DNA of 64,000 nt, from contig CM074187.1 in NCBI GenBank assembly GCA_037179385.1, positions 44,922,879-44,986,878 of the forward strand, given 5' to 3'. Positions 1-64,000 of this stretch are shown here, piece after piece (within the stretch, counting starts at the first letter, position 1; every line of letters starts with the position of its first letter). The notes beneath the pieces are model-generated. The model did no database searches, was not told the origin of the DNA, and was given only the letters and a program-made list of their open reading frames with translations. The stretch is from Holothuria scabra (Eukaryota; Echinodermata; Holothuroidea; Aspidochirotida; Holothuriidae). Made by a program: the position numbers and the translations under genes.

Positions 1-150
1 ACACAAAAAAATCAAAATTTTTAATTTTTCTATAACTGTTGGATGCAAAATTTGATCAACCATGTATCATTATAAGCATTTTTGTGGCATTACCCATAAA
101 AAACTTTCATTAAGTTATTGATATCAACTCTGTGAGCCCCTGTAAACCAA
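1..150 (+). mobile_element. TTAA-type MITE 'family C', right part, cut by window edge
   Basis: The stretch with 'ctgttggatgcaaaatttga', 'tataagcattt' and 'aagttattgatatcaactct' followed by 'gtgagcccct' matches the right half of the repeats at 28750-29107, 44066-44436 and 14040-14722. The complete copies carry inverted ends related to GGCTCATTGAGTTG. Only the right half is in the window. It has no coding capacity and lies in an intron of the SSUH2-like gene that ends at 4133. Confidence 0.5.
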
Positions 151-228
151 TTGGTTTATAGAACCTGAGCCTAAAAGTCCCTCTTACTTACTAACCTACT
201 ATGTACATAAGTGCACCTCATTTATTGG

Positions 229-620
229 TTCCTTGCATCAGCTGAAGGAATCTATGGTTATGTTGTGTGTTTGTAAAGCTTTGCTTGTAAACATAATATA
301 TCAAGAAGGGTACATGTGACTGATGTCGTGCATTGTTATGATGGGATTTGCCTATATTGAATAAATGATCCGCAGAGGTTTTGGTAAATGTCAAAGGTCA
401 TTTGGGGTCACCATAAGTCAAATGTAAGTAAAATACCTCAGAAATTGCTAAAACACACACTGTAATCTCAAGAAGGTTAAATATGAGGGATTTGATACAT
501 GGTGTGTGTGTTGGCCATATTGAGTAGATGATCCTCAGAGTTTTTGGTGAAGATCAAAGGTCATTTGGGGTCACCAGAAGTCAGATGTAAGATTCTGTAC
601 AGTGGTTTATCCTGGGAGGA
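229..620 (+). mobile_element. Short DINE/Helentron-like element with two AGGTCA monomers
   Basis: It starts with a small hairpin (TTCCTT...AAGGAA) followed by 'tctatggttatg', a short TG stretch and 'gctttgcttgtaaac'. The same order opens the larger elements at 26506 and 62636. Two monomers follow, each holding a direct-repeat-1 type site (tcAAAGGTCA) and 'tttggggtcacc'. I do not see the usual 3' hairpin plus CTGG, so the right boundary is approximate. It lies within an SSUH2-like intron. Confidence 0.5.
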
Positions 621-1214
621 TAATCAAGTTTCACCTGGCCATAATGAGCAGATAATAAATGGTCACTGACCACAGTGGACCAGTACGAGTTGAAGATTAT
701 CACTAAGTGTGAATAAATGTTTACTTTGTACATTGAGTGATGTGGTTTAAGGTAGTGTATGACGAACTTTTTACCCTATTATATATTTCACCTGAGTTCC
801 CATCAAAAGCAAGATTTGGTGGGGTAATCAAATTACACGCAGCTTCCTGCTTGACTTGTTCAAGCATGCTCCAAGAAACCACAAGCTCGGTTAGAGACAG
901 CTTACAGAATAATAGGGGTCAGATGTACCACTGTTTGCAAGGTGTGAAATGCAAGCAGTAGGGCAACCTCTTATCTGCTTTTGAATGACCTTTGTTCATT
1001 GAAGCAAAAAGGTGTGGACAGACTTTTTATAGGCAGTGAAAATCGCCATGTGTGCCATCACACATGGGGTAGCAGTTTTCAATCAAACAGTTTCATTCTA
1101 ATTGAAACCATTACACTTAACCAAGTTAAACCATAGTTTGCTCTTATGAAAAATCATAAAGTACTGTTGCAAGCATTACAAATTCACTCATCTATGGTGT
1201 CTTTTATCTTTCAG
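621..1214 (+). other. Intron of SSUH2-like gene, no recognisable feature
   Basis: An open frame of 74 codons at 737-961 shows no similarity I recognise and has no splice context. It does not resemble the cysteine-rich CxxC region that precedes this exon in SSUH2 proteins. I treat the stretch as intron. Confidence 0.4.
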
Positions 1215-1317
1215 TGATAATCATTTGGAAGATTTTATCCACGAAACAACAGATTTACCAAATGAACTGATCAGAGATGTATCTGGGAAAGTAGTTTTTG
1301 AACAGACACTTCCTTAT
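1215..1317 (+). CDS. SSUH2: SSUH2-like protein (copy 1), third-last coding exon
   Basis: The exon lies between an acceptor (atctttcag at 1206-1214) and a donor (gtaagt at 1318). The first base completes a codon and 34 codons follow, reading DNHLEDFIHETTDLPNELIR then DVSGKVVFEQTLPY. It splices in phase 0 to the exon at 2107. The peptide resembles the segment after the cysteine-rich repeats of SSUH2/ssu-2 proteins, where '...F(V/I)...T.LP.ELI......G..(I/V)F...' is typical. SSUH2 is a conserved metazoan protein of poorly known function, linked in human to tooth dentin development. The 5' exons are off the left edge. The exon donor region is followed by 3-4 degenerate tandem copies of itself (1320-1560). 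Confidence 0.75.
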
Positions 1318-1570
1318 GTAAGTTTTTCCTTAATGTGTCAAGTTTTTGAACAGACACTTCCTTTTGTAAGTTTTCCTTAATGTGCCTAGGTAATGCTTCT
1401 TTATGAAATGTTTTCTTTTCTGTGTCAAGGTAATGGCACTCCTTATTTAAGTTTTACCTTGATCTGCCCAGGTAATGCTTACTTATGTAAGTTTTTCTTA
1501 CTGTGTCAAGGTAATGGTACTCCATATGTAAGTTTTTCCTTGCAGTGTATAGGAAATGGACAGTACTTTA
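1318..1570 (+). repeat. Tandem degenerate copies of an exon-end/donor sequence
   Basis: The exon end 'cttccttatgtaagtttttc' and its following bases recur at about 1360, 1438, 1480 and 1520 as '(c)ctt(a/t)tgtaagttttt...taatgtgtcaaggtaatg', with a period near 60 bases. Each unit re-creates a GTAAGT-like donor. This looks like a local minisatellite seeded at the splice donor. Only the first donor follows coding sequence. Confidence 0.55.
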
Positions 1571-2106
1571 ACAGACACTGTGGAGTTGAACTGATCTCAA
1601 GGTAGCATAATTCACAAAATGGTCCAACATTTAATACTTGGTTGAAGCAAAATCACTTAAACATGAAATGTAAGTAGAAAAATTAATCATAAAGTGACTA
1701 TTTTACGAGACAATTTCTGCTTCACACCTGTCATGATAAAATTAAAAGTGGCTGTGTGTGGAAATGCTAATAATGATAGTTAAAATTACAACACTCACTG
1801 CATGGGAAAGTGTCTATGGCATCCATCTTAATGCCAGAAGGCCTGGAGTTTGACCCTTGGCCAAGTCACGGAGAGATTCTAAAAACGGAACTTAACTGCC
1901 TTTGAAAAGATTGTGGCCAGTCTGACTTAGACCTTTTGATTTGAAACTGAACTGTAAAACACCATTTAACTTGCACAATGATTTGTGATGTCATTAATTT
2001 ACTCCTCAAAATTTTGCCAGAATTTTGTTATTTTGAATATGTATAAATCCTGAATAGGAGGAGTGGTAACTGTAAACAATATACCTTCCTTTCATTTTGT
2101 TTTCAG

Positions 2107-2211
2107 GTGTGGCCAATTTCTCAATATCATGTTCAAGAAATTAACCAAAGTTCCATTCAAATGGTTGAAAGACATCGATCTGCCTGGCCTAATTCCAAAA
2201 TGCTTCAACAG
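2107..2211 (+). CDS. SSUH2: SSUH2-like protein (copy 1), second-last coding exon
   Basis: The acceptor is 'tttgttttcag' ending at 2106 and the donor is gtaaaa at 2212. The exon is exactly 35 codons in phase 0: VWPISQYHVQEINQSSIQMV then ERHRSAWPNSKMLQQ. The pattern 'V.P(I/V)..(F/Y)....IN.AS...V..H......S.(I/M)LQQ' is what I know from the C-terminal third of SSUH2 proteins. The following exon continues in the same frame with RQVLRSVPVTEVHY. Confidence 0.8.
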
Positions 2212-3323
2212 GTAAAATACTGTTACAATATATGCACAAGTTTTGGAATTACTGGAAACTCAGATAAGATTAAAATTTGAATATCCAGTACAGGAAAAAA
2301 TCAGGGAAAATAAGCAATTTTTGAACATGGTTCTGGAAGCTACGTCAGGGAATTGTAAGAAGTGGACTGATCTGACTGTTTGTACGCTACATTTTTTGTT
2401 AGTAAAGACATCAACCTCTTTGTAGCCTTTAAGTAGTAGTTGATTTAAAAGTGCACATTGAGTGCTCATGCAGCTGGCATAGTACAGCAACTGGCAGGAT
2501 TGTGCTGCTGGACAGTCAACATGATGTGATTGAAAGCTGCTGAATATTCATGAGTGCTAATAACTGCCTATGGAGAAAACAAATTGGACATTTTACAGTC
2601 ATTTGATTTATTGAAACTGTTTTCAATTGTTTTTACCCTTGTTTAAACCCTTACCAACTCTTTATTAAGCACCATGCTCATTGCCATTAAAATTTGTCTG
2701 GAAAGTACTTGGTAGAACTTTCACAGCCATCAAGATATCCCATTATTGGTGCCCCTTCCCTGCAAAACTTGTCATTAATTTTGTGAGATACACAAAGAAA
2801 CCAAGAACTGTACCCAAAGAGTACCCCACATGGGTGAGTGCTACCCCCAACATGTCCCACTGGTGATGACTGTTGTTCTTAACCCCCTTCCAAATTTCCC
2901 ACTACTGCTATTAAGTGTTGTCCTTCACTACCCCCACCCCCTAACACCAGAAGAAGCAGTCTGTAGGGTCGGTCAGAGTGTTGTATTATTCAAGTTTTTA
3001 GTAGCATCACATTGTTTACATACAGCTGTGGTTTGTCAAACTCTGTCAGAATTCCTTCATCTTCACTCATTAATTGATTGAGTTATTGATTGATTAGAGT
3101 ACTGCATTTAAACAAGGATACCAGCTTTAACAATTTAGGAAGAAAAGTTCTGCTTTTTTACACCAAAGTTGGTATTCTCCAGTTTTCCTATATCATGTTC
3201 CAATATTCGGTAAAACTGGAATCATGATCACACATCTACAATGTTTTCGTTTGTTTCTTGAAATAGTGGATTTTTCCAGATTGTTGATAAAATGGTGATT
3301 ATGTAAATGTGTGTTTCAACCAG

Positions 3324-3627
3324 GTAAAGGGCAAATCCTCTCACCCCAGACTATAATTCTTATAGGGGTTAACCAAAATTCCCAATTGGCTCAGCTCTTT
3401 GATTGACAGATAATTCAAACAACGCAGAGCACCGAAGCTTATATTACACAGCATAAACTATACAGAGAGTGTTTGATTGTACACAATGGGCTTTTTTGTA
3501 CTCACCCTGAAGCAATAAACTGAGATGGTGTCTGGATGAAGATGAATTTCAGACAATTGTGGAACGGGCTTAAGTAAGAAGGTTAGGAGAATTGGTACTG
3601 TTTGGAGTGAGATAGTTGGGCCCTTAA
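3324..3627 (+). mobile_element. TTAA-flanked MITE, copy 1 (~304 bp)
   Basis: The left end (gTAAAGGGCAAATCCTCTCA) and right end ('tttggagtgagatagttggg' then 'cccTTAA') are imperfect inverted repeats, shared with copies at 14196, 21883 and 24951. The interior is recognisably conserved ('attggctcagctctttgatt', 'ctgaagcaataaactgagat'). The TTAA ends suggest a piggyBac- or Kolobok-type transposase acting in trans. It lies in the last intron of SSUH2-like copy 1. Confidence 0.75.
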
Positions 3628-3986
3628 GCTCCTCAATAGGTGAGTTTTGAAATCTGATGTGTTGGTAGGTATTGCAGATTTTGGCATAGAGTTAACCAAT
3701 GAGTTTGTAGTTGTAAGTTTTTGCTATTGAGGGCTTGAGAAGCTTTCCAGAGACACCTGAACTACTCAGATTTCAGCCATTTTCCCACTAGACCCCACCA
3801 ACAGCCCTAAGGCAGACCCCTGGAGTAGAGAAAACAATTGGAAAAAAGGCTGTGGTTGGCTTGACTTATACCAGTTGGTTAGAAACTGGACCATAAATCT
3901 ACATCTAATTAACTGATGTAGATTTTCATGAAATAGCAGTGATGTGATTTACTCATTTTTTTTTTTTTTTTGTTCTTTTTTTTTAG

Positions 3987-4133
3987 CGTCAGGTCTTGCG
4001 GTCAGTTCCAGTCACTGAAGTTCATTACAAGTTCAAGGAGAAAGATGGTCGTTTCTGGGTTTATGGTAATGAACAAGAGGTCCACTGTCCTGATTACCCT
4101 CAGAGCTGCTGTTGGGGATGTACCATCATCTAA
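3987..4133 (+). CDS. SSUH2: SSUH2-like protein (copy 1), terminal coding exon and stop
   Basis: A long T-rich tract ends in tttag at 3986. The exon reads 48 codons and TAA: RQVLRSVPVTEVHYKFKEKD, GRFWVYGNEQEVHCPDYPQS, CCWGCTII. The 'RQ...(L/I)..(V/I)P(V/L)TEVHY...G....(V/I)YG...(E/Q)V...DYP..CC.GCT(I/V)' ending is diagnostic of SSUH2. The last four residues, CTII, have the form of a CaaX prenylation signal, but I infer no function from that alone. The gene runs 5' off the window. Longer ORFs at 3970-4305 and 4112-4300 are shadows in other frames. I see no clear AATAAA within 400 bases downstream. Confidence 0.82.
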   Translation, partial: RQVLRSVPVTEVHYKFKEKDGRFWVYGNEQEVHCPDYPQSCCWGCTII

Positions 4134-4617
4134 GCATCGTTGTGATCAATCACTTCACTTCTCTCCATCTTTCGCACAAACAACTCGGAATGAAATTGCA
4201 CACAAGACTTTCAAAATGGAACCTACTGCCACTGTGTGTTTCACTAGTTCACAAGCTAGTGAGACACACTGGAACAAGGGCCATGGCCGGTCCTACTTAA
4301 ACTGAGAGGTTACAAACTGAGTTGTAAACTTCATCTTTTTAACAAACTAACTATACCAAAGTTGTAACTAGTCACTAAAGTCTGCAGTGGAGTCATTTGC
4401 TACTTTTAGTATGACTCAAGTCAATGCAGTGAAAGTCACTATATTATTCCTACACAGAAAATTATAATACAGTTCCTCGAGTCATTTACCTTTTGAAATT
4501 AGTGACTAGAGGGACACCTCTGTCTGTGATAAGAAATTCTATCAACATATAGCCTACTTATTTCTTTAGGTAACAGTACTGTAGGTCTATGAAAACAGTG
4601 TACAAGTAATTCTCTTT
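4134..4617 (+). other. 3' UTR and intergenic start
   Basis: Non-coding DNA between the SSUH2-like stop and the minisatellite element. 'ttcactagttcacaagctagtg' at 4248 is a small imperfect palindrome. No gene is visible. Confidence 0.4.
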
Positions 4618-6425
4618 TTTGGTTTCGATGATAAGAGAAACCAATGCAATCATGATGGCGTGCATGTGTATGCATGTATGCGTGTGTGTAGGTGTGTGTG
4701 CGTGTGTGTGTGTGTGTGTGTTTGTGACACTTTGCTTGTTAACACGATATCTCAAGATAGGAATGTCTGACAGTTTTTAAACTTGGTACATAGATGCGCC
4801 ATATTGAGAGGAAGAACCCTATCATTTTTGGTGCAGGTCAAAGGTCATCTGGGGTCACCAGGGGTCAAAGTCTAAAAACCTTGTTAACACAATATCTGAA
4901 GATAGAAAGTTTGGATAGATTTCACATTTGGTATCTGAATGTGTTATAGTCAGTGGATGGTCCCTATTGTTTTGGGGGTAGGTCAAAGGTCATCTGCGGT
5001 CACCAGGGGTCAACGTCTGAAAATCTGGTTAACATGATATCTCAAGGTAGAAATCTTGATTAGATTTCATATTTAGTATGTGGATGTGTTATGGTCAGGA
5101 GATGGTCCCTATTGTTTTTGGTGGAGGTCAAAGGTCATCTGGGGTCACCAGGGGTCAAAGTATGGAAACCTTGTTAGCACGATATCTCAAGGTAGGAAAC
5201 TTGGATAGATTTCATATTTGGTATGTGGATGCGTTATAGTTAGTAAATGTTTCCTATTGTTTTTTTGTTTTTAGTGGAGGTCAAAGGTCATCTGGGGTCA
5301 CCAGGGGTCAAAGTCTGAAAATCTTGTTAACGGGATATCCCAAGGTAGAAAACTTGGATAGATTTCATATTTAGTATGTGGATGCCTTATAGTCAGTAGA
5401 TGGTCCCTATTGTTTTTGGAGGGGGTCAAAGGTCATCTGGGGTCACTTGGGGTCAAAGCCTGAAAATCTCGTAAACACAATATCTCAAGAAAGGAAGCTT
5501 GGATAGATTTCATATTTGGTATGTTGATGAGTTATAGTCAGTTGATGGTCTCCATTGTTTTTGGAATAGGTCAAAGGTCATCTGGGGTCACAGGGGTCAA
5601 AGTCTGAACATCTTGTTAACAACATATCTCAAGTTAGAAAGCTTAGATAGATTTCATATTTGGTATGTGGATGCATTATGGTCAGGAGATGATCCCTATC
5701 GTTTTTGGTGGAGGTCAAAGGTCATCTGGGGTCACCAGGGATCAAAGTCTGAAAATCTGGTTAACACAATATCTCAAGATAGGAAGCTTGGATAGATTTC
5801 ATATTTGTTATGTGGATGCATTATAGTCAGCAGATAGTTCCTATTGTTTTGGAGGTAGGCCAAAGGTCATCTGGGGTCACCAGGGGTCAAAGTCTGAAAA
5901 GCTTCTTAAGATGATATCTCAAGGCAGGAAACTTGTATAGATTTCAAATTTGGTATGTAAATGTGTTATAGTCAGTAGACAGTCCCTATTGTTTTTGGCG
6001 GAGGTCAAAGGTTATCTGGGGTCACCGGGGGTCAAAGTCTGAAAATCTTGTTAACACAATATCTCAAGGTAGGAAGCTTTGATAGATTTGATATTAAATA
6101 TGGGGATGCATTATGATCAGGAGATGGTCTCTATCGTTTTTGGTGGGGGTCAAATGTCATCTGGGGTCACCAGGGGTCAAAGTCTGAAAAGCTTGTTAAG
6201 ACAATATCTCAAGTTTGTCCATTGTTTGTCCATTTGTCTGTGTGTTGTTTGTATGTCTATCTATGTATGGCTTTTATGAAGGTCAAAAGGTCATCTGGAA
6301 TGACAAAATTATATTTTGAACATGCTAATATAACATTTGAATGAGAAGATAATGGTGCATGATGGCACTCTTTGAAACGGAACATTTATGTATCATTGAA
6401 ACCTCAATGCATTTTTGCATTCTGG
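4618..6425 (+). mobile_element. Helentron/DINE-like element A1 with ten ~145-bp AGGTCA monomers
   Basis: In order: a 5' hairpin (GGTTTC...GAGAAACC, 4621-4642) with 'aatgcaatcatgatggcg'; a (TG)n tract (4660-4722); 'gacactttgcttgttaacac'; about ten tandem monomers spaced roughly 145 bp apart; a unique stretch; and a 3' end with a hairpin (AATGCA..TTGCATT) directly followed by CTGG (6422-6425). Each monomer holds AGGTCAAAGGTCA and then GGGTCACCAGGGGTCA. The 3' hairpin plus CTRR, the lack of a target duplication and the minisatellite core match the architecture of Helentron-derived DINE/pearl elements. Assignment to that group is inference; no Rep/helicase is encoded. The open frames inside are products of the repeat. 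Confidence 0.7.
4836..6190 (+). promoter_or_regulatory. Tandem nuclear-receptor-type sites (DR1 plus DR4) in minisatellite core
   Basis: Most monomers carry AGGTCA-A-AGGTCA, a perfect direct repeat with one-base spacing (the DR1 used by HNF4/RXR/COUP-TF class receptors). It is followed by TCTG-GGGTCA-CCAG-GGGTCA, i.e. half-sites with four-base spacing (DR4). Occurrences are near 4836, 4980, 5127, 5279, 5426, 5569, 5714, 5858 (one half-site altered), 6002 and 6147. The motifs are plainly in the sequence. Receptor binding in the animal is not shown. Confidence 0.5.
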
Positions 6426-8104
6426 TTACTCTTTTTATTTTTTTACAGCCTGCCTCACATTCCTATGTATGTAATAAATTTAAGAAATAGCTACAAAACT
6501 TATTAAACAGATATTAACCATTTTGCAAGACAATTGCAGTTTTAGTATTCAAAGTATGAAGAAATATTTTACTTACTTGCAAATGTACATTTTAACAGAG
6601 TAACCCTTTGTTCAATCTTCATTCTGAGGACAGTTGGTATGCCCTGATGGACTTTGTCTACAAGTGACTGTTTCACATTAAAACCTCAAACTATACAGTT
6701 GTGCAGTTGGTAACAAGAAAAAGCACCAGGGAAAACTTTCTTCCACAATTTTTTGTGAGGCTGATGAAATTTCAGTATTAACTAACTGCCCATGTAAGGG
6801 AGGTTTAACACGACTGTTGTGATTACACCACATTTTTTTTTTCAGATTTTGACTCAGGAGTCCTGTATGTTTATATACCTATTTGTACATGATCTTGATC
6901 TGTAGTCAGTGGCTGTGCCAGAATGTCAAAATTGGGGGTCAAACAAAGAACTTTGTAAAAAAATGTTGGGGGGGGAACAAATTTTTTGCGCATAGAGTGA
7001 AGTTAAACACGAACCACCCCTGCAGGCAAGGTTCAGGGGCTTTGTCCCTGGAAGATCTGAGGTTTAGCATAACCCAGGATGAAATTTTAGTCTCAGGAGG
7101 GGTATACTCTTTTTTCAGTTGATCTAGCTCCTAACTGATCTAATCTTGGGAGGATGATCTGGGGGTCACTCGTAGCACCACGGTGCCACCGCTGTCTATA
7201 GTTGATCTTGAACATAGACCAGGGATGTGCCAAAATGATACCAGGTGAGTATTAATTAAATCAACTTCTTTGATTGCCAAAAGGAAATTTTTCCAAGTTT
7301 TCAATGGAACCAAATTTGACTTGTTTAAACTAATTTTTGGTGGTTCAAATAAAAGTTTACTTTTTGTAAGTAATGGAGTAATTCCAATCAACACAATTTG
7401 GTGGGACTCACATTCAGATAAAACATGCATTTCTTTAAATATCAGAATTTGAAGTTGATAAATTTGTGACCCAGAATGACCTTGAAGAAAGCAGTCTTAA
7501 CATCACCTTCTTCACATTGATAAAGAAGGCTTTGTTTTCTCTTCTTTTTATCGGTCTATTGTGTTAACCTTGAAGTTAATACTGAGACTAGCACCCCATG
7601 AGAGATGTAGAGTTTGTAAAATTCTAGTGCCTCACATGCAATCACATTCCCACTAACATGGAATTGGCTCAGGTTTAAACTGGTTGCCAAATTTAAATTA
7701 AAACAAAATACCAGCCAATTGATGTGAGGATATGATGTTGTATGTGCTTCCTTCTAGTTCGCTTTTGTTGAAAATTTGACTTCTTTAGCTGTTGATATTT
7801 TGACAACCACACAAATGAAAATTTCACCTGGTCACTGAGAAATAATTAACATACCAAAGCTTGATTTATACTTGGACTTTTAAATGTGTGTTCCTGCGGA
7901 AAGTAAGATACAAAGCAAAGTGTTATTTGTGCTTTAACCCTTCTTTTAAATCTCAGTGCAATAAGTAAAGTACCAAAGCTTGATTTGTACTTGGACCTTC
8001 TTTTAAATGTCTTTCCTTAGCAGTAACAGATCCAAGGGGATTTTTATGACATAATTCCTTGGCTGATCTGTTTAATGGGAAAAGTAAAATGCACTCATCC
8101 ATTC
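6426..8104 (+). other. Intergenic, no gene seen; possible degenerate hAT-like fragment
   Basis: Around 6906 'cagtggctgtgccagaatg' resembles the CAGTGGCGTAGCCA end of hAT-like elements found elsewhere in the window, and a run of G follows at 6968. I find no matching right end. The ORFs at 6883-7122 and 7140-7452 are unsupported. The rest is AT-rich unique sequence. Confidence 0.3.
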
Positions 8105-8613
8105 TTAAAGTGTACCTCAAGTCAAAAAGTTCAAAAATATATATTTAAGAGAATGAAAAAAGAATAAGAGAATGAAAAACAGTCTAACTCCCATCTTCAT
8201 GTGACATTCCTGAGCTGAGATATAAAATGTTGAAGTTTATTCACTTAAAACAAATTGGTCTATTGTGCAATAATTTGTGACTTTCTTGTTGTACAACTCA
8301 CATAACATGCTTTGTTTTTCTCTGAAATTAAAAATGTTTTTATGACCTTGAACACTTCCTGTTTGCTTGCATAGCATGTTGCACAAGGAGGGTTTGATTA
8401 ATTACATCACCTCATAAGAATAAGAGTGTTATCACACCTCGGTACAAGGTGCAGTAACGTTCCGAAAAACAAAGAAATACAAAGACTGTAATTTGAGTAG
8501 TACAAGAATGACATCACGAATGTCCTACGAAGATGGGAGTTGGACTGTTAAAATGTATTTTTCGTGGTCTTAAACATATATTTTTGAAATTTTTGCCTTT
8601 AGGTACACTTTAA
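8105..8613 (+). mobile_element. TTAA foldback MITE with ~110-bp inverted repeats
   Basis: TTAA (8105-8108) and TTAA (8610-8613) flank AGTGTACCT...AGGTACACT. The inverted arms continue inward for about 110 bases, including 'ttcaaaaatatat' and 'AACTCCCATCTTC', with scattered mismatches. The internal loop is about 280 bp with no ORF. TTAA target and TIR structure fit a piggyBac/Kolobok-type non-autonomous element. Confidence 0.8.
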
Positions 8614-9219
8614 AGAGATGAGTGGTGGTTCAGTGACGAATGATATGACAAGTGTTACATTTCACCATTGTGTATGAGGCTATCACTAACTGCTAGATAC
8701 CTGCACTATATTAGTTTAGACCTGAAACCATTATGAATTTACTTTAGCACCTTGAAATCAGCAATGCAAGCAGGTCAGAGGTCATTTAAGTTTATTATAG
8801 TAGAAAAACTGAAAAGTTGGCAAGTAATAATGTATATTTTGAGATAGCTCTAAATAATATTCATAATTGGCATGTTACGTATTATAGCAGTTAAAAGTTA
8901 GAAGGCCTTTTTATGTAACTCTAAAACTGGATGTGTCCATCACAAGGTGTCCATCCTGGTTTCTCTTTTCAACTAAATCCTTTTGATTGGTATTCAAGCA
9001 TGGCTGATTAGGCAACTATTAACTTGATTGGGTAGCAAGAAGAATTCGTAGGATAAGCAAGATTAATTCAAAGCATAGCAAGGAGAATCATAGCAAGAGG
9101 AATTCATGGGATAGCAAGGAGAATTGTATAGGATAGGGTTAGCAAGTGGAATTTCATTTCTATATCTGTATAGAGAAAGACTATGCCCAGATTACACCTT
9201 CAGAGGGTATAGGTGACCT
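8614..9219 (+). other. Intergenic, no gene seen
   Basis: Near 9040-9135 there are four loosely repeated 'agcaagaagaattc/agcaaggagaat' units of about 25 bp. Otherwise this is AT-rich unique sequence. Confidence 0.35.
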
Positions 9220-9329
9220 GGGGCCCGTTCCACAAAGAGTTACGCACGATCTTAAGTATGATTTACTGTTGACTTAAGTATGGTGAATCAAACTTAAGAT
9301 TGTGCGTAACTCTTTGTGGAACGGGCCCC
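9220..9329. mobile_element. 110-bp near-perfect palindromic MITE
   Basis: GGGGCCCGTTCCACAAAGAG at the left is the exact reverse complement of the right end. The pairing continues through 'ttacgcac.atcttaagt', leaving a loop of about 30 bases. Such GGGCCCGTT-ended palindromes are common dispersed repeats in marine invertebrate genomes (from general familiarity). The transcript would fold into a long hairpin. Confidence 0.7.
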
Positions 9330-12300
9330 TGTTCTTTAAAAATCCGGGACATGGTTCAGATATAGATATTGGAAAAGCACAGCTGAATTGAAAAAATCTT
9401 GAAATTTTGTTTTTTGCATATCAAAAGACTATGATGTTTACTTTTTAATAATTTGTAGAGGAAAAATTGAAAACTTGCCAAAGAAAAAAAATACATTTGC
9501 TGTGATTATTCTTCTATTTTTCATATGAGGTCAAAATTCTAAAGTGCCATCAACTAGAAAACTTAGTTATTTGTACTCCACACAGATGGCTACAGTATTA
9601 TTTTAAAGCTCATTTAATGCTCTCTACAAATGTGGAAATAACTCTAGTTGTCATTTTGGCAAAATGTTACTGAGTTTGATGGATTGGTCACTTGTATTGA
9701 AAATTGCGTGTTCTGTATAGGCTGACAAAAAGGTAGCACACTAACTACACAATCGAGAGCATGGCTTCAGACTAAGGTATGCATTAAATTCACAACTCTA
9801 GCCAGTGTAAATGGTATGTACCAAATGTTTTTCAGTTCATCACCTATATTTAGCTGATTCAATTATTCATTTGTTTATAATATGTATTTGATACACAGAC
9901 AAGATAACGGAACTCAGTCATTAGTTATTTATTTTCAATTGTATTTTTAACATGATTCATCATTCAAAATTGCATTAAATATGCAACCATTGACCAATTA
10001 TGTATAGACTTGGAATTTATAGAAGGATGGATGCCATTTCCTGTAATTCTTCATAAGTACACCAAGCAAAGTTGTTTCATCCAATCAGGGAGTTGTTAGA
10101 GAATTAGAAACTATGTTCTATAGTCTCTTGGAGACAATGTTTGTTTACAGTAATCTTGCTTTTATCCACCAAATTCTCATCTCAATGCTCGATCCACCAG
10201 GATAAGTGACATATCATTACAATTCCTCACACCCTACTGGTTAACATTTGGTTGCCAGCTGTCCAGCAAAATTGTGAAATTTATGTCATTTGACACTGTC
10301 CCAGACACAATGTATCATTTTATTTAAAGACAGCAACAACAATACTTTGCAAAGATAATGCTCTGGTTGGAGATCTGGAGTTGGGGAAAAGGTCATCTCC
10401 CCTCCCCCCCCCCCCCCCATGAGAAAAAGTCCTGTACCACCATGATTGTCTGCAAACAATTCTTTTGTTGCTTTTCCTTCTCTAACAGCTCCCTGGTTGA
10501 AACACCTCCCTGGTCCAGACTGCAAGGCCATCCTCCAGACAGATATCATAAGTTCAGGAAAAAACTCATTTTAGTTTGCAGTTTTAAAAGAATTCAGCCA
10601 CATGAGTGACTACCATTACCCACAAGTCAAAGATGCCTGTAGCTCAATATGCTCATACAGGATTCATGATTCTTTGTTACATAATGTAAGCTCTTCCTAC
10701 CAGTTGGGCACTCCATACCCTTTATCCTAGCCTGCCCTGGTCCTAATTTATACTAATAAAAGTTTTGATGGAGGTTAGCCTTTAGCACTTTAATAACGTT
10801 TATCCAGGCCTACCGTGATTTCATTTGTACTAATAAAAGCCTGTCTTAAGTATTGTTTGAAAAAACATTCTTAATAAATGCCTTTTAAACCTTTCCACAA
10901 ATAAAGGATCAAGACTTGTGATACTTGTTTCATTTGTGTATGTTCATGTCACAGACTTCCAGAGTGTACGGACAGAGCATATTGCGCTAAATGTTATATA
11001 TGGTGAGTGTCATTCCCATGCATGAGCACTTGTATACAGTGAGATGGTGTCTGTTATGGTCTTGTGTGTAAAAGTTTGGATGTGATGACAGATTTTGTGA
11101 GAAATTTGTTTTCAAAATAATGCAATTTTAGATCAAATTTACCAAGGAGATGAAAAAATGTGATGTTAGTTGCCATTCCTGTTCGAATTTTGTCTGAAAT
11201 GTAAAAGGCTCATCAAATTACGCATATAAAAGCTTCACAATGGCTATCTTGCTAACCTTAAATTTGGTGGAACGGAAGCGATGGTTTTGTACCTATGATC
11301 CTCTGTCCATATACATGGGAGGTCTGTGATTCAGGGTCATTTGGCCAGGGTACCCAAATCCCCATTTTTGACTCTTCTCATCCTCACATCCTTTCCTTTC
11401 ATTCCAAACCCACCCCCATTCGAACAGTTGCCTCAAAAAGTGAATGAATGTGAGGTCACTTTTCAGTCGGTGATATTTACTCAATGTGCACGGTACTCTG
11501 ATTTTGTACATCAAAATTGATGTAAACTTCAATAACTGATGCAAAAACAAAATAGCTTCAGAAAAATGAAAAAGCTCTACTCTTAAAATGTTAAATGTTG
11601 TCATTCCCAGTGATTCTAATATTGGGCAAATACGACAATCATACTGACTTGTGGTAAAATAATGACCCCTGGATATTTAAGTGATGACTACATAATCACT
11701 CTTGATAAAATAAGCCCCAAATGTAGTTGGTTAATTCTAACACCATCCCATTGGCCTGCCACACTATTATTTGCAAGAGGTTGCTCAATTGCATTGGGGC
11801 CATTAATAAAACAGGAAGGTGTTAAAATATCTGCTTCAAATCAAAGTAGCATGATTCAGTGTTTCAGCTGTCAGCAGTGGAAACTTTAACATGTAATTTT
11901 GAACAATAGGTGCTTAAAGTGAGCATGGTTCAAACGATTATGTTAGATGTGAGGAGATACCTTCTTGCAGTGCTCCGGGTTCAAATCCCCTGAGAAGAGA
12001 GAGTAGGACCGAGATGCTGAAGGCCCGCAGCCCAGGAGAGGTGAGAGGTCAGGCAAGGACAGGAGGGCCAACAAGGAAAGGTGCAGAGGCAGCAAAATGC
12101 AGACAAGCCATGGGAATGAAAAGTATTTTGCAGGGAGACGTTTCTTTTCTTTGTGGATTGGTGGAAGAGTTTGAATTTACAAGATTAAATTTTTAGGTTT
12201 TCCTATTTTAAAGACTGCCTCTTATACCCGTACATCCTAGTTCCCACATCTCCCAGTTTGACCTTGCAACATTGCTTTATGAAGCTGTTTAGCAAGGAAA

Positions 12301-13100
12301 TTATGATTGTAATATTGTTTCCTAAAATGGATGGCACTTTAGGAAACTATCACAATTTCCTTGATTTCAACATTTTCATAGAGCAATTTTTGCTTGGTCA
12401 AACTGGGAGATGCTAGAACACATGTATAAAAGGCAGACAAACCTTTTTTGAAAAGAAGATATACCGATTTGTAATTTGTTTTATATCAATATATTTAACC
12501 ATATACATAAGGACTGTACAACATACTCCTTCATCTCATGATATATCTGAATTTGTCTGGCTAAAATACATTTCATAAAATACACTCAAGATATATTTAG
12601 GCCTATTTTGACAATTTAAAACAAGTCATAGCTTGACAGAAAACCATCCCAGTTTTTCATATGGTCAATATTAAGAACCATAAGTTAGATATAGATTGAT
12701 AAAAGGACTATGTCAGAAACCAGGTCAGAAACTGGTTCTGGTGAAGGGCAATACTAGGTTCCCATATTAAATTTCTTATTACCATGCCAAGCAACATTTT
12801 ATTTTGTGAAATTATCATGCCATGTAGGAAAATTCAAACTTATGTGACCACGCGGCTGCCTGACAGGCTCACCAACTTTGGAGGGAAACTATTTTCCCAA
12901 TTCCAGTTGCCTTCTAGCCTGAAAGTTACTATTGCTCTTTCAGCACTAAAGTATATCTGGCTCTTTTCGTCCGACGAAAAGCCGGACGAAAAGAGCACAC
13001 TGTCCTCCGTTCGGGCTCACACGGCACCGGACGTTGAAATTCCTACATTTTGAAAATTCTAATGGGAAACTTCTCACATCCCATTCTTACGACTGTTATC
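9330..13100 (+). other. Intergenic stretch without convincing genes
   Basis: It contains a poly-C tract (10396-10419) and a pair of related segments with 'actaataaaag' (about 10750 and 10830). The ORFs here (10286-10609, 11293-11604, 11662-11889, 12014-12196, 12784-13053) lack splice context, recognisable domains and codon structure. A 13-bp inverted repeat, GCTCTTTTCGTCC / GGACGAAAAGAGC, sits at about 12960-12996. Confidence 0.4.
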
Positions 13101-13109
13101 ATGTAGAAT

Positions 13110-13215
13110 AGAACACCGGGAAGAGCAGTTTCCAGCCATCTAGGGGGGGGGGTTGTAAGGGCAAAAAATTTTATGTACGCTACGCGCCAACTCGTGGTGG
13201 CGCTCCGCTTAGATA
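13110..13215 (+). repeat. 'CTCCGCGCCAAC' dispersed module, copy 1
   Basis: A segment reading '...gttt.c.gccatct.g.ggg', '.ttgtacgct.cgcgccaac', 'tggtggcgctccgcttagat' recurs at about 16710-16815, 17055-17160, 21565-21660 and (truncated) 21770-21835. It contains inverted GGCGC/GCGCC words. Two copies lie inside the hAT-like element 15667-17261, so the module probably belongs to non-autonomous hAT-like DNA. This copy has a G-run insertion. Confidence 0.6.
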
Positions 13216-13524
13216 GGAGCGAAGGTTGTCCTCCTTTTTTGTCATGAAGGAATGGACACCCTACCCTACATCCACCTGGAACCAGAATCTGTCGAGTCTT
13301 TCGGGCGAAATGTTGTACCTACCCTCCTCCCTCTGGAAACACATTGGCTGTTGCCACCTCCGTTTTACACCCCTGGAATCTCTACACCGGAAACCCGGGC
13401 AGGTCTGATATATGAGGCCTAGGCGGACAGATGTGTGAGGCCACGCACATCCCGTGTGAGGGTTTAAAGTGCGGAGCCTGGTATGGTAATAGGGTGTAAC
13501 GTTACGGTGTAAATAAAGTAAGAA

Positions 13525-13585
13525 AGATAATTGCTGGCCGAAAAGCCTTGAATTGTTGGCCGAAAAGCCTTGATTAAGGCTACCT
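13525..13585 (+). repeat. Two tandem 22-bp units
   Basis: 'attgctggccgaaaagcctt' is repeated at once as 'attgttggccgaaaagcctt', followed by 'gattaaggct', which can pair with the repeat end. A short local duplication with no further function visible. Confidence 0.5.
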
Positions 13586-14039
13586 GGAACCTTTCCTCAT
13601 CAGCCCCTTGCCAGGTCATGCCTGGCAATAACAGAACACGGGTAAAGAGGTAATCAGAGTTTGTTTTCGATTTTTTTTTTCACAATTCTGCACCTCATTC
13701 CATTCACTTAAAACTAGCAGAAATGATCCGATATTATCGCCAAACGTTCCGTTACAGCTAAGGCAGGGAGGGCTAGTTTTGCATTTTTTTAACCCACAAA
13801 TATTCAGAAATTGTCATTCGACAACAATTAACAGAAGGTACCTAACATCTCTTCCAAGTTCTAAAGTGAAAGATATCTTCAGTGTTTCTATATTCTGGAA
13901 AATAATCAGTCATGAGACACAAAATGAGGTGCAGGAACGAAAGTGAAGTATTTTCTGTCAAATTTTGATAGCTGCTTGAATGCATCTGTCACTAAAAATG
14001 TTACCATTTAAAGATTATTTTACGTCAAACGCACTCCAT

Positions 14040-14722
14040 CATGTACTTAAATCTTTAAAGCTGCTCATTGAGTAAGTTTCTAAAATTCAACATTTTCTTC
14101 AAACTGTTAATTTTTCTTCACATACCAATGACAAATGATCAAACTGAGACAATCCACATACCATACGTTTAAATAAATGTTTTATGAGTGAGTACTTAAA
14201 GGACCGATCCTCTCACCCAAACTGCAATTTTGGTAGGGGGTGCAAAAATTCCCCATTGGCTCAGCTCTTTGATTGACAGCTAATTTAAATAATGCAAAGT
14301 GCCAAAGCTTTGTATTACACAGCATGAACTGTACTGAGAGTGTTTTGTTTATACACATTGAGCCTTTTTTATACTCACCCTGAAGCAATAAACTGAGACC
14401 GTGTCTGGATGAGGATGAATTTTAGATAATTGTGGAAGGGGCTTAATTAAGAAGGTTAAGAGAATTGGTACTGTTTGGGGTGAGAGAATTGGGTCTTTAA
14501 CAGCTCAATTCGATTTTCAAAAATTCGTGATCAGACATTTTTTCAAATTATGCACAAAACCGTTACAAGTCAGGCCACCATAAAATTCAAAATTTTGATC
14601 TTTTCCGCAACTACTGGATATGAAACTTGACTTATCATGCTAATTTAAGCATTTTAATGTGGTAGTACCCTTAACTACTTAAATTAAGTCATCGGTATCA
14701 AATCAGTGTGGCCCTTTAATTT
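14040..14722 (+). mobile_element. MITE family C copy, split by a TTAA MITE
   Basis: The two parts (14040-14195 and 14501-14722) align with the uninterrupted copy at 28750-29107: 'taaataaatgttttatgagt' on the left, then 'gcacaaaaccgttacaagtc' and 'aagcattttaatgtggtag' on the right. The break is exactly at TTAA, where copy 28750 still has an intact 'gaacTTAAaacagttcaatt'. That makes this a natural empty-site comparison for the inserted element. Confidence 0.75.
14196..14500 (+). mobile_element. TTAA-flanked MITE, copy 2 (305 bp incl. TTAA)
   Basis: TTAA at 14196-14199 and 14497-14500. The inverted ends are AAGGACCGATCCTCTCACCC and 'GGGGTGAGAGAATTGGGTCT'. The interior is conserved with copies 1 and 3. 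Insertion into another repeat at TTAA is directly documented by comparison with 28887-28890. Confidence 0.85.
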
Positions 14723-15060
14723 AAAAATTACTCCGTTCAAAAAGTTCATTTGGAGGCAACCTTATAATGAAAACACCTACAGCTCTGCAGTTGACCAAAG
14801 GGACTGAGAGTGATATGAGGATAGCTTTTGGGCTGAAATATCTTTCAGAGGGGCGGATTGAAGTTGAAGATCTACTTGAAAACAGTTTTTCGAAGGTTGT
14901 CTCATTCCAAGAGACAATGAGGAAGGACATCGCTACGGGTCTTCTTACACTGAGCACGAGCGCTGCCCAAGCACCCGTAATCAGTGTCTATATAAGATTA
15001 TAACCAGCCATTGGGATACGAGGCGGGGGTAGCCTTGCCCTCCCCGTCTCCTCAAAATTC
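14723..15060 (+). other. Unassigned, no supported gene
   Basis: ORFs of 78 codons exist on both strands (14721-15003). The + frame reads KTPTALQLTKGTESDMRIAF and so on. I do not recognise it, and without splice sites or homology I leave it as possible decayed coding DNA. Confidence 0.25.
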
Positions 15061-15190
15061 GGGTAGAAATTTGGAGAAAAAAAAATCGGACAGGAATTTG
15101 TGGAAAAATCGGACAGGAATTTGTGAAAAAAAATCGGACAGGAATTTGTGGAAAAAATTCAGACAGGAATTGGAAGAAAAAAGGGGGCAG
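15061..15190 (+). repeat. Minisatellite, about four copies of a ~27-bp unit
   Basis: Units of 'aaaaatcggacaggaatttg' plus 'tggaa' are repeated with small length changes. They make an artificial Lys/Arg/Asn-rich open frame at 15011-15247. Confidence 0.65.
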
Positions 15191-15499
15191 CCACTTGAGT
15201 TTTTTAAAATGGGCATGGTTTTACCCCTAAGCGTGCCTGAAATCTGAAAAGGCTATGCCCGAAAAAGGAAAAACATACTCGCGATAAAAGGTTTACACAA
15301 ACGAGCAATGCAAAAAGCTACTTGGAGGCAAAAACTACTTGGAGACATTCACTCTAGGAAAACGACCACAGTCTTACTGTACTGGCATTGGTCTACTGGA
15401 AAGGACTGGTTCAACGTCAGTATACGAAGTGCCGTGGCAAAATACGACCGGATTCACGTACTTCCAAATTTCGCACACCATTGAAAACTGTAGGGGTGT

Positions 15500-15590
15500 A
15501 CCTGATGTGGAATTTTAAGATCCGGCCGGACCGGATTTTACCGGACAGTGCGATCTATCGGACCGGATTAAATCCGGCCGGACCGGACTT
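15500..15590 (+). repeat. CCGG-rich palindromic repeat, copy 1
   Basis: 'atccggccggaccggatttt', 'ccggacag', 'tcggaccggattaaatccgg' and so on. Related blocks occur at 19110-19210 and 26075-26175, each next to a 'gggtgca/gggtgta' word. Probably ends of one transposon family. No partner ends could be paired with confidence. Confidence 0.5.
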
Positions 15591-16709
15591 TTTCAATAGG
15601 AATTTTAAGAATAAAACCAGGGTCCAAGTACTGTGGGGTAGAAGCACCAATGGCATATGGCAAAGGCAGTGGCGTAGCCACGGGGGGGGGCTGGGGGCCT
15701 AGATTTTCTTCAGCCCCCCCCCCCCCCAGATTTTTTGCGTCCTGATAAAATAATTGTAAAAAATAAAATGTTTGAACGGAAATAAACTTTGAAGTATTTC
15801 CTTCAAAACAGTAAATAAATAAAATGTGTAAAAGTTAAAAAAAAAAAAAGGGATGAATGTGTGTAAAACACATTTTGTGCGCACGCATGAAATCAAGTAA
15901 TAACTTCAAAATGCCTACTTTCACTAAATTGGATACCGTTTGTGATCTGCACTGTGGTTTATTACATTTCACTTCGAAGATGAAACGAAAGTCTCGACGA
16001 CAAACTTTAATGTGACTTTGTTAGGCTAAGACCCTTTCTGCCTTTCGGATGGCTGATTGATTTACTGAAGGCAATCGTACACTGGAGACCACTCTTACCA
16101 TTCCTATACTTTATCATACACAAAATATGCCGTAAGCAGGTAAGGGTAAGGTACTGACTTCGGATAATTCTTCCCTTCCATCCTTAACAGGTAGGCCTAT
16201 GTCGTGCCTCACTCCTGTCCATGACAAGTGCCACTGTAGGACGATTTTTTTACTAGTTGGCACTGGCGTCCGGGGGATTGTTAAAATGTCCACAAGGTCC
16301 GGATTTCATGTGTTTCTCACAGATCCATACTTCTGCTTTGCGGTTCAATTATTTTGAGAGATTTATTCGTAGTATTTTAATTTTGACTACGTAATGTACC
16401 GATGAACAAATACTGCACCATTTTGCACATTGTTTCTTTGGCAGTATGTATGTCTCTTGTAAAACCTCTACAAAAACTAAAAATATTTTGATATTTTTCA
16501 TGCTTCCCAAAAAGGGCAAATCCTAAAAATTAGGCCTATAATCAGTTCAAAGTTTGCCAAACATAGCACCATTTTGCATCTAGGAAATCTAACGCAAAGA
16601 AAGTTTCTCAGAGGGGGACACAACTACTTTTGGTTTTCCTGTTAAAGGGTAAGGTACTGCCTTAGGTAAGCTGAAATCCATTCAAATATTGCCGCATATG
16701 CGGCTGGGT

Positions 16710-16815
16710 ACATCCAGTTTAAAACACGTGGGAAGTGCCGTTTCCGGCCATCTGGAGGGGTTTTAAAGCCCAAAATTTTCTTGTACGCTCCGCGCCAACT
16801 TATGGTGGCGCTCCG
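16710..16815 (+). repeat. 'CTCCGCGCCAAC' module, copy 2
   Basis: 'gggaagtgccgtttccggcc' and 'ttgtacgctccgcgccaact', then 'tatggtggcgctccgcttaa'. Nearly identical to copy 3 about 340 bp downstream within the same hAT-like element, indicating internal duplication. Confidence 0.7.
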
Positions 16816-17054
16816 CTTAAATTCAAATATTGCCGCATTTGCGATCTGCGTCCTTCTGAGGTTTACCATTTTTTTCCAAGGGAAAGGGAGATACCAGTTC
16901 CCTTTAGTCTCATCCCCCAAGCCACAGATCAGAAGTGCCCAGTTTTGGGGTCCCTAAAAAGTGTATGTATTACCATTTTTCATAGAACTGATTTTTTATT
17001 CTCTTTACTTGAGAAGTCGCAGACATGAGATTCGTATTTCAAGGCTGGGTAAAT

Positions 17055-17160
17055 GGAGCTTAAAACACATGGGAAGTGCCGTTTCCGGCCATCTGGAGGT
17101 GTTTTAAAGCCCCAAATTTTCTTGTACGCTCCGCGCCAACCGATGGTGGCGCTCCGCTTA
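17055..17160 (+). repeat. 'CTCCGCGCCAAC' module, copy 3
   Basis: Same order as copy 2 with few substitutions. The antisense open frames at 16642-16920 and 16980-17207 give the same peptide (SATI.WRGAYKKI.GFKTPPD) only because the DNA is duplicated. Confidence 0.7.
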
Positions 17161-17261
17161 GATAGTCTTACCGTGCTTGACCCTCGGAGGTACCAGCCCC
17201 CCCCCACTTGTTACCTAGCCCCCCCCCCCCAAAAAAAAATCCCATCCTGGCTACGCCACTG

Positions 17262-19100
17262 GGCAAAGGGCCAGGCTAAGATATTGACCGTTGGATGTTA
17301 CTGTATGCACTTGCGTCTCATAATATATGCTTGAGTAAATTTTAGTGATAATTCCTGTACACATATATACCCCGTCTACAAATACTAGGATGGAATTACA
17401 GTACCTTTGATATGAAGGATAGTGTATTGGTTTTCCCATTCCTTGAAGGTGGCATGAGTGAAAATTCCTGTTGATTTTTAAATTGCATGGGCAGAAATTG
17501 TGAGGTGTGTGTGTGGGGGGGAGGGGTAAATGATGAGTTTCGGTGACCTCTATTGGTAGGGGTCCACAGGCACTGGAAAAGTGGTGCCTCCTATTGGCTG
17601 GTACGAAGGTAGGTGGTGCAGTGATGTCAGAAACTTCTGTTTGTTAGATGGTTATCAATTACTCAAAAGGAAAGTATTAAAGAGATATTAATGGAGGTTT
17701 CATAACATTTGATTTTCACTGTCCTGGGGGAAGGGCCTCAGGGAATCCCCCTCCCGTTTTAAAATTTTTTGCTGTTTTAGAGCCTGAACTGAGACGCAAA
17801 GTGGTATTAATTTTGGAACTTTAAGTTCTATCAATTTTTTTGATCAATAACACACAACGTAGGGTGTGTCACCTGTTGCTTGGTCACACTACTTCAGAGT
17901 GACTTAATCCAATCGCCTGATTTTATCCAAACTATTTCCAGAGGTGGGGTGCCACCCCCCCCCCCCATTCCCCCATTACGCATGTCAAATATGTCGTAGG
18001 TGCTGTAGTTAGCTAAGTCAGAAACCACTAAAAATTTAAATTTTCAAGTTTGAAGCCTTCCAATTTGCAAAGAGTAGTGCCTTAGTTACTGTTTCGATAA
18101 AAGGCTAACATGTGACAGCTTTTGAAAACTATATTAGACATAGATAACTTGAAAATTGTGATAAATGTTTCATTGGAGTTTACTGTGCAGTAGTCATCTG
18201 TCTGTTCCAGTCTTTGGTAGGAACTTTGTTACATTCTTGTCCATTCCCAAGCAATTCAGAAAAGCTTCATCACATTCACATACTGTACTTCAAATTTTGG
18301 AGTGAAAGGTCAACGAAGTTCAGTTTTTAACTTTTTGGTTTTATACATTTAGTGGGATCAAGTCCAAATTATGCATCATCCTTTATACAAAATTTGCTTC
18401 ATTTGCAAGCCTACTTCCCAAGGATTACCAGGGCTTGAAAAATGTTTATTTTCCACATGTTTTACATAATGTTCTGTATAGAATATGTCAAATTTCTGTC
18501 TTAATACCATCACATGAGCATTGTCCCATATGGGCTGGGGGTGAAGAATATGCTCAACGTATTTCACGCATGTCGTATGAGACGACTAAAGGGAAACCAA
18601 ACTTGAACTTGAACCATACATGAAAATAAATTTTAACTTTGAACTTTTTGTCGAGTTGACTGACACTTTATTACACATTTGTATTGGTGTGACATTAAAT
18701 CTCTTCTAATTAACCGACCATTTGATCATTCCCCTGCAATGAGCACCCCAATATGTTGTTTTTCCACCCATGGAGACCTACAAGCATGAAAATCACTGAG
18801 ATGTTTGTATTTTTAGTATTAACCAGAGTTGGCACTAAGTTTTAAGATTGTAGGAAGCCCCTCAATGAAAAATTGGTCTCTGATAAGATTAAGTCTTAGT
18901 GAAAGTACAAATTTTTGTGAATGGAATGTCCTCCCTTCCTTGAGAAGAGTCTCATTTTACAGTTTTATTGATCTCTTGAAATCATCCTCCTCCCACTCCC
19001 TTGTTTCAACACTGGTTTTAATTACTTTAGCCATTTTCATCATGCTTATTACTTAAATATTTTTTAGCATTTATGTCTTTTACTATTAATTATGCAATAA
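17262..19100 (+). other. Intergenic; possible SINE/LINE tail near 18530-18620
   Basis: The stretch 'gctcaacgtatttcacgcat' followed by 'gtatgagacgactaaaggg' and 'acttgaacttgaac' looks like the conserved tail of a retroposed element (from general familiarity). A G-rich run lies at 17508-17526 and a C-run at 17955-17968. No gene is supported. Confidence 0.3.
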
Positions 19101-19109
19101 AAACATCTC

Positions 19110-19210
19110 GTTTCCGGTCGGGTTTTTAAAAAGGCCGACCGGAACGGGTACCGGATATTTTTTTCTTTATCCGGCCGGATCCGGCCGGACCGGATATCTG
19201 CACCCTTAAA
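19110..19210 (+). repeat. CCGG-rich palindromic repeat, copy 2
   Basis: 'aaaggccgaccggaacgggt' and 'atccggccggatccggccgg', followed by 'accggatatctgcaccctt'. Similar to 15500-15590 and 26075-26175. Confidence 0.5.
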
Positions 19211-20690
19211 AAACTGTTCCCTTTCACCGACACAAAGTAACAGCCGAATGCTACGCTGTAAAGCAATTAATCAAATAAGGGGGATGTTAGGTCTTGATCA
19301 AAATTGATGAAACGCATTTTGTAAACACTGAAGCAGGTTGGTACCTATTCATATGTCCCAGACCAGTTGCATTTAACCTTCACAGGCTTCATATGCGTAG
19401 CCGACGTTTATTCTTGGTCAGTGTAAATATATGGTTCGCATATGATGTCTATGATAATAAATTGTCTTTTTTCGTGACGTCACACCAAAATATATTTTTT
19501 ATCGGACAGTCTAGTCCGATAAAATTTGTCTAGCGATATGACGTCATGGATTAATCAACAAAAAATTGATTTTCTTTGTCCTGCGGTACAAGTCATATAT
19601 TTACACAAGTTGGCATTTTTTGGCTCTTTCCGACCAGAGATGGAGTAGATTTTAAAGGGAAAGTTGCGGCAAGTTTCATGTGGAAAGAGGAACTTAATCT
19701 ATACAATACAGTGAGGTGAAATTTCCATTCCTCAAGATGTCAGCAAATGAAGTTACTACTGACTTGTGTTCCAAAGTGAACTCGAGCGTAGCAGAGATTA
19801 TATCCCTTCCTCACATTGACAAGGAATGCTTTGTTTTCCTTTGTTTTTCACACTATTAGGTTGACCTAGAAATTAATAGGAATAGGATCTCCCTGTGGGG
19901 AATGCAAAGTTTGTAGAATTCTCACACTTATTCAATTAAAGTTTGATACTTGGAATTAGGGCCGTCGCGACCGGTGGAGTGTGAGGGGTGCATCATCTAC
20001 CCCTCCCCCCCTCCCCTCCCCCACAAAAATCGTCACAGTGACGATAGTTGGAAAATCTAAAAGCCCACCTGGCATTTTCTCATACTCGGTCTGGTCATTT
20101 TCCGACTGGGCCACATTTCGACTTTTCCAAGTAGATCAATTGCCGTAGACTTTTCTCACTTAAATTAGCACCACAGAGCCCTATTTTCGCAAATTCTTTA
20201 TAAATTGCTAAAACTTTTGCGCACTCCGCGCGCTTCAGTTTCATCAATGTAGTAATTATCTGTAGCATTCAAAACATGGCTAAATTATGCACCAGTCCGA
20301 TAATAGTTGATTGGTCGTGTGCATAGGCCCTCCCTCTCGATTCTAGCCTGCGGAGCAGACGCTGTAGTAGCTGAAAGATGGCGCTCTCTCAAAATTATAA
20401 TACACCTCTCTAAGCAGTATAATTTACAGTCTGCAAACCTTCGTCCAGTTTCCATTTACAGGAATCCCGCATTTTGAGGGACAAATTAGTAAACATAAAT
20501 GGTCACGTGGTGCACGAGACAAGTATGAATAGTGTATTTTGGTACATACAACTGATACCGAAAACGGCGAACAACCTAATTTGCTTTTGTAGGTGGAAAA
20601 TGTGTACCAGACCTTGGACATGATTTTGCTCAATATCGTTGAATACCGCTCTCGCGGAAGCTGCAAAACGTTAGGGGATGTTCAGTTTAA
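19211..20690 (+). other. Intergenic, no gene seen
   Basis: Contains C-rich runs (19985-20030). The ORFs at 19294-19533 and 20424-20666 (minus) lack support. Nothing else recognised. Confidence 0.35.
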
Positions 20691-20699
20691 CCAGGGAGG

Positions 20700-20866
20700 C
20701 AGTGGCGTAGCCACGGGGGGAGGGGGTTAGAAACTCCCCTCCCCTCCCCTCCCCCATGGCCCGAACTTACCTAAAATAGCGTTTTCTCTCTCTCTCTTCC
20801 CTCATGTGGTGCCCCAAAACTCATGACACCAACATCCCCCATGACTCATTCCTGGCTACGCCCCTG
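20700..20866 (+). mobile_element. 167-bp hAT-like MITE with 8-bp TSD (CAGGGAGG)
   Basis: CAGTGGCGTAGCCACGGGG at the left and CTGGCTACGCCCCTG at the right form the TIRs. CAGGGAGG is repeated exactly at 20692-20699 and 20867-20874. Same TIR family as 15667-17261. Confidence 0.85.
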
Positions 20867-21564
20867 CAGGGAGGTGTTACATCTGCCTGTTTTTAAATTG
20901 CACAGGCAGACAGGAGGGTTTCCAGGTGTATAGAGCGCCCAAAGTTTTGGCCGGAAAAATTGAAGGGATACAAGTCTATCTGGTAATTTTCTTATCGGAT
21001 TGCAATTTGTTAATTTCTTCTTGAAGTGAATTTTTTATTTCAAACGAAAGTTCAAAGAAACGACTGCTTAGATTAAACTCTTCCCTGGACAGTAACTTAC
21101 AAGTCAGGAAAATGCTATTTCGCGAATTCTGTAAGGTCGTGATTTTTCCAATTTTTTGTTCGTTCCGCGCTAACTCAGTACCGTGGAGCTCCTCTTAGAT
21201 TTTCAGTGCAATGATTGTGTAGTTTTTGGCGGGGAGAATCCTCTGTCCACGACCTATGGAGTAGCTCATTCTTGATGTTCTTAACTTTGTTGCTGTGAAG
21301 ATGCAAGATGATTATTAGCAATTATTTTCTTGACAAGTACATCATTACCAGTATCCCTTTTCCGTCAATGGCAATCGCTCATTATCACCCCATTCATGGG
21401 AAAGAGTAAAGGTTCATTTGGAGCAACCATAAAATTAAATAGTAGCTAAGACTTTTCTCATTATATTTTTTCTTTGTCGTACTATTGTTTTTACCTTTCA
21501 TCTGACATCAATATTTCACCAAATGCGATCTGAACTATGTTTGTTCCTTCCCTGTTAAGCAAGT

Positions 21565-21835
21565 GCACTGGGAAATGCCATATCTGGCTTTCTAAGGGGT
21601 CGCCGTTTTTCAAGATTTTCTGTGCGCTCCGCGCCAACTGATGGTGGCCCTCCGCTTAAGTAGTCTTCAAGCCTCGTCCTCTACGATTTATCCCAAGAGG
21701 CTTCAGATCTGTCAGGTTCATTCCATCCTTCTAGAAAGGGCATGTGTAGACCATGCAAATACAAGCCTGGGAAATGCCATTACCGGCTATCTGTTTGTTG
21801 CGATTTTCCTAAATTTTCTGTGCGCTCCGCGCCAT
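21565..21835 (+). repeat. 'CTCCGCGCCAAC' module, copies 4 and 5
   Basis: 'gtgcgctccgcgccaactga' followed by 'tggtggccctccgcttaa' at 21622-21660. A truncated copy, 'gtgcgctccgcgccatcagc', ends at about 21840. More diverged than copies 2 and 3. Confidence 0.6.
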
Positions 21836-21882
21836 CAGCAAGCTAACAACTTCATAAATCGGAAACATTTCCCGAGTCGTAC

Positions 21883-22187
21883 TTAAAGGGCCAAACCTCT
21901 CACCCCAAACTACAATTTTGGAACCCGGGTACCTAAATTCTCGATTGGCTCAGCTCTTTGATTGACAGCTAATTCAAACAATGCAGAGTGCCAAAGCTTA
22001 TATTACACAGCAGGAACGGTACTGAGGGTGTTTTGATAATATAAATTGAGTATTTCTATACTCACCCTGAAGCAATAAACGGAGATTGTGTCTTGATGAG
22101 GATGAATTTCAGACAATTGTGGGAGGGGCTTCAGTAAGAAGGTTAGGAGAATTGGTACTGTTTGGGGTGAGAGAAATGGGCCTTTAA
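21883..22187 (+). mobile_element. TTAA-flanked MITE, copy 3 (305 bp)
   Basis: TTAA at 21883-21886 and 22184-22187. The ends AAGGGCCAAACCTCTCACCC and GGGTGAGAGAAATGGGCCTT are inverted repeats. Same length and interior as copy 2. Confidence 0.85.
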
Positions 22188-23148
22188 CGCTTCTTGAGGC
22201 GGACTAACTAACCAAAAAAATTGAGGGAAATAAGGAAAAACAACTGTTCATTTACTTTCAACATCAGCAAAGTTTTTTAACCGGCAAATTTGGAAAATGA
22301 ATTTTGGATTCCAGGATATTTATTTTGCACAAATCAGGAAATAATGGGTTGAAATATCGCACTTCAGCCCTCTTCCGCCGCTCTGATATGCAAAATGTTG
22401 AATAGTGTATAGTTTACTGCATGTATAATGTTAGCCTGCGTAGCGCCTCTGTGGCGACCTTCCTTTTGGGCGGCGGCGTTCGCATCCGTTAAGCTGGACG
22501 AAAAAAGTTTGTCCGCTCCGCGAACTAGGATAGTTATAAGTGTTATGTTTACAAAGTTAGTCACTACTCAAAATACATAAATTTAAACTTGTGCTTTGAA
22601 AGTTATGGCGAGGTCGAACATCTTGTGTTCCTGTTCCTTGTTAGTTGTTAGCTGCATACAAATACAAGACTGCATGACACAGGAATTCAGTGCGTATCAT
22701 CAGGATCCGCAACAAATCTAACGTTAGTTTTCCAGTTTGATTTATGCACAATCGTGGATGGGGTGCCAGTGTTCAGAAGTTTTCTGTAGCCTACATAGCC
22801 TAGCCTAAGTAAGTTACACCTGTTTGGTGAGACAATTCGTGAACTTGAGAAGACAGTGTGTGATTGTGATAGTGATACAGATACTGCCTAAGGTTAGGCC
22901 TAGCCTACATTATGTAGGTTCCGCCAGAAATGTCACAAATAATAGGGGGAACTTATTACTCTTCAAGTCAAAAGTAATGTTGTGCTAAGCCAAAGTTTCG
23001 AGTGGGTTCAGGGGGACCAAATCTTCCTTGGAGCTAGGCTAGGCCTAGCTAGCTAGCCTAGGCCCTGTGTAAAGTGCAATTTGAAGGGGTTTAAAATTTA
23101 AGGGTCATTTATTTTGGGCTAATATTAGCCCAGGCTAGGCCTAGCTAT
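22188..23148 (+). other. Intergenic, rich in CTAG/GGCC palindromic words
   Basis: 'ggctaggcctagctagctag' and neighbours near 23035-23065 and 22880-22920 form short palindromes. The remaining sequence has no supported gene. Confidence 0.35.
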
Positions 23149-23156
23149 AAGGTTCC

Positions 23157-23792
23157 GGCTCTAATTTAGAATCCGTGCCCGGAACTGCTTCATAGCTGTA
23201 CGGTTAGGGGTTAGGTATGCATAGTAATAAGGTTAGGGTTACGTACGCATAGTATAAGGGTTTCGTACGCATAGGTATAGCGTTAGGGTGGGCCATATGC
23301 AGGTGTACGCATGCATAGGAACTGTATACGTAGGGGTATATAAACATATACGTATACGTACCTCATACTGTACATATATATACACTCTCAAGTACATACA
23401 GTTAGCTTTAGGTATACGTAAATACGTATACCTACAGCTATATGTAATAGATAGTATTATTAGACAGTACTTATATTATTTTTAACCCATCCACTGGCAA
23501 CGGCGCTCGTAGCACAGTAGGCAAGAGCGCTGGTGTTCATGCTAGAATCGCTATACCGCTAGGGTCGAGGGTTCGGGTCCCGGTACTAACAATGCTTTTC
23601 TTTCTTCCACAGCACTAACCATTCACTTCTTTCCACAGCACACACTTATAGCGCTGTTCCTCGAGTGAGGAAAAAAAGAAAAGGGTTTTTTACTTAAAAA
23701 AAAAAAACTTTAAAGTTTCAGCACCCTCTTTTGGAAGTTGTGAAGTGAGTAAAATTATGTCTACTTCCGGGCACGGATTCTAAATTAGCACC
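23157..23792 (+). mobile_element. TIR element (636 bp) with 8-bp TSD and tRNA-like promoter
   Basis: The inverted ends are 28 bp long with two mismatches. The core CTAATTTAGAATCCGTGCCC (23161-23180) and four further bases pair perfectly with 23765-23788. AAGGTTCC is duplicated exactly at 23149-23156 and 23793-23800. An 8-bp duplication fits hAT- or P-like transposition. The interior holds tandem 'gtacgcatag' words (23210-23345), a tRNA-like pol III promoter and an A-rich tract (23694-23707). No transposase is encoded. Confidence 0.85.
23501..23591 (+). tRNA. tRNA-like / SINE head with A and B boxes (probably not a functional tRNA)
   Basis: A-box-like TAGCACAGTAGG (23510-23521) and B-box-like GGTTCGGGTCC (23570-23580) have tRNA-like spacing. 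The T stem pairs only three bases (GGG/CCC) and I find no clean acceptor stem or anticodon loop. A tRNA-derived segment captured by the TIR element is the likeliest reading. Confidence 0.35.
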
Positions 23793-24147
23793 AAGGTTCC
23801 TCCTTTAAAATGAGAACCCAAGATACTATTATTAGAACACCCAGCTGCCTTCCAGAAGGTCTGTTTTTCAAGTGGAGCCGGAGTCGCTGTCAAGCATATT
23901 CAAAGTTTTACTAGCTAGCCTAAGTAATACTATAAATAGTTAGAAGGCTCAAGCCAACTTCCTCTGCCACTCCGACTCCACTTCAAACATATGTTTTCAA
24001 GTTGACAGTTCCAGAAGATCTGTTTTATCAGTGGAGTCGAATTCTCATTTCTCAGTCCCAAGGGGCATTCCATATAAAGCCTACGCCGGAGCTAAGCCTA
24101 GGTGTGCCAAGGTTTTTGTGATTGTATGCAGGAATTTTCTGTACTGT

Positions 24148-24285
24148 CAGGGTTCCCAACTTTACCTGAAAACCTGGAAAAGTCATGGAATTTAAAAAGA
24201 TGCTCTAAATCCTGGAAAAGTCATGGAATTTGAGGCAAAATGCTTCAAATCCTGGAAAAGTCATGGAATTTGGATAGCCAAAGAC
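24148..24285 (+). repeat. Left end of a transposon: GTCAGGGTTCCCA with triplicated 'ctggaaaagtcatggaattt'
   Basis: The word 'cctggaaaagtcatggaatt' occurs three times at roughly 40-bp spacing after GTCAGGGTTCCCA. The inverse end TGGGAACCCTGAC with 'tcatggaaaaatcatggaa' is at 29770-29823, so the two may bound one 5.7-kb unit. ACTGT sits outside both ends. Confidence 0.55.
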
Positions 24286-24950
24286 AAACACTGAAGAATT
24301 GATTGGCTATCATGACAAAATCTAGCCAGATGCGGGCTCCATGTAGGACCTGCACAGTTGACTAGGTGAAGGGTAAATAATGCTGTCATGTCCTAGTAAC
24401 CACTCTTCTCATTGACTCACTACACTGAGCAGGGTTTTCCCTGGGCCTGGCCCGCGACGTTCAGGCTTCAAAGTCAATATATCATTGATATATAAACTGC
24501 AGTAATAGAATTTGTGCTCAGTCCCTGGGTAGCCTAGAGCTGTTTCAATCTAGTATGGATTTCATCTTTCCTCTCTGATAAATCAACTACAGTTTGGCTT
24601 TTTTTCTGCTTGTTTCTCATGGTAATACGTACTTTTCAAGGAACCCTCAGGACTTTTACAGGACATCAGAGCTTACAGTATGGGATTTCTCCACAGTATG
24701 GTTTTCCTGCATATTTACTGGAGAGAAAGAGCCAAAACTATATGAAGTGCAACTGAACAACAACTCCAAACATATGGAAGGCCTAATTCTCTCACCCCAG
24801 ACAGTTCTAATTTTCCCAACCTACTTACTGAACCCCCCTACCCCCCACCCCATGTCTGTCTGAAACTGATATCGCAACTGATTTCTACACTCTCATACAT
24901 ACAGTAGGGCTACATGTTGTTGACACATTTAACAGTTTAACAGTTAGTCA

Positions 24951-25965
24951 AGGCTCAATCCTCTCACCCCAAACTACAACTTTTACATAAGTCCACACTC
25001 CACAGACATACCCAATTAATGTAGCACAGCTATTTGATTTAGTGGCATCCCCAGATGTTTTGTTCTAGACATCACAGGGGGCATACAGTACAATGATTTT
25101 CCTGGGGAGGGGGTGAGGGGCACTGCTAGACACCACTTATAATGTTGGAGGCACCACCAAGTATGAATTCCAAGGCTGTTTTGGTTGTGGTCCAGGAGGC
25201 CAATTTACAATGTAGGGCCCCTGGTGGGTCAGTTAGTTCGACAGGATTTAACAACACGTGTTAAATGGTGTAACTAAGAAAAAAGTTACAACATTGAAAT
25301 AAAATTACCTAAAAATAGGAAATCTTCGGTCATTTTCCTCAAGAATGGTTTGCAAATAATGGCTTACATAAATAAGACTATTGGTGAAACTACTACATAC
25401 CAAAAGCCAAACTTGCTGACATTTTGGGGAAGAGGAGCTGAAGTTTAAAGAAAGCAAATGATGGACAGTCATATGTGATTCTCTCTCGATCAAAGACGTA
25501 ATCCTGTCTGACAGGTTACCTGTGCTGAGCACCACCTTCAGTTGATGTTGACTGGATTACACAGAAAATTTTGAAAAACTCAATTCCTTAGAAAGTCCAA
25601 AAATGGCATTTCCCAGAAAGTTAATTGAATTGCCAAAATTTTCCAAATATTATTTGGGGTGGGAGCGCAAGGCTTTAAAGGGGGACACATGCCCCTTGCA
25701 CCACTTTCCCTTGACAAAGCCACTGCTTTGATTGACAGCAAATTCAAGAATGTAGATTACTTCAGCTTAACTTAATTGAATTACACAGCATCTAAATGTT
25801 TCGATAACGTATCATGGTCAGTTATTTGCCCATCCTGAAGCAGTAAACTGAGATTGTGTGTGGATGGGAATAAGTTTTACAGTAGGTACTCCTAGGAGGA
25901 GGTTTAGAGTAAGTACAGTGGGCTAGGAGAACTGGAACTGTTTAGTGTAAGAGGATAAGGCATTC
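24951..25965 (+). mobile_element. TTAA-type MITE, copy 4, split by a hAT-like element
   Basis: Left part 'caatcctctcaccccaaact' (24957-) and right part 'ttgattgacagcaaattcaa', 'cctgaagcagtaaactgaga', 'actgtttagtgtaagaggat' (25728-25965) match copies 1-3. The TTAA ends are eroded. The insertion 25040-25725 separates the halves. Confidence 0.7.
25040..25725 (+). mobile_element. hAT-like element (686 bp) nested in MITE copy 4
   Basis: Ends TAGTGGC...GCCACTG. The target word CTTTGATT is at 25726-25733, with a one-mismatch copy (atttgatt) at 25032-25039. Intact MITE copies show a single CTTTGATT there, confirming the insertion. G-rich stretch near the left end; no transposase ORF. Confidence 0.75.
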
Positions 25966-26074
25966 ATAACAAAAAGAATTGGGGAGGAAACCTCTCAGAT
26001 CTTTTTTCATTTGCCTCTTAAATAATTTAGCTCAAAGAGTGAAAGTATGTGACTTGAAGCAAGTATAAAGTTCC

Positions 26075-26175
26075 GGCCAGGCACTATTAAATGGATCCGG
26101 CCGGAATCGGAACTTAGCAAAATCTGGGTTCCGGCCGGATAGTTCCGGCTGGATCCGAGTTCGGGTGCAGCCCTA
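26075..26175 (+). repeat. CCGG-rich palindromic repeat, copy 3
   Basis: 'ggatccggccggaatcggaa', 'gggttccggccggatagttc', then 'cgggtgcagcccta'. The gggtgcagcccta word resembles a hAT terminus, but no mate was found. Confidence 0.45.
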
Positions 26176-26505
26176 AAACCCAGGGAAAACCCTGAGATGA
26201 CAGCACAAAGCTTTCTTATATAGTCACACAATATCTTCATGGAGAAGAAGCTTCAGGCACCTTATCTTTAATTTCAGCGCCCAGTGCAAGATTGATGAAG
26301 TAGAAATACCCTGAAAAAGTCCTCAAAATCGGGGTTTTGGGGTATCAGGGAAGTAATCGTGCTGGGTGGCTTTTTAGTGTGTTTAGGTGGTTGTGGTACA
26401 TGAACTAAAGCATCTCAGCACTGAAAAGCAAAAGAGGAGTGGGGCCCTTTGCCTCCAGATCTGTTTCACCTATTACATCATGAGATGTTGCCTAAGCTGA
26501 CATTA

Positions 26506-28290
26506 CTGATTCCTTGCCGTAGGCAGGCAAGGAATCTATGCAATGGTGATGTCGTGTGTGTGTGTGTGTGTGTGGGTTTGTCTTTGTGTAAAACAGAGGA
26601 CCTAAACAATAGACTTCCAGGTCCTCGGTAGTAAATTCAATAGATTTCTCAAGTCCTCGGTTGTCTAACAATAGACAGTCTATTGTGAAGGTTAGGGTTA
26701 AGTAAGCAGACACAATGGAGATAACAATGAAGTCCTCAGTTGTGTGTAAAAACACGACTGTATGAATGTATGTGTGTGTGTGTGTTTGTGACACTTGCTT
26801 GTAAACACGATATCTTAAGATAGGAATGTCCGACACTTTTCATATTTGGGATATAGATTTATCATGTTGAGAGGAAGAACCCTATTGTTTTTGGTAGAGG
26901 TCAAAGGTCATTTGAGGTCACCAGCGGTAAAATTGTGACAATTTCAAAAATAGCTTGTAAATACGATATCTTCAGATAGGAGTGATCGACACTTTTCATA
27001 CTTGGTATATAGATTTGTCATGTTGGGAAGAAGAACCCTATTGTTTTTGGTAGAGGTCAAAGGTCATTTGAGGTCACCAGCGGTAAAATTTCGGAAACGC
27101 CAAAAAATGGCTTGTAAACACGATATCTTCAGATAGGATTGCCCGACAATTTTCATACTTGGTATATAGATTTGTCATGTTGAGAGGAAGAACCTTATTG
27201 TTTTTGGTAGAGGTCAAAGGTCATTTGAGGTCACCAGCGGTTAAATTGCGAAAACACTGAAAATGGCTTGGAAACATGATATCTTCAGTTAGGAGAGACC
27301 AACACTTTTCATATTTGGTATATAGATTTTTCATGTTGAGAGAGAGAAGCCTATTGTTTTTGGTAGAGGTCAAAGGTCATTTGAGGTCAATAGCAGTAAA
27401 ATTGCGAAAACTTCGAAAATGGCTTGTAAACACGATATCTTCAGATAGGAGTGACCGACACTTTTCATACTTGGTATATAGATTCGTCATGTTGAGAAGA
27501 AGAACCCTTTTGTTTTTGGTAGAGGTCAAGGATCATTTGAGGTCACCAGCGGTAAAATTGCGAAAACACAGAAAATGGCTTGTAAACACGATATCTTCAA
27601 AAAGGAGTGACAGATACTCTTCATATTTGGTATATATAGATTTGTCATGTCGAGAGAAGTCTAGTGCTTTTGGAAGAATTCAAAGTTCATTTGAGGTCAC
27701 CAGCGGTAAAATTGGGAAAATCCCGAAAATGGCTTTTAAACATGATTTCTTCAGATAGGAGTGACCGACACTTCTCATGCTTGGTATATAGGTTTGTCAT
27801 GTTGAGAGGAAGAAGTCTGTTGTTTTTGGCTGAGGTCAGAGGTCATTTGAGGTCATCAGCGGTAAAAATGTGAAAACACCGAAAGTGGCTTGTAAACATG
27901 ATATCTTCAGATAGGATTGCCCGACAATTTTCATACTTGGTGTATAGATTTTTCATGTTGAGAGAAAGAAGCCTATTGCTTTTGGTAGAGGTCAAAGGTC
28001 ATTTGAGGTCACCAGTGGTAAAATTGCCAAAACTTCGAAAATGGCTTTTAAACATGATATCATCAGTTAGGAGTGACCCACACTTCTCATACTTAGTATA
28101 TATGTTTGTCATGGTGAGAGAAAGAAGCCTATTGTTTTTGGTAGAGGTCAAAGGTCATTTGAGGTCACCAGGGGTAAAATTGTGAAAATTCTGTGCCTAA
28201 AATGTAAAGAAAAATCTATCAAGCACTGTCAATTTGAAAGCAGGTAAGGTATTTGATGGCAAGGAATCACTAAGCCTTTTGGCTTTCTGG
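26506..28290 (+). mobile_element. Helentron/DINE-like element B1 with nine ~156-bp AGGTCA monomers
   Basis: 5' hairpin GATTCCTTGCC...GGCAAGGAATC (26508-26536), (TG)n tracts (26553-26574 and 26769-26785), then nine monomers starting near 26898 at 155-157 bp spacing. The 3' end repeats GGCAAGGAATC and folds as AAGCCttttGGCTT followed by CTGG (28287-28290). A twin lies at 62636-63584. Because 156 is divisible by three, the array has a long artificial open frame with a repeating 52-residue pattern. Most monomers carry AGGTCAAAGGTCA plus TTTG-AGGTCA. Confidence 0.72.
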
Positions 28291-28749
28291 TTGCATGAAA
28301 GGAAAATCGTGAAGCGCACCCCAAATAAAGATTTCAAACATAGCACTAAAATGATTGTCCTGCAAATTCTTTTGTAGCCTATATTTTTGATCAAGTTCTA
28401 TTTAAGATGAAGATGACATCAGGACACCACAAGGTATGGTTTACAAATTATCTGTCTCCCTGCAGAATGTGTAGCATAATGTATCAGTACCATGTTGATG
28501 AATGGACTATGAATAAAAGGAGTTCTTGTAAAATCAGAATCATTGTCACACTTATTAGACTTTGACCATGTTGACCGTTACTTACTAAAATGGCATGACT
28601 TTGAATGGTGTTGGACATTCCCAGCAGAATGTTCCCATTTGCAGATGTATCAACTGGTATTTATGTACCTTTATGTGAGCAATATAGCACTGCATTTCTT
28701 TTCGACTGTAAGGGAAATATTGGGTTTGTCTCACAAGGAAATTTAATCC
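28291..28749 (+). other. Intergenic, no gene seen
   Basis: Unique AT-rich sequence between element B1 and a family C MITE. The ORFs at 28543-28808 lack support. Confidence 0.35.
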
Positions 28750-29107
28750 TTTTAAAGTGGCTCATGAGTTGGTTCATGGGATTCAACAAATTTTTCCAAA
28801 CCTGTTAAGTTTCTTTTACAAACCAATGAGAAGTGGTCAACCTTAGAGAATCCCCATATACAAATAAATGTTTTATGAGTAAGAACTTAAAACAGTTCAA
28901 TTTGGTTTTCAACAATTTGTGACCAGACACTTTTTCAAATTTTGCACAAAACCGTTACAAGTCAGGACATCACAAAATTCAAAATTTAAACTTTTTCTGT
29001 AACTATTGGATGTGAAATTTGACTAATTATGCTAATTATAAGCATTGTCATGTGGTAGTATCCTTCAACACTCTCATTAAGTTATCGATATCAACTCAAT
29101 GAGCCCC
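28750..29107 (+). mobile_element. MITE family C, intact copy (~358 bp)
   Basis: The ends 'tttaaagtggctcatgagtt' and 'atcaactcaatgagccccaa' are inverted relatives. The interior ('gcacaaaaccgttacaagtc', 'tataagcattgtcatgtggt') is shared with 1-150, 14040-14722 and 44066-44436. It has an uninterrupted TTAA at 28887-28890. Confidence 0.7.
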
Positions 29108-29769
29108 AAAATTTATTGGCCAAGAGCTGTAAATAATTAAAAATAAGGCAGTATGGTAGCTTCCATTTCACAAAATAAGTTGCCTTCAGGTACAAATTCA
29201 GTTGCTTGTTGCTGAAGAATACCTTGTTCAGCCAAACTTTCAACATTTCAAAAGGTGCAACTTCCATAACATGTCTTGTGCACAATAGTTTGAGGAGATG
29301 AAGCTATTGTTGGGGTTTATTCTTGAGACCAAATGATTTGATAATGACTATAGCTGTTTTCTTTTAATGCTATGTGGGAGCATTTTAATGCAGTATTTCC
29401 CTTTGAGGTTCAGCATGAATAAACAGCCAAAGGAGTGTTAATGTTAAGTTCACACAGGCATACATGAATGTTCACAAAAGCCTGACATACATCCCCAGTG
29501 ATGTCATGCACTGAAGCATGGGGATTTCTGCCTGGTTGGATTTGTGATACTTCTGTAAGTGGAGAAGTGGATGGCTCGAAGGGGGTTGAAAAGGAGGCCA
29601 TTTTATGTCTTTGTGGTACTTTTACTTTTCACAAGTGTAGACACTCCTGTAAACTGTAAAAAGTACAGCTTTCAGTTAATCTAGTTCAGTACTGTATTAC
29701 GGTTCTTTTGTCTGGACTGGTTAATAAGTAAATGTTTTCATCCTGGAATTGTGAAATTTTATCATGGAA
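29108..29769 (+). other. Intergenic, no gene seen
   Basis: AT-rich unique DNA. Small ORFs on the minus strand (29091-29285, 29410-29601) are unsupported. Confidence 0.35.
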
Positions 29770-29823
29770 AAATCATGGAAATGTCAGGGAATTTTATTTT
29801 CTTGGAATGCTGGGAACCCTGAC
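29770..29823 (+). repeat. Right transposon end TGGGAACCCTGAC
   Basis: Mate of the end at 24148. 'aaaatcatggaaatgtcagg' precedes TGGGAACCCTGAC. If they are one element it spans 5.7 kb and contains a MITE, a hAT-like element and minisatellite element B1 as later insertions. Confidence 0.45.
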
Positions 29824-30123
29824 TGTGCATATCCAATGCATGTAGCAATCCTTAGGTGTGTATACATACTGTTTGTACAGTATACATCAGGCCTTGAAAT
29901 TTTGAGGCGTGCGAGTGTGATTGCACAACATCACTCACCTCAAATCATTGTTAGGGGTGTGATTTTAGGCACACCTAAAAATATAGAATGTTAGCGCATA
30001 TAAATATTTGTAAGTTTATCAAAACAGCACACCTAATGTTCTCCTTAATTTCTTGAGAAGTGTGATTTGAAGCTCACCTGAAAATTTTAAAACTCAAGAC
30101 CTGTATACAAGACTGATGCATAC

Positions 30124-30602
30124 GGAGTCCGTTAGTTTCCGGACCTGTTAGTTTCCTCCCCTACAAAAAGTTAGTTTCCTCCCTTATGTAAATTATTATT
30201 CAAGTGAGCAAAATTTTGTTGTAAGTGTTAAAAGTGAAGAAAGGTACTAAATTTTTAATTGCAAAACAGACATAATATAGGAAGGAATTGTGAAGTTGTG
30301 ATTTGTGTGCTAGGCCTGTGCCTTGATTGACAAATTTAGGGCCTTTATAACTTGAAAAGGCCTTGGTCTAATGGTAGACAGGATAGGCCTCATGGTTGCA
30401 AATGCTAGACCTCTAAATGAAATTGTTTATTGACAAACTTTCTACAAAACATGAATGAAAAATGTCGAAGGAAGAATCTTGTTTCCGAAGAAATAATTAT
30501 CAAAGGTGTATCACATCATTCCTCAATTGAAAAAAGAGTAGGGGAGGAAATCAAGGTTTTATAGGGGAAGAAATTTATGGGTCCAGAAACTAATGGTGAC
30601 CA
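30124..30602 (+). mobile_element. TIR element (479 bp) with 8-bp direct repeat ATGCATAC
   Basis: About 40 bp at the left ('ttagtttccggacctgttag', 'tttcctcccctacaaaa') is the inverted relative of the right end ('ataggggaagaaatttatgg', 'gtccagaaactaatgg'). ATGCATAC lies at 30116-30123 and 30603-30610. Consistent with a hAT/P-type target duplication. No ORF. Confidence 0.7.
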
Positions 30603-30684
30603 ATGCATACCTGGACACCATACATTGGCAATGCATATACAGGTATATAGTATACATGTTTGAACTAAGTCAGTAGCAATTCCT

Positions 30685-31290
30685 TAGCATGCCCGACTAA
30701 TAAAATGTTCTCATCTTTAAGTCATCCTAACACTGCGTACCTGGGTACCCGACAGGTATGGCGATCAGGTACTCAGGTCCTACTTTTTAGTACCCGTGCA
30801 AACACTATTGTATACTTTACATTTACCTGTAACCTTCAGTTATCAACTCTAGTTACCCAAATGTACTTACCTAGGCTATGCCAAAGTCAACTTTTTGGAT
30901 TTTTGTTGGAAGTTTTTGGTACATGTCAAGTTCACCAGACGTAAAACTATGAAAATCTGGAAAATGGCTTGTAAACATGATCTCAAGTTTACAATAACTG
31001 ACACTTTTCATGTAGGTTATACTTTTGCCATAATGAGAGGAAAAGCTATTTTGTTTATGGTGGAGGTCAAAGACTCTTTTTGGTCACCAGCAGTAAACCA
31101 CAAAAAATGAAAAATTGACTTTAAACATTATATTTCCAGATAGCAATGACCAACACTTCATTAGTGTTTGCAAAGGTACCAAAAAATAGGAACTGGGTAC
31201 CCGATTGCCATACCTGTCAGGTACCCAGGTATCCAGTGTTATGGTGACTGAAAGATATTAACATTTTGTTAGGCATACTCCAAAAGACAT
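30685..31290. mobile_element. Foldback element with >120-bp inverted repeats around AGGTCA monomers
   Basis: The left arm (about 30690-30815, including 'cctgggtacccgacaggtat') pairs with the right arm (about 31165-31285, 'atacctgtcaggtacccagg') over more than 120 bases at high identity. The loop (30900-31140) contains two degenerate DINE-type monomers ('ggaggtcaaagactc', 'ggtcaccagcagtaaa'). Either an array was captured by a TIR element or a DINE inserted into its loop. Confidence 0.7.
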
Positions 31291-31769
31291 TCATGATAAT
31301 ACTATATTTACTTACTGTACAGCTGCATTGAAGAGATAATGATCACATTCACAAGTTCAAAAACACTTGATTTGTCACAGGGTTTCACCATCTTATTTTG
31401 TTTCAAATAAAAAATGACCAGTAAAAGAAAGGTAACAGAAAACAGTTAAAAATTAGAACATCCTAAGGCCTATATCAATTTGATATCAGATTTTGAGATG
31501 TTTTCCTACTTGAAAAGCAAGCATACTAAGAGCTCAAAGCTTCTCCTTTTAAAACAGCGATTCAAAAATATCACAGTCCTGTATTCTCTTACATGTCCCA
31601 AATTACCGAATATAAACAAATGACGTAATGCTTGTGAAATTTGCTCATGCTAATGTACAATATGCTATGTCATTATCACTAAAGGGCTCTGTACGTTCTG
31701 ACGTAGCAAGCCTCATGTTGACATCGAAGCATGCTAACATGGCTTTCATGTCAGATTACCAAAGGTCAA
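31291..31769 (+). other. Intergenic, no gene seen
   Basis: AT-rich DNA upstream of SSUH2-like copy 2. It may hold promoter or 5' UTR exons of that gene that I cannot identify. Confidence 0.3.
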
Positions 31770-32045
31770 AAAACATTTACTCAGAATTCTTAATATTGTC
31801 ACCTCAGGGTCACCAGAGGTTGAAAAGCACATTTTACCAACATCTTCATCTGGGGTCACAAGAGGTCAAAATGCAAAAATTCTTCAGAATTCCAAGATTG
31901 TCAACGTGGGCTTACAAGAGGTCATAAATGGCAAATTTTCCAAGAAATCCCAAGATTTTCATCTGAGGTGTCCACAGAGTCCAAGATTAGCATCTTTGGT
32001 CACCATAGATCAAATAACAAATTTTCTAAGAATTCCCATTCGTCC
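31770..32045 (+). repeat. Decayed ~60-75-bp tandem repeat with GGTCA half-sites upstream of SSUH2-like copy 2
   Basis: Four to five degenerate units of '(a)aattttccaagaattccca', 'agattttcatctgaggtcac' and 'aagaggtcaaa' end within about 40 bp of the splice acceptor of the first recognised exon. Half-sites occur as ggtcaccagaggttg, gggtcacaagaggtca and ggtcaccatagatca. Confidence 0.5.
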
Positions 32046-32082
32046 TCATTACTTGCCTTCTAATTTTCTCGTTTTATTCCAG

Positions 32083-32223
32083 CTCGATATTTTGTGATTA
32101 CATTAAACTGATTTGAGATGAGTAATCCATCAGCCCCACCAATGGAGATGAATGATGCCTCCCCTGGAATAGGCTTCACATCTGGACAACAGCATCCTAC
32201 AGGAGCACATGGACATAATCAAG
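32083..32223 (+). CDS. SSUH2: SSUH2-like protein (copy 2), first coding exon
   Basis: A pyrimidine-rich tract and cag acceptor (32082) open the exon, so a further 5' UTR exon probably exists upstream. ATG at 32118 starts 35 codons plus one base: MSNPSAPPMEMNDASPGIGF then TSGQQHPTGAHGHNQ. The donor is gtatga at 32224, phase 1. It joins in frame to the exon at 62394, which carries the PGYEG motif of SSUH2 N-termini. This N-terminal tail itself is low-complexity and not diagnostic. It could also splice in phase to the exon at 37561, but that exon has its own ATG and lies inside a mobile element. Pairing with 62394 is therefore preferred. Confidence 0.6.
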
Positions 32224-32299
32224 GTATGAAATGGGGAATATCAAACAAAGGAAATTATGAAGGTTTACTGTGAAAGAGATGGCAATTGACACTTAACCA

Positions 32300-33655
32300 C
32301 TTCCTCTCAACTTGTGAAGATGGGTACCTATTGTTGTTTGGGGGTGGTAAAAGGTCATCTGAGGTCACCAGAGGTCAACACACTTGTTAACATGATATCT
32401 CAAGGTGTGAAACTTAAATGCTGTATATTTTATGTGTTGTATTTAAATGCATTATGATGGGAACATGGTCCTATTGTTTTTGGTTTTGATGAAGAGAGAA
32501 ACCTATGCATTAATGATGGCGTGCATGCATGTGTATGTATGTGTGTATGTGCGAGTGCAGGTGTGTGTGTTTGTAACACTTTGCTTGTTTACATATCTCA
32601 AGAAGGGAAAATCTGACAGTTCCCAAACTTGGTGGACAGATACCCCATACTGAGAGGAAGAATCCTATTGATTTGGTGGAGGTCAAAGGTCATCTGGGGT
32701 TACAGGGGGTCAAAACCAGAAAACCTTGTTTACATGATATCTCAAGATAAGAAATTTGGATTAAATTGCAAACTTAATATGTTGATGCTGTATGATGTTA
32801 AAAAGAAACGTATTGATTTTGGTAAAGGTCAAAGGTCGTTTTGGGTCACAGGGGTTCAAACCCTGAAAATCTTGTTTTCACAATATCTCAAGCTAGTAAA
32901 GGTGGAGTAATTCAAACTTGATATGTTGATGCATGTTGCAAGGAAGAACCCTATTGATTTTGGTAGAGGTCAAAGGTCATATGGGGTCACAGGTGGTCAA
33001 CCCCTAAAACCTTGTTAACATGATATCTCAAGGTAGGAAACTCGGATTAATTTCAAACTTGTTGATATGTTATGATGTAAGGAAGAACCCTATCAATTTT
33101 GGTACAGGTCAAAGGTCTTTTGGGGTCACAGGGGTCAACCCACTCCCCCCCCCAAAAAAAAACCTTGTTTACAAGATATCTCAAGGCTGGAAACTCGAAT
33201 TAATTTCAAACTTGTTGATATGTTATGATGTAAGGAAGAACCCTATCAATTTTGGTACAGGTTAAAGGTCTTTTGGGGTCACAGGGGTCAACCCCTTCCC
33301 CCTCCAAAAAAAAAACCTTTTTTACAAGATATCTCAAGGTCGGAAACTTGGATTACTCAGTTTCAAACTTGGTATGCTAATGCTGTTTGATGTGAGAAAT
33401 AACACTTTTAATTTTGGTAGAGGTCAAAGGTCATCTGGGGTGACAGGGGTCATGATATCCCAGGGTAGGAAGCTTGGATTATATTCAAACTTGGTATGCA
33501 GCTGCATAATAATGTTTGGGAGAAAGCTATTAATTTTGGAAGAGAACAAAGGTCATCTGGGGTCACAAGGGGGTCAAACTCCAAAAAACCATGTTTGCAT
33601 GATATCTCAAGGTAGAAGCTTGGATTGTTTTCAAACTTGGTTTGTTGATGAATCA
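32300..33655 (+). mobile_element. Helentron/DINE-like element(s) A2, with a second copy nested in the first; 3' end missing
   Basis: A monomer fragment (32300-32477) is followed by a new 5' end: hairpin GGTTTT...GAGAAACC, 'tatgcattaatgatggcg', (TG)n, 'aacactttgcttg'. About seven monomers with AGGTCAAAGGTC-type sites follow, up to 33655. Two adjacent monomers (33030-33330) are almost identical. The 3' hairpin/CTGG is absent. Confidence 0.65.
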
Positions 33656-33859
33656 TGATTGCAGTGTTCTCCACTAGTTGTTTTATCTGGGTGCACCGCC
33701 CGGACAAAATCTTAAGAGCTGCATTAGCGCTGCCTTTAAATTTACCTGCCTGCACAAAAGCATCAGCTGCCTGGACAAATATTTTGCTTTAACTGCAGAA
33801 GCATGTTAGCACTATTTGCAGCAGTATGTAAATATGAATGATGTAAGATTTAATAATAA
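33656..33859 (+). other. Unassigned segment between array and LINE
   Basis: 'cctgcctgcacaaaag' and 'gctgcctggacaaat' are a short internal duplication. No gene. Confidence 0.3.
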
Positions 33860-34819
33860 TTACTGACTTAATAAAGCGCCGCAATCATAAGATATGTTCG
33901 GCGTGGCTTTACACAGAGAACACCTCATTTAATAAGTATGACTTTACAGTAGCTTAGTCGTAAAATAAAGTAAACTGGGTGAGCACCTTAATTCAGCTGG
34001 GAGACTGTTCCACAGAGATGGAGTGGTCACCAGCTTTAGTTTTAGTAATGGGGACACGAAGCAGGTTATCACACGATGAACGAAGGGTACAGGTGGGTTT
34101 GTAAGGAACAATCAAGTCATTAATGTAATTTGGTGCAAGGCCATTTAGAGCCTTAAAAACAACCAAAAGGATCTTATATTTAATTCCATGGAAAATAGGT
34201 AGCCAGTGCAGAAAATTTTTTAATAGATGGGTTACATGATTGTATTTAAGAGCACCAGTAATTAACCTGGCTACCATATTTTGTACACATTGGAGGGGGG
34301 CTAACAAAGACTGAGAAATACTGAAAAATAAAGAATTATGTAAGTCTAACCTAGAAGTTATGAAGGCATGCCTAAGTTTTTCAGTTTCAGCTCGGGTAAG
34401 TACACTGCGGATAGTTTTCTGCCATCCACCGCTTTACGTGCCAATAGACATATCTCCATTCGAGAGACAGGGCGCTTGGCATCTTCGGGGTCAAAAATAC
34501 TGTAGGGCAGATAAAGCTGCATATCATCAGCATACAGATGAATATTTAAACTGTGCCATGTCCTACAAATATCAGCCAGAGGCTTAGTATACAGGATAAA
34601 CAAGATTGGTCCAAGAACAGAACACCGAACGGAAGACGGGAGGTTTGAGACAAATCATTCCTTATGATGACACATTGGGATCTATCTGCAATTAAGAGAG
34701 CGAAACCACTCCAGGGCCAGGACCTTCTATTCCAAAGCTAGTCAGACATGGAATAAATATTTTGTGTTCTAGGGTGTCAAAGGCTGTGCTCAGATAGTGA
34801 AACAAGTATTACACCATTT
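33860..34819 (-). mobile_element. L2/CR1-like LINE (copy 1), 3' two-thirds of RT and C-terminal region
   Basis: Minus strand. From high to low coordinates: LSAAFDT, FGIEGP, SQTSRLPFGV (frameshifted before the GPILF block), HLYADDMQLYLPYS with an intact YADD box, DPEDAKR.VSRMEICLL, then the C-terminal LQCVQNMVARLITGALKYNH and FLHWLPIFHGIKYKILLVVF and KALNGLAPNYINDLI. These are the RT palm and the conserved post-RT block of L2/CR1-type non-LTR retrotransposons. Several frameshifts make it dead. The element breaks off at the DINE 5' end near 34820 and resumes at 60470. Confidence 0.85.
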
Positions 34820-34904
34820 TTGGTTTCGATTAAAAGAGAAACCTATGCAATCATGATGACGTGTGTGTGTATGTATGTGTGTATGTGGGTGTGTATGTGT
34901 GTGT
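34820..34904 (+). mobile_element. 5' part of DINE-like element A3 (split)
   Basis: GGTTTC...GAGAAACC hairpin (34822-34843), 'tatgcaatcatgatgacg', then a (TG)n tract that stops abruptly at 34904. The rest of the tract and the core continue at 58976. The LINE sequence on either side proves that the DINE inserted there. Confidence 0.8.
34893..34904 (+). repeat. Left 12-bp direct repeat GTATGTGTGTGT (candidate TSD)
   Basis: Identical to 58976-58987. Because it lies in a TG microsatellite, the match is suggestive only. Confidence 0.4.
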
Positions 34905-34920
34905 AAGCATAGGCCTTACA

Positions 34921-35220
34921 AGGTGGACATCCACATGTCACCAGAGCTTCCTGTGTGGACACAATATTTTGTGTGGACATACACCTGTCCACATAAGTAA
35001 AATGCTCTAAAAATGCCTATTTTATAAAAAAAAGCAATTTAGTACTATTTCAACAGAAGTCCACCTAGTAAGGTATGGAAGCGAAATATGTATAGTTAAT
35101 GTGCTCTGCTGCCCCCACTTGAGTGTAAGGGGTGTATGTGTATTGGACTCAATCCCAGACATATGTGTCATCTTACGTGGACATACATGTGTGGTTAGGC
35201 CTGTACAAGCTTCAGTGGAC
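34921..35220 (+). repeat. Left subterminal GTGGAC cluster
   Basis: GTGGAC occurs at about 34923, 34955, 34973, 35178 and 35214, most often as gtGTGGACA. GTCCAC occurs twice in the opposite sense (about 34987, 35058). The density is far above the roughly one per 4 kb per strand expected by chance. It mirrors the right-end array. Confidence 0.6.
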
Positions 35221-35309
35221 ATATCAGCCATTCACCAGCTACAGTGGTCACATGTACATCAACCTTGCTGGCATGCTGGTAATTTAAATTACTGCAGTAA
35301 CTTCAGGTA

Positions 35310-37560
35310 AGAGAACATGCAACTAAGATTCTCTTTAATTGTACAGAAAACTTTTTAAGATGGCCTCATCTTTCAGACTTTATACCTTATACATATTATG
35401 AGGAAGCTATCTGGGGATACTTCCTATGTACAACTGTTTAGCCTAAGTGTATGCACCTATACCAAATTGTGTGCAATACAGTATAGGCCTAACATGTGCT
35501 GAATTGTAGCCCTTAGCCTAACATGTATATTGTAAAGAAGCATGTGCTTTTGCACATGTTTACACAGTAGGAATTCAGTGAAGGATCCAAAACATTTGTA
35601 ACCTAGGGGTTGACCTTAAAAGGACAGATTTTTTAGCAGTGTTTTGCTTCAAAGGTGCATTTTGGTACATATATTGAAGAGTACACCAGCTGAGAGGAAT
35701 AACATGAGTACAAGTAACAGACAAATTTTTGGTACTGTTTCAAGTTCAAACCTGTGGACAATTCGTTGGATCCTGTATATATGCCTGAATGATGACATAG
35801 AGAGTACTCTGGCTTGGGGAATGACGTGGATGGTTCACACAGTTCAGGCATAGTATTTATCTACAATAAATTTGACTTTTACCGCATAAGGCAAAGAAGT
35901 TTGGAAGAAGGTGTTCCTGCTTTGTTTGCTACAGTTGATGAAATTAATTTGACATAAATGTATTATTGTTGTGATCTCAGCATTGTGTGTTTGTGGGCAC
36001 AAGGTAAGAGCTGTGTTCAAATGAAATGTTACATGTGCAAGTGCATCTAACTTAAAAAATATAATATAAGTGCTTACTTGCACCATTCTAGGCTTTGAAA
36101 TTTTGTTTGCATGGTCATAGAGCCACAACCGGGTGAGATTCAGCTCAAAAGATATGTACTAAAAGCCATGTTAGGTGTGAGAATTGTAGTATGGTACATG
36201 CATAATAGGCCATGAAGTTACCAAAATGGAAAATCCTGAAATTTGACTATGCTTAAATTTTGTTTTTTTTTTATATATTTTTTGAGAGTTAAAAACAAAT
36301 TTTTGACCCTAATTTTGATCCTTATTGCCTTTTGATCTTTATTAAATGTCAGTAAACCTAGGCCTTCAAGCACATGTGGAGGAAAGCAACTCAAGTTGCA
36401 TGCACAAATAAAAAATTGACTTGCATACGTTTCCCCTGTGCAGGCTTTATTTTGAACCTGGATAAGGGATGCATCATTCTTTAAAACAATTTTGTACAGA
36501 AGAAGAAAGATTGCTTTGAAAATAGGCCTAGTACACTCCCTTTGGGATCAACATGTTAATTGCTTTGAATTCAAACAGTGCTAGAGCAAAGACTTTGGTA
36601 GTTTGTATGAATGCTTGTAAAATATTTTAGTCTAACACTTACCTGAGAGGATGAACAAACATGAGGTAGACCTTGTTCCAAAAGGGAGGTTGGGAAAAGA
36701 CAATTTCAGGATTGTATAACAACCTTTTAGTGATACTGAATTTAGTGGGGTGTGCCTTTTAAGTTGGTGGAGGACAACCCCAGTGATTGTCTACAATTAA
36801 GGCCAATCTTCAGAAGCTAATAGCTATTGCAATATAAGTCTTTATAAGAGGCATAACATTTGGACACTGTTATTTCATCTCAGCTGATGTACTGCAGTAT
36901 TCTAGCTAGTGTTACAGCTATAGGCTCAAGTGTAAGCCTATATTGTGCTTAATCATTATTTATGTTACATGTGTTATTGTTATACTTTTTACAAGTTTGA
37001 TAGTTTTTCTTGGTTCAATATACTTAATTCAAATAGCTTAGCTTAAACAATGGTGTGTTTAACAATTACTTCAGAACCTCCATCATGTACACCTCAGGTT
37101 CACTTCACTTTGATTTATAAGTGAATTCTTTTGGTATCATTCCCTTAGTATACCTTTAGTGTACTGTATCTTTCTATAGCATCTACTCCTGTCTTGTAGT
37201 AAACACGGATTTCAAATATATCCATATCTTGTTATTCATGGTTCAGAGGTAAACATCCATCTATGGTAAATAGCTGCACAGTCACTGCATGATGTTTTAG
37301 ACCCCAGGTTACGAAAGAAGAGGCAAAGATATAGGACTACTCTATGCTAGTATCATTATTGGAACATTGCATGGGTGGGTATAACCATTTTAAAAAATAA
37401 GAATGGCAGTATATGTCTACCAAAGATAGGTAATTGTGAAATTTATGCTTCAAGTTAAAGTTCAAGATAGATTACTCATGGAGGCGGTATATCTGCTTTA
37501 AATGTACTAAAACTGCCACTATATACATTGCTAAGTGATTAATGCATGTTCCTTTTGCAG
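35310..37560 (+). other. 5' region of the 24-kb element; no coding exons recognised
   Basis: AT-rich sequence with no domain-bearing ORF. It would contain the promoter and any 5' UTR exon of the SET gene. The acceptor 'ccttttgcag' at 37560 shows that an upstream exon exists. Confidence 0.35.
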
Positions 37561-37574
37561 GCTGGAAGTTGACA

Positions 37575-40500
37575 ATGGGCCGTTCTTTGGTAAGTCCAAT
37601 GCTCTTTGCATACATCTGCCTTTTTCTCACCAGAATTTTGCTAGTTTAAAAGAACATGAAACCTGAAAGTATGAAGTTCTTTATGTAACTATCAAATGAA
37701 TTTTACATCAGTGAACTATACTCTCAGTAAGATGTCCATACTGGAGACAAAACCTTCCCATTTTCACTCATTATACATACTGTAAAAGAACTTGTCAAAT
37801 TGTTTTGAGTGTCATCCTGTTATCTGAAACAAGTAATAAAACAGAATAATAATAATTAAGTATCCAAAACATACAAGTCTTTTATGTTTTTGCTGAAATG
37901 ACCCAGCTCTTTCTGAAAATGCCATAATTCTTAGGCTGATATTTTTTTAATAGACACATGATGTTCTCTGAAAGGCCCAAAGAATTAAAAGAAAAAAATA
38001 TTTACACTTCAGCAATTCCTCTGTTGCTGTCACCTATTTTTAGCATTTCTGTTTTGCTGTTACACCCTATTTTGTAATGAAATACCAAAGTGGTGTGTTT
38101 GATTAAAATGTTATCATTGTTAAGTTTCAATGTGGACACATGCTGAGAATCATTGAGATATAGGAAAACTGGGAACATCGAACCTTGGGAACATTAAATA
38201 CTAGGAACATCGGGTAGACCCTCTGTAGAATCTAAAACTCAAGGCCTGCTTACTGTCCAAAAAAATCCCATCCCCATTCAACACATGGTCTCATAAATTG
38301 TCCTTGAATAGGACTGTGTATACTAAGTCCACTTTGTTTCCCTTTGCCCTAGCCAGTTAGCCACAACTGGAAAAAGACTGTGGCTGGCCCAACTTAAACC
38401 AATTGTAGTGTTTTCTGAAGGTGTAGTTTAAACACTCAAAAATAGGTATACTCAGCATTTTATAGAGAGCAAACCTCCAAAAGTCACATTGACATTGCCT
38501 GGGCTGATAGAGTCTGGTCTTTTTCGTTCTGTGATACCACATGGATGAGGTATATTGCATGTTTTAACTGAGCCAGTAGTGTAACTGTTCTTTGGATATG
38601 ATATCTAGTTGTGTGCGTACATTACCTGTACACCTTTCACAAATACTCCTCCTAATTAGGGAATAGAGCTCTTCATCAAGCCTTTAAGGTTCATTTGTTT
38701 TAATTCTTACACATCATTACCAATTTATTCATATTGATATAAATATAATGTGATGTGGAAAAATTACATGCAATGAAACTGTTGTCTTGAATTCCTAATT
38801 AAACAGAGACAGAGAACAGATCCAAAGTCAAGGGAGAAATTTGTGCAGTGGTTAAAGTCTGAAGATGATCCACCGGGACTAGAAGTTAAAACTGTTAATG
38901 ACTATGTTGGTAAGTATTGCACTACTTCAGCACCATTGAGGCATTTTTTGTATTATTGTGAACACTGGTCTATATATAACTGAATTCCTCTTTTGAGAAA
39001 AGCAGTTTTCAAAACATTTACTTACCTTTTGTTGCGTATGAAAACAATGAGTGAACTTGAATGAATGAATGAATGAATGAATGAATAAACGGACAGATGG
39101 AGGGACTGCGAAGCATTCTCTCTGAAGGGCACTGAGTTTGAACTTTCTGCTTGTCTAATCAGCATGCTATCAGTTAAATGATCCCATTTTACTAGCTCAC
39201 AGTTCACTTGGCAATGAGTAAACATCTATGCTATATCATTTTGACCCAACGGTTCTCACTAGAGAATTCCATATCAGGCATAACACAGCATGGGACAGAG
39301 GGACAGACAGAGAGGTGCATGAGTGAGATAGAAAGTGGTGTGTAAAAAGTAAATGCAAAAAAAAAAAATAAAATAAAAAATAAAAACCTGGAGTTAATTT
39401 TTACCATATTTTAAAGACATATATTCATCACCACAGATAGTTGCAGTTCCCAACTTAAACACTTCTACCACTCCCATAGGCTCTCTTCTAAAACATCCTT
39501 ATCCAGATACAATCCAAGTTTATTGCTTTTGTGCATATCCTGGTAAACATACAAAGCCCTGTTGTCTAATCAGAATATTTCAGTGCATACTTCATGTATG
39601 AAATCCAAGCTTTTCCCCTTTTTTTTTGGAATTTGATGTCAATCAAAGAGAGCTCTGTTCCAATTGAGAATTTTGGTAGACTCTAGGCAAAATTGTCCTT
39701 TGGGGTGACAAATGACTGACTTTAATATTGTTCTCTAATGTCAGTGCAGTGGATGAAATTGGGTTTATTGTTTATGACAAATGTATTATGAGCAGTCAGG
39801 ATTTAGTCATAGACATTTTCTCTGTTTCATAACATTGCAGAAAAGTAAACTTAAGTCATTACTTTTGTTTTTGTTGGCAATTTCACGATTGAGTATATCA
39901 GAAATCTACAGCAAGGTATAGAAATTTTGTGTCACTAAACTGATGTTGTTTTAAAGAAAACATAGGCCTATTTGTTGTGTAAAAGATAACATATTTGTCT
40001 TTGTATACCTGTTACTTATCCTCTGTTCAAAGTTCTTTGTGCTCCACATGCATACAGCATGAACCGTGTATTAATGCCTTATGCTAAATACCCCTATCAG
40101 AGCCATAAGCTGTCCTTTTATTTCAGGCCAGGGACTTTTTGCTGCTAAATCTTTTGCTCCTGGGGAGTTTGTCTGTGAATACAGAGGGGACTTAGTAACA
40201 TCTGAGGAGGCAAAAACTCGAGAAAAGAAGAACCCAAGAGTGAAGGACTTCATGTTTGGGTTTCGTCACAATGAAAAGCGATGGTGGTGAGAATGATACA
40301 TTTCATTGCATTGTTTTAATTAATAACTATTTGATTTGTATGTTAAAAAGCAAAATACATTGTTTCATTACATGGTGTCTTTCAGTTATACTTTGAACAT
40401 ACTTCAGGTTACAAAAAATAAATCACTTTTCTTTGTTTGTGTCTTTTCTACAGTATAGACGCATTTAACTCTTCAGCAAAAGCAAGGTTTGCAAATGATG

Positions 40501-40667
40501 GCATTAACGAAGAAGAAAATTTAACTGTAAAAAAGATTGTGTTGGAAAAACCACATCTTTGTTTATTTGCAAAGACACATATTTACATCGGTGATGAAAT
40601 GAGATACGATTATGGTTACACTGATGCAGAATGGAGAAAGGTTGGTGCAGTTGCCTACAATTCATGA
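37575..40667 (+). CDS. KMT5A-like SET-domain protein, four coding exons
   Basis: Exons 37575-37589, 38807-38909, 40127-40286 and 40454-40667 join in phase to a 163-residue protein. The start ATG follows a splice acceptor at 37560. The N-terminus is MGRSLRQRTDPKSREKFVQW. The SET domain runs from about residue 39: GQGLFAAKSF (SAM-binding GxG loop), FVCEYRGDL, a central FMFGFRHNEKRWWCIDA (compare the Y/WCVDA of KMT5A), KARFANDG, and DEMRYDYGY (the ELxYDYG catalytic end). KMT5A enzymes mono-methylate histone H4 Lys20. Here the canonical RLINHS box reads RFANDG: the Asn is kept but the usual His is Asp, so activity is uncertain. Exon 4 also has a possible donor (AAG|gttggt at 40641) before the stop, which would allow fusion to downstream exons. 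I could not find a matching phase-0 acceptor. Confidence 0.78.
38807..38909 (+). CDS. SET gene exon 2
   Basis: Acceptor aaacag (38806), donor gtaagt (38910). It reads RQRTDPKSREKFVQWLKSED then DPPGLEVKTVNDYV, leaving one base in phase 1. The peptide is charged and likely a linker before the SET fold. Confidence 0.7.
39055..39090 (+). repeat. (GAAT)n microsatellite
   Basis: About seven perfect tetranucleotide units in SET-gene intron 2, followed by 'aataaacgg'. Confidence 0.8.
40127..40286 (+). CDS. SET gene exon 3 (N-terminal half of SET domain)
   Basis: Acceptor 'tttatttcag' (40126), donor gtgaga (40287). Contains GQGLFAAKSFAPGEFVCEYR and GDLVTSEEAKTREKKNPRVK then DFMFGFRHNEKRW. Strongly KMT5A-like. 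Confidence 0.82.
40454..40667 (+). CDS. SET gene exon 4 (C-terminal half of SET domain, stop)
   Basis: Acceptor 'cttttctacag' (40453). Together with the last two bases of exon 3 it gives CIDAFNSSAKARFANDGINE, then KPHLCLFAKTHIYIGDEMRY and DYGYTDAEWRKVGAVAYNS and stop. GDEMRYDYGY is the final SET motif. The protein ends soon after it and I see no CXCXC post-SET cysteines, as in KMT5A. Confidence 0.8.
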
Positions 40668-42505
40668 TGCAAAAAGTTGAAGCTAGCTGTGTTTGATGTA
40701 CAGAAGTGTTAAATCTTGGACAGTTTTTGTTTTAGAAGCAAAGTTTCAAGATTGAAAATGTTCAAAGTCTGACAATTTAAAAACCCCCCCAGCAAACCTT
40801 CACCAAACCCAAATCCATATTTTTCAACTTGCTAATCTCTACAACATTTATTGCTGAATCTGTAAATCTAGCTGTGTCTAACCTGGATCTTTACCCTTGG
40901 TCTAATACTCTCTTTGAAGTTTGTGTGTCAAGTGTATTGTGGGTAATGTGCAAGTTTGCAAGAATTCTTTAATATACTCTTACTCCAAAATATCAGGACC
41001 AAATTAAACCCCCCTTTTCTTGATATTTTCTTTATGTAAACAGCCTAACTATCATACAGGGATACTTAAACGGATGATAAATGAATATTCTAAAAATTAA
41101 TGAGTGCTGTACAGTATCTCAAATATTGAGATTACATACGAACACTATAAAGTGTTTTTATGACCTGCATAATTGCTGTATTTGATGTTGGATTGGGTGA
41201 TGTGATACATCACTTTATGTGGACTTGACGAAAGGTTAATATTCTTACAAAATTTAGTCACTAGATATGGTGTGCCAGGCGTGTGCTTTTGAATTTACGT
41301 TAGTTGCTCATATTGGTTAGATAAAAAGGCTTGTTTAAGATCTTGCTCAACTGGACATGTTCTGATGGTAAAAATACTGCACATGAAATTTACATCTAGG
41401 CAAGATGCTCCAAATAGTGGATGTTGTTTTGAGCACCTGAACTGCTAGCCTAATAGTCTGTTCATAGAATTGCATACTTAGCACTGCTTTCACTGAATAT
41501 TACAATGTTTTTAGTATACACCTGGTGCCATCATTCAAACAGATTATGTATTAACAGAGAAAAGTTTTTGATTTTGACTTAACTTCCAGTGAAGTTATTG
41601 TCGGACATTTAAAGTGAATGGTTACTTTATTTAAACAGGAGGTATTCTGAGCACTGTACGTAACAATTTTCTTTTTAAGTGACAGTGACATTCATCTTCC
41701 CATGATAGATGTTATGTGCAGAGCACAATGCTAATATACTGTCATATCGAGTGTGTGGGAAAGTGGGTGATCCTAGCCTAAGCTTTTAGTGGCATTAAAC
41801 TTAGTTGTTTCAATTGAGAGCTGGTTTTCTTTGTCTTCAAAAAGTGGAAAATGTTTCATTTTTCTCCCACAGGATTCCACTGGTAGCGAGCTTCTAAAAA
41901 TTCTCGAAACATGTATGTACAATCAAATTTTGTTTGTTAAAAAGGATGATAGAATATTGATTATGATGATGATGACAATGACAATCATGGTGAAAATCAT
42001 ATGGTTGTGTTTATTATCCATTTGATCACTGTGGTGATGATGGTTATGAAAAACTTGAAAGGAATTACAGTAGTGGTGAAACTAATTACTTCTGCTCATT
42101 GTGATGGTGACACATTAATGATTATAATGAATGGTAATTCTATAACTGGGAGTATTGTGGTAAGTGCTTGTGATAATTATTGCTGTGTGACTACTGTGAT
42201 TACACAAAACAGTTCTGATTGATTTGAATTATAATGGAGGTGATGATGAGAGGCCTTTTTTAATAAAGTGGTGAATACTGTAACAAGACTTGACTAGTGT
42301 AATACTTTTAATATTAAAATTGAGTATGAAGGAGCTGGCTACATGGGTACTTCCTAATACTTCATCAAAGAAAATACTTCTCTGTTGCTTTAAATGAATC
42401 AATTACTTATGACCAACACATGTTCAACAGTCTGAATGTCAGGATTTCTGGAAATTAATTTTCATTTTTTTTGAAGAGTATTTGAATATATTTTACATCA
42501 TGAAA
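40668..42505 (+). other. Spacer between SET and recombinase genes
   Basis: Contains the SET-gene 3' UTR and probably the promoter of the next gene. A GATGATGATG-rich low-complexity stretch (41945-42245) makes Met/Ile-rich pseudo-ORFs. No further domain seen. Confidence 0.4.
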
Positions 42506-42532
42506 GTGTGAAATTTGGAAGAAAAAGAAACA

Positions 42533-42788
42533 ATGTATGATGCAAATCTGTTGCATGATGAAAGGTTTGTTTGGAATATGTTGCAAACTAATGAGGAAAG
42601 TGCAATTTTTTTATTTCTACACCCAGACAATGAAATGAGTGAAAGCAATGATGACAGAAATTTAATCCAGGGACAAGACATTGAAAGCAATGACTTAGAT
42701 TGTATAAAAAGTACAAATGGAGAGAGAGCAGGCACACCTAGCATCGATCTAGTAACCCATGCAGATAATGACTCAGATGAGGGTAAAG
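42533..42788 (+). CDS. Recombinase gene, first recognised exon (acidic linker A1)
   Basis: ATG at 42533 follows an in-frame TGA (42509). Reads MYDANLLHDERFVWNMLQTN and on through NEMSESNDDRNLIQGQDIES to HADNDSDEGK, donor gtatga (42789) in phase 1. No fold is recognised; Asp/Glu/Ser-rich. Confidence 0.5.
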
Positions 42789-45700
42789 GTATGAATATTG
42801 CTGATCTTCAATATTTTTACTGAAGGTAGTGATGAACCTTCTAACAATTCTGTTACAGAAATGCATCATCTTGCTACAAAACACTGTATATCAGTCTGTC
42901 TCAATGACTATCACAAGAATCTAACATCTGTCTTCTCATCAGACTTGATGTTTATAGGTCATGGTCACTGCTTATTTATGAATTACTCATTTTAAAAACA
43001 TTGGTATACCATAGAACTAGTAGAATCTTACCTATATGGTTGTTTGTTTACATTGCTTTGAGGTCCCACTGCCACCCTGTTAATAAACATAAGGTGGTCC
43101 AGGCTTGAGAGAATGTACAATTAAAAGTAAATGTAACCCATATGTTCAGTGGTGGGTAGAATTAAGTTTTCCTGTTTTGTCTACAGACAAGGAAGAAGAA
43201 GACCCCTTACATTACTATAGAAGTCCATGGAAGAGACAGTTTAGTGAGAGTGAGGATAGCATTGTGATGGGTAGCATGGATAGTGATGAGGGGGGCAGAC
43301 TTGTTCATTTGGAGTTTTCCAAGCCCAACAACGTGGTGGAAAGCACTGATTCAACAAAAAATGCAGATGAGGGAATGGATGATGAAGGTATGTTTTGTTC
43401 AAATACTTATCTTTAAAACAGACAATGTTTCTAATTTAGCCATAGATATCAAACCACTTACAGCAGGGACAACTTCCAGTTTGTCTTGAACCAGTTGGTT
43501 GGAAACTGGGCTGTAAAACACTATCTAACTAACTACAGTTTGTCTGAGGGACTATCACAAGAATCTTAGCTCCATCAATCATCTTTTCATCAAATTTGAT
43601 GTTTCGGTCTTGGCAACTGCTTACTTGTACAAACCTACTTGTAAAAACATTGGTATGATACAGACCTAGTAGCTAGAATCTTAATTATTTGGCTTTTGTT
43701 TACATTGTTTTGGGGTCCCACTGCCACCCCGGTAATAAACATAAGGTGGTCCAGGTGTGAGAGAACGTACAAAAGTAAATGTAACCCGTGTTCAGTAAGT
43801 AGTGTGTAGAGTTCATTTTTTTTGTCTTGTCCACAGACAAGGAAGTAGAAGATGCCCCACATGATTGTAGAAATCCTCGGAAGAGACAGTTAAGTGAGAG
43901 TGAGGATAGCATTGTGTCGGGTAGTGTTGATAGTGATGAGGGGACAGACTTGTTCGTTTGGAGATTTCCAAGCCCTGTAAGATGGTTGCCAGCACTGATC
44001 CAACAAAAAATGCAGATGACACAGTGGATGATGAAGGTATGGTTTATCCCTTTATGCTAAATCTTCAAAGCAGTTCATTGAGTTGGTGCATGAAATTCAA
44101 CAAATTGTTCCAAACCTGTTAAGTTTTATTCATATATCAATGACAAATGGTCAAACTTTAATAATCTCCATATCCTACTTACCAACAATTGTTTTTAAGT
44201 GAGTTCTTTATGATTCAATTCCATTTTCTAATATTTCTGACCAGGCACTTTTTCAAATTATGCACAAAACTGTTTCAAGTCAGGACACGTTAAAATTCAA
44301 AATGTAAACCTTCCTTAGCTATTGTGCATGAAACTTGACTCATTATGCGAACTATAAGCATTGTCATGTCATATTGACCCTTTAACACTGTCATGCATTA
44401 AGTTTTTGTTATCTCCTCAGTGGGCCCCTTTAATAACAGTCAGTGCTTTTCATTTAGTCATATAGGTACCAAACTACTTAGAGCAGGGAAAACTCAACTG
44501 TTTGAAGGTCTTTGTAGTCATCAGGGTCACTGTCTGTGTTTGATCATTTGTAATTATTATGTGAAGAAAAGTTAACAAGTTTGGAAATTGTTTTAGATTT
44601 CATGAACCAACTCAATGAGCCCTTTTAATAACCTTTCTTGCCATTACTAATAATGAACCTTTCTTTTTTAACTTTGTAACGTTATATTTTGTTAAAGAGT
44701 ATGTTATGAATAATGACCACATGCCCAGTGACCCCTACAGGCCTATGACTAAATAAACTTATGAAAAGTGGAGTATACAAGTCTCTGTATATCAATCATG
44801 GGACATTTTATTCCAAAGTTAGTATGCTCTAAATGTAATTGTGATGTTTACTTAATGGGACAGTCACAGGGCATTTAGTTCTGCTTCTTCTGTACAAACA
44901 TACATTATTTGGTGGATGATAGTGTAGTAACTGTACATTTTGTTGAAGACAACCTTGTCAACTGGAAATCATACTCTATTCCACCAAGTAAAAGCAAAAA
45001 AGATTCACTGTTTGATATTGGTCCTTTTTTGTATTATTGAGATTTTGATCTACCATTGGTATTACAATTGAACATGGGGGACATGTTATTATGTGCAAAT
45101 ATTCAGAAAAGATATGCAAAAATGTGACCAATGTAGCAAATGGTAAAAGAATGTTAGGTGAGCTGTAGGAAATGTGAATCTGTTACAATGTTAAAATTGT
45201 CTTTTAACTAATTACCTTCTAGAAGTGGATAACAGTGATATGGAAGATATCAGTGATGAAGAGTATCATCCAAATAAAAGACAGAATAGAGGGAGCAAGA
45301 AGACGTCGAGTCATGAAGATAGCGATTATGGATCCGGATTGGATTGTATGGATGAGCCAACAAACCATGCCAGTGGCAGAATGGATAATGAAGGTACATA
45401 TTTTCATTCAAATACTCGTCAGAGTAACTGTCAGTGGTAATTGAAGACATCAAACCCAACATGATGCAATCCCCTAACTTACATTCTTAAACTTTTGTTG
45501 GGGATGATTACATAATAAAACATTGACAGCAGTATTGTAAAGTTTATTTCTGCTGTACAAGACTGTAGGTAATCTGATGGTTGGAGGTCTTTGATGATAA
45601 TAGCATTTGATGGGGTTGTTTTCTTTGTACCGCAATACAGTTGTATACTATCCTGTTTGTGACTTTGTTTCAAGTGCATTTTTTCCACACATTGCGTACA

Positions 45701-48700
45701 TTTGCGCATGCTATAGGTGTACATTATATCTGCTCTCTTGTATTTTCAGCATCCAAAGTTGGTGTTTCAGTCTGTTCCAACCAAGCTACCAGAATTTATG
45801 ACAACGTCCATGCTTGTCTCTTCTGTGACAAAATGATTTCCTGCAAAATGAAAAGACATATGATCTTGATGCACAATGAAGAAAGAGAAGTTAAAGTTGC
45901 CATGACATTACCTACCAAACAACATCAGCAAGCAGCTTTTGATAGGTTGAGATTAAGAGGCAACCATTTGTACAATGTAAAAGCTTTGCAGACAGGCCAA
46001 GGAAAACTTCTTGTAATGAGAAGACCAAAAAGGGACTGAGCATCAAACAGATCAGTACTTGCCCTGTCCGGGTTGTTTGGGCTATGTGTACAAAAAAGAT
46101 TTATGGAAACACCGCCAAGTCTGCTTGGCCCCCAGTGAAGAAAAAGCTGGTAGCCATGGGAAGAAACATGTGGCAGAAAGCAGGCAAGTTCTATCTGCAT
46201 CTTTAAACCCTAAAACAGCAAACACTCTCTTGCATAAGAAAGTTTTCTCAGTGATGGTTAATGATTCCATAAAGCTGGTTGCAAAAAATGATCCATTGAT
46301 CTGTGCCTTCGGAGATAGCATTTTGAGTAGAGTTGGATGTACAAAGTCCACTTACGTGAGCTGTAAAATGAGGGAGGTTGCACGGTTACTGTTGTCGCTG
46401 CGTGAAGCAGATTCTGAAATAAACAGTTTGCAAGATGCAATCGACCCAAGCAAGTTTGGTACAGTTATTAACTGTGTTAAGGCAGTTTGTAAGTACTCTA
46501 TGACAGAGGAAAGTGCAAATGGAATGTTCCAGACTCCATCTTTGGCCTTAAAGTTAGGATACAGCTTGAAATCCTGTGCTTCATTGTTGAAAGCCAAAGC
46601 AGTTGCCAGCATGGACAGTGTTACCATAGATAAGGTTGACAAATACTTGTTTTTGCATGAGTGCAAGCAGACAGGGTTTTCTGTTCAAATTTCAAGCCCA
46701 GCTTTGAAAACCATGTATGTGAACAAAGAATCACATGTAGAACTTTTACCAGTGGCGAACGATCTCTTACGGCTTCGAAAATACCTTGAAGATGAAATCC
46801 AGAAGAACTACATCAGACTTGTGACTGAAGTTGAAGATGAGGCATATCTTGCTTTGCTCCATAGTACTGCAGCAAGGTTGATTTTGTTTAACAAACGCAG
46901 GGGTGGAGAAGCCATGAGACTCAAGATCACAAGTTACAAGAATCGACCAGATTGGGACTGTGAGGACATAACCCATTCCCTTTCGACTATGGAGAAAGAG
47001 CTCCATAAAAGGTATGTTTGAACATGAGTAATTTCTGTGACTGTCAAACTTTACAAAAGAATCAGCTGGATAGTAAGAGAATATACTGAAGGAGGCTGCT
47101 TTGGGGGACAGGGCACACTGCACGAATTAAAGCATTTGTTGTTTTTATCTTCTAAAAAGTTTTTCCAAGCAATCTATCTCTACTCCTTGATATTTGGCCT
47201 CTGACTGCAAACTTGAAAAGGATTGTCCTATAATTTCTATCATCAGACAATCTTTCTTGTGACCTCCCTGTTCTATCATGTTTTGGCAGTATACACATGT
47301 AATGTGTGATGTTCTGAAGTTTCTATGCTATACTAAGGGGTAGGACCAGGATTTACTTGACTACTCTGTAATGCTTCCCAAAAGTTACAGGAAGCACTGA
47401 CACAGATGATAATTGTTCAAGAAAATGTGAAATGCAAAATGTTCAGTGCTTTAAAATTTTTGGCACTCTTTAAAAAATTAAAGTTTGAAAATGCAGAAGC
47501 TCTACTGAAGGAAATATCGATATTTGGGTTTTTTCCAAGAAAGTTGAAAAATTTGGGGTCTTCTTTCTAAAAAGAATATATGCTCATCTTATAAGCAACA
47601 AGGTCACGATCATTAGGGCAACAGAAAGTTGTTTGGAGTACATATTTTATCATTATTAGTGACAATAAACAAGTCGTCATGTTGTTACCCTTATGCTGTT
47701 CTGTTCACATCAATGACCTTCACATAGTTTACTTTACATGCCCACCACAATGCCTGCTTTAGTATTTGCTATTTTAACAAACCATGATGTCCACACAGGC
47801 TTGTCTTATTCTGTAAATACATTTGTCTAGTTATGTTGTTAGAATCTGATAGTTGCTTTGATACTTAGGGTTTCGTGATTTTATACACATTTCAAAAAAT
47901 GTTGATTCTTATTGTAAAAACAACCAACCTAAAATTCAAGAGGTCAGCAGCTAGAAAGGTTAAGTCAGAATTGAATTGCCCACATACTTGTGCGGTAATG
48001 TGACACACTTTTGTATGTACTCACATCCACCCACGAAACATTTTTCATCACCTCCAGTTTATATAGTATGTGTACAGAATATCCACATGGAATAATGAAC
48101 AATATTTCACAGATGATATTTGGGTTTCAATGGAAACATCCATACAAGCTTTACCAGGGGGTTAACTAAACCCTTTCTCCTACAAAGTAACTTGTACCAT
48201 TTGTTGCAAATGTGTCTGTGCCTTTCTATCTATATAATGTATTTGGAAAGAATTAAGCTCTGCACTTATTATGTATTGACCTGTTAGATTCATATTTAGC
48301 TTATACAGATTTATGCAATTTTTTTCTCTTTGGGGGGGGGGCGGGGTCATTATTATTGGGGTGAGTTGGAGTATAATGACATGGCGTAATTGATTGTGTA
48401 GACTGCTTTCACCTGACATTACAAGTGGTAAGTGACTGCCACTGTCTGGCAAAATTCAACAGCCTGTTTTAGTTCACATGTGGTTAGTCAACTGCTTCTC
48501 ATATCAGTTAAAGGTACACTAGTTAGTATAGACTAGTTTTTGACTGTCAAAAGGGGTGGGACTTGTTACATCATTGAAAGCACTCTATATGACAAGTCCA
48601 TATTGTAGAAGTGATCAAAGTTGTAGAGTGCAAACACCTTGCTTTGAACATGCATTTTAGATGTTAATTCATTTGGGGTGGAGTGAAATTACAGATACCT

Positions 48701-51700
48701 TGGATGAAACAGGAAACCCTTTCAGAAACGTGAAAAGCATGTCTATAGTAGATTTATTATAGTCACATGATGCAAGACACTTTAACATGCCAGGTTGTGA
48801 TTTCTTTTCAGCTAATTACATTATCAGCAAATCTTCAGTGATGGTAAAGAATAAACCATTGGAACTTTGTCATTGCATGTCCACACTATCATTGAATAAC
48901 CCCATAATGTTGTGCTTGCACTGTATCAAGTATCAGTTGTTGTGTATTAAAATGTCTTTCAATGTGATGTCCACACAAGCTGCAAGTATAACATATTCCA
49001 TTTGTAAACATCTTCCTTTACAATGTCCACACTTGTTGCTGTAGTAGTGAAGAATCCTCAATCATACCATTCACAATTTACACAACTTATTCGTGTACAA
49101 TGTGGAAGGTTCTTGCCCCTGTTATGTATGGTGTCCACACTAACCCCTTACACATTAAACATTTTATGTTATTGCCAATGATGTCCACAGATTCATGTGT
49201 GCAACCCACATTTTAAGAAATTGTCTGATTTGTTTCAAGGTTAATTTCAGATGTGCTGTTGGGTTGTTGGATTGTACCTAGTACATCTAGGGACAATGAA
49301 GACGGTTCCTTACTTATATTTATAAGTTAGATTACCATAAAGAAGTGAAAGTATGATCATAGTTTATAATAACCCATACATGGTTGCTATATATTTTGTG
49401 TAGTTGCTTGTATAAACACTTACCCTGTTTCCTGTTTTCCCATGTTGTCACTTTTATGTTAATGTGATTTGATTTACGGTTTCTAAGGAGAATCAAAACT
49501 TGATCCCTAAAATTTGGCCAAAAAGTAACTTTTTTTGCATTTTTTACCCATATTTCTCCAAATATTTAAAAATGGGGATGAAGCAAGGTGCCCTGTCTTG
49601 AATGTGATTTAAGACATTATATGACATTTTTACAGTGGCATGCTATAGCCTTGGTCTGCTCAGCCTCTACAATGACATCATTGTCAGTCTTATATCACAT
49701 TAAAGACCAGGACACCCTCACATGTATCCCCTTAATGAAAAAGCTCTGTTACAAAAAATTGTGGATGTAATTTAAATTTCTACTTGCTTTGATTTGTTGC
49801 AGGTTAGATATGGTGAAAACACCAGGAAAGAGGGGACGTATGGTCCCAATCCTTCTCACTTCAGAAGTAAAGAGAGCTATTGATTTGCTTCTCGAAACAC
49901 GTGAAGAAGTGAACATCAACCCCCTAAATCAGTATGTCTTTGCCATGGGTGGACAATCATTGCAGTGTCTGAGAGGGTGGGATGTTATGCATGCAGCAGC
50001 AGTGAATGCTGGTCTTGAACATCCAGATCTTATAACCAGCACAAAACTGAGAAAGTATACGTGGCAACAGTTTCACAGATACTGGACCTGAATGAAAACG
50101 AGCTTGAATGGCTGGCATCACACATGGGGCACTCTATCAAAGTCCATCGGCAGTTTTATAGACTTCAATCTTCAGTTCTAGAAATGGCTAAAGTAGGAAA
50201 ACTCCTATGTGCTGTTGACAATGGAGAAGTCCACAAATTTTCCAACAAGACTCTGGCAGATATTACTTTGTCAGGTTTGTTGTCTATGAAATCTTTTGTT
50301 TTCCACTATGATGTGTGGATCAGCATCTTTACTAAATTAGGCTTTGAGACAGGAAAGTTTTTTTGAGAGAGTATCAGTAATCATCAGGATTTCTTGAAGA
50401 GGGCAGTTCACCAATACACCTTTTAAAGATTTGAAAAGTCTGCCAAGGCCACTTCTTAAAGTCTTTCACTGGAACTGAATCCATATTGCACATGGTGCAT
50501 AACCAGTTCAGTGAGATATTGCAATCATGACTTTGTATATGCAATCTGTATGCATCGTACTAGAATAAATAAGCTAATTCCCTGTTATAAAACTATTTCC
50601 AAGTAGTAAGGGAAAAATTTTGTATCTTCTGCCATTAAGACTGATGCTGATGTGTTTTGGTATTAAACTTACCCTTTAACATGCAGGGGTTGCATCAAGA
50701 CATAGATTTGACCAAGTATATTTGAATAGAGCTGTGTAAGTGACAGCTAAAATCGATTTGTCACAGTCCGGCAATCCATGCACAAGGATATGTATAGTGC
50801 AAGCTTAAAACCAGGCCATCCGGGTCCATTAAGAGGGTGTTACATGACTGCAGTACAGTAGGGTAACTTGCACACTTTTGAGTTTTGATAGGCAGAGTGT
50901 GTCATGTACATTTCACACAAGGTACATCATTTTCCAGAGAAATCTCGGCACATGTCTGTTGAGGGATTGGGCCTGGTGCTGGGAAGAGGTAATTTTGCCT
51001 CTTATTTTGCCACCTTCAGCATTGATGTAGTTCTTCATACTCATTTTACCTTACCTCAACCTGAACCAAACTCCTGTCCAAGCCCTGTGCCCCTTTCCAA
51101 TCTCACAAAAACCATTTTCCCTAGATATTGGGAAAATTCCCAAGGACTTACAGTAGTGTAGATGATACTGCTTGTGCATATTGCAGAATTGACAATGCAC
51201 CATGCACAGCATTGTGGCTGTTACTCTGAAATACACTACTGAGAGAGGGTATAGAAGTATGGTTTAAATTGCAAAGGAATAAAATAAATCACTCCTTAGA
51301 AGTTTGCTTGCTCAACTCACAATGGTGTGATATTTTGGTAACAAAAGGGTACTAATGTTGGGTATCCAAACAGGAAAATTTGGTGTGATAGAGTCAACAA
51401 GAAATTAGCGATTAAAGAGCTCTACATGAATAGAACATTTTCTCACTTATCTAATATTGCTTCATCTATAGAAGGCCTATTATTATTATACTGTATTATT
51501 GCTTCAAAAGTGCTGAAGAAGAAGAAGAATAAACAGACTGTGTATCTTTCTGAAAAATCACTTAATTCTTGCAATACCCAATAGAAATACCCAGTGTTGA
51601 AGAAGAAGAAGATGATGATGATGAAACAGTTGAAGAAGCCATTGTGGAAAAAGACAAAGAGGAAGATGGCAGGGAAGTAAAGGAGAGGGAAGATTCAGAT

Positions 51701-54600
51701 GTTGAAAGCACAGGTACTTTCATGTCAATTCACAAATATGGAACCCAAAGAGTCTGTTTTTCAGATTTAAAATCTGATGTGGTGGGTGGTCTCTAGTTTT
51801 ATGACAGTAAGTGACTGTAAACCTGTGACTTATGAATGACAGCCCCACATCAGGTGACAACCAACTCAACAAATTATATCAAATGTAGTATGTTTTGAAA
51901 GGCTGTCCAGATTTTAAGTGAAAAGAATTCTGTCTAGAAGAAGTTCATATTTTACAAATATGAAAGTCTGGAATATTGATTGAAATGTTTATAAAGATTT
52001 GATTATGAATGTAGGGTGATTATTTGATATCCCCATGTACAGATCTTTTCAAAGGATTTCTGATACTCAGCTTACACCTTAGTAAGAGAACATTCAGTCA
52101 GAATACCAATGTTTTGCCCTATAGATGACTTAGAAGTCACTTCAGTCTTTATTAATTTAAGTTTTAATATCAACTCAGTATTTACTGCTTTGTCTTAAAA
52201 CTGTTGCATAACTGCAATTAGACATAATGCTTCATAGAGTATGTAGACTAAAATTAGTTTGAAAAACACCACTGAGCCTGAAATACAATATCAAATGCTT
52301 TGCTCTTGACAAATTGATACTGCTTTAAAGCTGTGTTCATTGCTATTAATGATCAATTCTTGCTTGATACATTTTCATTGGATATGTGATTAATGCAGCC
52401 TTGTAACACTTAAGGTGCGTGCAAGAAGAAACATTGCAAACTTGATTTTTGTTGATAAAATATATACCGTGAAGGTAGGATTAAGATTCAAAAGTCTGCA
52501 ATGACACATATAATCGTTCATATTTCAACAGTTTCCTCTTTTTTCATTAACAGTTAAAGTTTCAGCCCCAGTGAATGTAATGAAGAAAACGGTATGACAT
52601 TCATTTTATTGTAAATCATGCAACTCAATCAAAAAGTGTTTTTTTGCAACAAGATGCTAGGCCATTTCTTCTTACAGCAAGAGTTTGATTGATTTTGTTG
52701 GTTTTGTTAATTTTTAACTGGAACAAGAGCTTATGTTCACTTGAAAATCTTGTGACTGCAGTAGACCTAGATTGTGCATAATTCCTTTCCCAGGGATGTA
52801 ATCCTAGGGGGAAAATTATCAGTCTACTCCCTCTTCATGCAAAGCGATAAAAGGCATGGGCATTTTACAAAAATAATTTTTTACAGGGGGATGGGGAGGG
52901 GAGGTTGACGTGTGTGAATAGTGGTAGTTTTCCCATAGACCATCTGTAAAGTAGCATCCCACTATTCTTGAAACAAAGCAGTCATTATTTGGCACTTAAG
53001 TTTGCAATATCAGAAAATGGACAACCTATGATAATAAAATGATCACAAAATTAGGTCTACCAGATCAAGAGTACAGCTAACGTTGACCATGGATTAATTA
53101 TAATTTTAGGTATTAAGCTCAATGTTGGAAAAAGGTTGAATGCATTGTCATTTCATAAATTATCACTAAGATTATTCTGTCATGAGTGAGATTGGTTGTT
53201 ATACTGACTTCTGTGGTGGGGTGCGTGCAACCATCAGTTTATGGGGAGTGTCCCACCAGAGGGATTTGTTTGCCAAAAATGCCTCCAGATTGCAGGAAAT
53301 GGCAATTGCAGTGCCTAATTACTGCATGCCTTAAAGTGCTATTTTCAATTTCATGCTCTGGGAATTTTCAAGGAAACACTTAGAGGCCAGTCCACACGTA
53401 TGTGTTGCTGACCAATTAAAATGGTATACATCCTAATAATAGATATGAAATCAAATAGAAATGTAAATGAGGGAATTATTTATCCTTGGGACTATGATTT
53501 TATTGCTGTTTATGAGCAGTGTACCATCCAGAAGTGCATCAATGAACATAGCCTCAAGAACATGATATTTAAAGGAACTTTAAAAAGTTATTTGATACTC
53601 CATTTGAAATCTCCAACAAAGACCTAGGAGACTAATGAAACCTTTGACAGCACTTACACAAATTGTATTGCATGAATTACTTCATGCGTATATGTGAGTT
53701 TTATCAGATTGGTGTTGAAATTCTTTCCTAGAAATGATTGGGTGTAATATAAGCAAGAAATCCTCATCTGCATGGCAAATTGTTTGCTTTTTGAGTAGAA
53801 CATTATGGGGGTTGGGGATATTGCATGAGAAACTGAAGTTTTATAGTGAGAGCTAGATGTTACACCACGATGCATGACTACCACACTGAATGCATGAGAA
53901 CTGATGCCCTTAACAATAGTAAATTAAAGTAACCATGTAATTTGTGTTAATATTTTTCAAAAAGGGCTAAATTTATATAGTACCTTAACATGTGCAGGGT
54001 TTTCAAATGCATTTTCGGACAAAGTTACTGGACCCCACCCCCCATGGGTGTAATGCCTCTGATTAAAAGAAAATCTGGCAACAGTTAGTCACCCCAATGT
54101 TATGCTTGATCTTGATTTTTGGATTGACAGGTTCTGTTTTAAAATCTCTAAAAATTTGAAATCTGCTCAATAAAACTCAGTTTTTTTAACAGATTTTCGA
54201 CAAAATTTTTTCATATGTTCTGTAATGCAATCTCCACATTTTCAGAATTTTATAAAAAAAAGAGCCTGCCTTTGTTGAGAGATATAGGGATGTTGAATGA
54301 ATTCCATTCCATTTCATGTAGCAGAATGTCATTAATCTTTGTCAGTTTAGTATTTTAATACTTGAAGAATAATTTTTATTTCTTCAATTACAGTGTCAAA
54401 GAGTGCCATGGACATCTGAAGAAAAGAAAAGATTATGGGAAGCATTTGGTAAATTTATTAAAGCCAACACAGTGCCTGGAAAAGCTGACATTGAGAGTGT
54501 GATGAACGTCACAAATGAATTCGATAAGAGATCATGGAAAAATGTCAAAGATGCTGTAAGAAACATCATTACAAAATTAAATAAGCATATGAATCCCTAG
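42533..54600 (+). CDS. Zinc finger / tyrosine recombinase / Myb-like protein, multi-exon, frame broken in two places
   Basis: Model: 42533-42788, 43187-43387, (43837-44036 skipped), 45223-45393, 45750-47011, 49803-50274, 51585-51713, 52554-52591 and 54394-54600. All junctions match in phase and the total is about 840 codons. Order: acidic Ser/Asp/Glu-rich linkers; C2H2 finger (CLFCDKMISC...RHMILMH); C2HC finger (CPGC...HRQVC); recombinase core-binding region; catalytic region with RRGGE, TKLRK, GHSIKVHRQFY (R, R, H, Y boxes); acidic linker; Myb/SANT-like domain. One base too many in an A5 run (46027-46031) and a net two-base excess at TATA (50056-50059) break the frame; everything else is open. 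Tyrosine recombinases cut and rejoin DNA via the Tyr, and the Myb and zinc fingers likely bind DNA. The start Met is uncertain: the first exon may instead be spliced from the SET gene. Confidence 0.68.
43187..43387 (+). CDS. Recombinase gene, acidic linker exon A2
   Basis: Acceptor 'tgtctacag' (43186), donor gtatgt (43388), symmetric phase 1-1 exon of 201 bases: DKEEEDPLHYYRSPWKRQFS, ESEDSIVMGSMDSDEGG and so on to GMDDEG. 'SESEDSIV' is a plausible CK2-type phosphorylation segment (inference). Duplicated about 650 bp downstream. Confidence 0.6.
43837..44036 (+). pseudogene. Duplicated linker exon A2' with 1-bp deletion
   Basis: Acceptor 'cttgtccacag' and donor gtatgg are conserved and the first 36 codons mirror A2 (DKEVEDAPHDCRNPRKRQLS). 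GGGGGC in A2 is GGG plus A in this copy, one base shorter, so the frame is lost and the exon is 200 bases. If included it would destroy the downstream frame; skipping keeps the frame because neighbours are phase 1-1. It is the product of a tandem duplication. Confidence 0.65.
44066..44436 (+). mobile_element. MITE family C, copy in recombinase-gene intron
   Basis: 'gttcattgagttggtgcatg', 'gcacaaaactgtttcaagtc', 'tataagcattgtcatgtcat' and a right end near 'gggcccctttaa' match 28750-29107. More diverged. Confidence 0.6.
44437..45222 (+). other. Intron of recombinase gene, no feature beyond a solo repeat end
   Basis: 'gaaccaactcaatgagccct' near 44604-44625 is a solitary end resembling family C. 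Otherwise unique. Confidence 0.35.
45223..45393 (+). CDS. Recombinase gene, acidic linker exon A3
   Basis: Acceptor 'attaccttctag', donor gtacat. Symmetric phase 1-1, 171 bases: EVDNSDMEDISDEEYHPNKR, QNRGSKKTSSHEDSDYGSGL, DCMDEPTNHASGRMDNEG. Contains a basic NKRQNRGSKK patch that could serve as nuclear localisation signal (inference). The ending DNEG parallels DDEG of A2, hinting at descent from one ancestral exon. Confidence 0.6.
45750..47011 (+). CDS. Recombinase gene, main exon: C2H2 finger, C2HC finger, recombinase N-terminal and first catalytic box
   Basis: Acceptor 'tgtattttcag' (45749), donor gtatgt (47012). Reading starts ASKVGVSVCSNQATRIYDNV, then HACLFCDKMISCKMKRHMIL (finger 1, C-x2-C-x10-H-x4-H) and LRLRGNHLYNVKALQTGQGK. 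It stops at TGA 46037 in the first frame. The next frame carries CPGCLGYVYKKDLWKHRQVC (finger 2), a helical stretch with PSLALKLGYSLKSCASLLKA, SSPALKTMYVNKES and ARLILFNKRRGGEAMRLKI. The second Arg of RRGGE is the likely box-I catalytic Arg. Removing one A from the A5 run at 46027-46031 would restore one frame. The family pattern (VKAL..G.G.L(I/L)..RRP before CP.C) spans the join, so the shift is within a conserved region. Confidence 0.75.
47012..49802 (+). other. Large intron of recombinase gene with internal GTCCAC cluster
   Basis: No coding sequence recognised. GTCCAC words lie at about 47790 and between 48870 and 49190. A G-run with GC follows at 48332-48346. The ORFs at 48180-48452 and 48787-49044 are unsupported. 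Confidence 0.4.
48870..49190 (+). repeat. Internal GTCCAC cluster
   Basis: GTCCAC at about 48878, 48970, 49026, 49133 and 49184, mostly as TGTCCACACT. Same orientation and context as the right-end array. It could be a relict terminus of a nested or older copy. Confidence 0.5.
49803..50274 (+). CDS. Recombinase gene, catalytic exon (R, H and Y boxes) with frameshift
   Basis: Acceptor 'atttgttgcag' (49802), donor gtttgt (50275). First frame: LDMVKTPGKRGRMVPILLTS, ...VNINPLNQYVFAMGGQSLQC, ...DLITSTKLRKY. After TATA (50056-50059) the second frame continues VATVSQILDLNENELEWLAS, HMGHSIKVHRQFYRLQSSVL, EMAKVGKLLCAVDNGEVHKF. LRK supplies the second catalytic Arg, GH the His, and FY the nucleophilic Tyr. 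The block 'KLRK(H/Y)VAT(L/V)SQ' is continuous in relatives known to me, so the net two-base excess (a TA duplication is the simplest explanation) is a lesion or sequencing error, not a domain boundary. Confidence 0.78.
50275..51584 (+). other. Intron of recombinase gene, no feature
   Basis: Small ORFs at 50904-51236 on both strands are unsupported. AT-rich unique sequence. Confidence 0.35.
51585..51713 (+). CDS. Recombinase gene, acidic exon L
   Basis: Acceptor 'taccccaatag'-like at 51584 and donor gtactt (51714). It reads EIPSVEEEEDDDDETVEEAI then VEKDKEEDGREVKEREDSDV and EST. Highly acidic, phase 1-1, likely a flexible or chromatin-facing linker. Confidence 0.6.
52554..52591 (+). CDS. Recombinase gene, 38-bp microexon
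   Basis: Acceptor 'tttcattaacag' (52553), donor gtatga (52592). Adds VKVSAPVNVMKKT and changes phase from 1 to 0, which is exactly what the last exon needs. The phase fit is the main evidence. Confidence 0.5.
52592..54393 (+). other. Last intron of recombinase gene, no feature
   Basis: Unique AT-rich sequence with a GGGGA-rich patch at 52885-52905. ORFs at 53186-53884 are unsupported. Confidence 0.35.
54394..54600 (+). CDS. Recombinase gene, terminal exon: Myb/SANT-like domain
   Basis: Acceptor 'ttcttcaattacag' (54393), phase 0, 68 codons and TAG: CQRVPWTSEEKKRLWEAFGK, FIKANTVPGKADIESVMNVT, NEFDKRSWKNVKDAVRNIIT, KLNKHMNP. The spacing W-EE-(L/V)..F..(F/Y)I..(N/G)..PGK.(D/E)(C/I)E...R.W..VK..V+N.I resembles the C-terminal Myb/SANT-like module common in this protein family. 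It is a helix-turn-helix that probably recognises element DNA; GTGGAC motifs are an attractive but untested target. Confidence 0.72.
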   Translation, partial: CQRVPWTSEEKKRLWEAFGKFIKANTVPGKADIESVMNVTNEFDKRSWKNVKDAVRNIITKLNKHMNP

Positions 54601-54796
54601 ATTTCAAAATTTGTGTCATGTTCCTTTACTCTTCAAGGTTCTAGGCTTGTGCAAAACTTTGATAAAGGCAGAAAGATGCTGTAAGAAACATCATTACAAA
54701 ATTAAATAAGCAGAAGAATCCTTAGATTTCAAAATTTGTGTCATGTTCCTTTACTCTTCAAGGTTCTAGGCTTGTGCAAAACTTTGATAAAGGGGG
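54547..54796 (+). repeat. 125-bp tandem duplication across the stop codon and 3' UTR
   Basis: 54547-54671 and 54672-54796 are almost identical, starting with 'aaagatgctgtaagaaacat' and ending 'gcaaaactttgataaagg'. The second unit repeats the coding tail (DAVRNIITKLNK) behind the real stop. Confidence 0.85.
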
Positions 54797-54989
54797 AAAG
54801 GAAGGAAAAATTAGCCGAAGGAATTTATGGAGAGTGATTAAGAGTGCAACTAGCTTCATTTTTATTTTCAAATGTAAAAAAAGAATCAGTAGTGATGTAA
54901 AAAGGAATCTTAGACTTCATATCTTAATGAAAAGAACAAGAAAGTAGCTTAAAGTCTAATCCATGTAAGTCTGTTAAAGAGACACATCA

Positions 54990-56630
54990 TTATTTTTCAG
55001 TTTTATTCCTTTTTTAAACCCTAACTCCTTCACAACTCTCTGAATCAAAAGTAGTAATAGAATAGAAATGCAGGAATTAAAGTAGAGATGAAAATATGTG
55101 CCATAAGTCTGATTAGAGTACTTCAACAATGTCAAAGATGCCAGGTTAAAGACTTTTTCCAAGGTTAGAAGGTTCACGGTTCTTTCACTTTTTATATATT
55201 GTTGTTGTGTTAAGGGGTTGAAAGAGATTGTCAGGAGATTTCAACTTATCTATGTTTCCATTGCCAAATACCAGAAAGAAAGAGTGATATTTACAAAGAA
55301 CATTGCTGGCACCATAACTTGAGAAACAAAACATACAGTAGTGAATGCTTGAGTTCTGTTTAAAATATTATTTCTAAAGAAAAGAAAAAAAGCTTTGCCG
55401 TTTTTCTAACAAGCACACTTTTAACTCATTATCATTCTAAAGGTTAAACCATTTTAGTAGTTGTTGTGTTGAAAGTTGTTGCTGCAAACTGATCACAAAG
55501 CTGTGTTAATAGCTATTTTTAAACCAAAATGACAATTCATTGTGTTGAGTTAAACATTGATACATGTATTTCAGGAAAAAATTGATAAAAGTTGAAAATT
55601 GGTTATGGTTTAGATAAAAGAACTTTGAGAATAGTGTCAGAGATTCCAGATAAAACACTGCTAAAAAGAAAAGCTAAGGTTTAATATTCTTTTTTATTGA
55701 CAAGGCAATTTTTATTTTCATTAATCCTTTTTCCTTCAAGGTTCTTCTATTTGGAGGAATTTAATCAAAAAGTAAAAAGTTCAAGGTTTAAAAAGATGGA
55801 CTTGCTTACATGAGATGTCCAAGGCATCATGTAATGAGAAATAGAAAATGGAAATGACCAAGTTCTGATGTAATTATGGCTACTAAAGAAGATAAATGAA
55901 CCACAAGTATGTAAAGAAGGGGATGGTAATATTTGTCAGCTTTATCCTGAGAGAAGAAAAAAGACATGCAGGGATTAAAATGAAGATAAATCTGTGTGCC
56001 ATTAGTCTGATCTGATGACAATATTTCATCAGTGTCAAAGATGCTAGGTTAAGGAAAAGAATAGGAGCTTAATGGTTCTTTTACTTGAAGTACAGGATTT
56101 GTTTTTTGTGTTTTGTTCTTCATGTTTCTTCATTTCAGAGAAATTTGTTACATAGAAAGGTAATGTGGGATTAAGAGAGCGAGTGTTGGGAAATTTCTGC
56201 TATGTTCATTGCAATTGCCAAATGCCAGAAGGAAAGTTATTGTTACAAAAGAAAAACATTGCTTACACCATACTTTGGGAAGCTGAATAGCAATTTCTAA
56301 AATGCTGCTAAAAATAACATTCAAAGTAAGGGAATTGCTCCCAAGCTTTGCAGTTTTTCCACCAAACATTTATTTACGGCATTTCCATTCTAAAGGTTAA
56401 ACCATTTTAGCAGTTGTTGTGTTGAAAGTTGTTTCAGAAAACTGATCATATAGCTGTGTTCATAGCTACTCTCAAACCAGAGAGGTAAATAGAAGAAGCA
56501 TTGTTCTGAACAATCTAATTTAGGAAAGATGATGTAAAAGTTGAAAATGTGTCATGCCTTAGATAAGAGAACTTTGAGAACAGTGTCAGAGATTCCAGAT
56601 GGCACATTCGTTGCTGAGAAGAGCCCTTGA
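54990..56630 (+). repeat. ~0.9-kb old tandem duplication downstream of the recombinase gene
   Basis: Shared words in the same order: 'tgtgccat.agtctgat', 'tgtcaaagatgc.aggttaa', 'aaaggttaaaccattttag', 'gttgtgttgaaagttgtt', 'gtgtcagagattccagat'. Offsets 898-953 bp. Divergence is moderate. No ORF is conserved, so this is probably non-coding. Confidence 0.7.
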
Positions 56631-58395
56631 TATATTTAACAGTTCTACAACCATGTTAGGAGCTCTTCTTGATTCTGCTGTACATTTCAACAGTAAGGGA
56701 CTATGAATTCAAGAGGTGGTTAGAATGTTGGAAACACTGTAGTGTCATTTTCAGAAACAAAATTCAGTTTTGCTGACAAAGTTTGCAAAAATATTGCAAA
56801 CTCAGTTACCTTAAGCACACTGGAAGGCAGAACAAAGAGAAATTTTGAAGATGGTATCCAACATTTTTCAAGAAGATTGAGCCTGATTTTTTTTTCTCCA
56901 AATTATAACTTTTAAAGTTTTTTGTCTTACTTTCATTATAAATAGAAACAGGGCAAAACTAGACATATTAAAAGCCAGAATATTCATTTCTATAGTTCTG
57001 CAGGTTCAAAAGAGTCCCCCAATACAATAAAAACTTCATAGCCACTACTATAGCACCTAATCATGTCAGGCATAAGATAGAAATTGCCAAACATGCTGTC
57101 ATGAAATGAATGAAATTCTGAAGGGAACTATCAGATATATTTTCCAAAGTCACCTCAATTGAGTGTGCATTGAAAGGTTAGTTTCATGAATACCTTGTAT
57201 AGATAACAATTTTGGGTCTGGAAAAACAATTTCATCACCCTTTTGGTCAATAGACCTAGTCTTTGGTGTCAGATGTATTCCTTTTAACTTGTTATATGAT
57301 TGGAGCAAGTGTTTACATGATACATAGAGAAAATTGTTGGTGTCACAAACATTTTGCCAAAGATATATCTTACCAGCAAGAGTTGTTTTAGAGTAACTAA
57401 ATGCTATGCTCATTATAATAAAGAAGAAAATTTATCTGCTGTTGACCCTTTGTTTATATCATTAACTACAGTGCAGAATATTCGAGTAGTACCTTACAAG
57501 CAGGTGTATGTACAATTGCACCATCTTTATCATCTTATTTGTACTTACCTGAGGTAATTTACGTACATATTCCCAAATATCCAGTTGATCAGATGTTACA
57601 CTGCAGTATTTTCTTGTTTATGGTTGTTGTTGTTGTTGTTCTTGTTGGACTGTTTTGTTCAATATGAAGTTCAAAAGTGTTAAATAAAATTTTTCTGATG
57701 ACCAAGAGAATTGTATCACTTTCCTTTGTGTTTTTGTCAAAAAGCAATGTCATTGAATAGGATATCGCCATTGCTAACTAATATTCTTCCATGCTTCTCA
57801 ATGTGCAGGAACCACAGAGATGGCACTTTTTCTGGTGTAGGCATTTTGGGCCACCTAATATTGAGATAATATTGCTGAACCTACTGAGCCACTTTGGTTT
57901 GGATTAGCTCCCAGACTTCTAAATTGCTCCTTGGGCCCAGAAGTAGTGGTTCAAATGCAGGGGCTATTAACAAAGATAACTTTCGTTTGAGCTTCAGAGT
58001 TGTTGAAATCTCCTAAAGCCATGGTGACACATACAAAGTCAAGCTGTATGGAGGAGCTCTGCACCATGTTGGTCCACACCTGATACTAAAGAAAACAGTG
58101 CATGTTGTTTTGAGGTTTTGAGACAGTTGCACAAGCTGCAACTGCTCACACTGTTGGATAGTGCACATACATTTTATTTATGTTGTATGTCTTTATGAAC
58201 TGTAAGTTGTTTCCCTGACTATCACATTAGAAAGTTGCTTGCAGTTCTTAAGCTGGCCTAAATAAACTATGGGTGCTGAAATTATTTGTCAGTCATTAAG
58301 AAGGATCAAAGGAATTTTGAATATAAAACGGAAGAGTAGCATTTTGAAGGAATCAACTGCAAGTTAACTGGGAGTGTCCCACTCCATTTCACTCC
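56631..58395 (+). other. 3' region of the 24-kb element; no coding exons recognised
   Basis: Contains a (GTT)n tract (57622-57645). ORFs at 57150-57557 are unsupported. One GTCCAC at about 58072. Confidence 0.35.
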
Positions 58396-58960
58396 ACTCT
58401 ATTACAATAACACATGTCCACACATTTGCCACTAAGATGTCCACTTGTGGTTTCTACACTGTGATGTCCACATCAATATGTAACACTGGGGAAGTCCACT
58501 AAGGGTTGTTACACTCGGCTGTCCACTTATTGTTGCTACACTATGATGTCCACATCAATATGTAACACTGGGGAAGTCCACTTTTGTTTGTTACACTCAG
58601 ATGTCCACATATTGTTTCTACACTAAGATGTCCACATCAATATGTAACACTGGGGAAGTCCACTAAGGGTTGTTACACTGTGATGTCCACTTGTGGTGTT
58701 TACACTTGAATGTCCACATAGGATTGTTACCATGTAAAGTCCACTTACATGTGTGCTAACTTAACCAACTTTTCATGTGTAAGTCCACACAAACCAGTTT
58801 GTAAAGTTACTAATAATTAAAACAGTAAGGTATTTTCAGCATAAAAAGTGAGATGTATAGCATACTAATACCTCATATAATAATTGTGAAGAATTTTAGG
58901 ACTTGGGCTTCATGGGAAGGCAATGTCCACCTAGTAAGCTTCTGTGACTGAGTCCACCTA
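58396..58960 (+). repeat. Right subterminal GTCCAC array (16 copies, ~27-bp spacing)
   Basis: From 58415 to 58957 the word GTCCAC occurs 16 times, in a pattern like 'gatgtccacatcaatatgta' plus 'acactggggaagtccact' (three near-identical double units of about 81 bp), alternating with 'ttgttacact'. All are in one orientation, opposite to the left end. Typical of clustered recognition sites, by analogy to subterminal motifs of known transposons. Confidence 0.75.
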
Positions 58961-58975
58961 AACTAGCGCATGCTT
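58952..58975 (-). repeat. Right terminal inverted repeat of the 24-kb element
   Basis: Reverse complement reads AAGCAT-N10-AGGTGGAC, the same 24-base length as 34905-34928, with 16 of 24 bases identical, including all of the outer 6 and inner 8. Confidence 0.55.
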
Positions 58976-60469
58976 GTATGTGTGTGTGTATGTGTGTGTG
59001 TGTGTGTGTGTTTGTGACACTTTGCTTGTTTACATGATATCTTGAGAAAGGAAGATCTGACAGTTCTCAAATGTGGTACACAGATACCCCATACTGAGAG
59101 GAAGAACCCTTTTTATTTTGGTTGAGGTCAAAGGTCATCTGGGGTCACAGGGGGTCAAAAACCTAAATCCTTGTTTACACAATATCTCAAGATAGGAAAC
59201 TTGGATTAATTTCAAACTTGATATGTAGATGGGTTATGATGTAAGAAAGAACCCTATTGATTTTGGTGGAGGTCGCAGGTCATTTTGGGTCACGTGGGGT
59301 CAAACCCCGAAATCCTTGTTTTCACAATATCTCATGGTAGGAAAGTTGGATTAATTTTAAACTTGATATGTTGATGCGTTATGATGTGAGAAAGAACCCG
59401 ATGTATTTTCGTGGAGGTCAAAGGTCATTTGGGGTCATGTGGGGTCAAACCCTGAATTACTTGTTTTCACAATATCCCATGGTAGGAAAGTTAGATTAAT
59501 TTTAAACTTGATATGTTGATGCATTATGATGTAAGGAAGAATCCTATCAATTTTTGGTGGAGGTCGAAGGTCATTTGGGGTCACTTGGGGTCAAACCCCG
59601 AAATCCTTTTTTTCACAATATCTCATGGTAGGAAAGTTGGATTAATTTCAAACTTGATATGTTGATGCGTAATGATGTTAGAAAGAACCCGATATATTTT
59701 GGTGGAGGTCAAAGGTCATTTGGGGTCACATGGGGTCAAACCCTGAATTCCTTGTTTACACTCTATCTCAAGGTAGGAAACCTGGATTCATTTCAAACTT
59801 TATATGTGGGTGTGTTATGATGTGTGGAAGAACCCAATCTATTTTGATGGAGTTCAAAGGTCATTTGGGGTCACATGGGGTCAAACTCTGAAATCCTTGT
59901 TTACATTATACATCATGGTAGGAAACTTGGATTCATTTCAAACTTGATATGTTATTGTGTTATGATGTGAGGAAGAACCCAATCTATTTTGGTGGAGTTC
60001 GAATGTCATTTGGGGTCATGTGGGGTCAAACCCCCAAATCCTTGTTTACACTATATCTCAAGGTATCAAATTTGGATTAGTTTCAAACTTGATATGTTGA
60101 TGCATTATGATGTAAGAAAAAAAAAACAGATTTACTTTCGTGGCGGTCAAAGGTAATTTTGGGTCACATGGGGTCAAAACCCCAAATCCTTGGTTACACT
60201 ACTATATCTCAAGGTAGGAAACTTGGTTTCATTTCAAACTTGATATGCTGATGCGTTATGATGTAAGCAGCTTGTTTGCAGAATATCTTAAGGCACAGTG
60301 TGAAATTTGGCTTTTTTAAAGTAGAAATGTTTTGGTTAAAAGAAAAACCAGTTACTGACAGGTGGAGGCAAAGGTCACTTTGGGTCACCAGTTGTTACAA
60401 GAAATGTGGCATGTCATTGAAAAGAGCATGTATGTATCATCGAAACCTCAATGCATTTTTGCATTCTGG
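58976..60469 (+). mobile_element. 3' part of DINE-like element A3: (TG)n, eight AGGTCA monomers, 3' hairpin and CTGG
   Basis: Continues the element begun at 34820: (TG)n (58976-59012), 'tttgtgacactttgcttgtt', about eight monomers of roughly 150 bp, then 'cgaaacctcaatgcattttt' and 'gcattCTGG' ending at 60469, identical to the end at 6425. Half-sites are mostly AGGTCAAAGGTCATTTTGGGTCA-like, some mutated. Confidence 0.78.
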
Positions 60470-60540
60470 TTCTGGTATATAACTTGTAGGATGTCAGAAT
60501 GGACCTTTATAAGTAAAGCAGTTTCAGTGCTATGATATCT
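60470..60540 (-). mobile_element. LINE copy 1, continuation after the nested insertions
   Basis: 'ctggtatataacttgtagga' and 'tgtcagaatgga.ctt', 'agtaaagcagtttcagtgct' match LINE copy 2 at 61039-61110, which has no interruption there. It is the missing upstream piece of the LINE broken at 34819. Confidence 0.75.
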
Positions 60541-61490
60541 TCTGAACCAAATTAGTATCTTTGTAATAGAGAGATGTAATGTTCAAGACTTCAGTCTTAT
60601 CTTCATTTAACTTGAGTTTGTTTTCTGCCATCCACCGTTTTTCGTCCAATAGGCACATCTCCATTCGAGAGACAGCGCGCTTGGCATCTTCAGGGTCAGC
60701 AATACTGTAGGGCAGATAAAGCTGCGTGTCACCAGCATACAGATGAACATTTATACCATGTTTCCCACAAATATCAGCCAGAGGCTTACAGTAGTATACA
60801 GGATAAACAAGATTGGTCCAAGAACAGACCCCTGTGGAACACCAAACGGAAGACGGGAGGTTTGAGACAAGTCATTCCCTATGATGACACATTGGGATCT
60901 ATCTGCAATATAAGAGCGAAACCAATCAAGGGCAGGACCTTCTATTCCAAAGCTAGTCAGACATGGAATAAGTATTTCATGTTCTATGGTGTCAAAGGCT
61001 GCGCTAAGATCTAGTGATACAAGTATTACATCATTTTTCTGGTCTATAGCTTGGAGGATGTCAGAATGAACCTTAAGTAAAGCAGTTTCAGTGCTATGAT
61101 ATCTTCTATAGGCAGATTGCATCTTTTCATGGAGATTAGTTCCATAAGGTGATCATCTAATGGAAACGTAGAAATCTTTTCAATAACTTTTGAGAGGAAG
61201 GGTAAGTTGGAGACAGGACAGTAGTTGCTCATATACCTAGGGAGGCTTTCTTCAAAAGGGGTTAAACATAATTTTTCAGATGCATGCTGAAATATAGCCT
61301 GCTTGGCAGACATACTTTGCACAGAAATTGCAACTGCGTCTATATATTTTGCACTACAGTATGTAATAACCAAGGAGACAATACACATTCCACACCTGCT
61401 AAGAAGACAAGATGAACTACAAGAGAAAACCCCTGTAAAAAACTGTGTAATTGGTTCCATACACCAATGATTACACACCTTCACCAATCA
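60541..61490 (-). mobile_element. L2/CR1-like LINE (copy 2), reverse-transcriptase fragment
   Basis: Minus strand, 5' to 3': YMSNYCPVSNLPFLSKVIEK (RT start), a frameshift, MQSAYRRYHSTETALLKVHS, VSLDLSAAFDTIEHEILIPC, FRSYIADRSQCVIIGNDLSQ, RLPFGVPQGSVLGPILFILY, then HLYAGDTQLYLPYS and DPEDAKRAVSRMEMCLLDEK. The catalytic YADD box is YAGD, so the copy is dead even apart from frameshifts. No endonuclease region is visible upstream. Confidence 0.85.
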
Positions 61491-62393
61491 CAACTCGCAA
61501 TACATTTAACGCAGCTTCAGTGTGTACAGCTACCTAGAGGATCTCTCAAATTTTTTCAATGGAATCTCGTAAAGAAGTTTGCCGTATGAATTATTAATGG
61601 GTAGGAAAAGTAAATAAATTGATGATATTCTACAGTGACATATCTTGACATTCAGAAAAATTGAAACACATGTGTGTCTAGCTCCCTAAACTGAGCAATT
61701 AAAGCTTGGAAATGTATGTTTTGATTGAGCAAGTGAGCTAGTACTTTATGCATATGTCTGTGCTAGTCAGCAGTACATTCCTTCTACAAAGCAGGATCGA
61801 GTACTGAAATGGGTTGACAAAAATCCACGTGGACAAGAACATCAAAAATATTCACAAGGCATGTGTAAAAGACCCTCATACAGCAATCTGCAATACATTT
61901 GTAAGCTTTTAGGAGTAAAGTTTTTCTTTACAATATATTTTTCGTCAGCATGCCTTGACACATTTGCCATAGCCTAACGTGTAGCACATATGCGCATTGT
62001 GAACCTATCCTACACATGTTTATCTGCAATATCCTCCTTATGCTTGCATGGTTGCACGTAGAATATAGACAAATTGGGATCTACCTTTCATTGTAACGAC
62101 AGTGTTTGTCAGTGTAAGTGCACCTTGCCAACTCTTTTTATGGCCAGCCGTGATGACATTTGTTCGTAAAGACTATAGTCTTGTGTTGTGCTGTTATTTT
62201 GTGCAAAATATTCAACTATTAGCCAGCATACATGCTGAGGTCATAATCCCGGCAGCTGTTGAATTGTATCTCAAGGTTTACTTCTTTGGATAAAACATTT
62301 TCAGTTTTCACCTAAAAACTCTTGTGCCCGGCCCCCAGAGGAACAATACTATGCTCTGCACACACTTTATTACAACATTCTCTTTAATTTCAG
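61491..62393 (+). other. Intron 1 of SSUH2-like copy 2, right part
   Basis: No element or gene recognised. AT-rich. Ends in the acceptor 'tctttaatttcag'. Confidence 0.4.
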
Positions 62394-62561
62394 CATGGCA
62401 ACCCAACACATCAGCTGGTGATGTGCCTGGCTATGAAGGAGATGTCCCAGATACCGATCCTGAGGACAATGACAATGAAGAACCATTTGTTGGACCCCCT
62501 CCCCCTGACTTAAACTCATTTGAAGCTCCACCAGGCTATCAGCAAGCTGTTCTTTCTTCTG
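62394..62561 (+). CDS. SSUH2: SSUH2-like protein (copy 2), second coding exon
   Basis: With the one-base carry-over from the exon at 32083 it reads A then WQPNTSAGDVPGYEGDVPDT, DPEDNDNEEPFVGPPPPDLN, SFEAPPGYQQAVLSS. Donor gtaaga (62562), phase 1. The PGYEG followed by an acidic patch and a proline-rich PPPP block is the typical N-terminal region of SSUH2. The cysteine-rich and C-terminal exons are beyond the right edge. Intron 1 is 30,170 bp, largely because of the nested insertions. Confidence 0.72.
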
Positions 62562-62635
62562 GTAAGATTAACATATGGAGTTTTCCTCAGTCTTTACTGT
62601 CTATTCAATTACATAGCCATGACATCAAGGTTATC

Positions 62636-63584
62636 ACAGGCAGGCAAGGAATCTATACGATGGTGATGTTGTGTGTGGGTGTGGGTGTGTGTGTGTGTGT
62701 GCGTGTTTGTGACACTTGCTTGTAAACACGATATCTTAAGGTAGGAATGTCCGACACTTTTCATATTTGGTATATAGATTTGTCATGTTGAGAGGAAGAA
62801 CCCTATTGTTTTTGGTAGAGGTCAAAGATCATTTGAGGTTACCAGCAGTAAAAGTGCCAAAATGCCAAAAATGGTTTGTAAACATATCTTCAGATAGGAG
62901 TGACCAACACTCTTTATATGTGGTATACAGATTCTTCATGTTGAGAGAAAAAAGGCTATTGTTTTTGGTAGAGGTCAAAGGTCATTTGAGGTCACCAGCA
63001 GTAAAATTGCAAAAACTTTGTAAATGGCTTGTAAACACGATATCTTCAAATAGGAGTGACCGACACTTCTCATACTTGGTATATCGGTCTGTCGTGTTGA
63101 GAGGAAGAACCCTACTGTTTTTGGTAGAGGTTTAAGGTCATTTGAGGTCACCACCGGTAAAATTGCAAAAATGCCGAAAATGGCTTGTAAACACAATATC
63201 TTCAGATAGGCGGGACTGAATTCTCTTCATATTTGGTATAGATTTGTCATGTTGAGAGAAAGAAGCCTATTGCTTTTGTTAGAAGTCGAAGGTCATTTGA
63301 GGTCGCCAGCGGTAAAATTGAGAAAACTTCGAAAATGGCTTTTAAACATGATATCTTCAGTTAGGAGTGACCCACACTTCTCATACTTAGTATATATGTT
63401 TGTCATGGTGAGAGAAAGAAGCCTATTGTTTTTGGTAGAGGTCAAAGGTCATTTGAGGTCACCAGGGGTAAAATTGCAAAAATCCTGTTCCTAAAATGTA
63501 AAGAGAAATCTATCAAACACTGTCAGTTTGAAAGCAGGTAAGGTTTTTGATGGCAAGGAATCACTAAGCCTTTTGGCTTTCTGG
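62636..63584 (+). mobile_element. Helentron/DINE-like element B2 with about five AGGTCA monomers
   Basis: Starts GGCAAGGAATCTATACGATG, a (TG)n tract (62672-62710), 'gacacttgcttgtaaacacg', monomers at about 156-bp spacing, and the same 3' end as B1: GGCAAGGAATC, AAGCCttttGGCTT, CTGG (63581-63584). Its final two monomers are nearly identical to those of B1, so B1 and B2 are close relatives. It inserted into a family A monomer, visible on its right side. Confidence 0.75.
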
Positions 63585-64000
63585 TTTTTGGTGGAGGTCA
63601 AAGGTTATACCGGGTCACCAGGGATCAAAATCTGAAAACCTTGTTAAAGCAATATCTTGAGGTAGAAAGCTTGGATTAATGTCATGCTTGGTATGTGGAT
63701 ATGTTGTGAGTAGGGACTAGGGACAGAACAGTATTGTTTTTGGTGGGCGTCAAAGGTCATCTGCAGTCAGGAAGGGTCAAACCCCCAAAACCTTGTTAAC
63801 ACAATATTTTGAGGTAAAAACTTAGATGAATCTCATACTTTGTATGTACATCCATGTTAATCAGAGAAAAAACCCTGTCACTTTTGGTGGAGGTCAAAGA
63901 TCATCTGAGATCACCAGGGTTCAAAGACCAAAAACATGGTTAACATGATATATCTTGAGGTAGGGAACTTGTATGGATGTCATTCTTGGTATGCAGATGC
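63585..64000 (+). repeat. Family A AGGTCA monomers, cut by window edge
   Basis: Three monomers ('ttttggtggaggtcaaaggt', 'ggtgggcgtcaaaggtcatc', 'ggtggaggtcaaagatcatc') at about 150-bp spacing. Part of an element continuing to the right. Confidence 0.65.

Follow-up and report, generated by a model that had tools for sequence, protein, structure and literature searches.

We analysed a window of 64,000 nucleotides of Holothuria scabra DNA, in which a stretch of about 24 kb separates the two halves of a (TG)n tract (Table 1). Inside this stretch lie a gene with a SET domain and, downstream on the same strand, a gene for a putative zinc finger-tyrosine recombinase with a C-terminal Myb-like exon. 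The reading frame is open through all three exons of the SET gene, and the spliced peptide matches the Pfam SET domain with an E value of 1.7e-14. A PDB search with the protein gave KMT5A, which acts on H4K20, as the best match (E 8.7e-13), with EZH1 near at 1.2e-11; by sequence, the element's SET protein thus appears closest to KMT5A, with EZH1 near, which agrees with the KMT5A-type gene of the preliminary description. A homologue search with the same protein yielded a single short relative among 10 candidates.

The recombinase frame of the window copy is broken by two small indels, one in the zinc-finger and core-binding part and one in the catalytic exon, and in a sister copy recombinase exons 1-3 join stop-free. 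At least one more linking exon is needed before the Myb exon and none was located; from the Myb exon to the right end there is a gap of 4.4 kb. An acidic N-terminus such as the candidate first exons would encode is likewise present in the relative P0034. In a catalytic alignment of five members, the motifs NKRRGGE, GKxxRKV, STxLRKY, HxGH and H...YR are invariant, and they are recognisable in the window frames. The tyrosine recombinase set R, K, (H/K)xxR, H and Y occurs complete and in order, the HxxR position having the R and lacking the usual H, and the predicted model of a relative contains the core-binding and catalytic fold, matching XerH, XerD and Cre. The conserved residues and the modelled fold of this relative support the assignment of this part to the tyrosine recombinases, as had been proposed. 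No scanned frame of the window matched a Pfam recombinase model, and the recombinase part of 14 scanned relatives stayed below every Pfam cut-off; no match to DUF3435 or DUF3504 is listed for 14 relatives (4 + 10 for DUF3435), and such silence of an HMM is no proof. Among four relatives compared with PHROGs there was one weak match, to an entry of unassigned function. The Myb-like exon matches 35 of 152 retrieved proteins, C-terminally where inspected, and belongs to the same protein family as the recombinase, again as first suggested. Members of this family, mostly labelled 'uncharacterized protein' or similar, are present in corals, octocorals, beetles, bivalves and a barnacle, with relatives of the recombinase in Acropora, Dendronephthya, Diabrotica and Pecten among them.

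Table 1. Features of the element and of its insertion site (positions within the window)
Feature	Positions	Strand	Remarks
Uninterrupted paralog of the insertion site	4602..4810	+	same window
Interrupted host TG tract, left half	34861..34904	+	
Whole element, family A, copy on contig C9	34905..58975	+	24,071 bp; end points identical in C1 and C8 copies
Left terminal inverted repeat AAGCAT	34905..34910	+	identical in 10/10 mapped family A and B copies
First subterminal box AGGTGGAC	34921..34928	+	offset 17 from left end; in register with right end
Left subterminal group, seven GTGGAC/GTCCAC boxes	34923..35220		element positions 19, 51, 69, 83, 155, 273, 311
SET gene, exon ahead of SET domain	38807..38909	+	AG/GT borders; homologue retained in 8 recombinase-less family B loci
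SET gene, first SET-domain exon	40127..40286	+	Pfam SET; splice borders
SET gene, last exon	40454..40667	+	YDYG motif and stop; Pfam SET on spliced peptide
Recombinase gene, candidate acidic N-terminal exons	42512..45437	+	weak: open frames only, no Pfam match above cut-off
Recombinase gene, two CxxC-H zinc fingers, core-binding region, box I arginine (NKRRGGE)	45788..47011	+	start approximate
Recombinase gene, catalytic exon	49803..50274	+	GKRGR, LRKY, HMGH, FYR
Recombinase gene, acidic linker exon	51585..51713	+	in frame downstream of catalytic exon
Recombinase gene, C-terminal Myb-like exon	54394..54600	+	with stop
Right subterminal group, GTCCAC boxes	58416..58957		most within a 27/82-bp tandem array
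Right end's first subterminal box GTCCACCT	58952..58959	-	offset 17
Right terminal inverted repeat ATGCTT	58970..58975	-	identical in 10/10 mapped family A and B copies
Host TG tract, right half	58976..59016	+	starts GTATG, as in 10/10 mapped family A and B copies

Ends, copies and insertion site

The left end, AAGCAT-N10-AGGTGGAC (34905-34928), matches the right end, GTCCACCT-N10-ATGCTT (58952-58975), in register, and the inverted ends named in the preliminary description proved exact to the first and last base. The further inverted similarity that it had reported just inside also held: GTGGAC/GTCCAC is the most enriched 6-mer at the termini, with 23 occurrences in the terminal 350 + 600 bp vs 16 in the remaining 23,121 bp. 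An Rfam search returned zero matches.

When other copies with the same ends were sought in the genome, two further long family A copies were found, on C1 and C8 (24.8 and 24.9 kb). Their end points are identical to those of the window copy, and the three are 98.9-99.8% identical over long collinear blocks. Seven mapped shorter elements (9.9-14.5 kb) have both ends in common with the long copies, and none of the seven gave a recombinase match. Lone ends, which could have spoken against a single unit, were also sought in this genome: all 11 left ends located are paired with a same-strand right end 9.9-24.9 kb off, and a left partner exists for 11 of the 13 right ends, these counts being lower bounds from the matches listed. 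The two unpaired right ends (on C7 and C6) are 75-78% alike and have no left end among the matches listed.

The three long copies could instead be segmental duplications, which never transposed, of a host locus that contained a degenerate pseudogene of the recombinase as well as a SET gene; there are just three near-identical long copies, and the recombinase of the window copy is frameshifted, as this scenario would have it. However, homology among the copies ceases at the inverted ends, beyond which the flanks are unlike; the ten mapped copies of families A and B, whose lengths vary, share the same two end points and all lie in TG tracts; and a further family, C, has an equivalent anatomy in other letters, namely 10-bp inverted ends, a register-matched inner box at the same offset and a TG tract. 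The segmental-duplication reading is mostly refuted by these observations, and we regard it as extremely improbable.

All 12 copies with both ends mapped are held in TG tracts of host repeats. A genome pattern search placed the intact, uninterrupted host repeat at 776 + 778 places, or about 1,550 in total, and the reversed-pattern control at none. The joined flanks of the window copy align through the junction to the uninterrupted paralog of the same window, with 78.9% identity over 228 columns, which bears out the proposal that the broken (TG)n tract consists of two halves of one repeat. The 12-bp direct repeat noted outside the ends is indeed there, but it is ordinary TG-tract sequence and therefore no evidence of a target duplication. 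The presence of GTATGTGTGTGT on both sides is the normal look of TG tracts in intact host repeats, and a target duplication is unprovable because a core repeat of 5-8 bp would be invisible inside the microsatellite.

Judging from near-identical copies in TG tracts on three chromosomes, positions 34905-58975 are very likely a jumping gene. The single transposable unit that had been proposed is a discrete element; the window contains one of its three near-identical dispersed copies, which belong to a family that is large and diverse.

The SET-recombinase pair across the genome

In the same genome, 25 of 47 SET loci have a same-strand recombinase downstream within 45 kb, where 0.06 would be expected, and these represent at least ten families. 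Eight of the other loci are recombinase-less derivatives and 14 are without explanation; one locus, C3:42029931, which by eye is an ordinary SET/post-SET gene, was scored as a miss among the 47. The pairs are spread across many chromosomes, a dispersal that, within the host genome, speaks against the alternative of a conserved locus. In the larger families the spacing between the two genes is 25-37 kb, and there are also families spaced at 15 kb.

The recombinase could be what moves the element, with SET a mere passenger, a gene that an ancestor took over from the host and that is of no help in transposition. Such a history would accommodate the 38 of 64 recombinase matches in the genome that have no detectable SET gene, as well as the replacement of N-H by N-D at 12 of 14 SET loci (N-H is kept in two). 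It would also accommodate the distances between families, which are not congruent for the two genes. A mirror-tree comparison of SET and recombinase gave r = 0.62 over 14 pairs, a value that none of 20,000 permutations reached. It is driven by near-identical copies, however, and therefore lends no support to long-term co-inheritance; on ten non-redundant families r was -0.14. The input consisted of 13 fetched pairs and the window pair, further pairs within 45 kb being left out along with L078 and L079, two SET loci without recombinase. Against a passenger role, the SET gene is retained in families whose recombinase is about 40-62% identical to that of the window element, the [YF]DYG motif is kept at 12 of the 14 loci (YDYG at nine, FDYG at three), and order and strand are conserved in 25 of 26 close pairs. 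On balance we think it unlikely that the SET gene is a mere passenger.

Proposed mechanism and relation to known elements

We favour the reading, with a probability of roughly three in four, that this is a 24-kb animal DNA transposon. Its mobility would depend on the zinc finger-tyrosine recombinase-Myb protein, with (TG)n tracts as targets, and the SET protein would serve the element as a chromatin modifier. The recombinase protein is expected to dock at the repeated boxes close to the ends, where its zinc fingers or its Myb domain may read the family-specific subterminal box (GTGGAC in family A vs a GGGGATA-like box in family C), and then to cut the element out and rejoin it into TG tracts. 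Following the circle model of tyrosine-recombinase transposons, excision would yield a circle closed at the inverted repeats (ATGCTT-spacer-AAGCAT), and the recombinase would carry out strand exchange with a core in the TG tract. The shorter elements may be mobilised in trans. In the least certain step, the SET enzyme would methylate histones at the element or its landing site and so keep host silencing from shutting the element down.

The element could instead be what remains of a large DNA virus after integration, akin to the endogenous nimaviruses that enter simple repeats by means of tyrosine recombinases. According to PMC10871703, majaniviral recombinases typically carry a C2H2 domain and telomere-associated nimaviruses target a simple repeat, so that a tyrosine recombinase with a zinc-binding domain, insertion into simple repeats and an animal host are common to both. 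However, nimaviruses have large viral genomes, whereas the 30 open frames scanned here of 183 (at least 45 aa) contained no viral core gene and no RT or DDE domain, and one SET exon was the only one to pass a Pfam cut-off. A search of IMG/VR with alignment A2 produced 69 pattern matches and zero relatives, and in having short inverted ends, arrays of subterminal boxes and deletion derivatives the element resembles DNA transposons. A viral origin is therefore very unlikely.

The preferred reading, that of a DNA transposon, invites comparison with the Cryptons (CryptonA, CryptonI), which are also tyrosine recombinase DNA transposons with non-autonomous derivatives. Animal Cryptons are reported (PMC3212892) to be without terminal repeats and without a C-terminal domain; in contrast, the present elements have inverted ends (6 bp in family A, 10 bp in family C) and subterminal arrays, a Myb domain after the recombinase, a SET gene and a length of 20-25 kb.

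A likeness to the Starships of Pezizomycotina fungi had been put forward, and it holds for scale and gene logic: these too are reported to be large, led by a tyrosine recombinase and furnished with additional genes. In a Starship, the captain occupies the outermost gene position at one end. Here, the gene closest to the left end is not the recombinase, since the SET gene precedes it; moreover, the host is an animal, no DUF3435 match is listed for the scanned relatives, and where Starships have variable cargo there is a single partner gene that recurs. Membership in the Starships is not supported.

The transposases of Harbinger and MuDR elements are of the DDE type. According to PMC12730594, HarbingerS and MuDR transposons of Phytophthora encode a SET methyltransferase. 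Our element likewise has a putative histone methyltransferase gene inside a DNA transposon, but with a tyrosine recombinase in an animal and not with DDE transposases in oomycetes. The same source describes fungal DNA transposons bearing TET/JBP, with a proposed escape from silencing; these also encode an epigenetic enzyme, but a TET/JBP dioxygenase, in other transposon families and in fungal hosts.

Significance

Transposons with a SET gene are already known from oomycetes, and transposons with a tyrosine recombinase are known as Cryptons and Starships, but the two features are known separately. No description of both genes in one transposon was found in the literature searched, bioRxiv and most subscription journals lying outside that search. 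At slightly less than even odds, we tentatively suggest that these elements represent a superfamily of giant transposons with a tyrosine recombinase that is spread across animals and has so far escaped description, an animal counterpart of the Starships. In it, each family would have an obligate histone lysine methyltransferase of its own and family-specific zinc-finger/Myb boxes, would find a safe harbour in TG microsatellites and would set chromatin writing, at the elements themselves or at their targets, against silencing.

The tyrosine recombinase class is now tied to animal elements of 20-25 kb that have inverted ends and deletion derivatives and in which a SET methyltransferase gene recurs. 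An enzyme of this class with TG tracts as its integration sites could serve as a tool. Should the SET enzyme prove functional, one could test directly whether histone modifiers are encoded by animal transposons themselves.

Copies of the element and their paired ends

The preliminary description had read the stretch at window 34905-58975 as one transposable unit with inverted ends, and a search of the same genome with those ends (1.19-Gb assembly, 31 contigs; the window is C9:44,922,879-44,986,878) did find other copies. Matches to the left 396 bp lie at no fewer than 11 places, with identities of 99-100% for three of them and 79-81% for the other eight. For the right 476 bp there are no fewer than 13 (17 rows with overlapping pieces): those three copies again, at 100%, plus ten others at 75-82%. 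When ends were paired by place and strand, all 11 left ends had a right-end partner 9.9-24.9 kb off. Unpaired ends had been named as evidence against a single unit; the left ends give none, while 2 of the 13 right ends, on contigs C7 and C6, have no partner among the matches listed. Ten copies were extracted whole: the window copy, its two sisters and seven copies from among the eight diverged pairs. All ten are bordered by AAGCAT and ATGCTT, and the sequence beyond these borders differs among them. Such common ends argue for one transposable unit.

The two sister copies of this long family (A) measure 24,822 and 24,862 bp and match the window copy in two long collinear blocks, with 99.7-99.8% identity on C1 and 98.9-99.3% on C8; about 720 bp common to both is missing from the window copy. 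The diverged copies (family B) have the same ends and are 9.9-14.5 kb long. Comparison with three of the seven copies found that, among the matches listed, family B keeps both the Myb exon and the first exon of the SET gene; a SET-peptide search saw the SET exon at eight family B loci, and recombinase searches of the genome gave no match at any family B place. By its sequence, family B looks like a non-autonomous derivative. The family B copy on C1 (L028-L029) has, at about element positions 10253-11430, frames resembling a LINE reverse transcriptase by eye, probably a nested retrotransposon insertion. At C5:16978290-16984631 (L020, L021) a recombinase fragment with 83-85% identity is split in two, the parts lying some 6 kb from each other; it is probably what remains of an old element resembling family A.

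In family A the left and right ends match in register in two blocks, AAGCAT (positions 1-6) and AGGTGGAC (17-24), and the terminal 350 + 600 bp are about 33-fold richer in GTGGAC/GTCCAC than the interior (23 vs 16 occurrences). A related family (C) was found through its recombinase, and its ends were mapped by comparing two copies, whose left sides share 99.4% identity and right sides 98.9%. They span 20,519 and 20,504 bp, are bounded by exact 10-bp ends GCGTTTCTGG and carry an inner block CGGGGA at positions 18-23; in the terminal 600 + 900 bp GGGATA and GGGGAT are about 12 times as dense as in 10.7 kb, part of the whole interior. The two families follow the same end plan in different letters.

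Position in TG tracts

TG-rich tracts surround all ten family A and B copies. Twelve copies (three from family A, seven from B and two from C) were scored over 16 bp per side, with up to two mismatches to (TG)n allowed and the family C right flank read 8 bp outwards, beyond GTATAGGT; ten passed on both sides and the remaining two on one, against a background of 21 in 79,532 positions, counted outside the element on both window strands. On C4, an eighth member of family B has its left end at a TG tract, followed by two extra A. The right flank opens with GTATG in 10/10 family A and B copies, which may be element sequence or else a target motif.

The interrupted (TG)n tract described earlier was borne out, the window copy's two flanks, once joined, aligning continuously to an uninterrupted paralog at window 4602-4810. 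Because the intact host repeat, TG tract included, occurs 776 + 778 times in the genome (control 0), the landing site of this copy is a high-copy repeat; the TG tracts of the other copies have different surroundings. Tandem arrays of 145-156 bp, each adjoining a TG tract, lie in the window at 4602-6213, 26530-28189, 32530-33452, 59099-60267 and 62600-63483. One type of such host repeat holds 1,554 intact TG tracts genome-wide and would constitute a landing platform for the elements. Reverse-transcriptase-like frames, seen by eye just beyond both element ends (60530-61487 minus, 33993-34433 minus), are probably ordinary repeats of the region.

The SET gene and its recombinase partner

A SET gene had been placed inside the unit, and three exons with a frame open to the stop confirm it; an upstream start was looked for and not found. 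The peptide matches Pfam SET (E 1.7e-14), and its best PDB match is KMT5A, with EZH1 close behind.

Exons of the SET gene in the window copy
Feature	Position	Borders
SET gene, exon	38807-38909	AG/GT
SET gene, exon	40127-40286	AG/GT
SET gene, exon	40454-40667	AG/GT

Recombinase homology lies at about 45,780-47,015 and 49,800-50,280 and carries two frame-breaking indels in the window copy; in one sister copy the zinc-finger/core, catalytic and acidic exons read through without a stop. The Myb exon is matched by 35 of 152 retrieved proteins (E <= 1e-3), C-terminally wherever the tails of matching proteins were inspected, and recurs in family C (E 5.6e-12), from which we infer that it is part of the recombinase protein. 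A 125-bp direct duplication (96%) at 54547-54800 takes in the end of this exon. Pfam, run on 30 of the 183 frames of at least 45 aa in and just around the element, gave no domain above cut-off except one SET exon, and an Rfam search gave no match.

Across the genome, the catalytic-exon query gave 64 recombinase matches among 118 candidates scored, and the SET-peptide query 57 among 119, merged to 47 loci. At 25 of the 47 SET loci (expected 0.06) a same-strand recombinase lies no more than 45 kb downstream, and a SET gene lies upstream of 26 of the 64 recombinase matches; one SET locus has a nearby recombinase in the wrong strand or order only. The 22 SET loci lacking a partner comprise eight of family B and 14 unexplained, one of them a SET gene of ordinary look. 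Spacing differs by family (about 7.7, 9-10, 15-20 and 25-37 kb), and of the 14 pairs sampled, ten differ from one another in SET and recombinase alike. Among these ten, SET and recombinase distances are not congruent, which leaves room for partner exchange, saturation or an alignment of insufficient length. Same-strand recombinase matches about 55 kb apart at C14:40364515 and 40419709, where two SET matches have that spacing too, and at C1:62976920 and 63032035 are possibly tandem copies of larger families.

Relatives, mechanism and novelty

Among named relatives of the recombinase, the closest (52% identity) comes from the sea cucumber Holothuria leucospilota. A first search found relatives in barnacle, coral and sea cucumber, and a profile search at least 324 at E <= 1e-10 among 7,995 candidates scored, with stony corals, soft corals, sea anemone, beetles and bivalves as named sources among the 120 matches listed. 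Two predicted proteins fuse such a relative to a C48 (Ulp1) peptidase (P0048, 4e-19) and to an arginine-methyltransferase piece (P0116, 1.2e-26); these hint at further chromatin- or SUMO-related partners, or may be gene-prediction joins.

Given the enzyme class and the end anatomy, the recombinase is expected to bind the inner boxes as well as the inverted ends and to join the ends into a circle, which would exchange strands with a TG-tract core; deletion derivatives would be mobilised in trans. An excerpt of PMC10871703 offers in nimaviral recombinases the nearest precedent for such repeat-specific insertion. For the SET enzyme the role might be histone methylation, either at the element or at its target; this is the weakest step of the scheme, and its nearest precedent is the HarbingerS and MuDR transposons of Phytophthora, described in a part of PMC12730594 as having incorporated SET genes.

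The observations of the preliminary description held up, and its reading of the stretch as a transposable unit is supported. Judged by its sequence, the element is very likely a tyrosine-recombinase DNA transposon, a known kind, yet it has terminal repeats and a C-terminal domain, features reported absent in the passage on animal Cryptons in PMC3212892. Our literature search returned no tyrosine-recombinase transposon described with a SET partner. The novelty would lie in this recurrent SET partner of a tyrosine-recombinase element, together with features unlike those reported for animal Cryptons.
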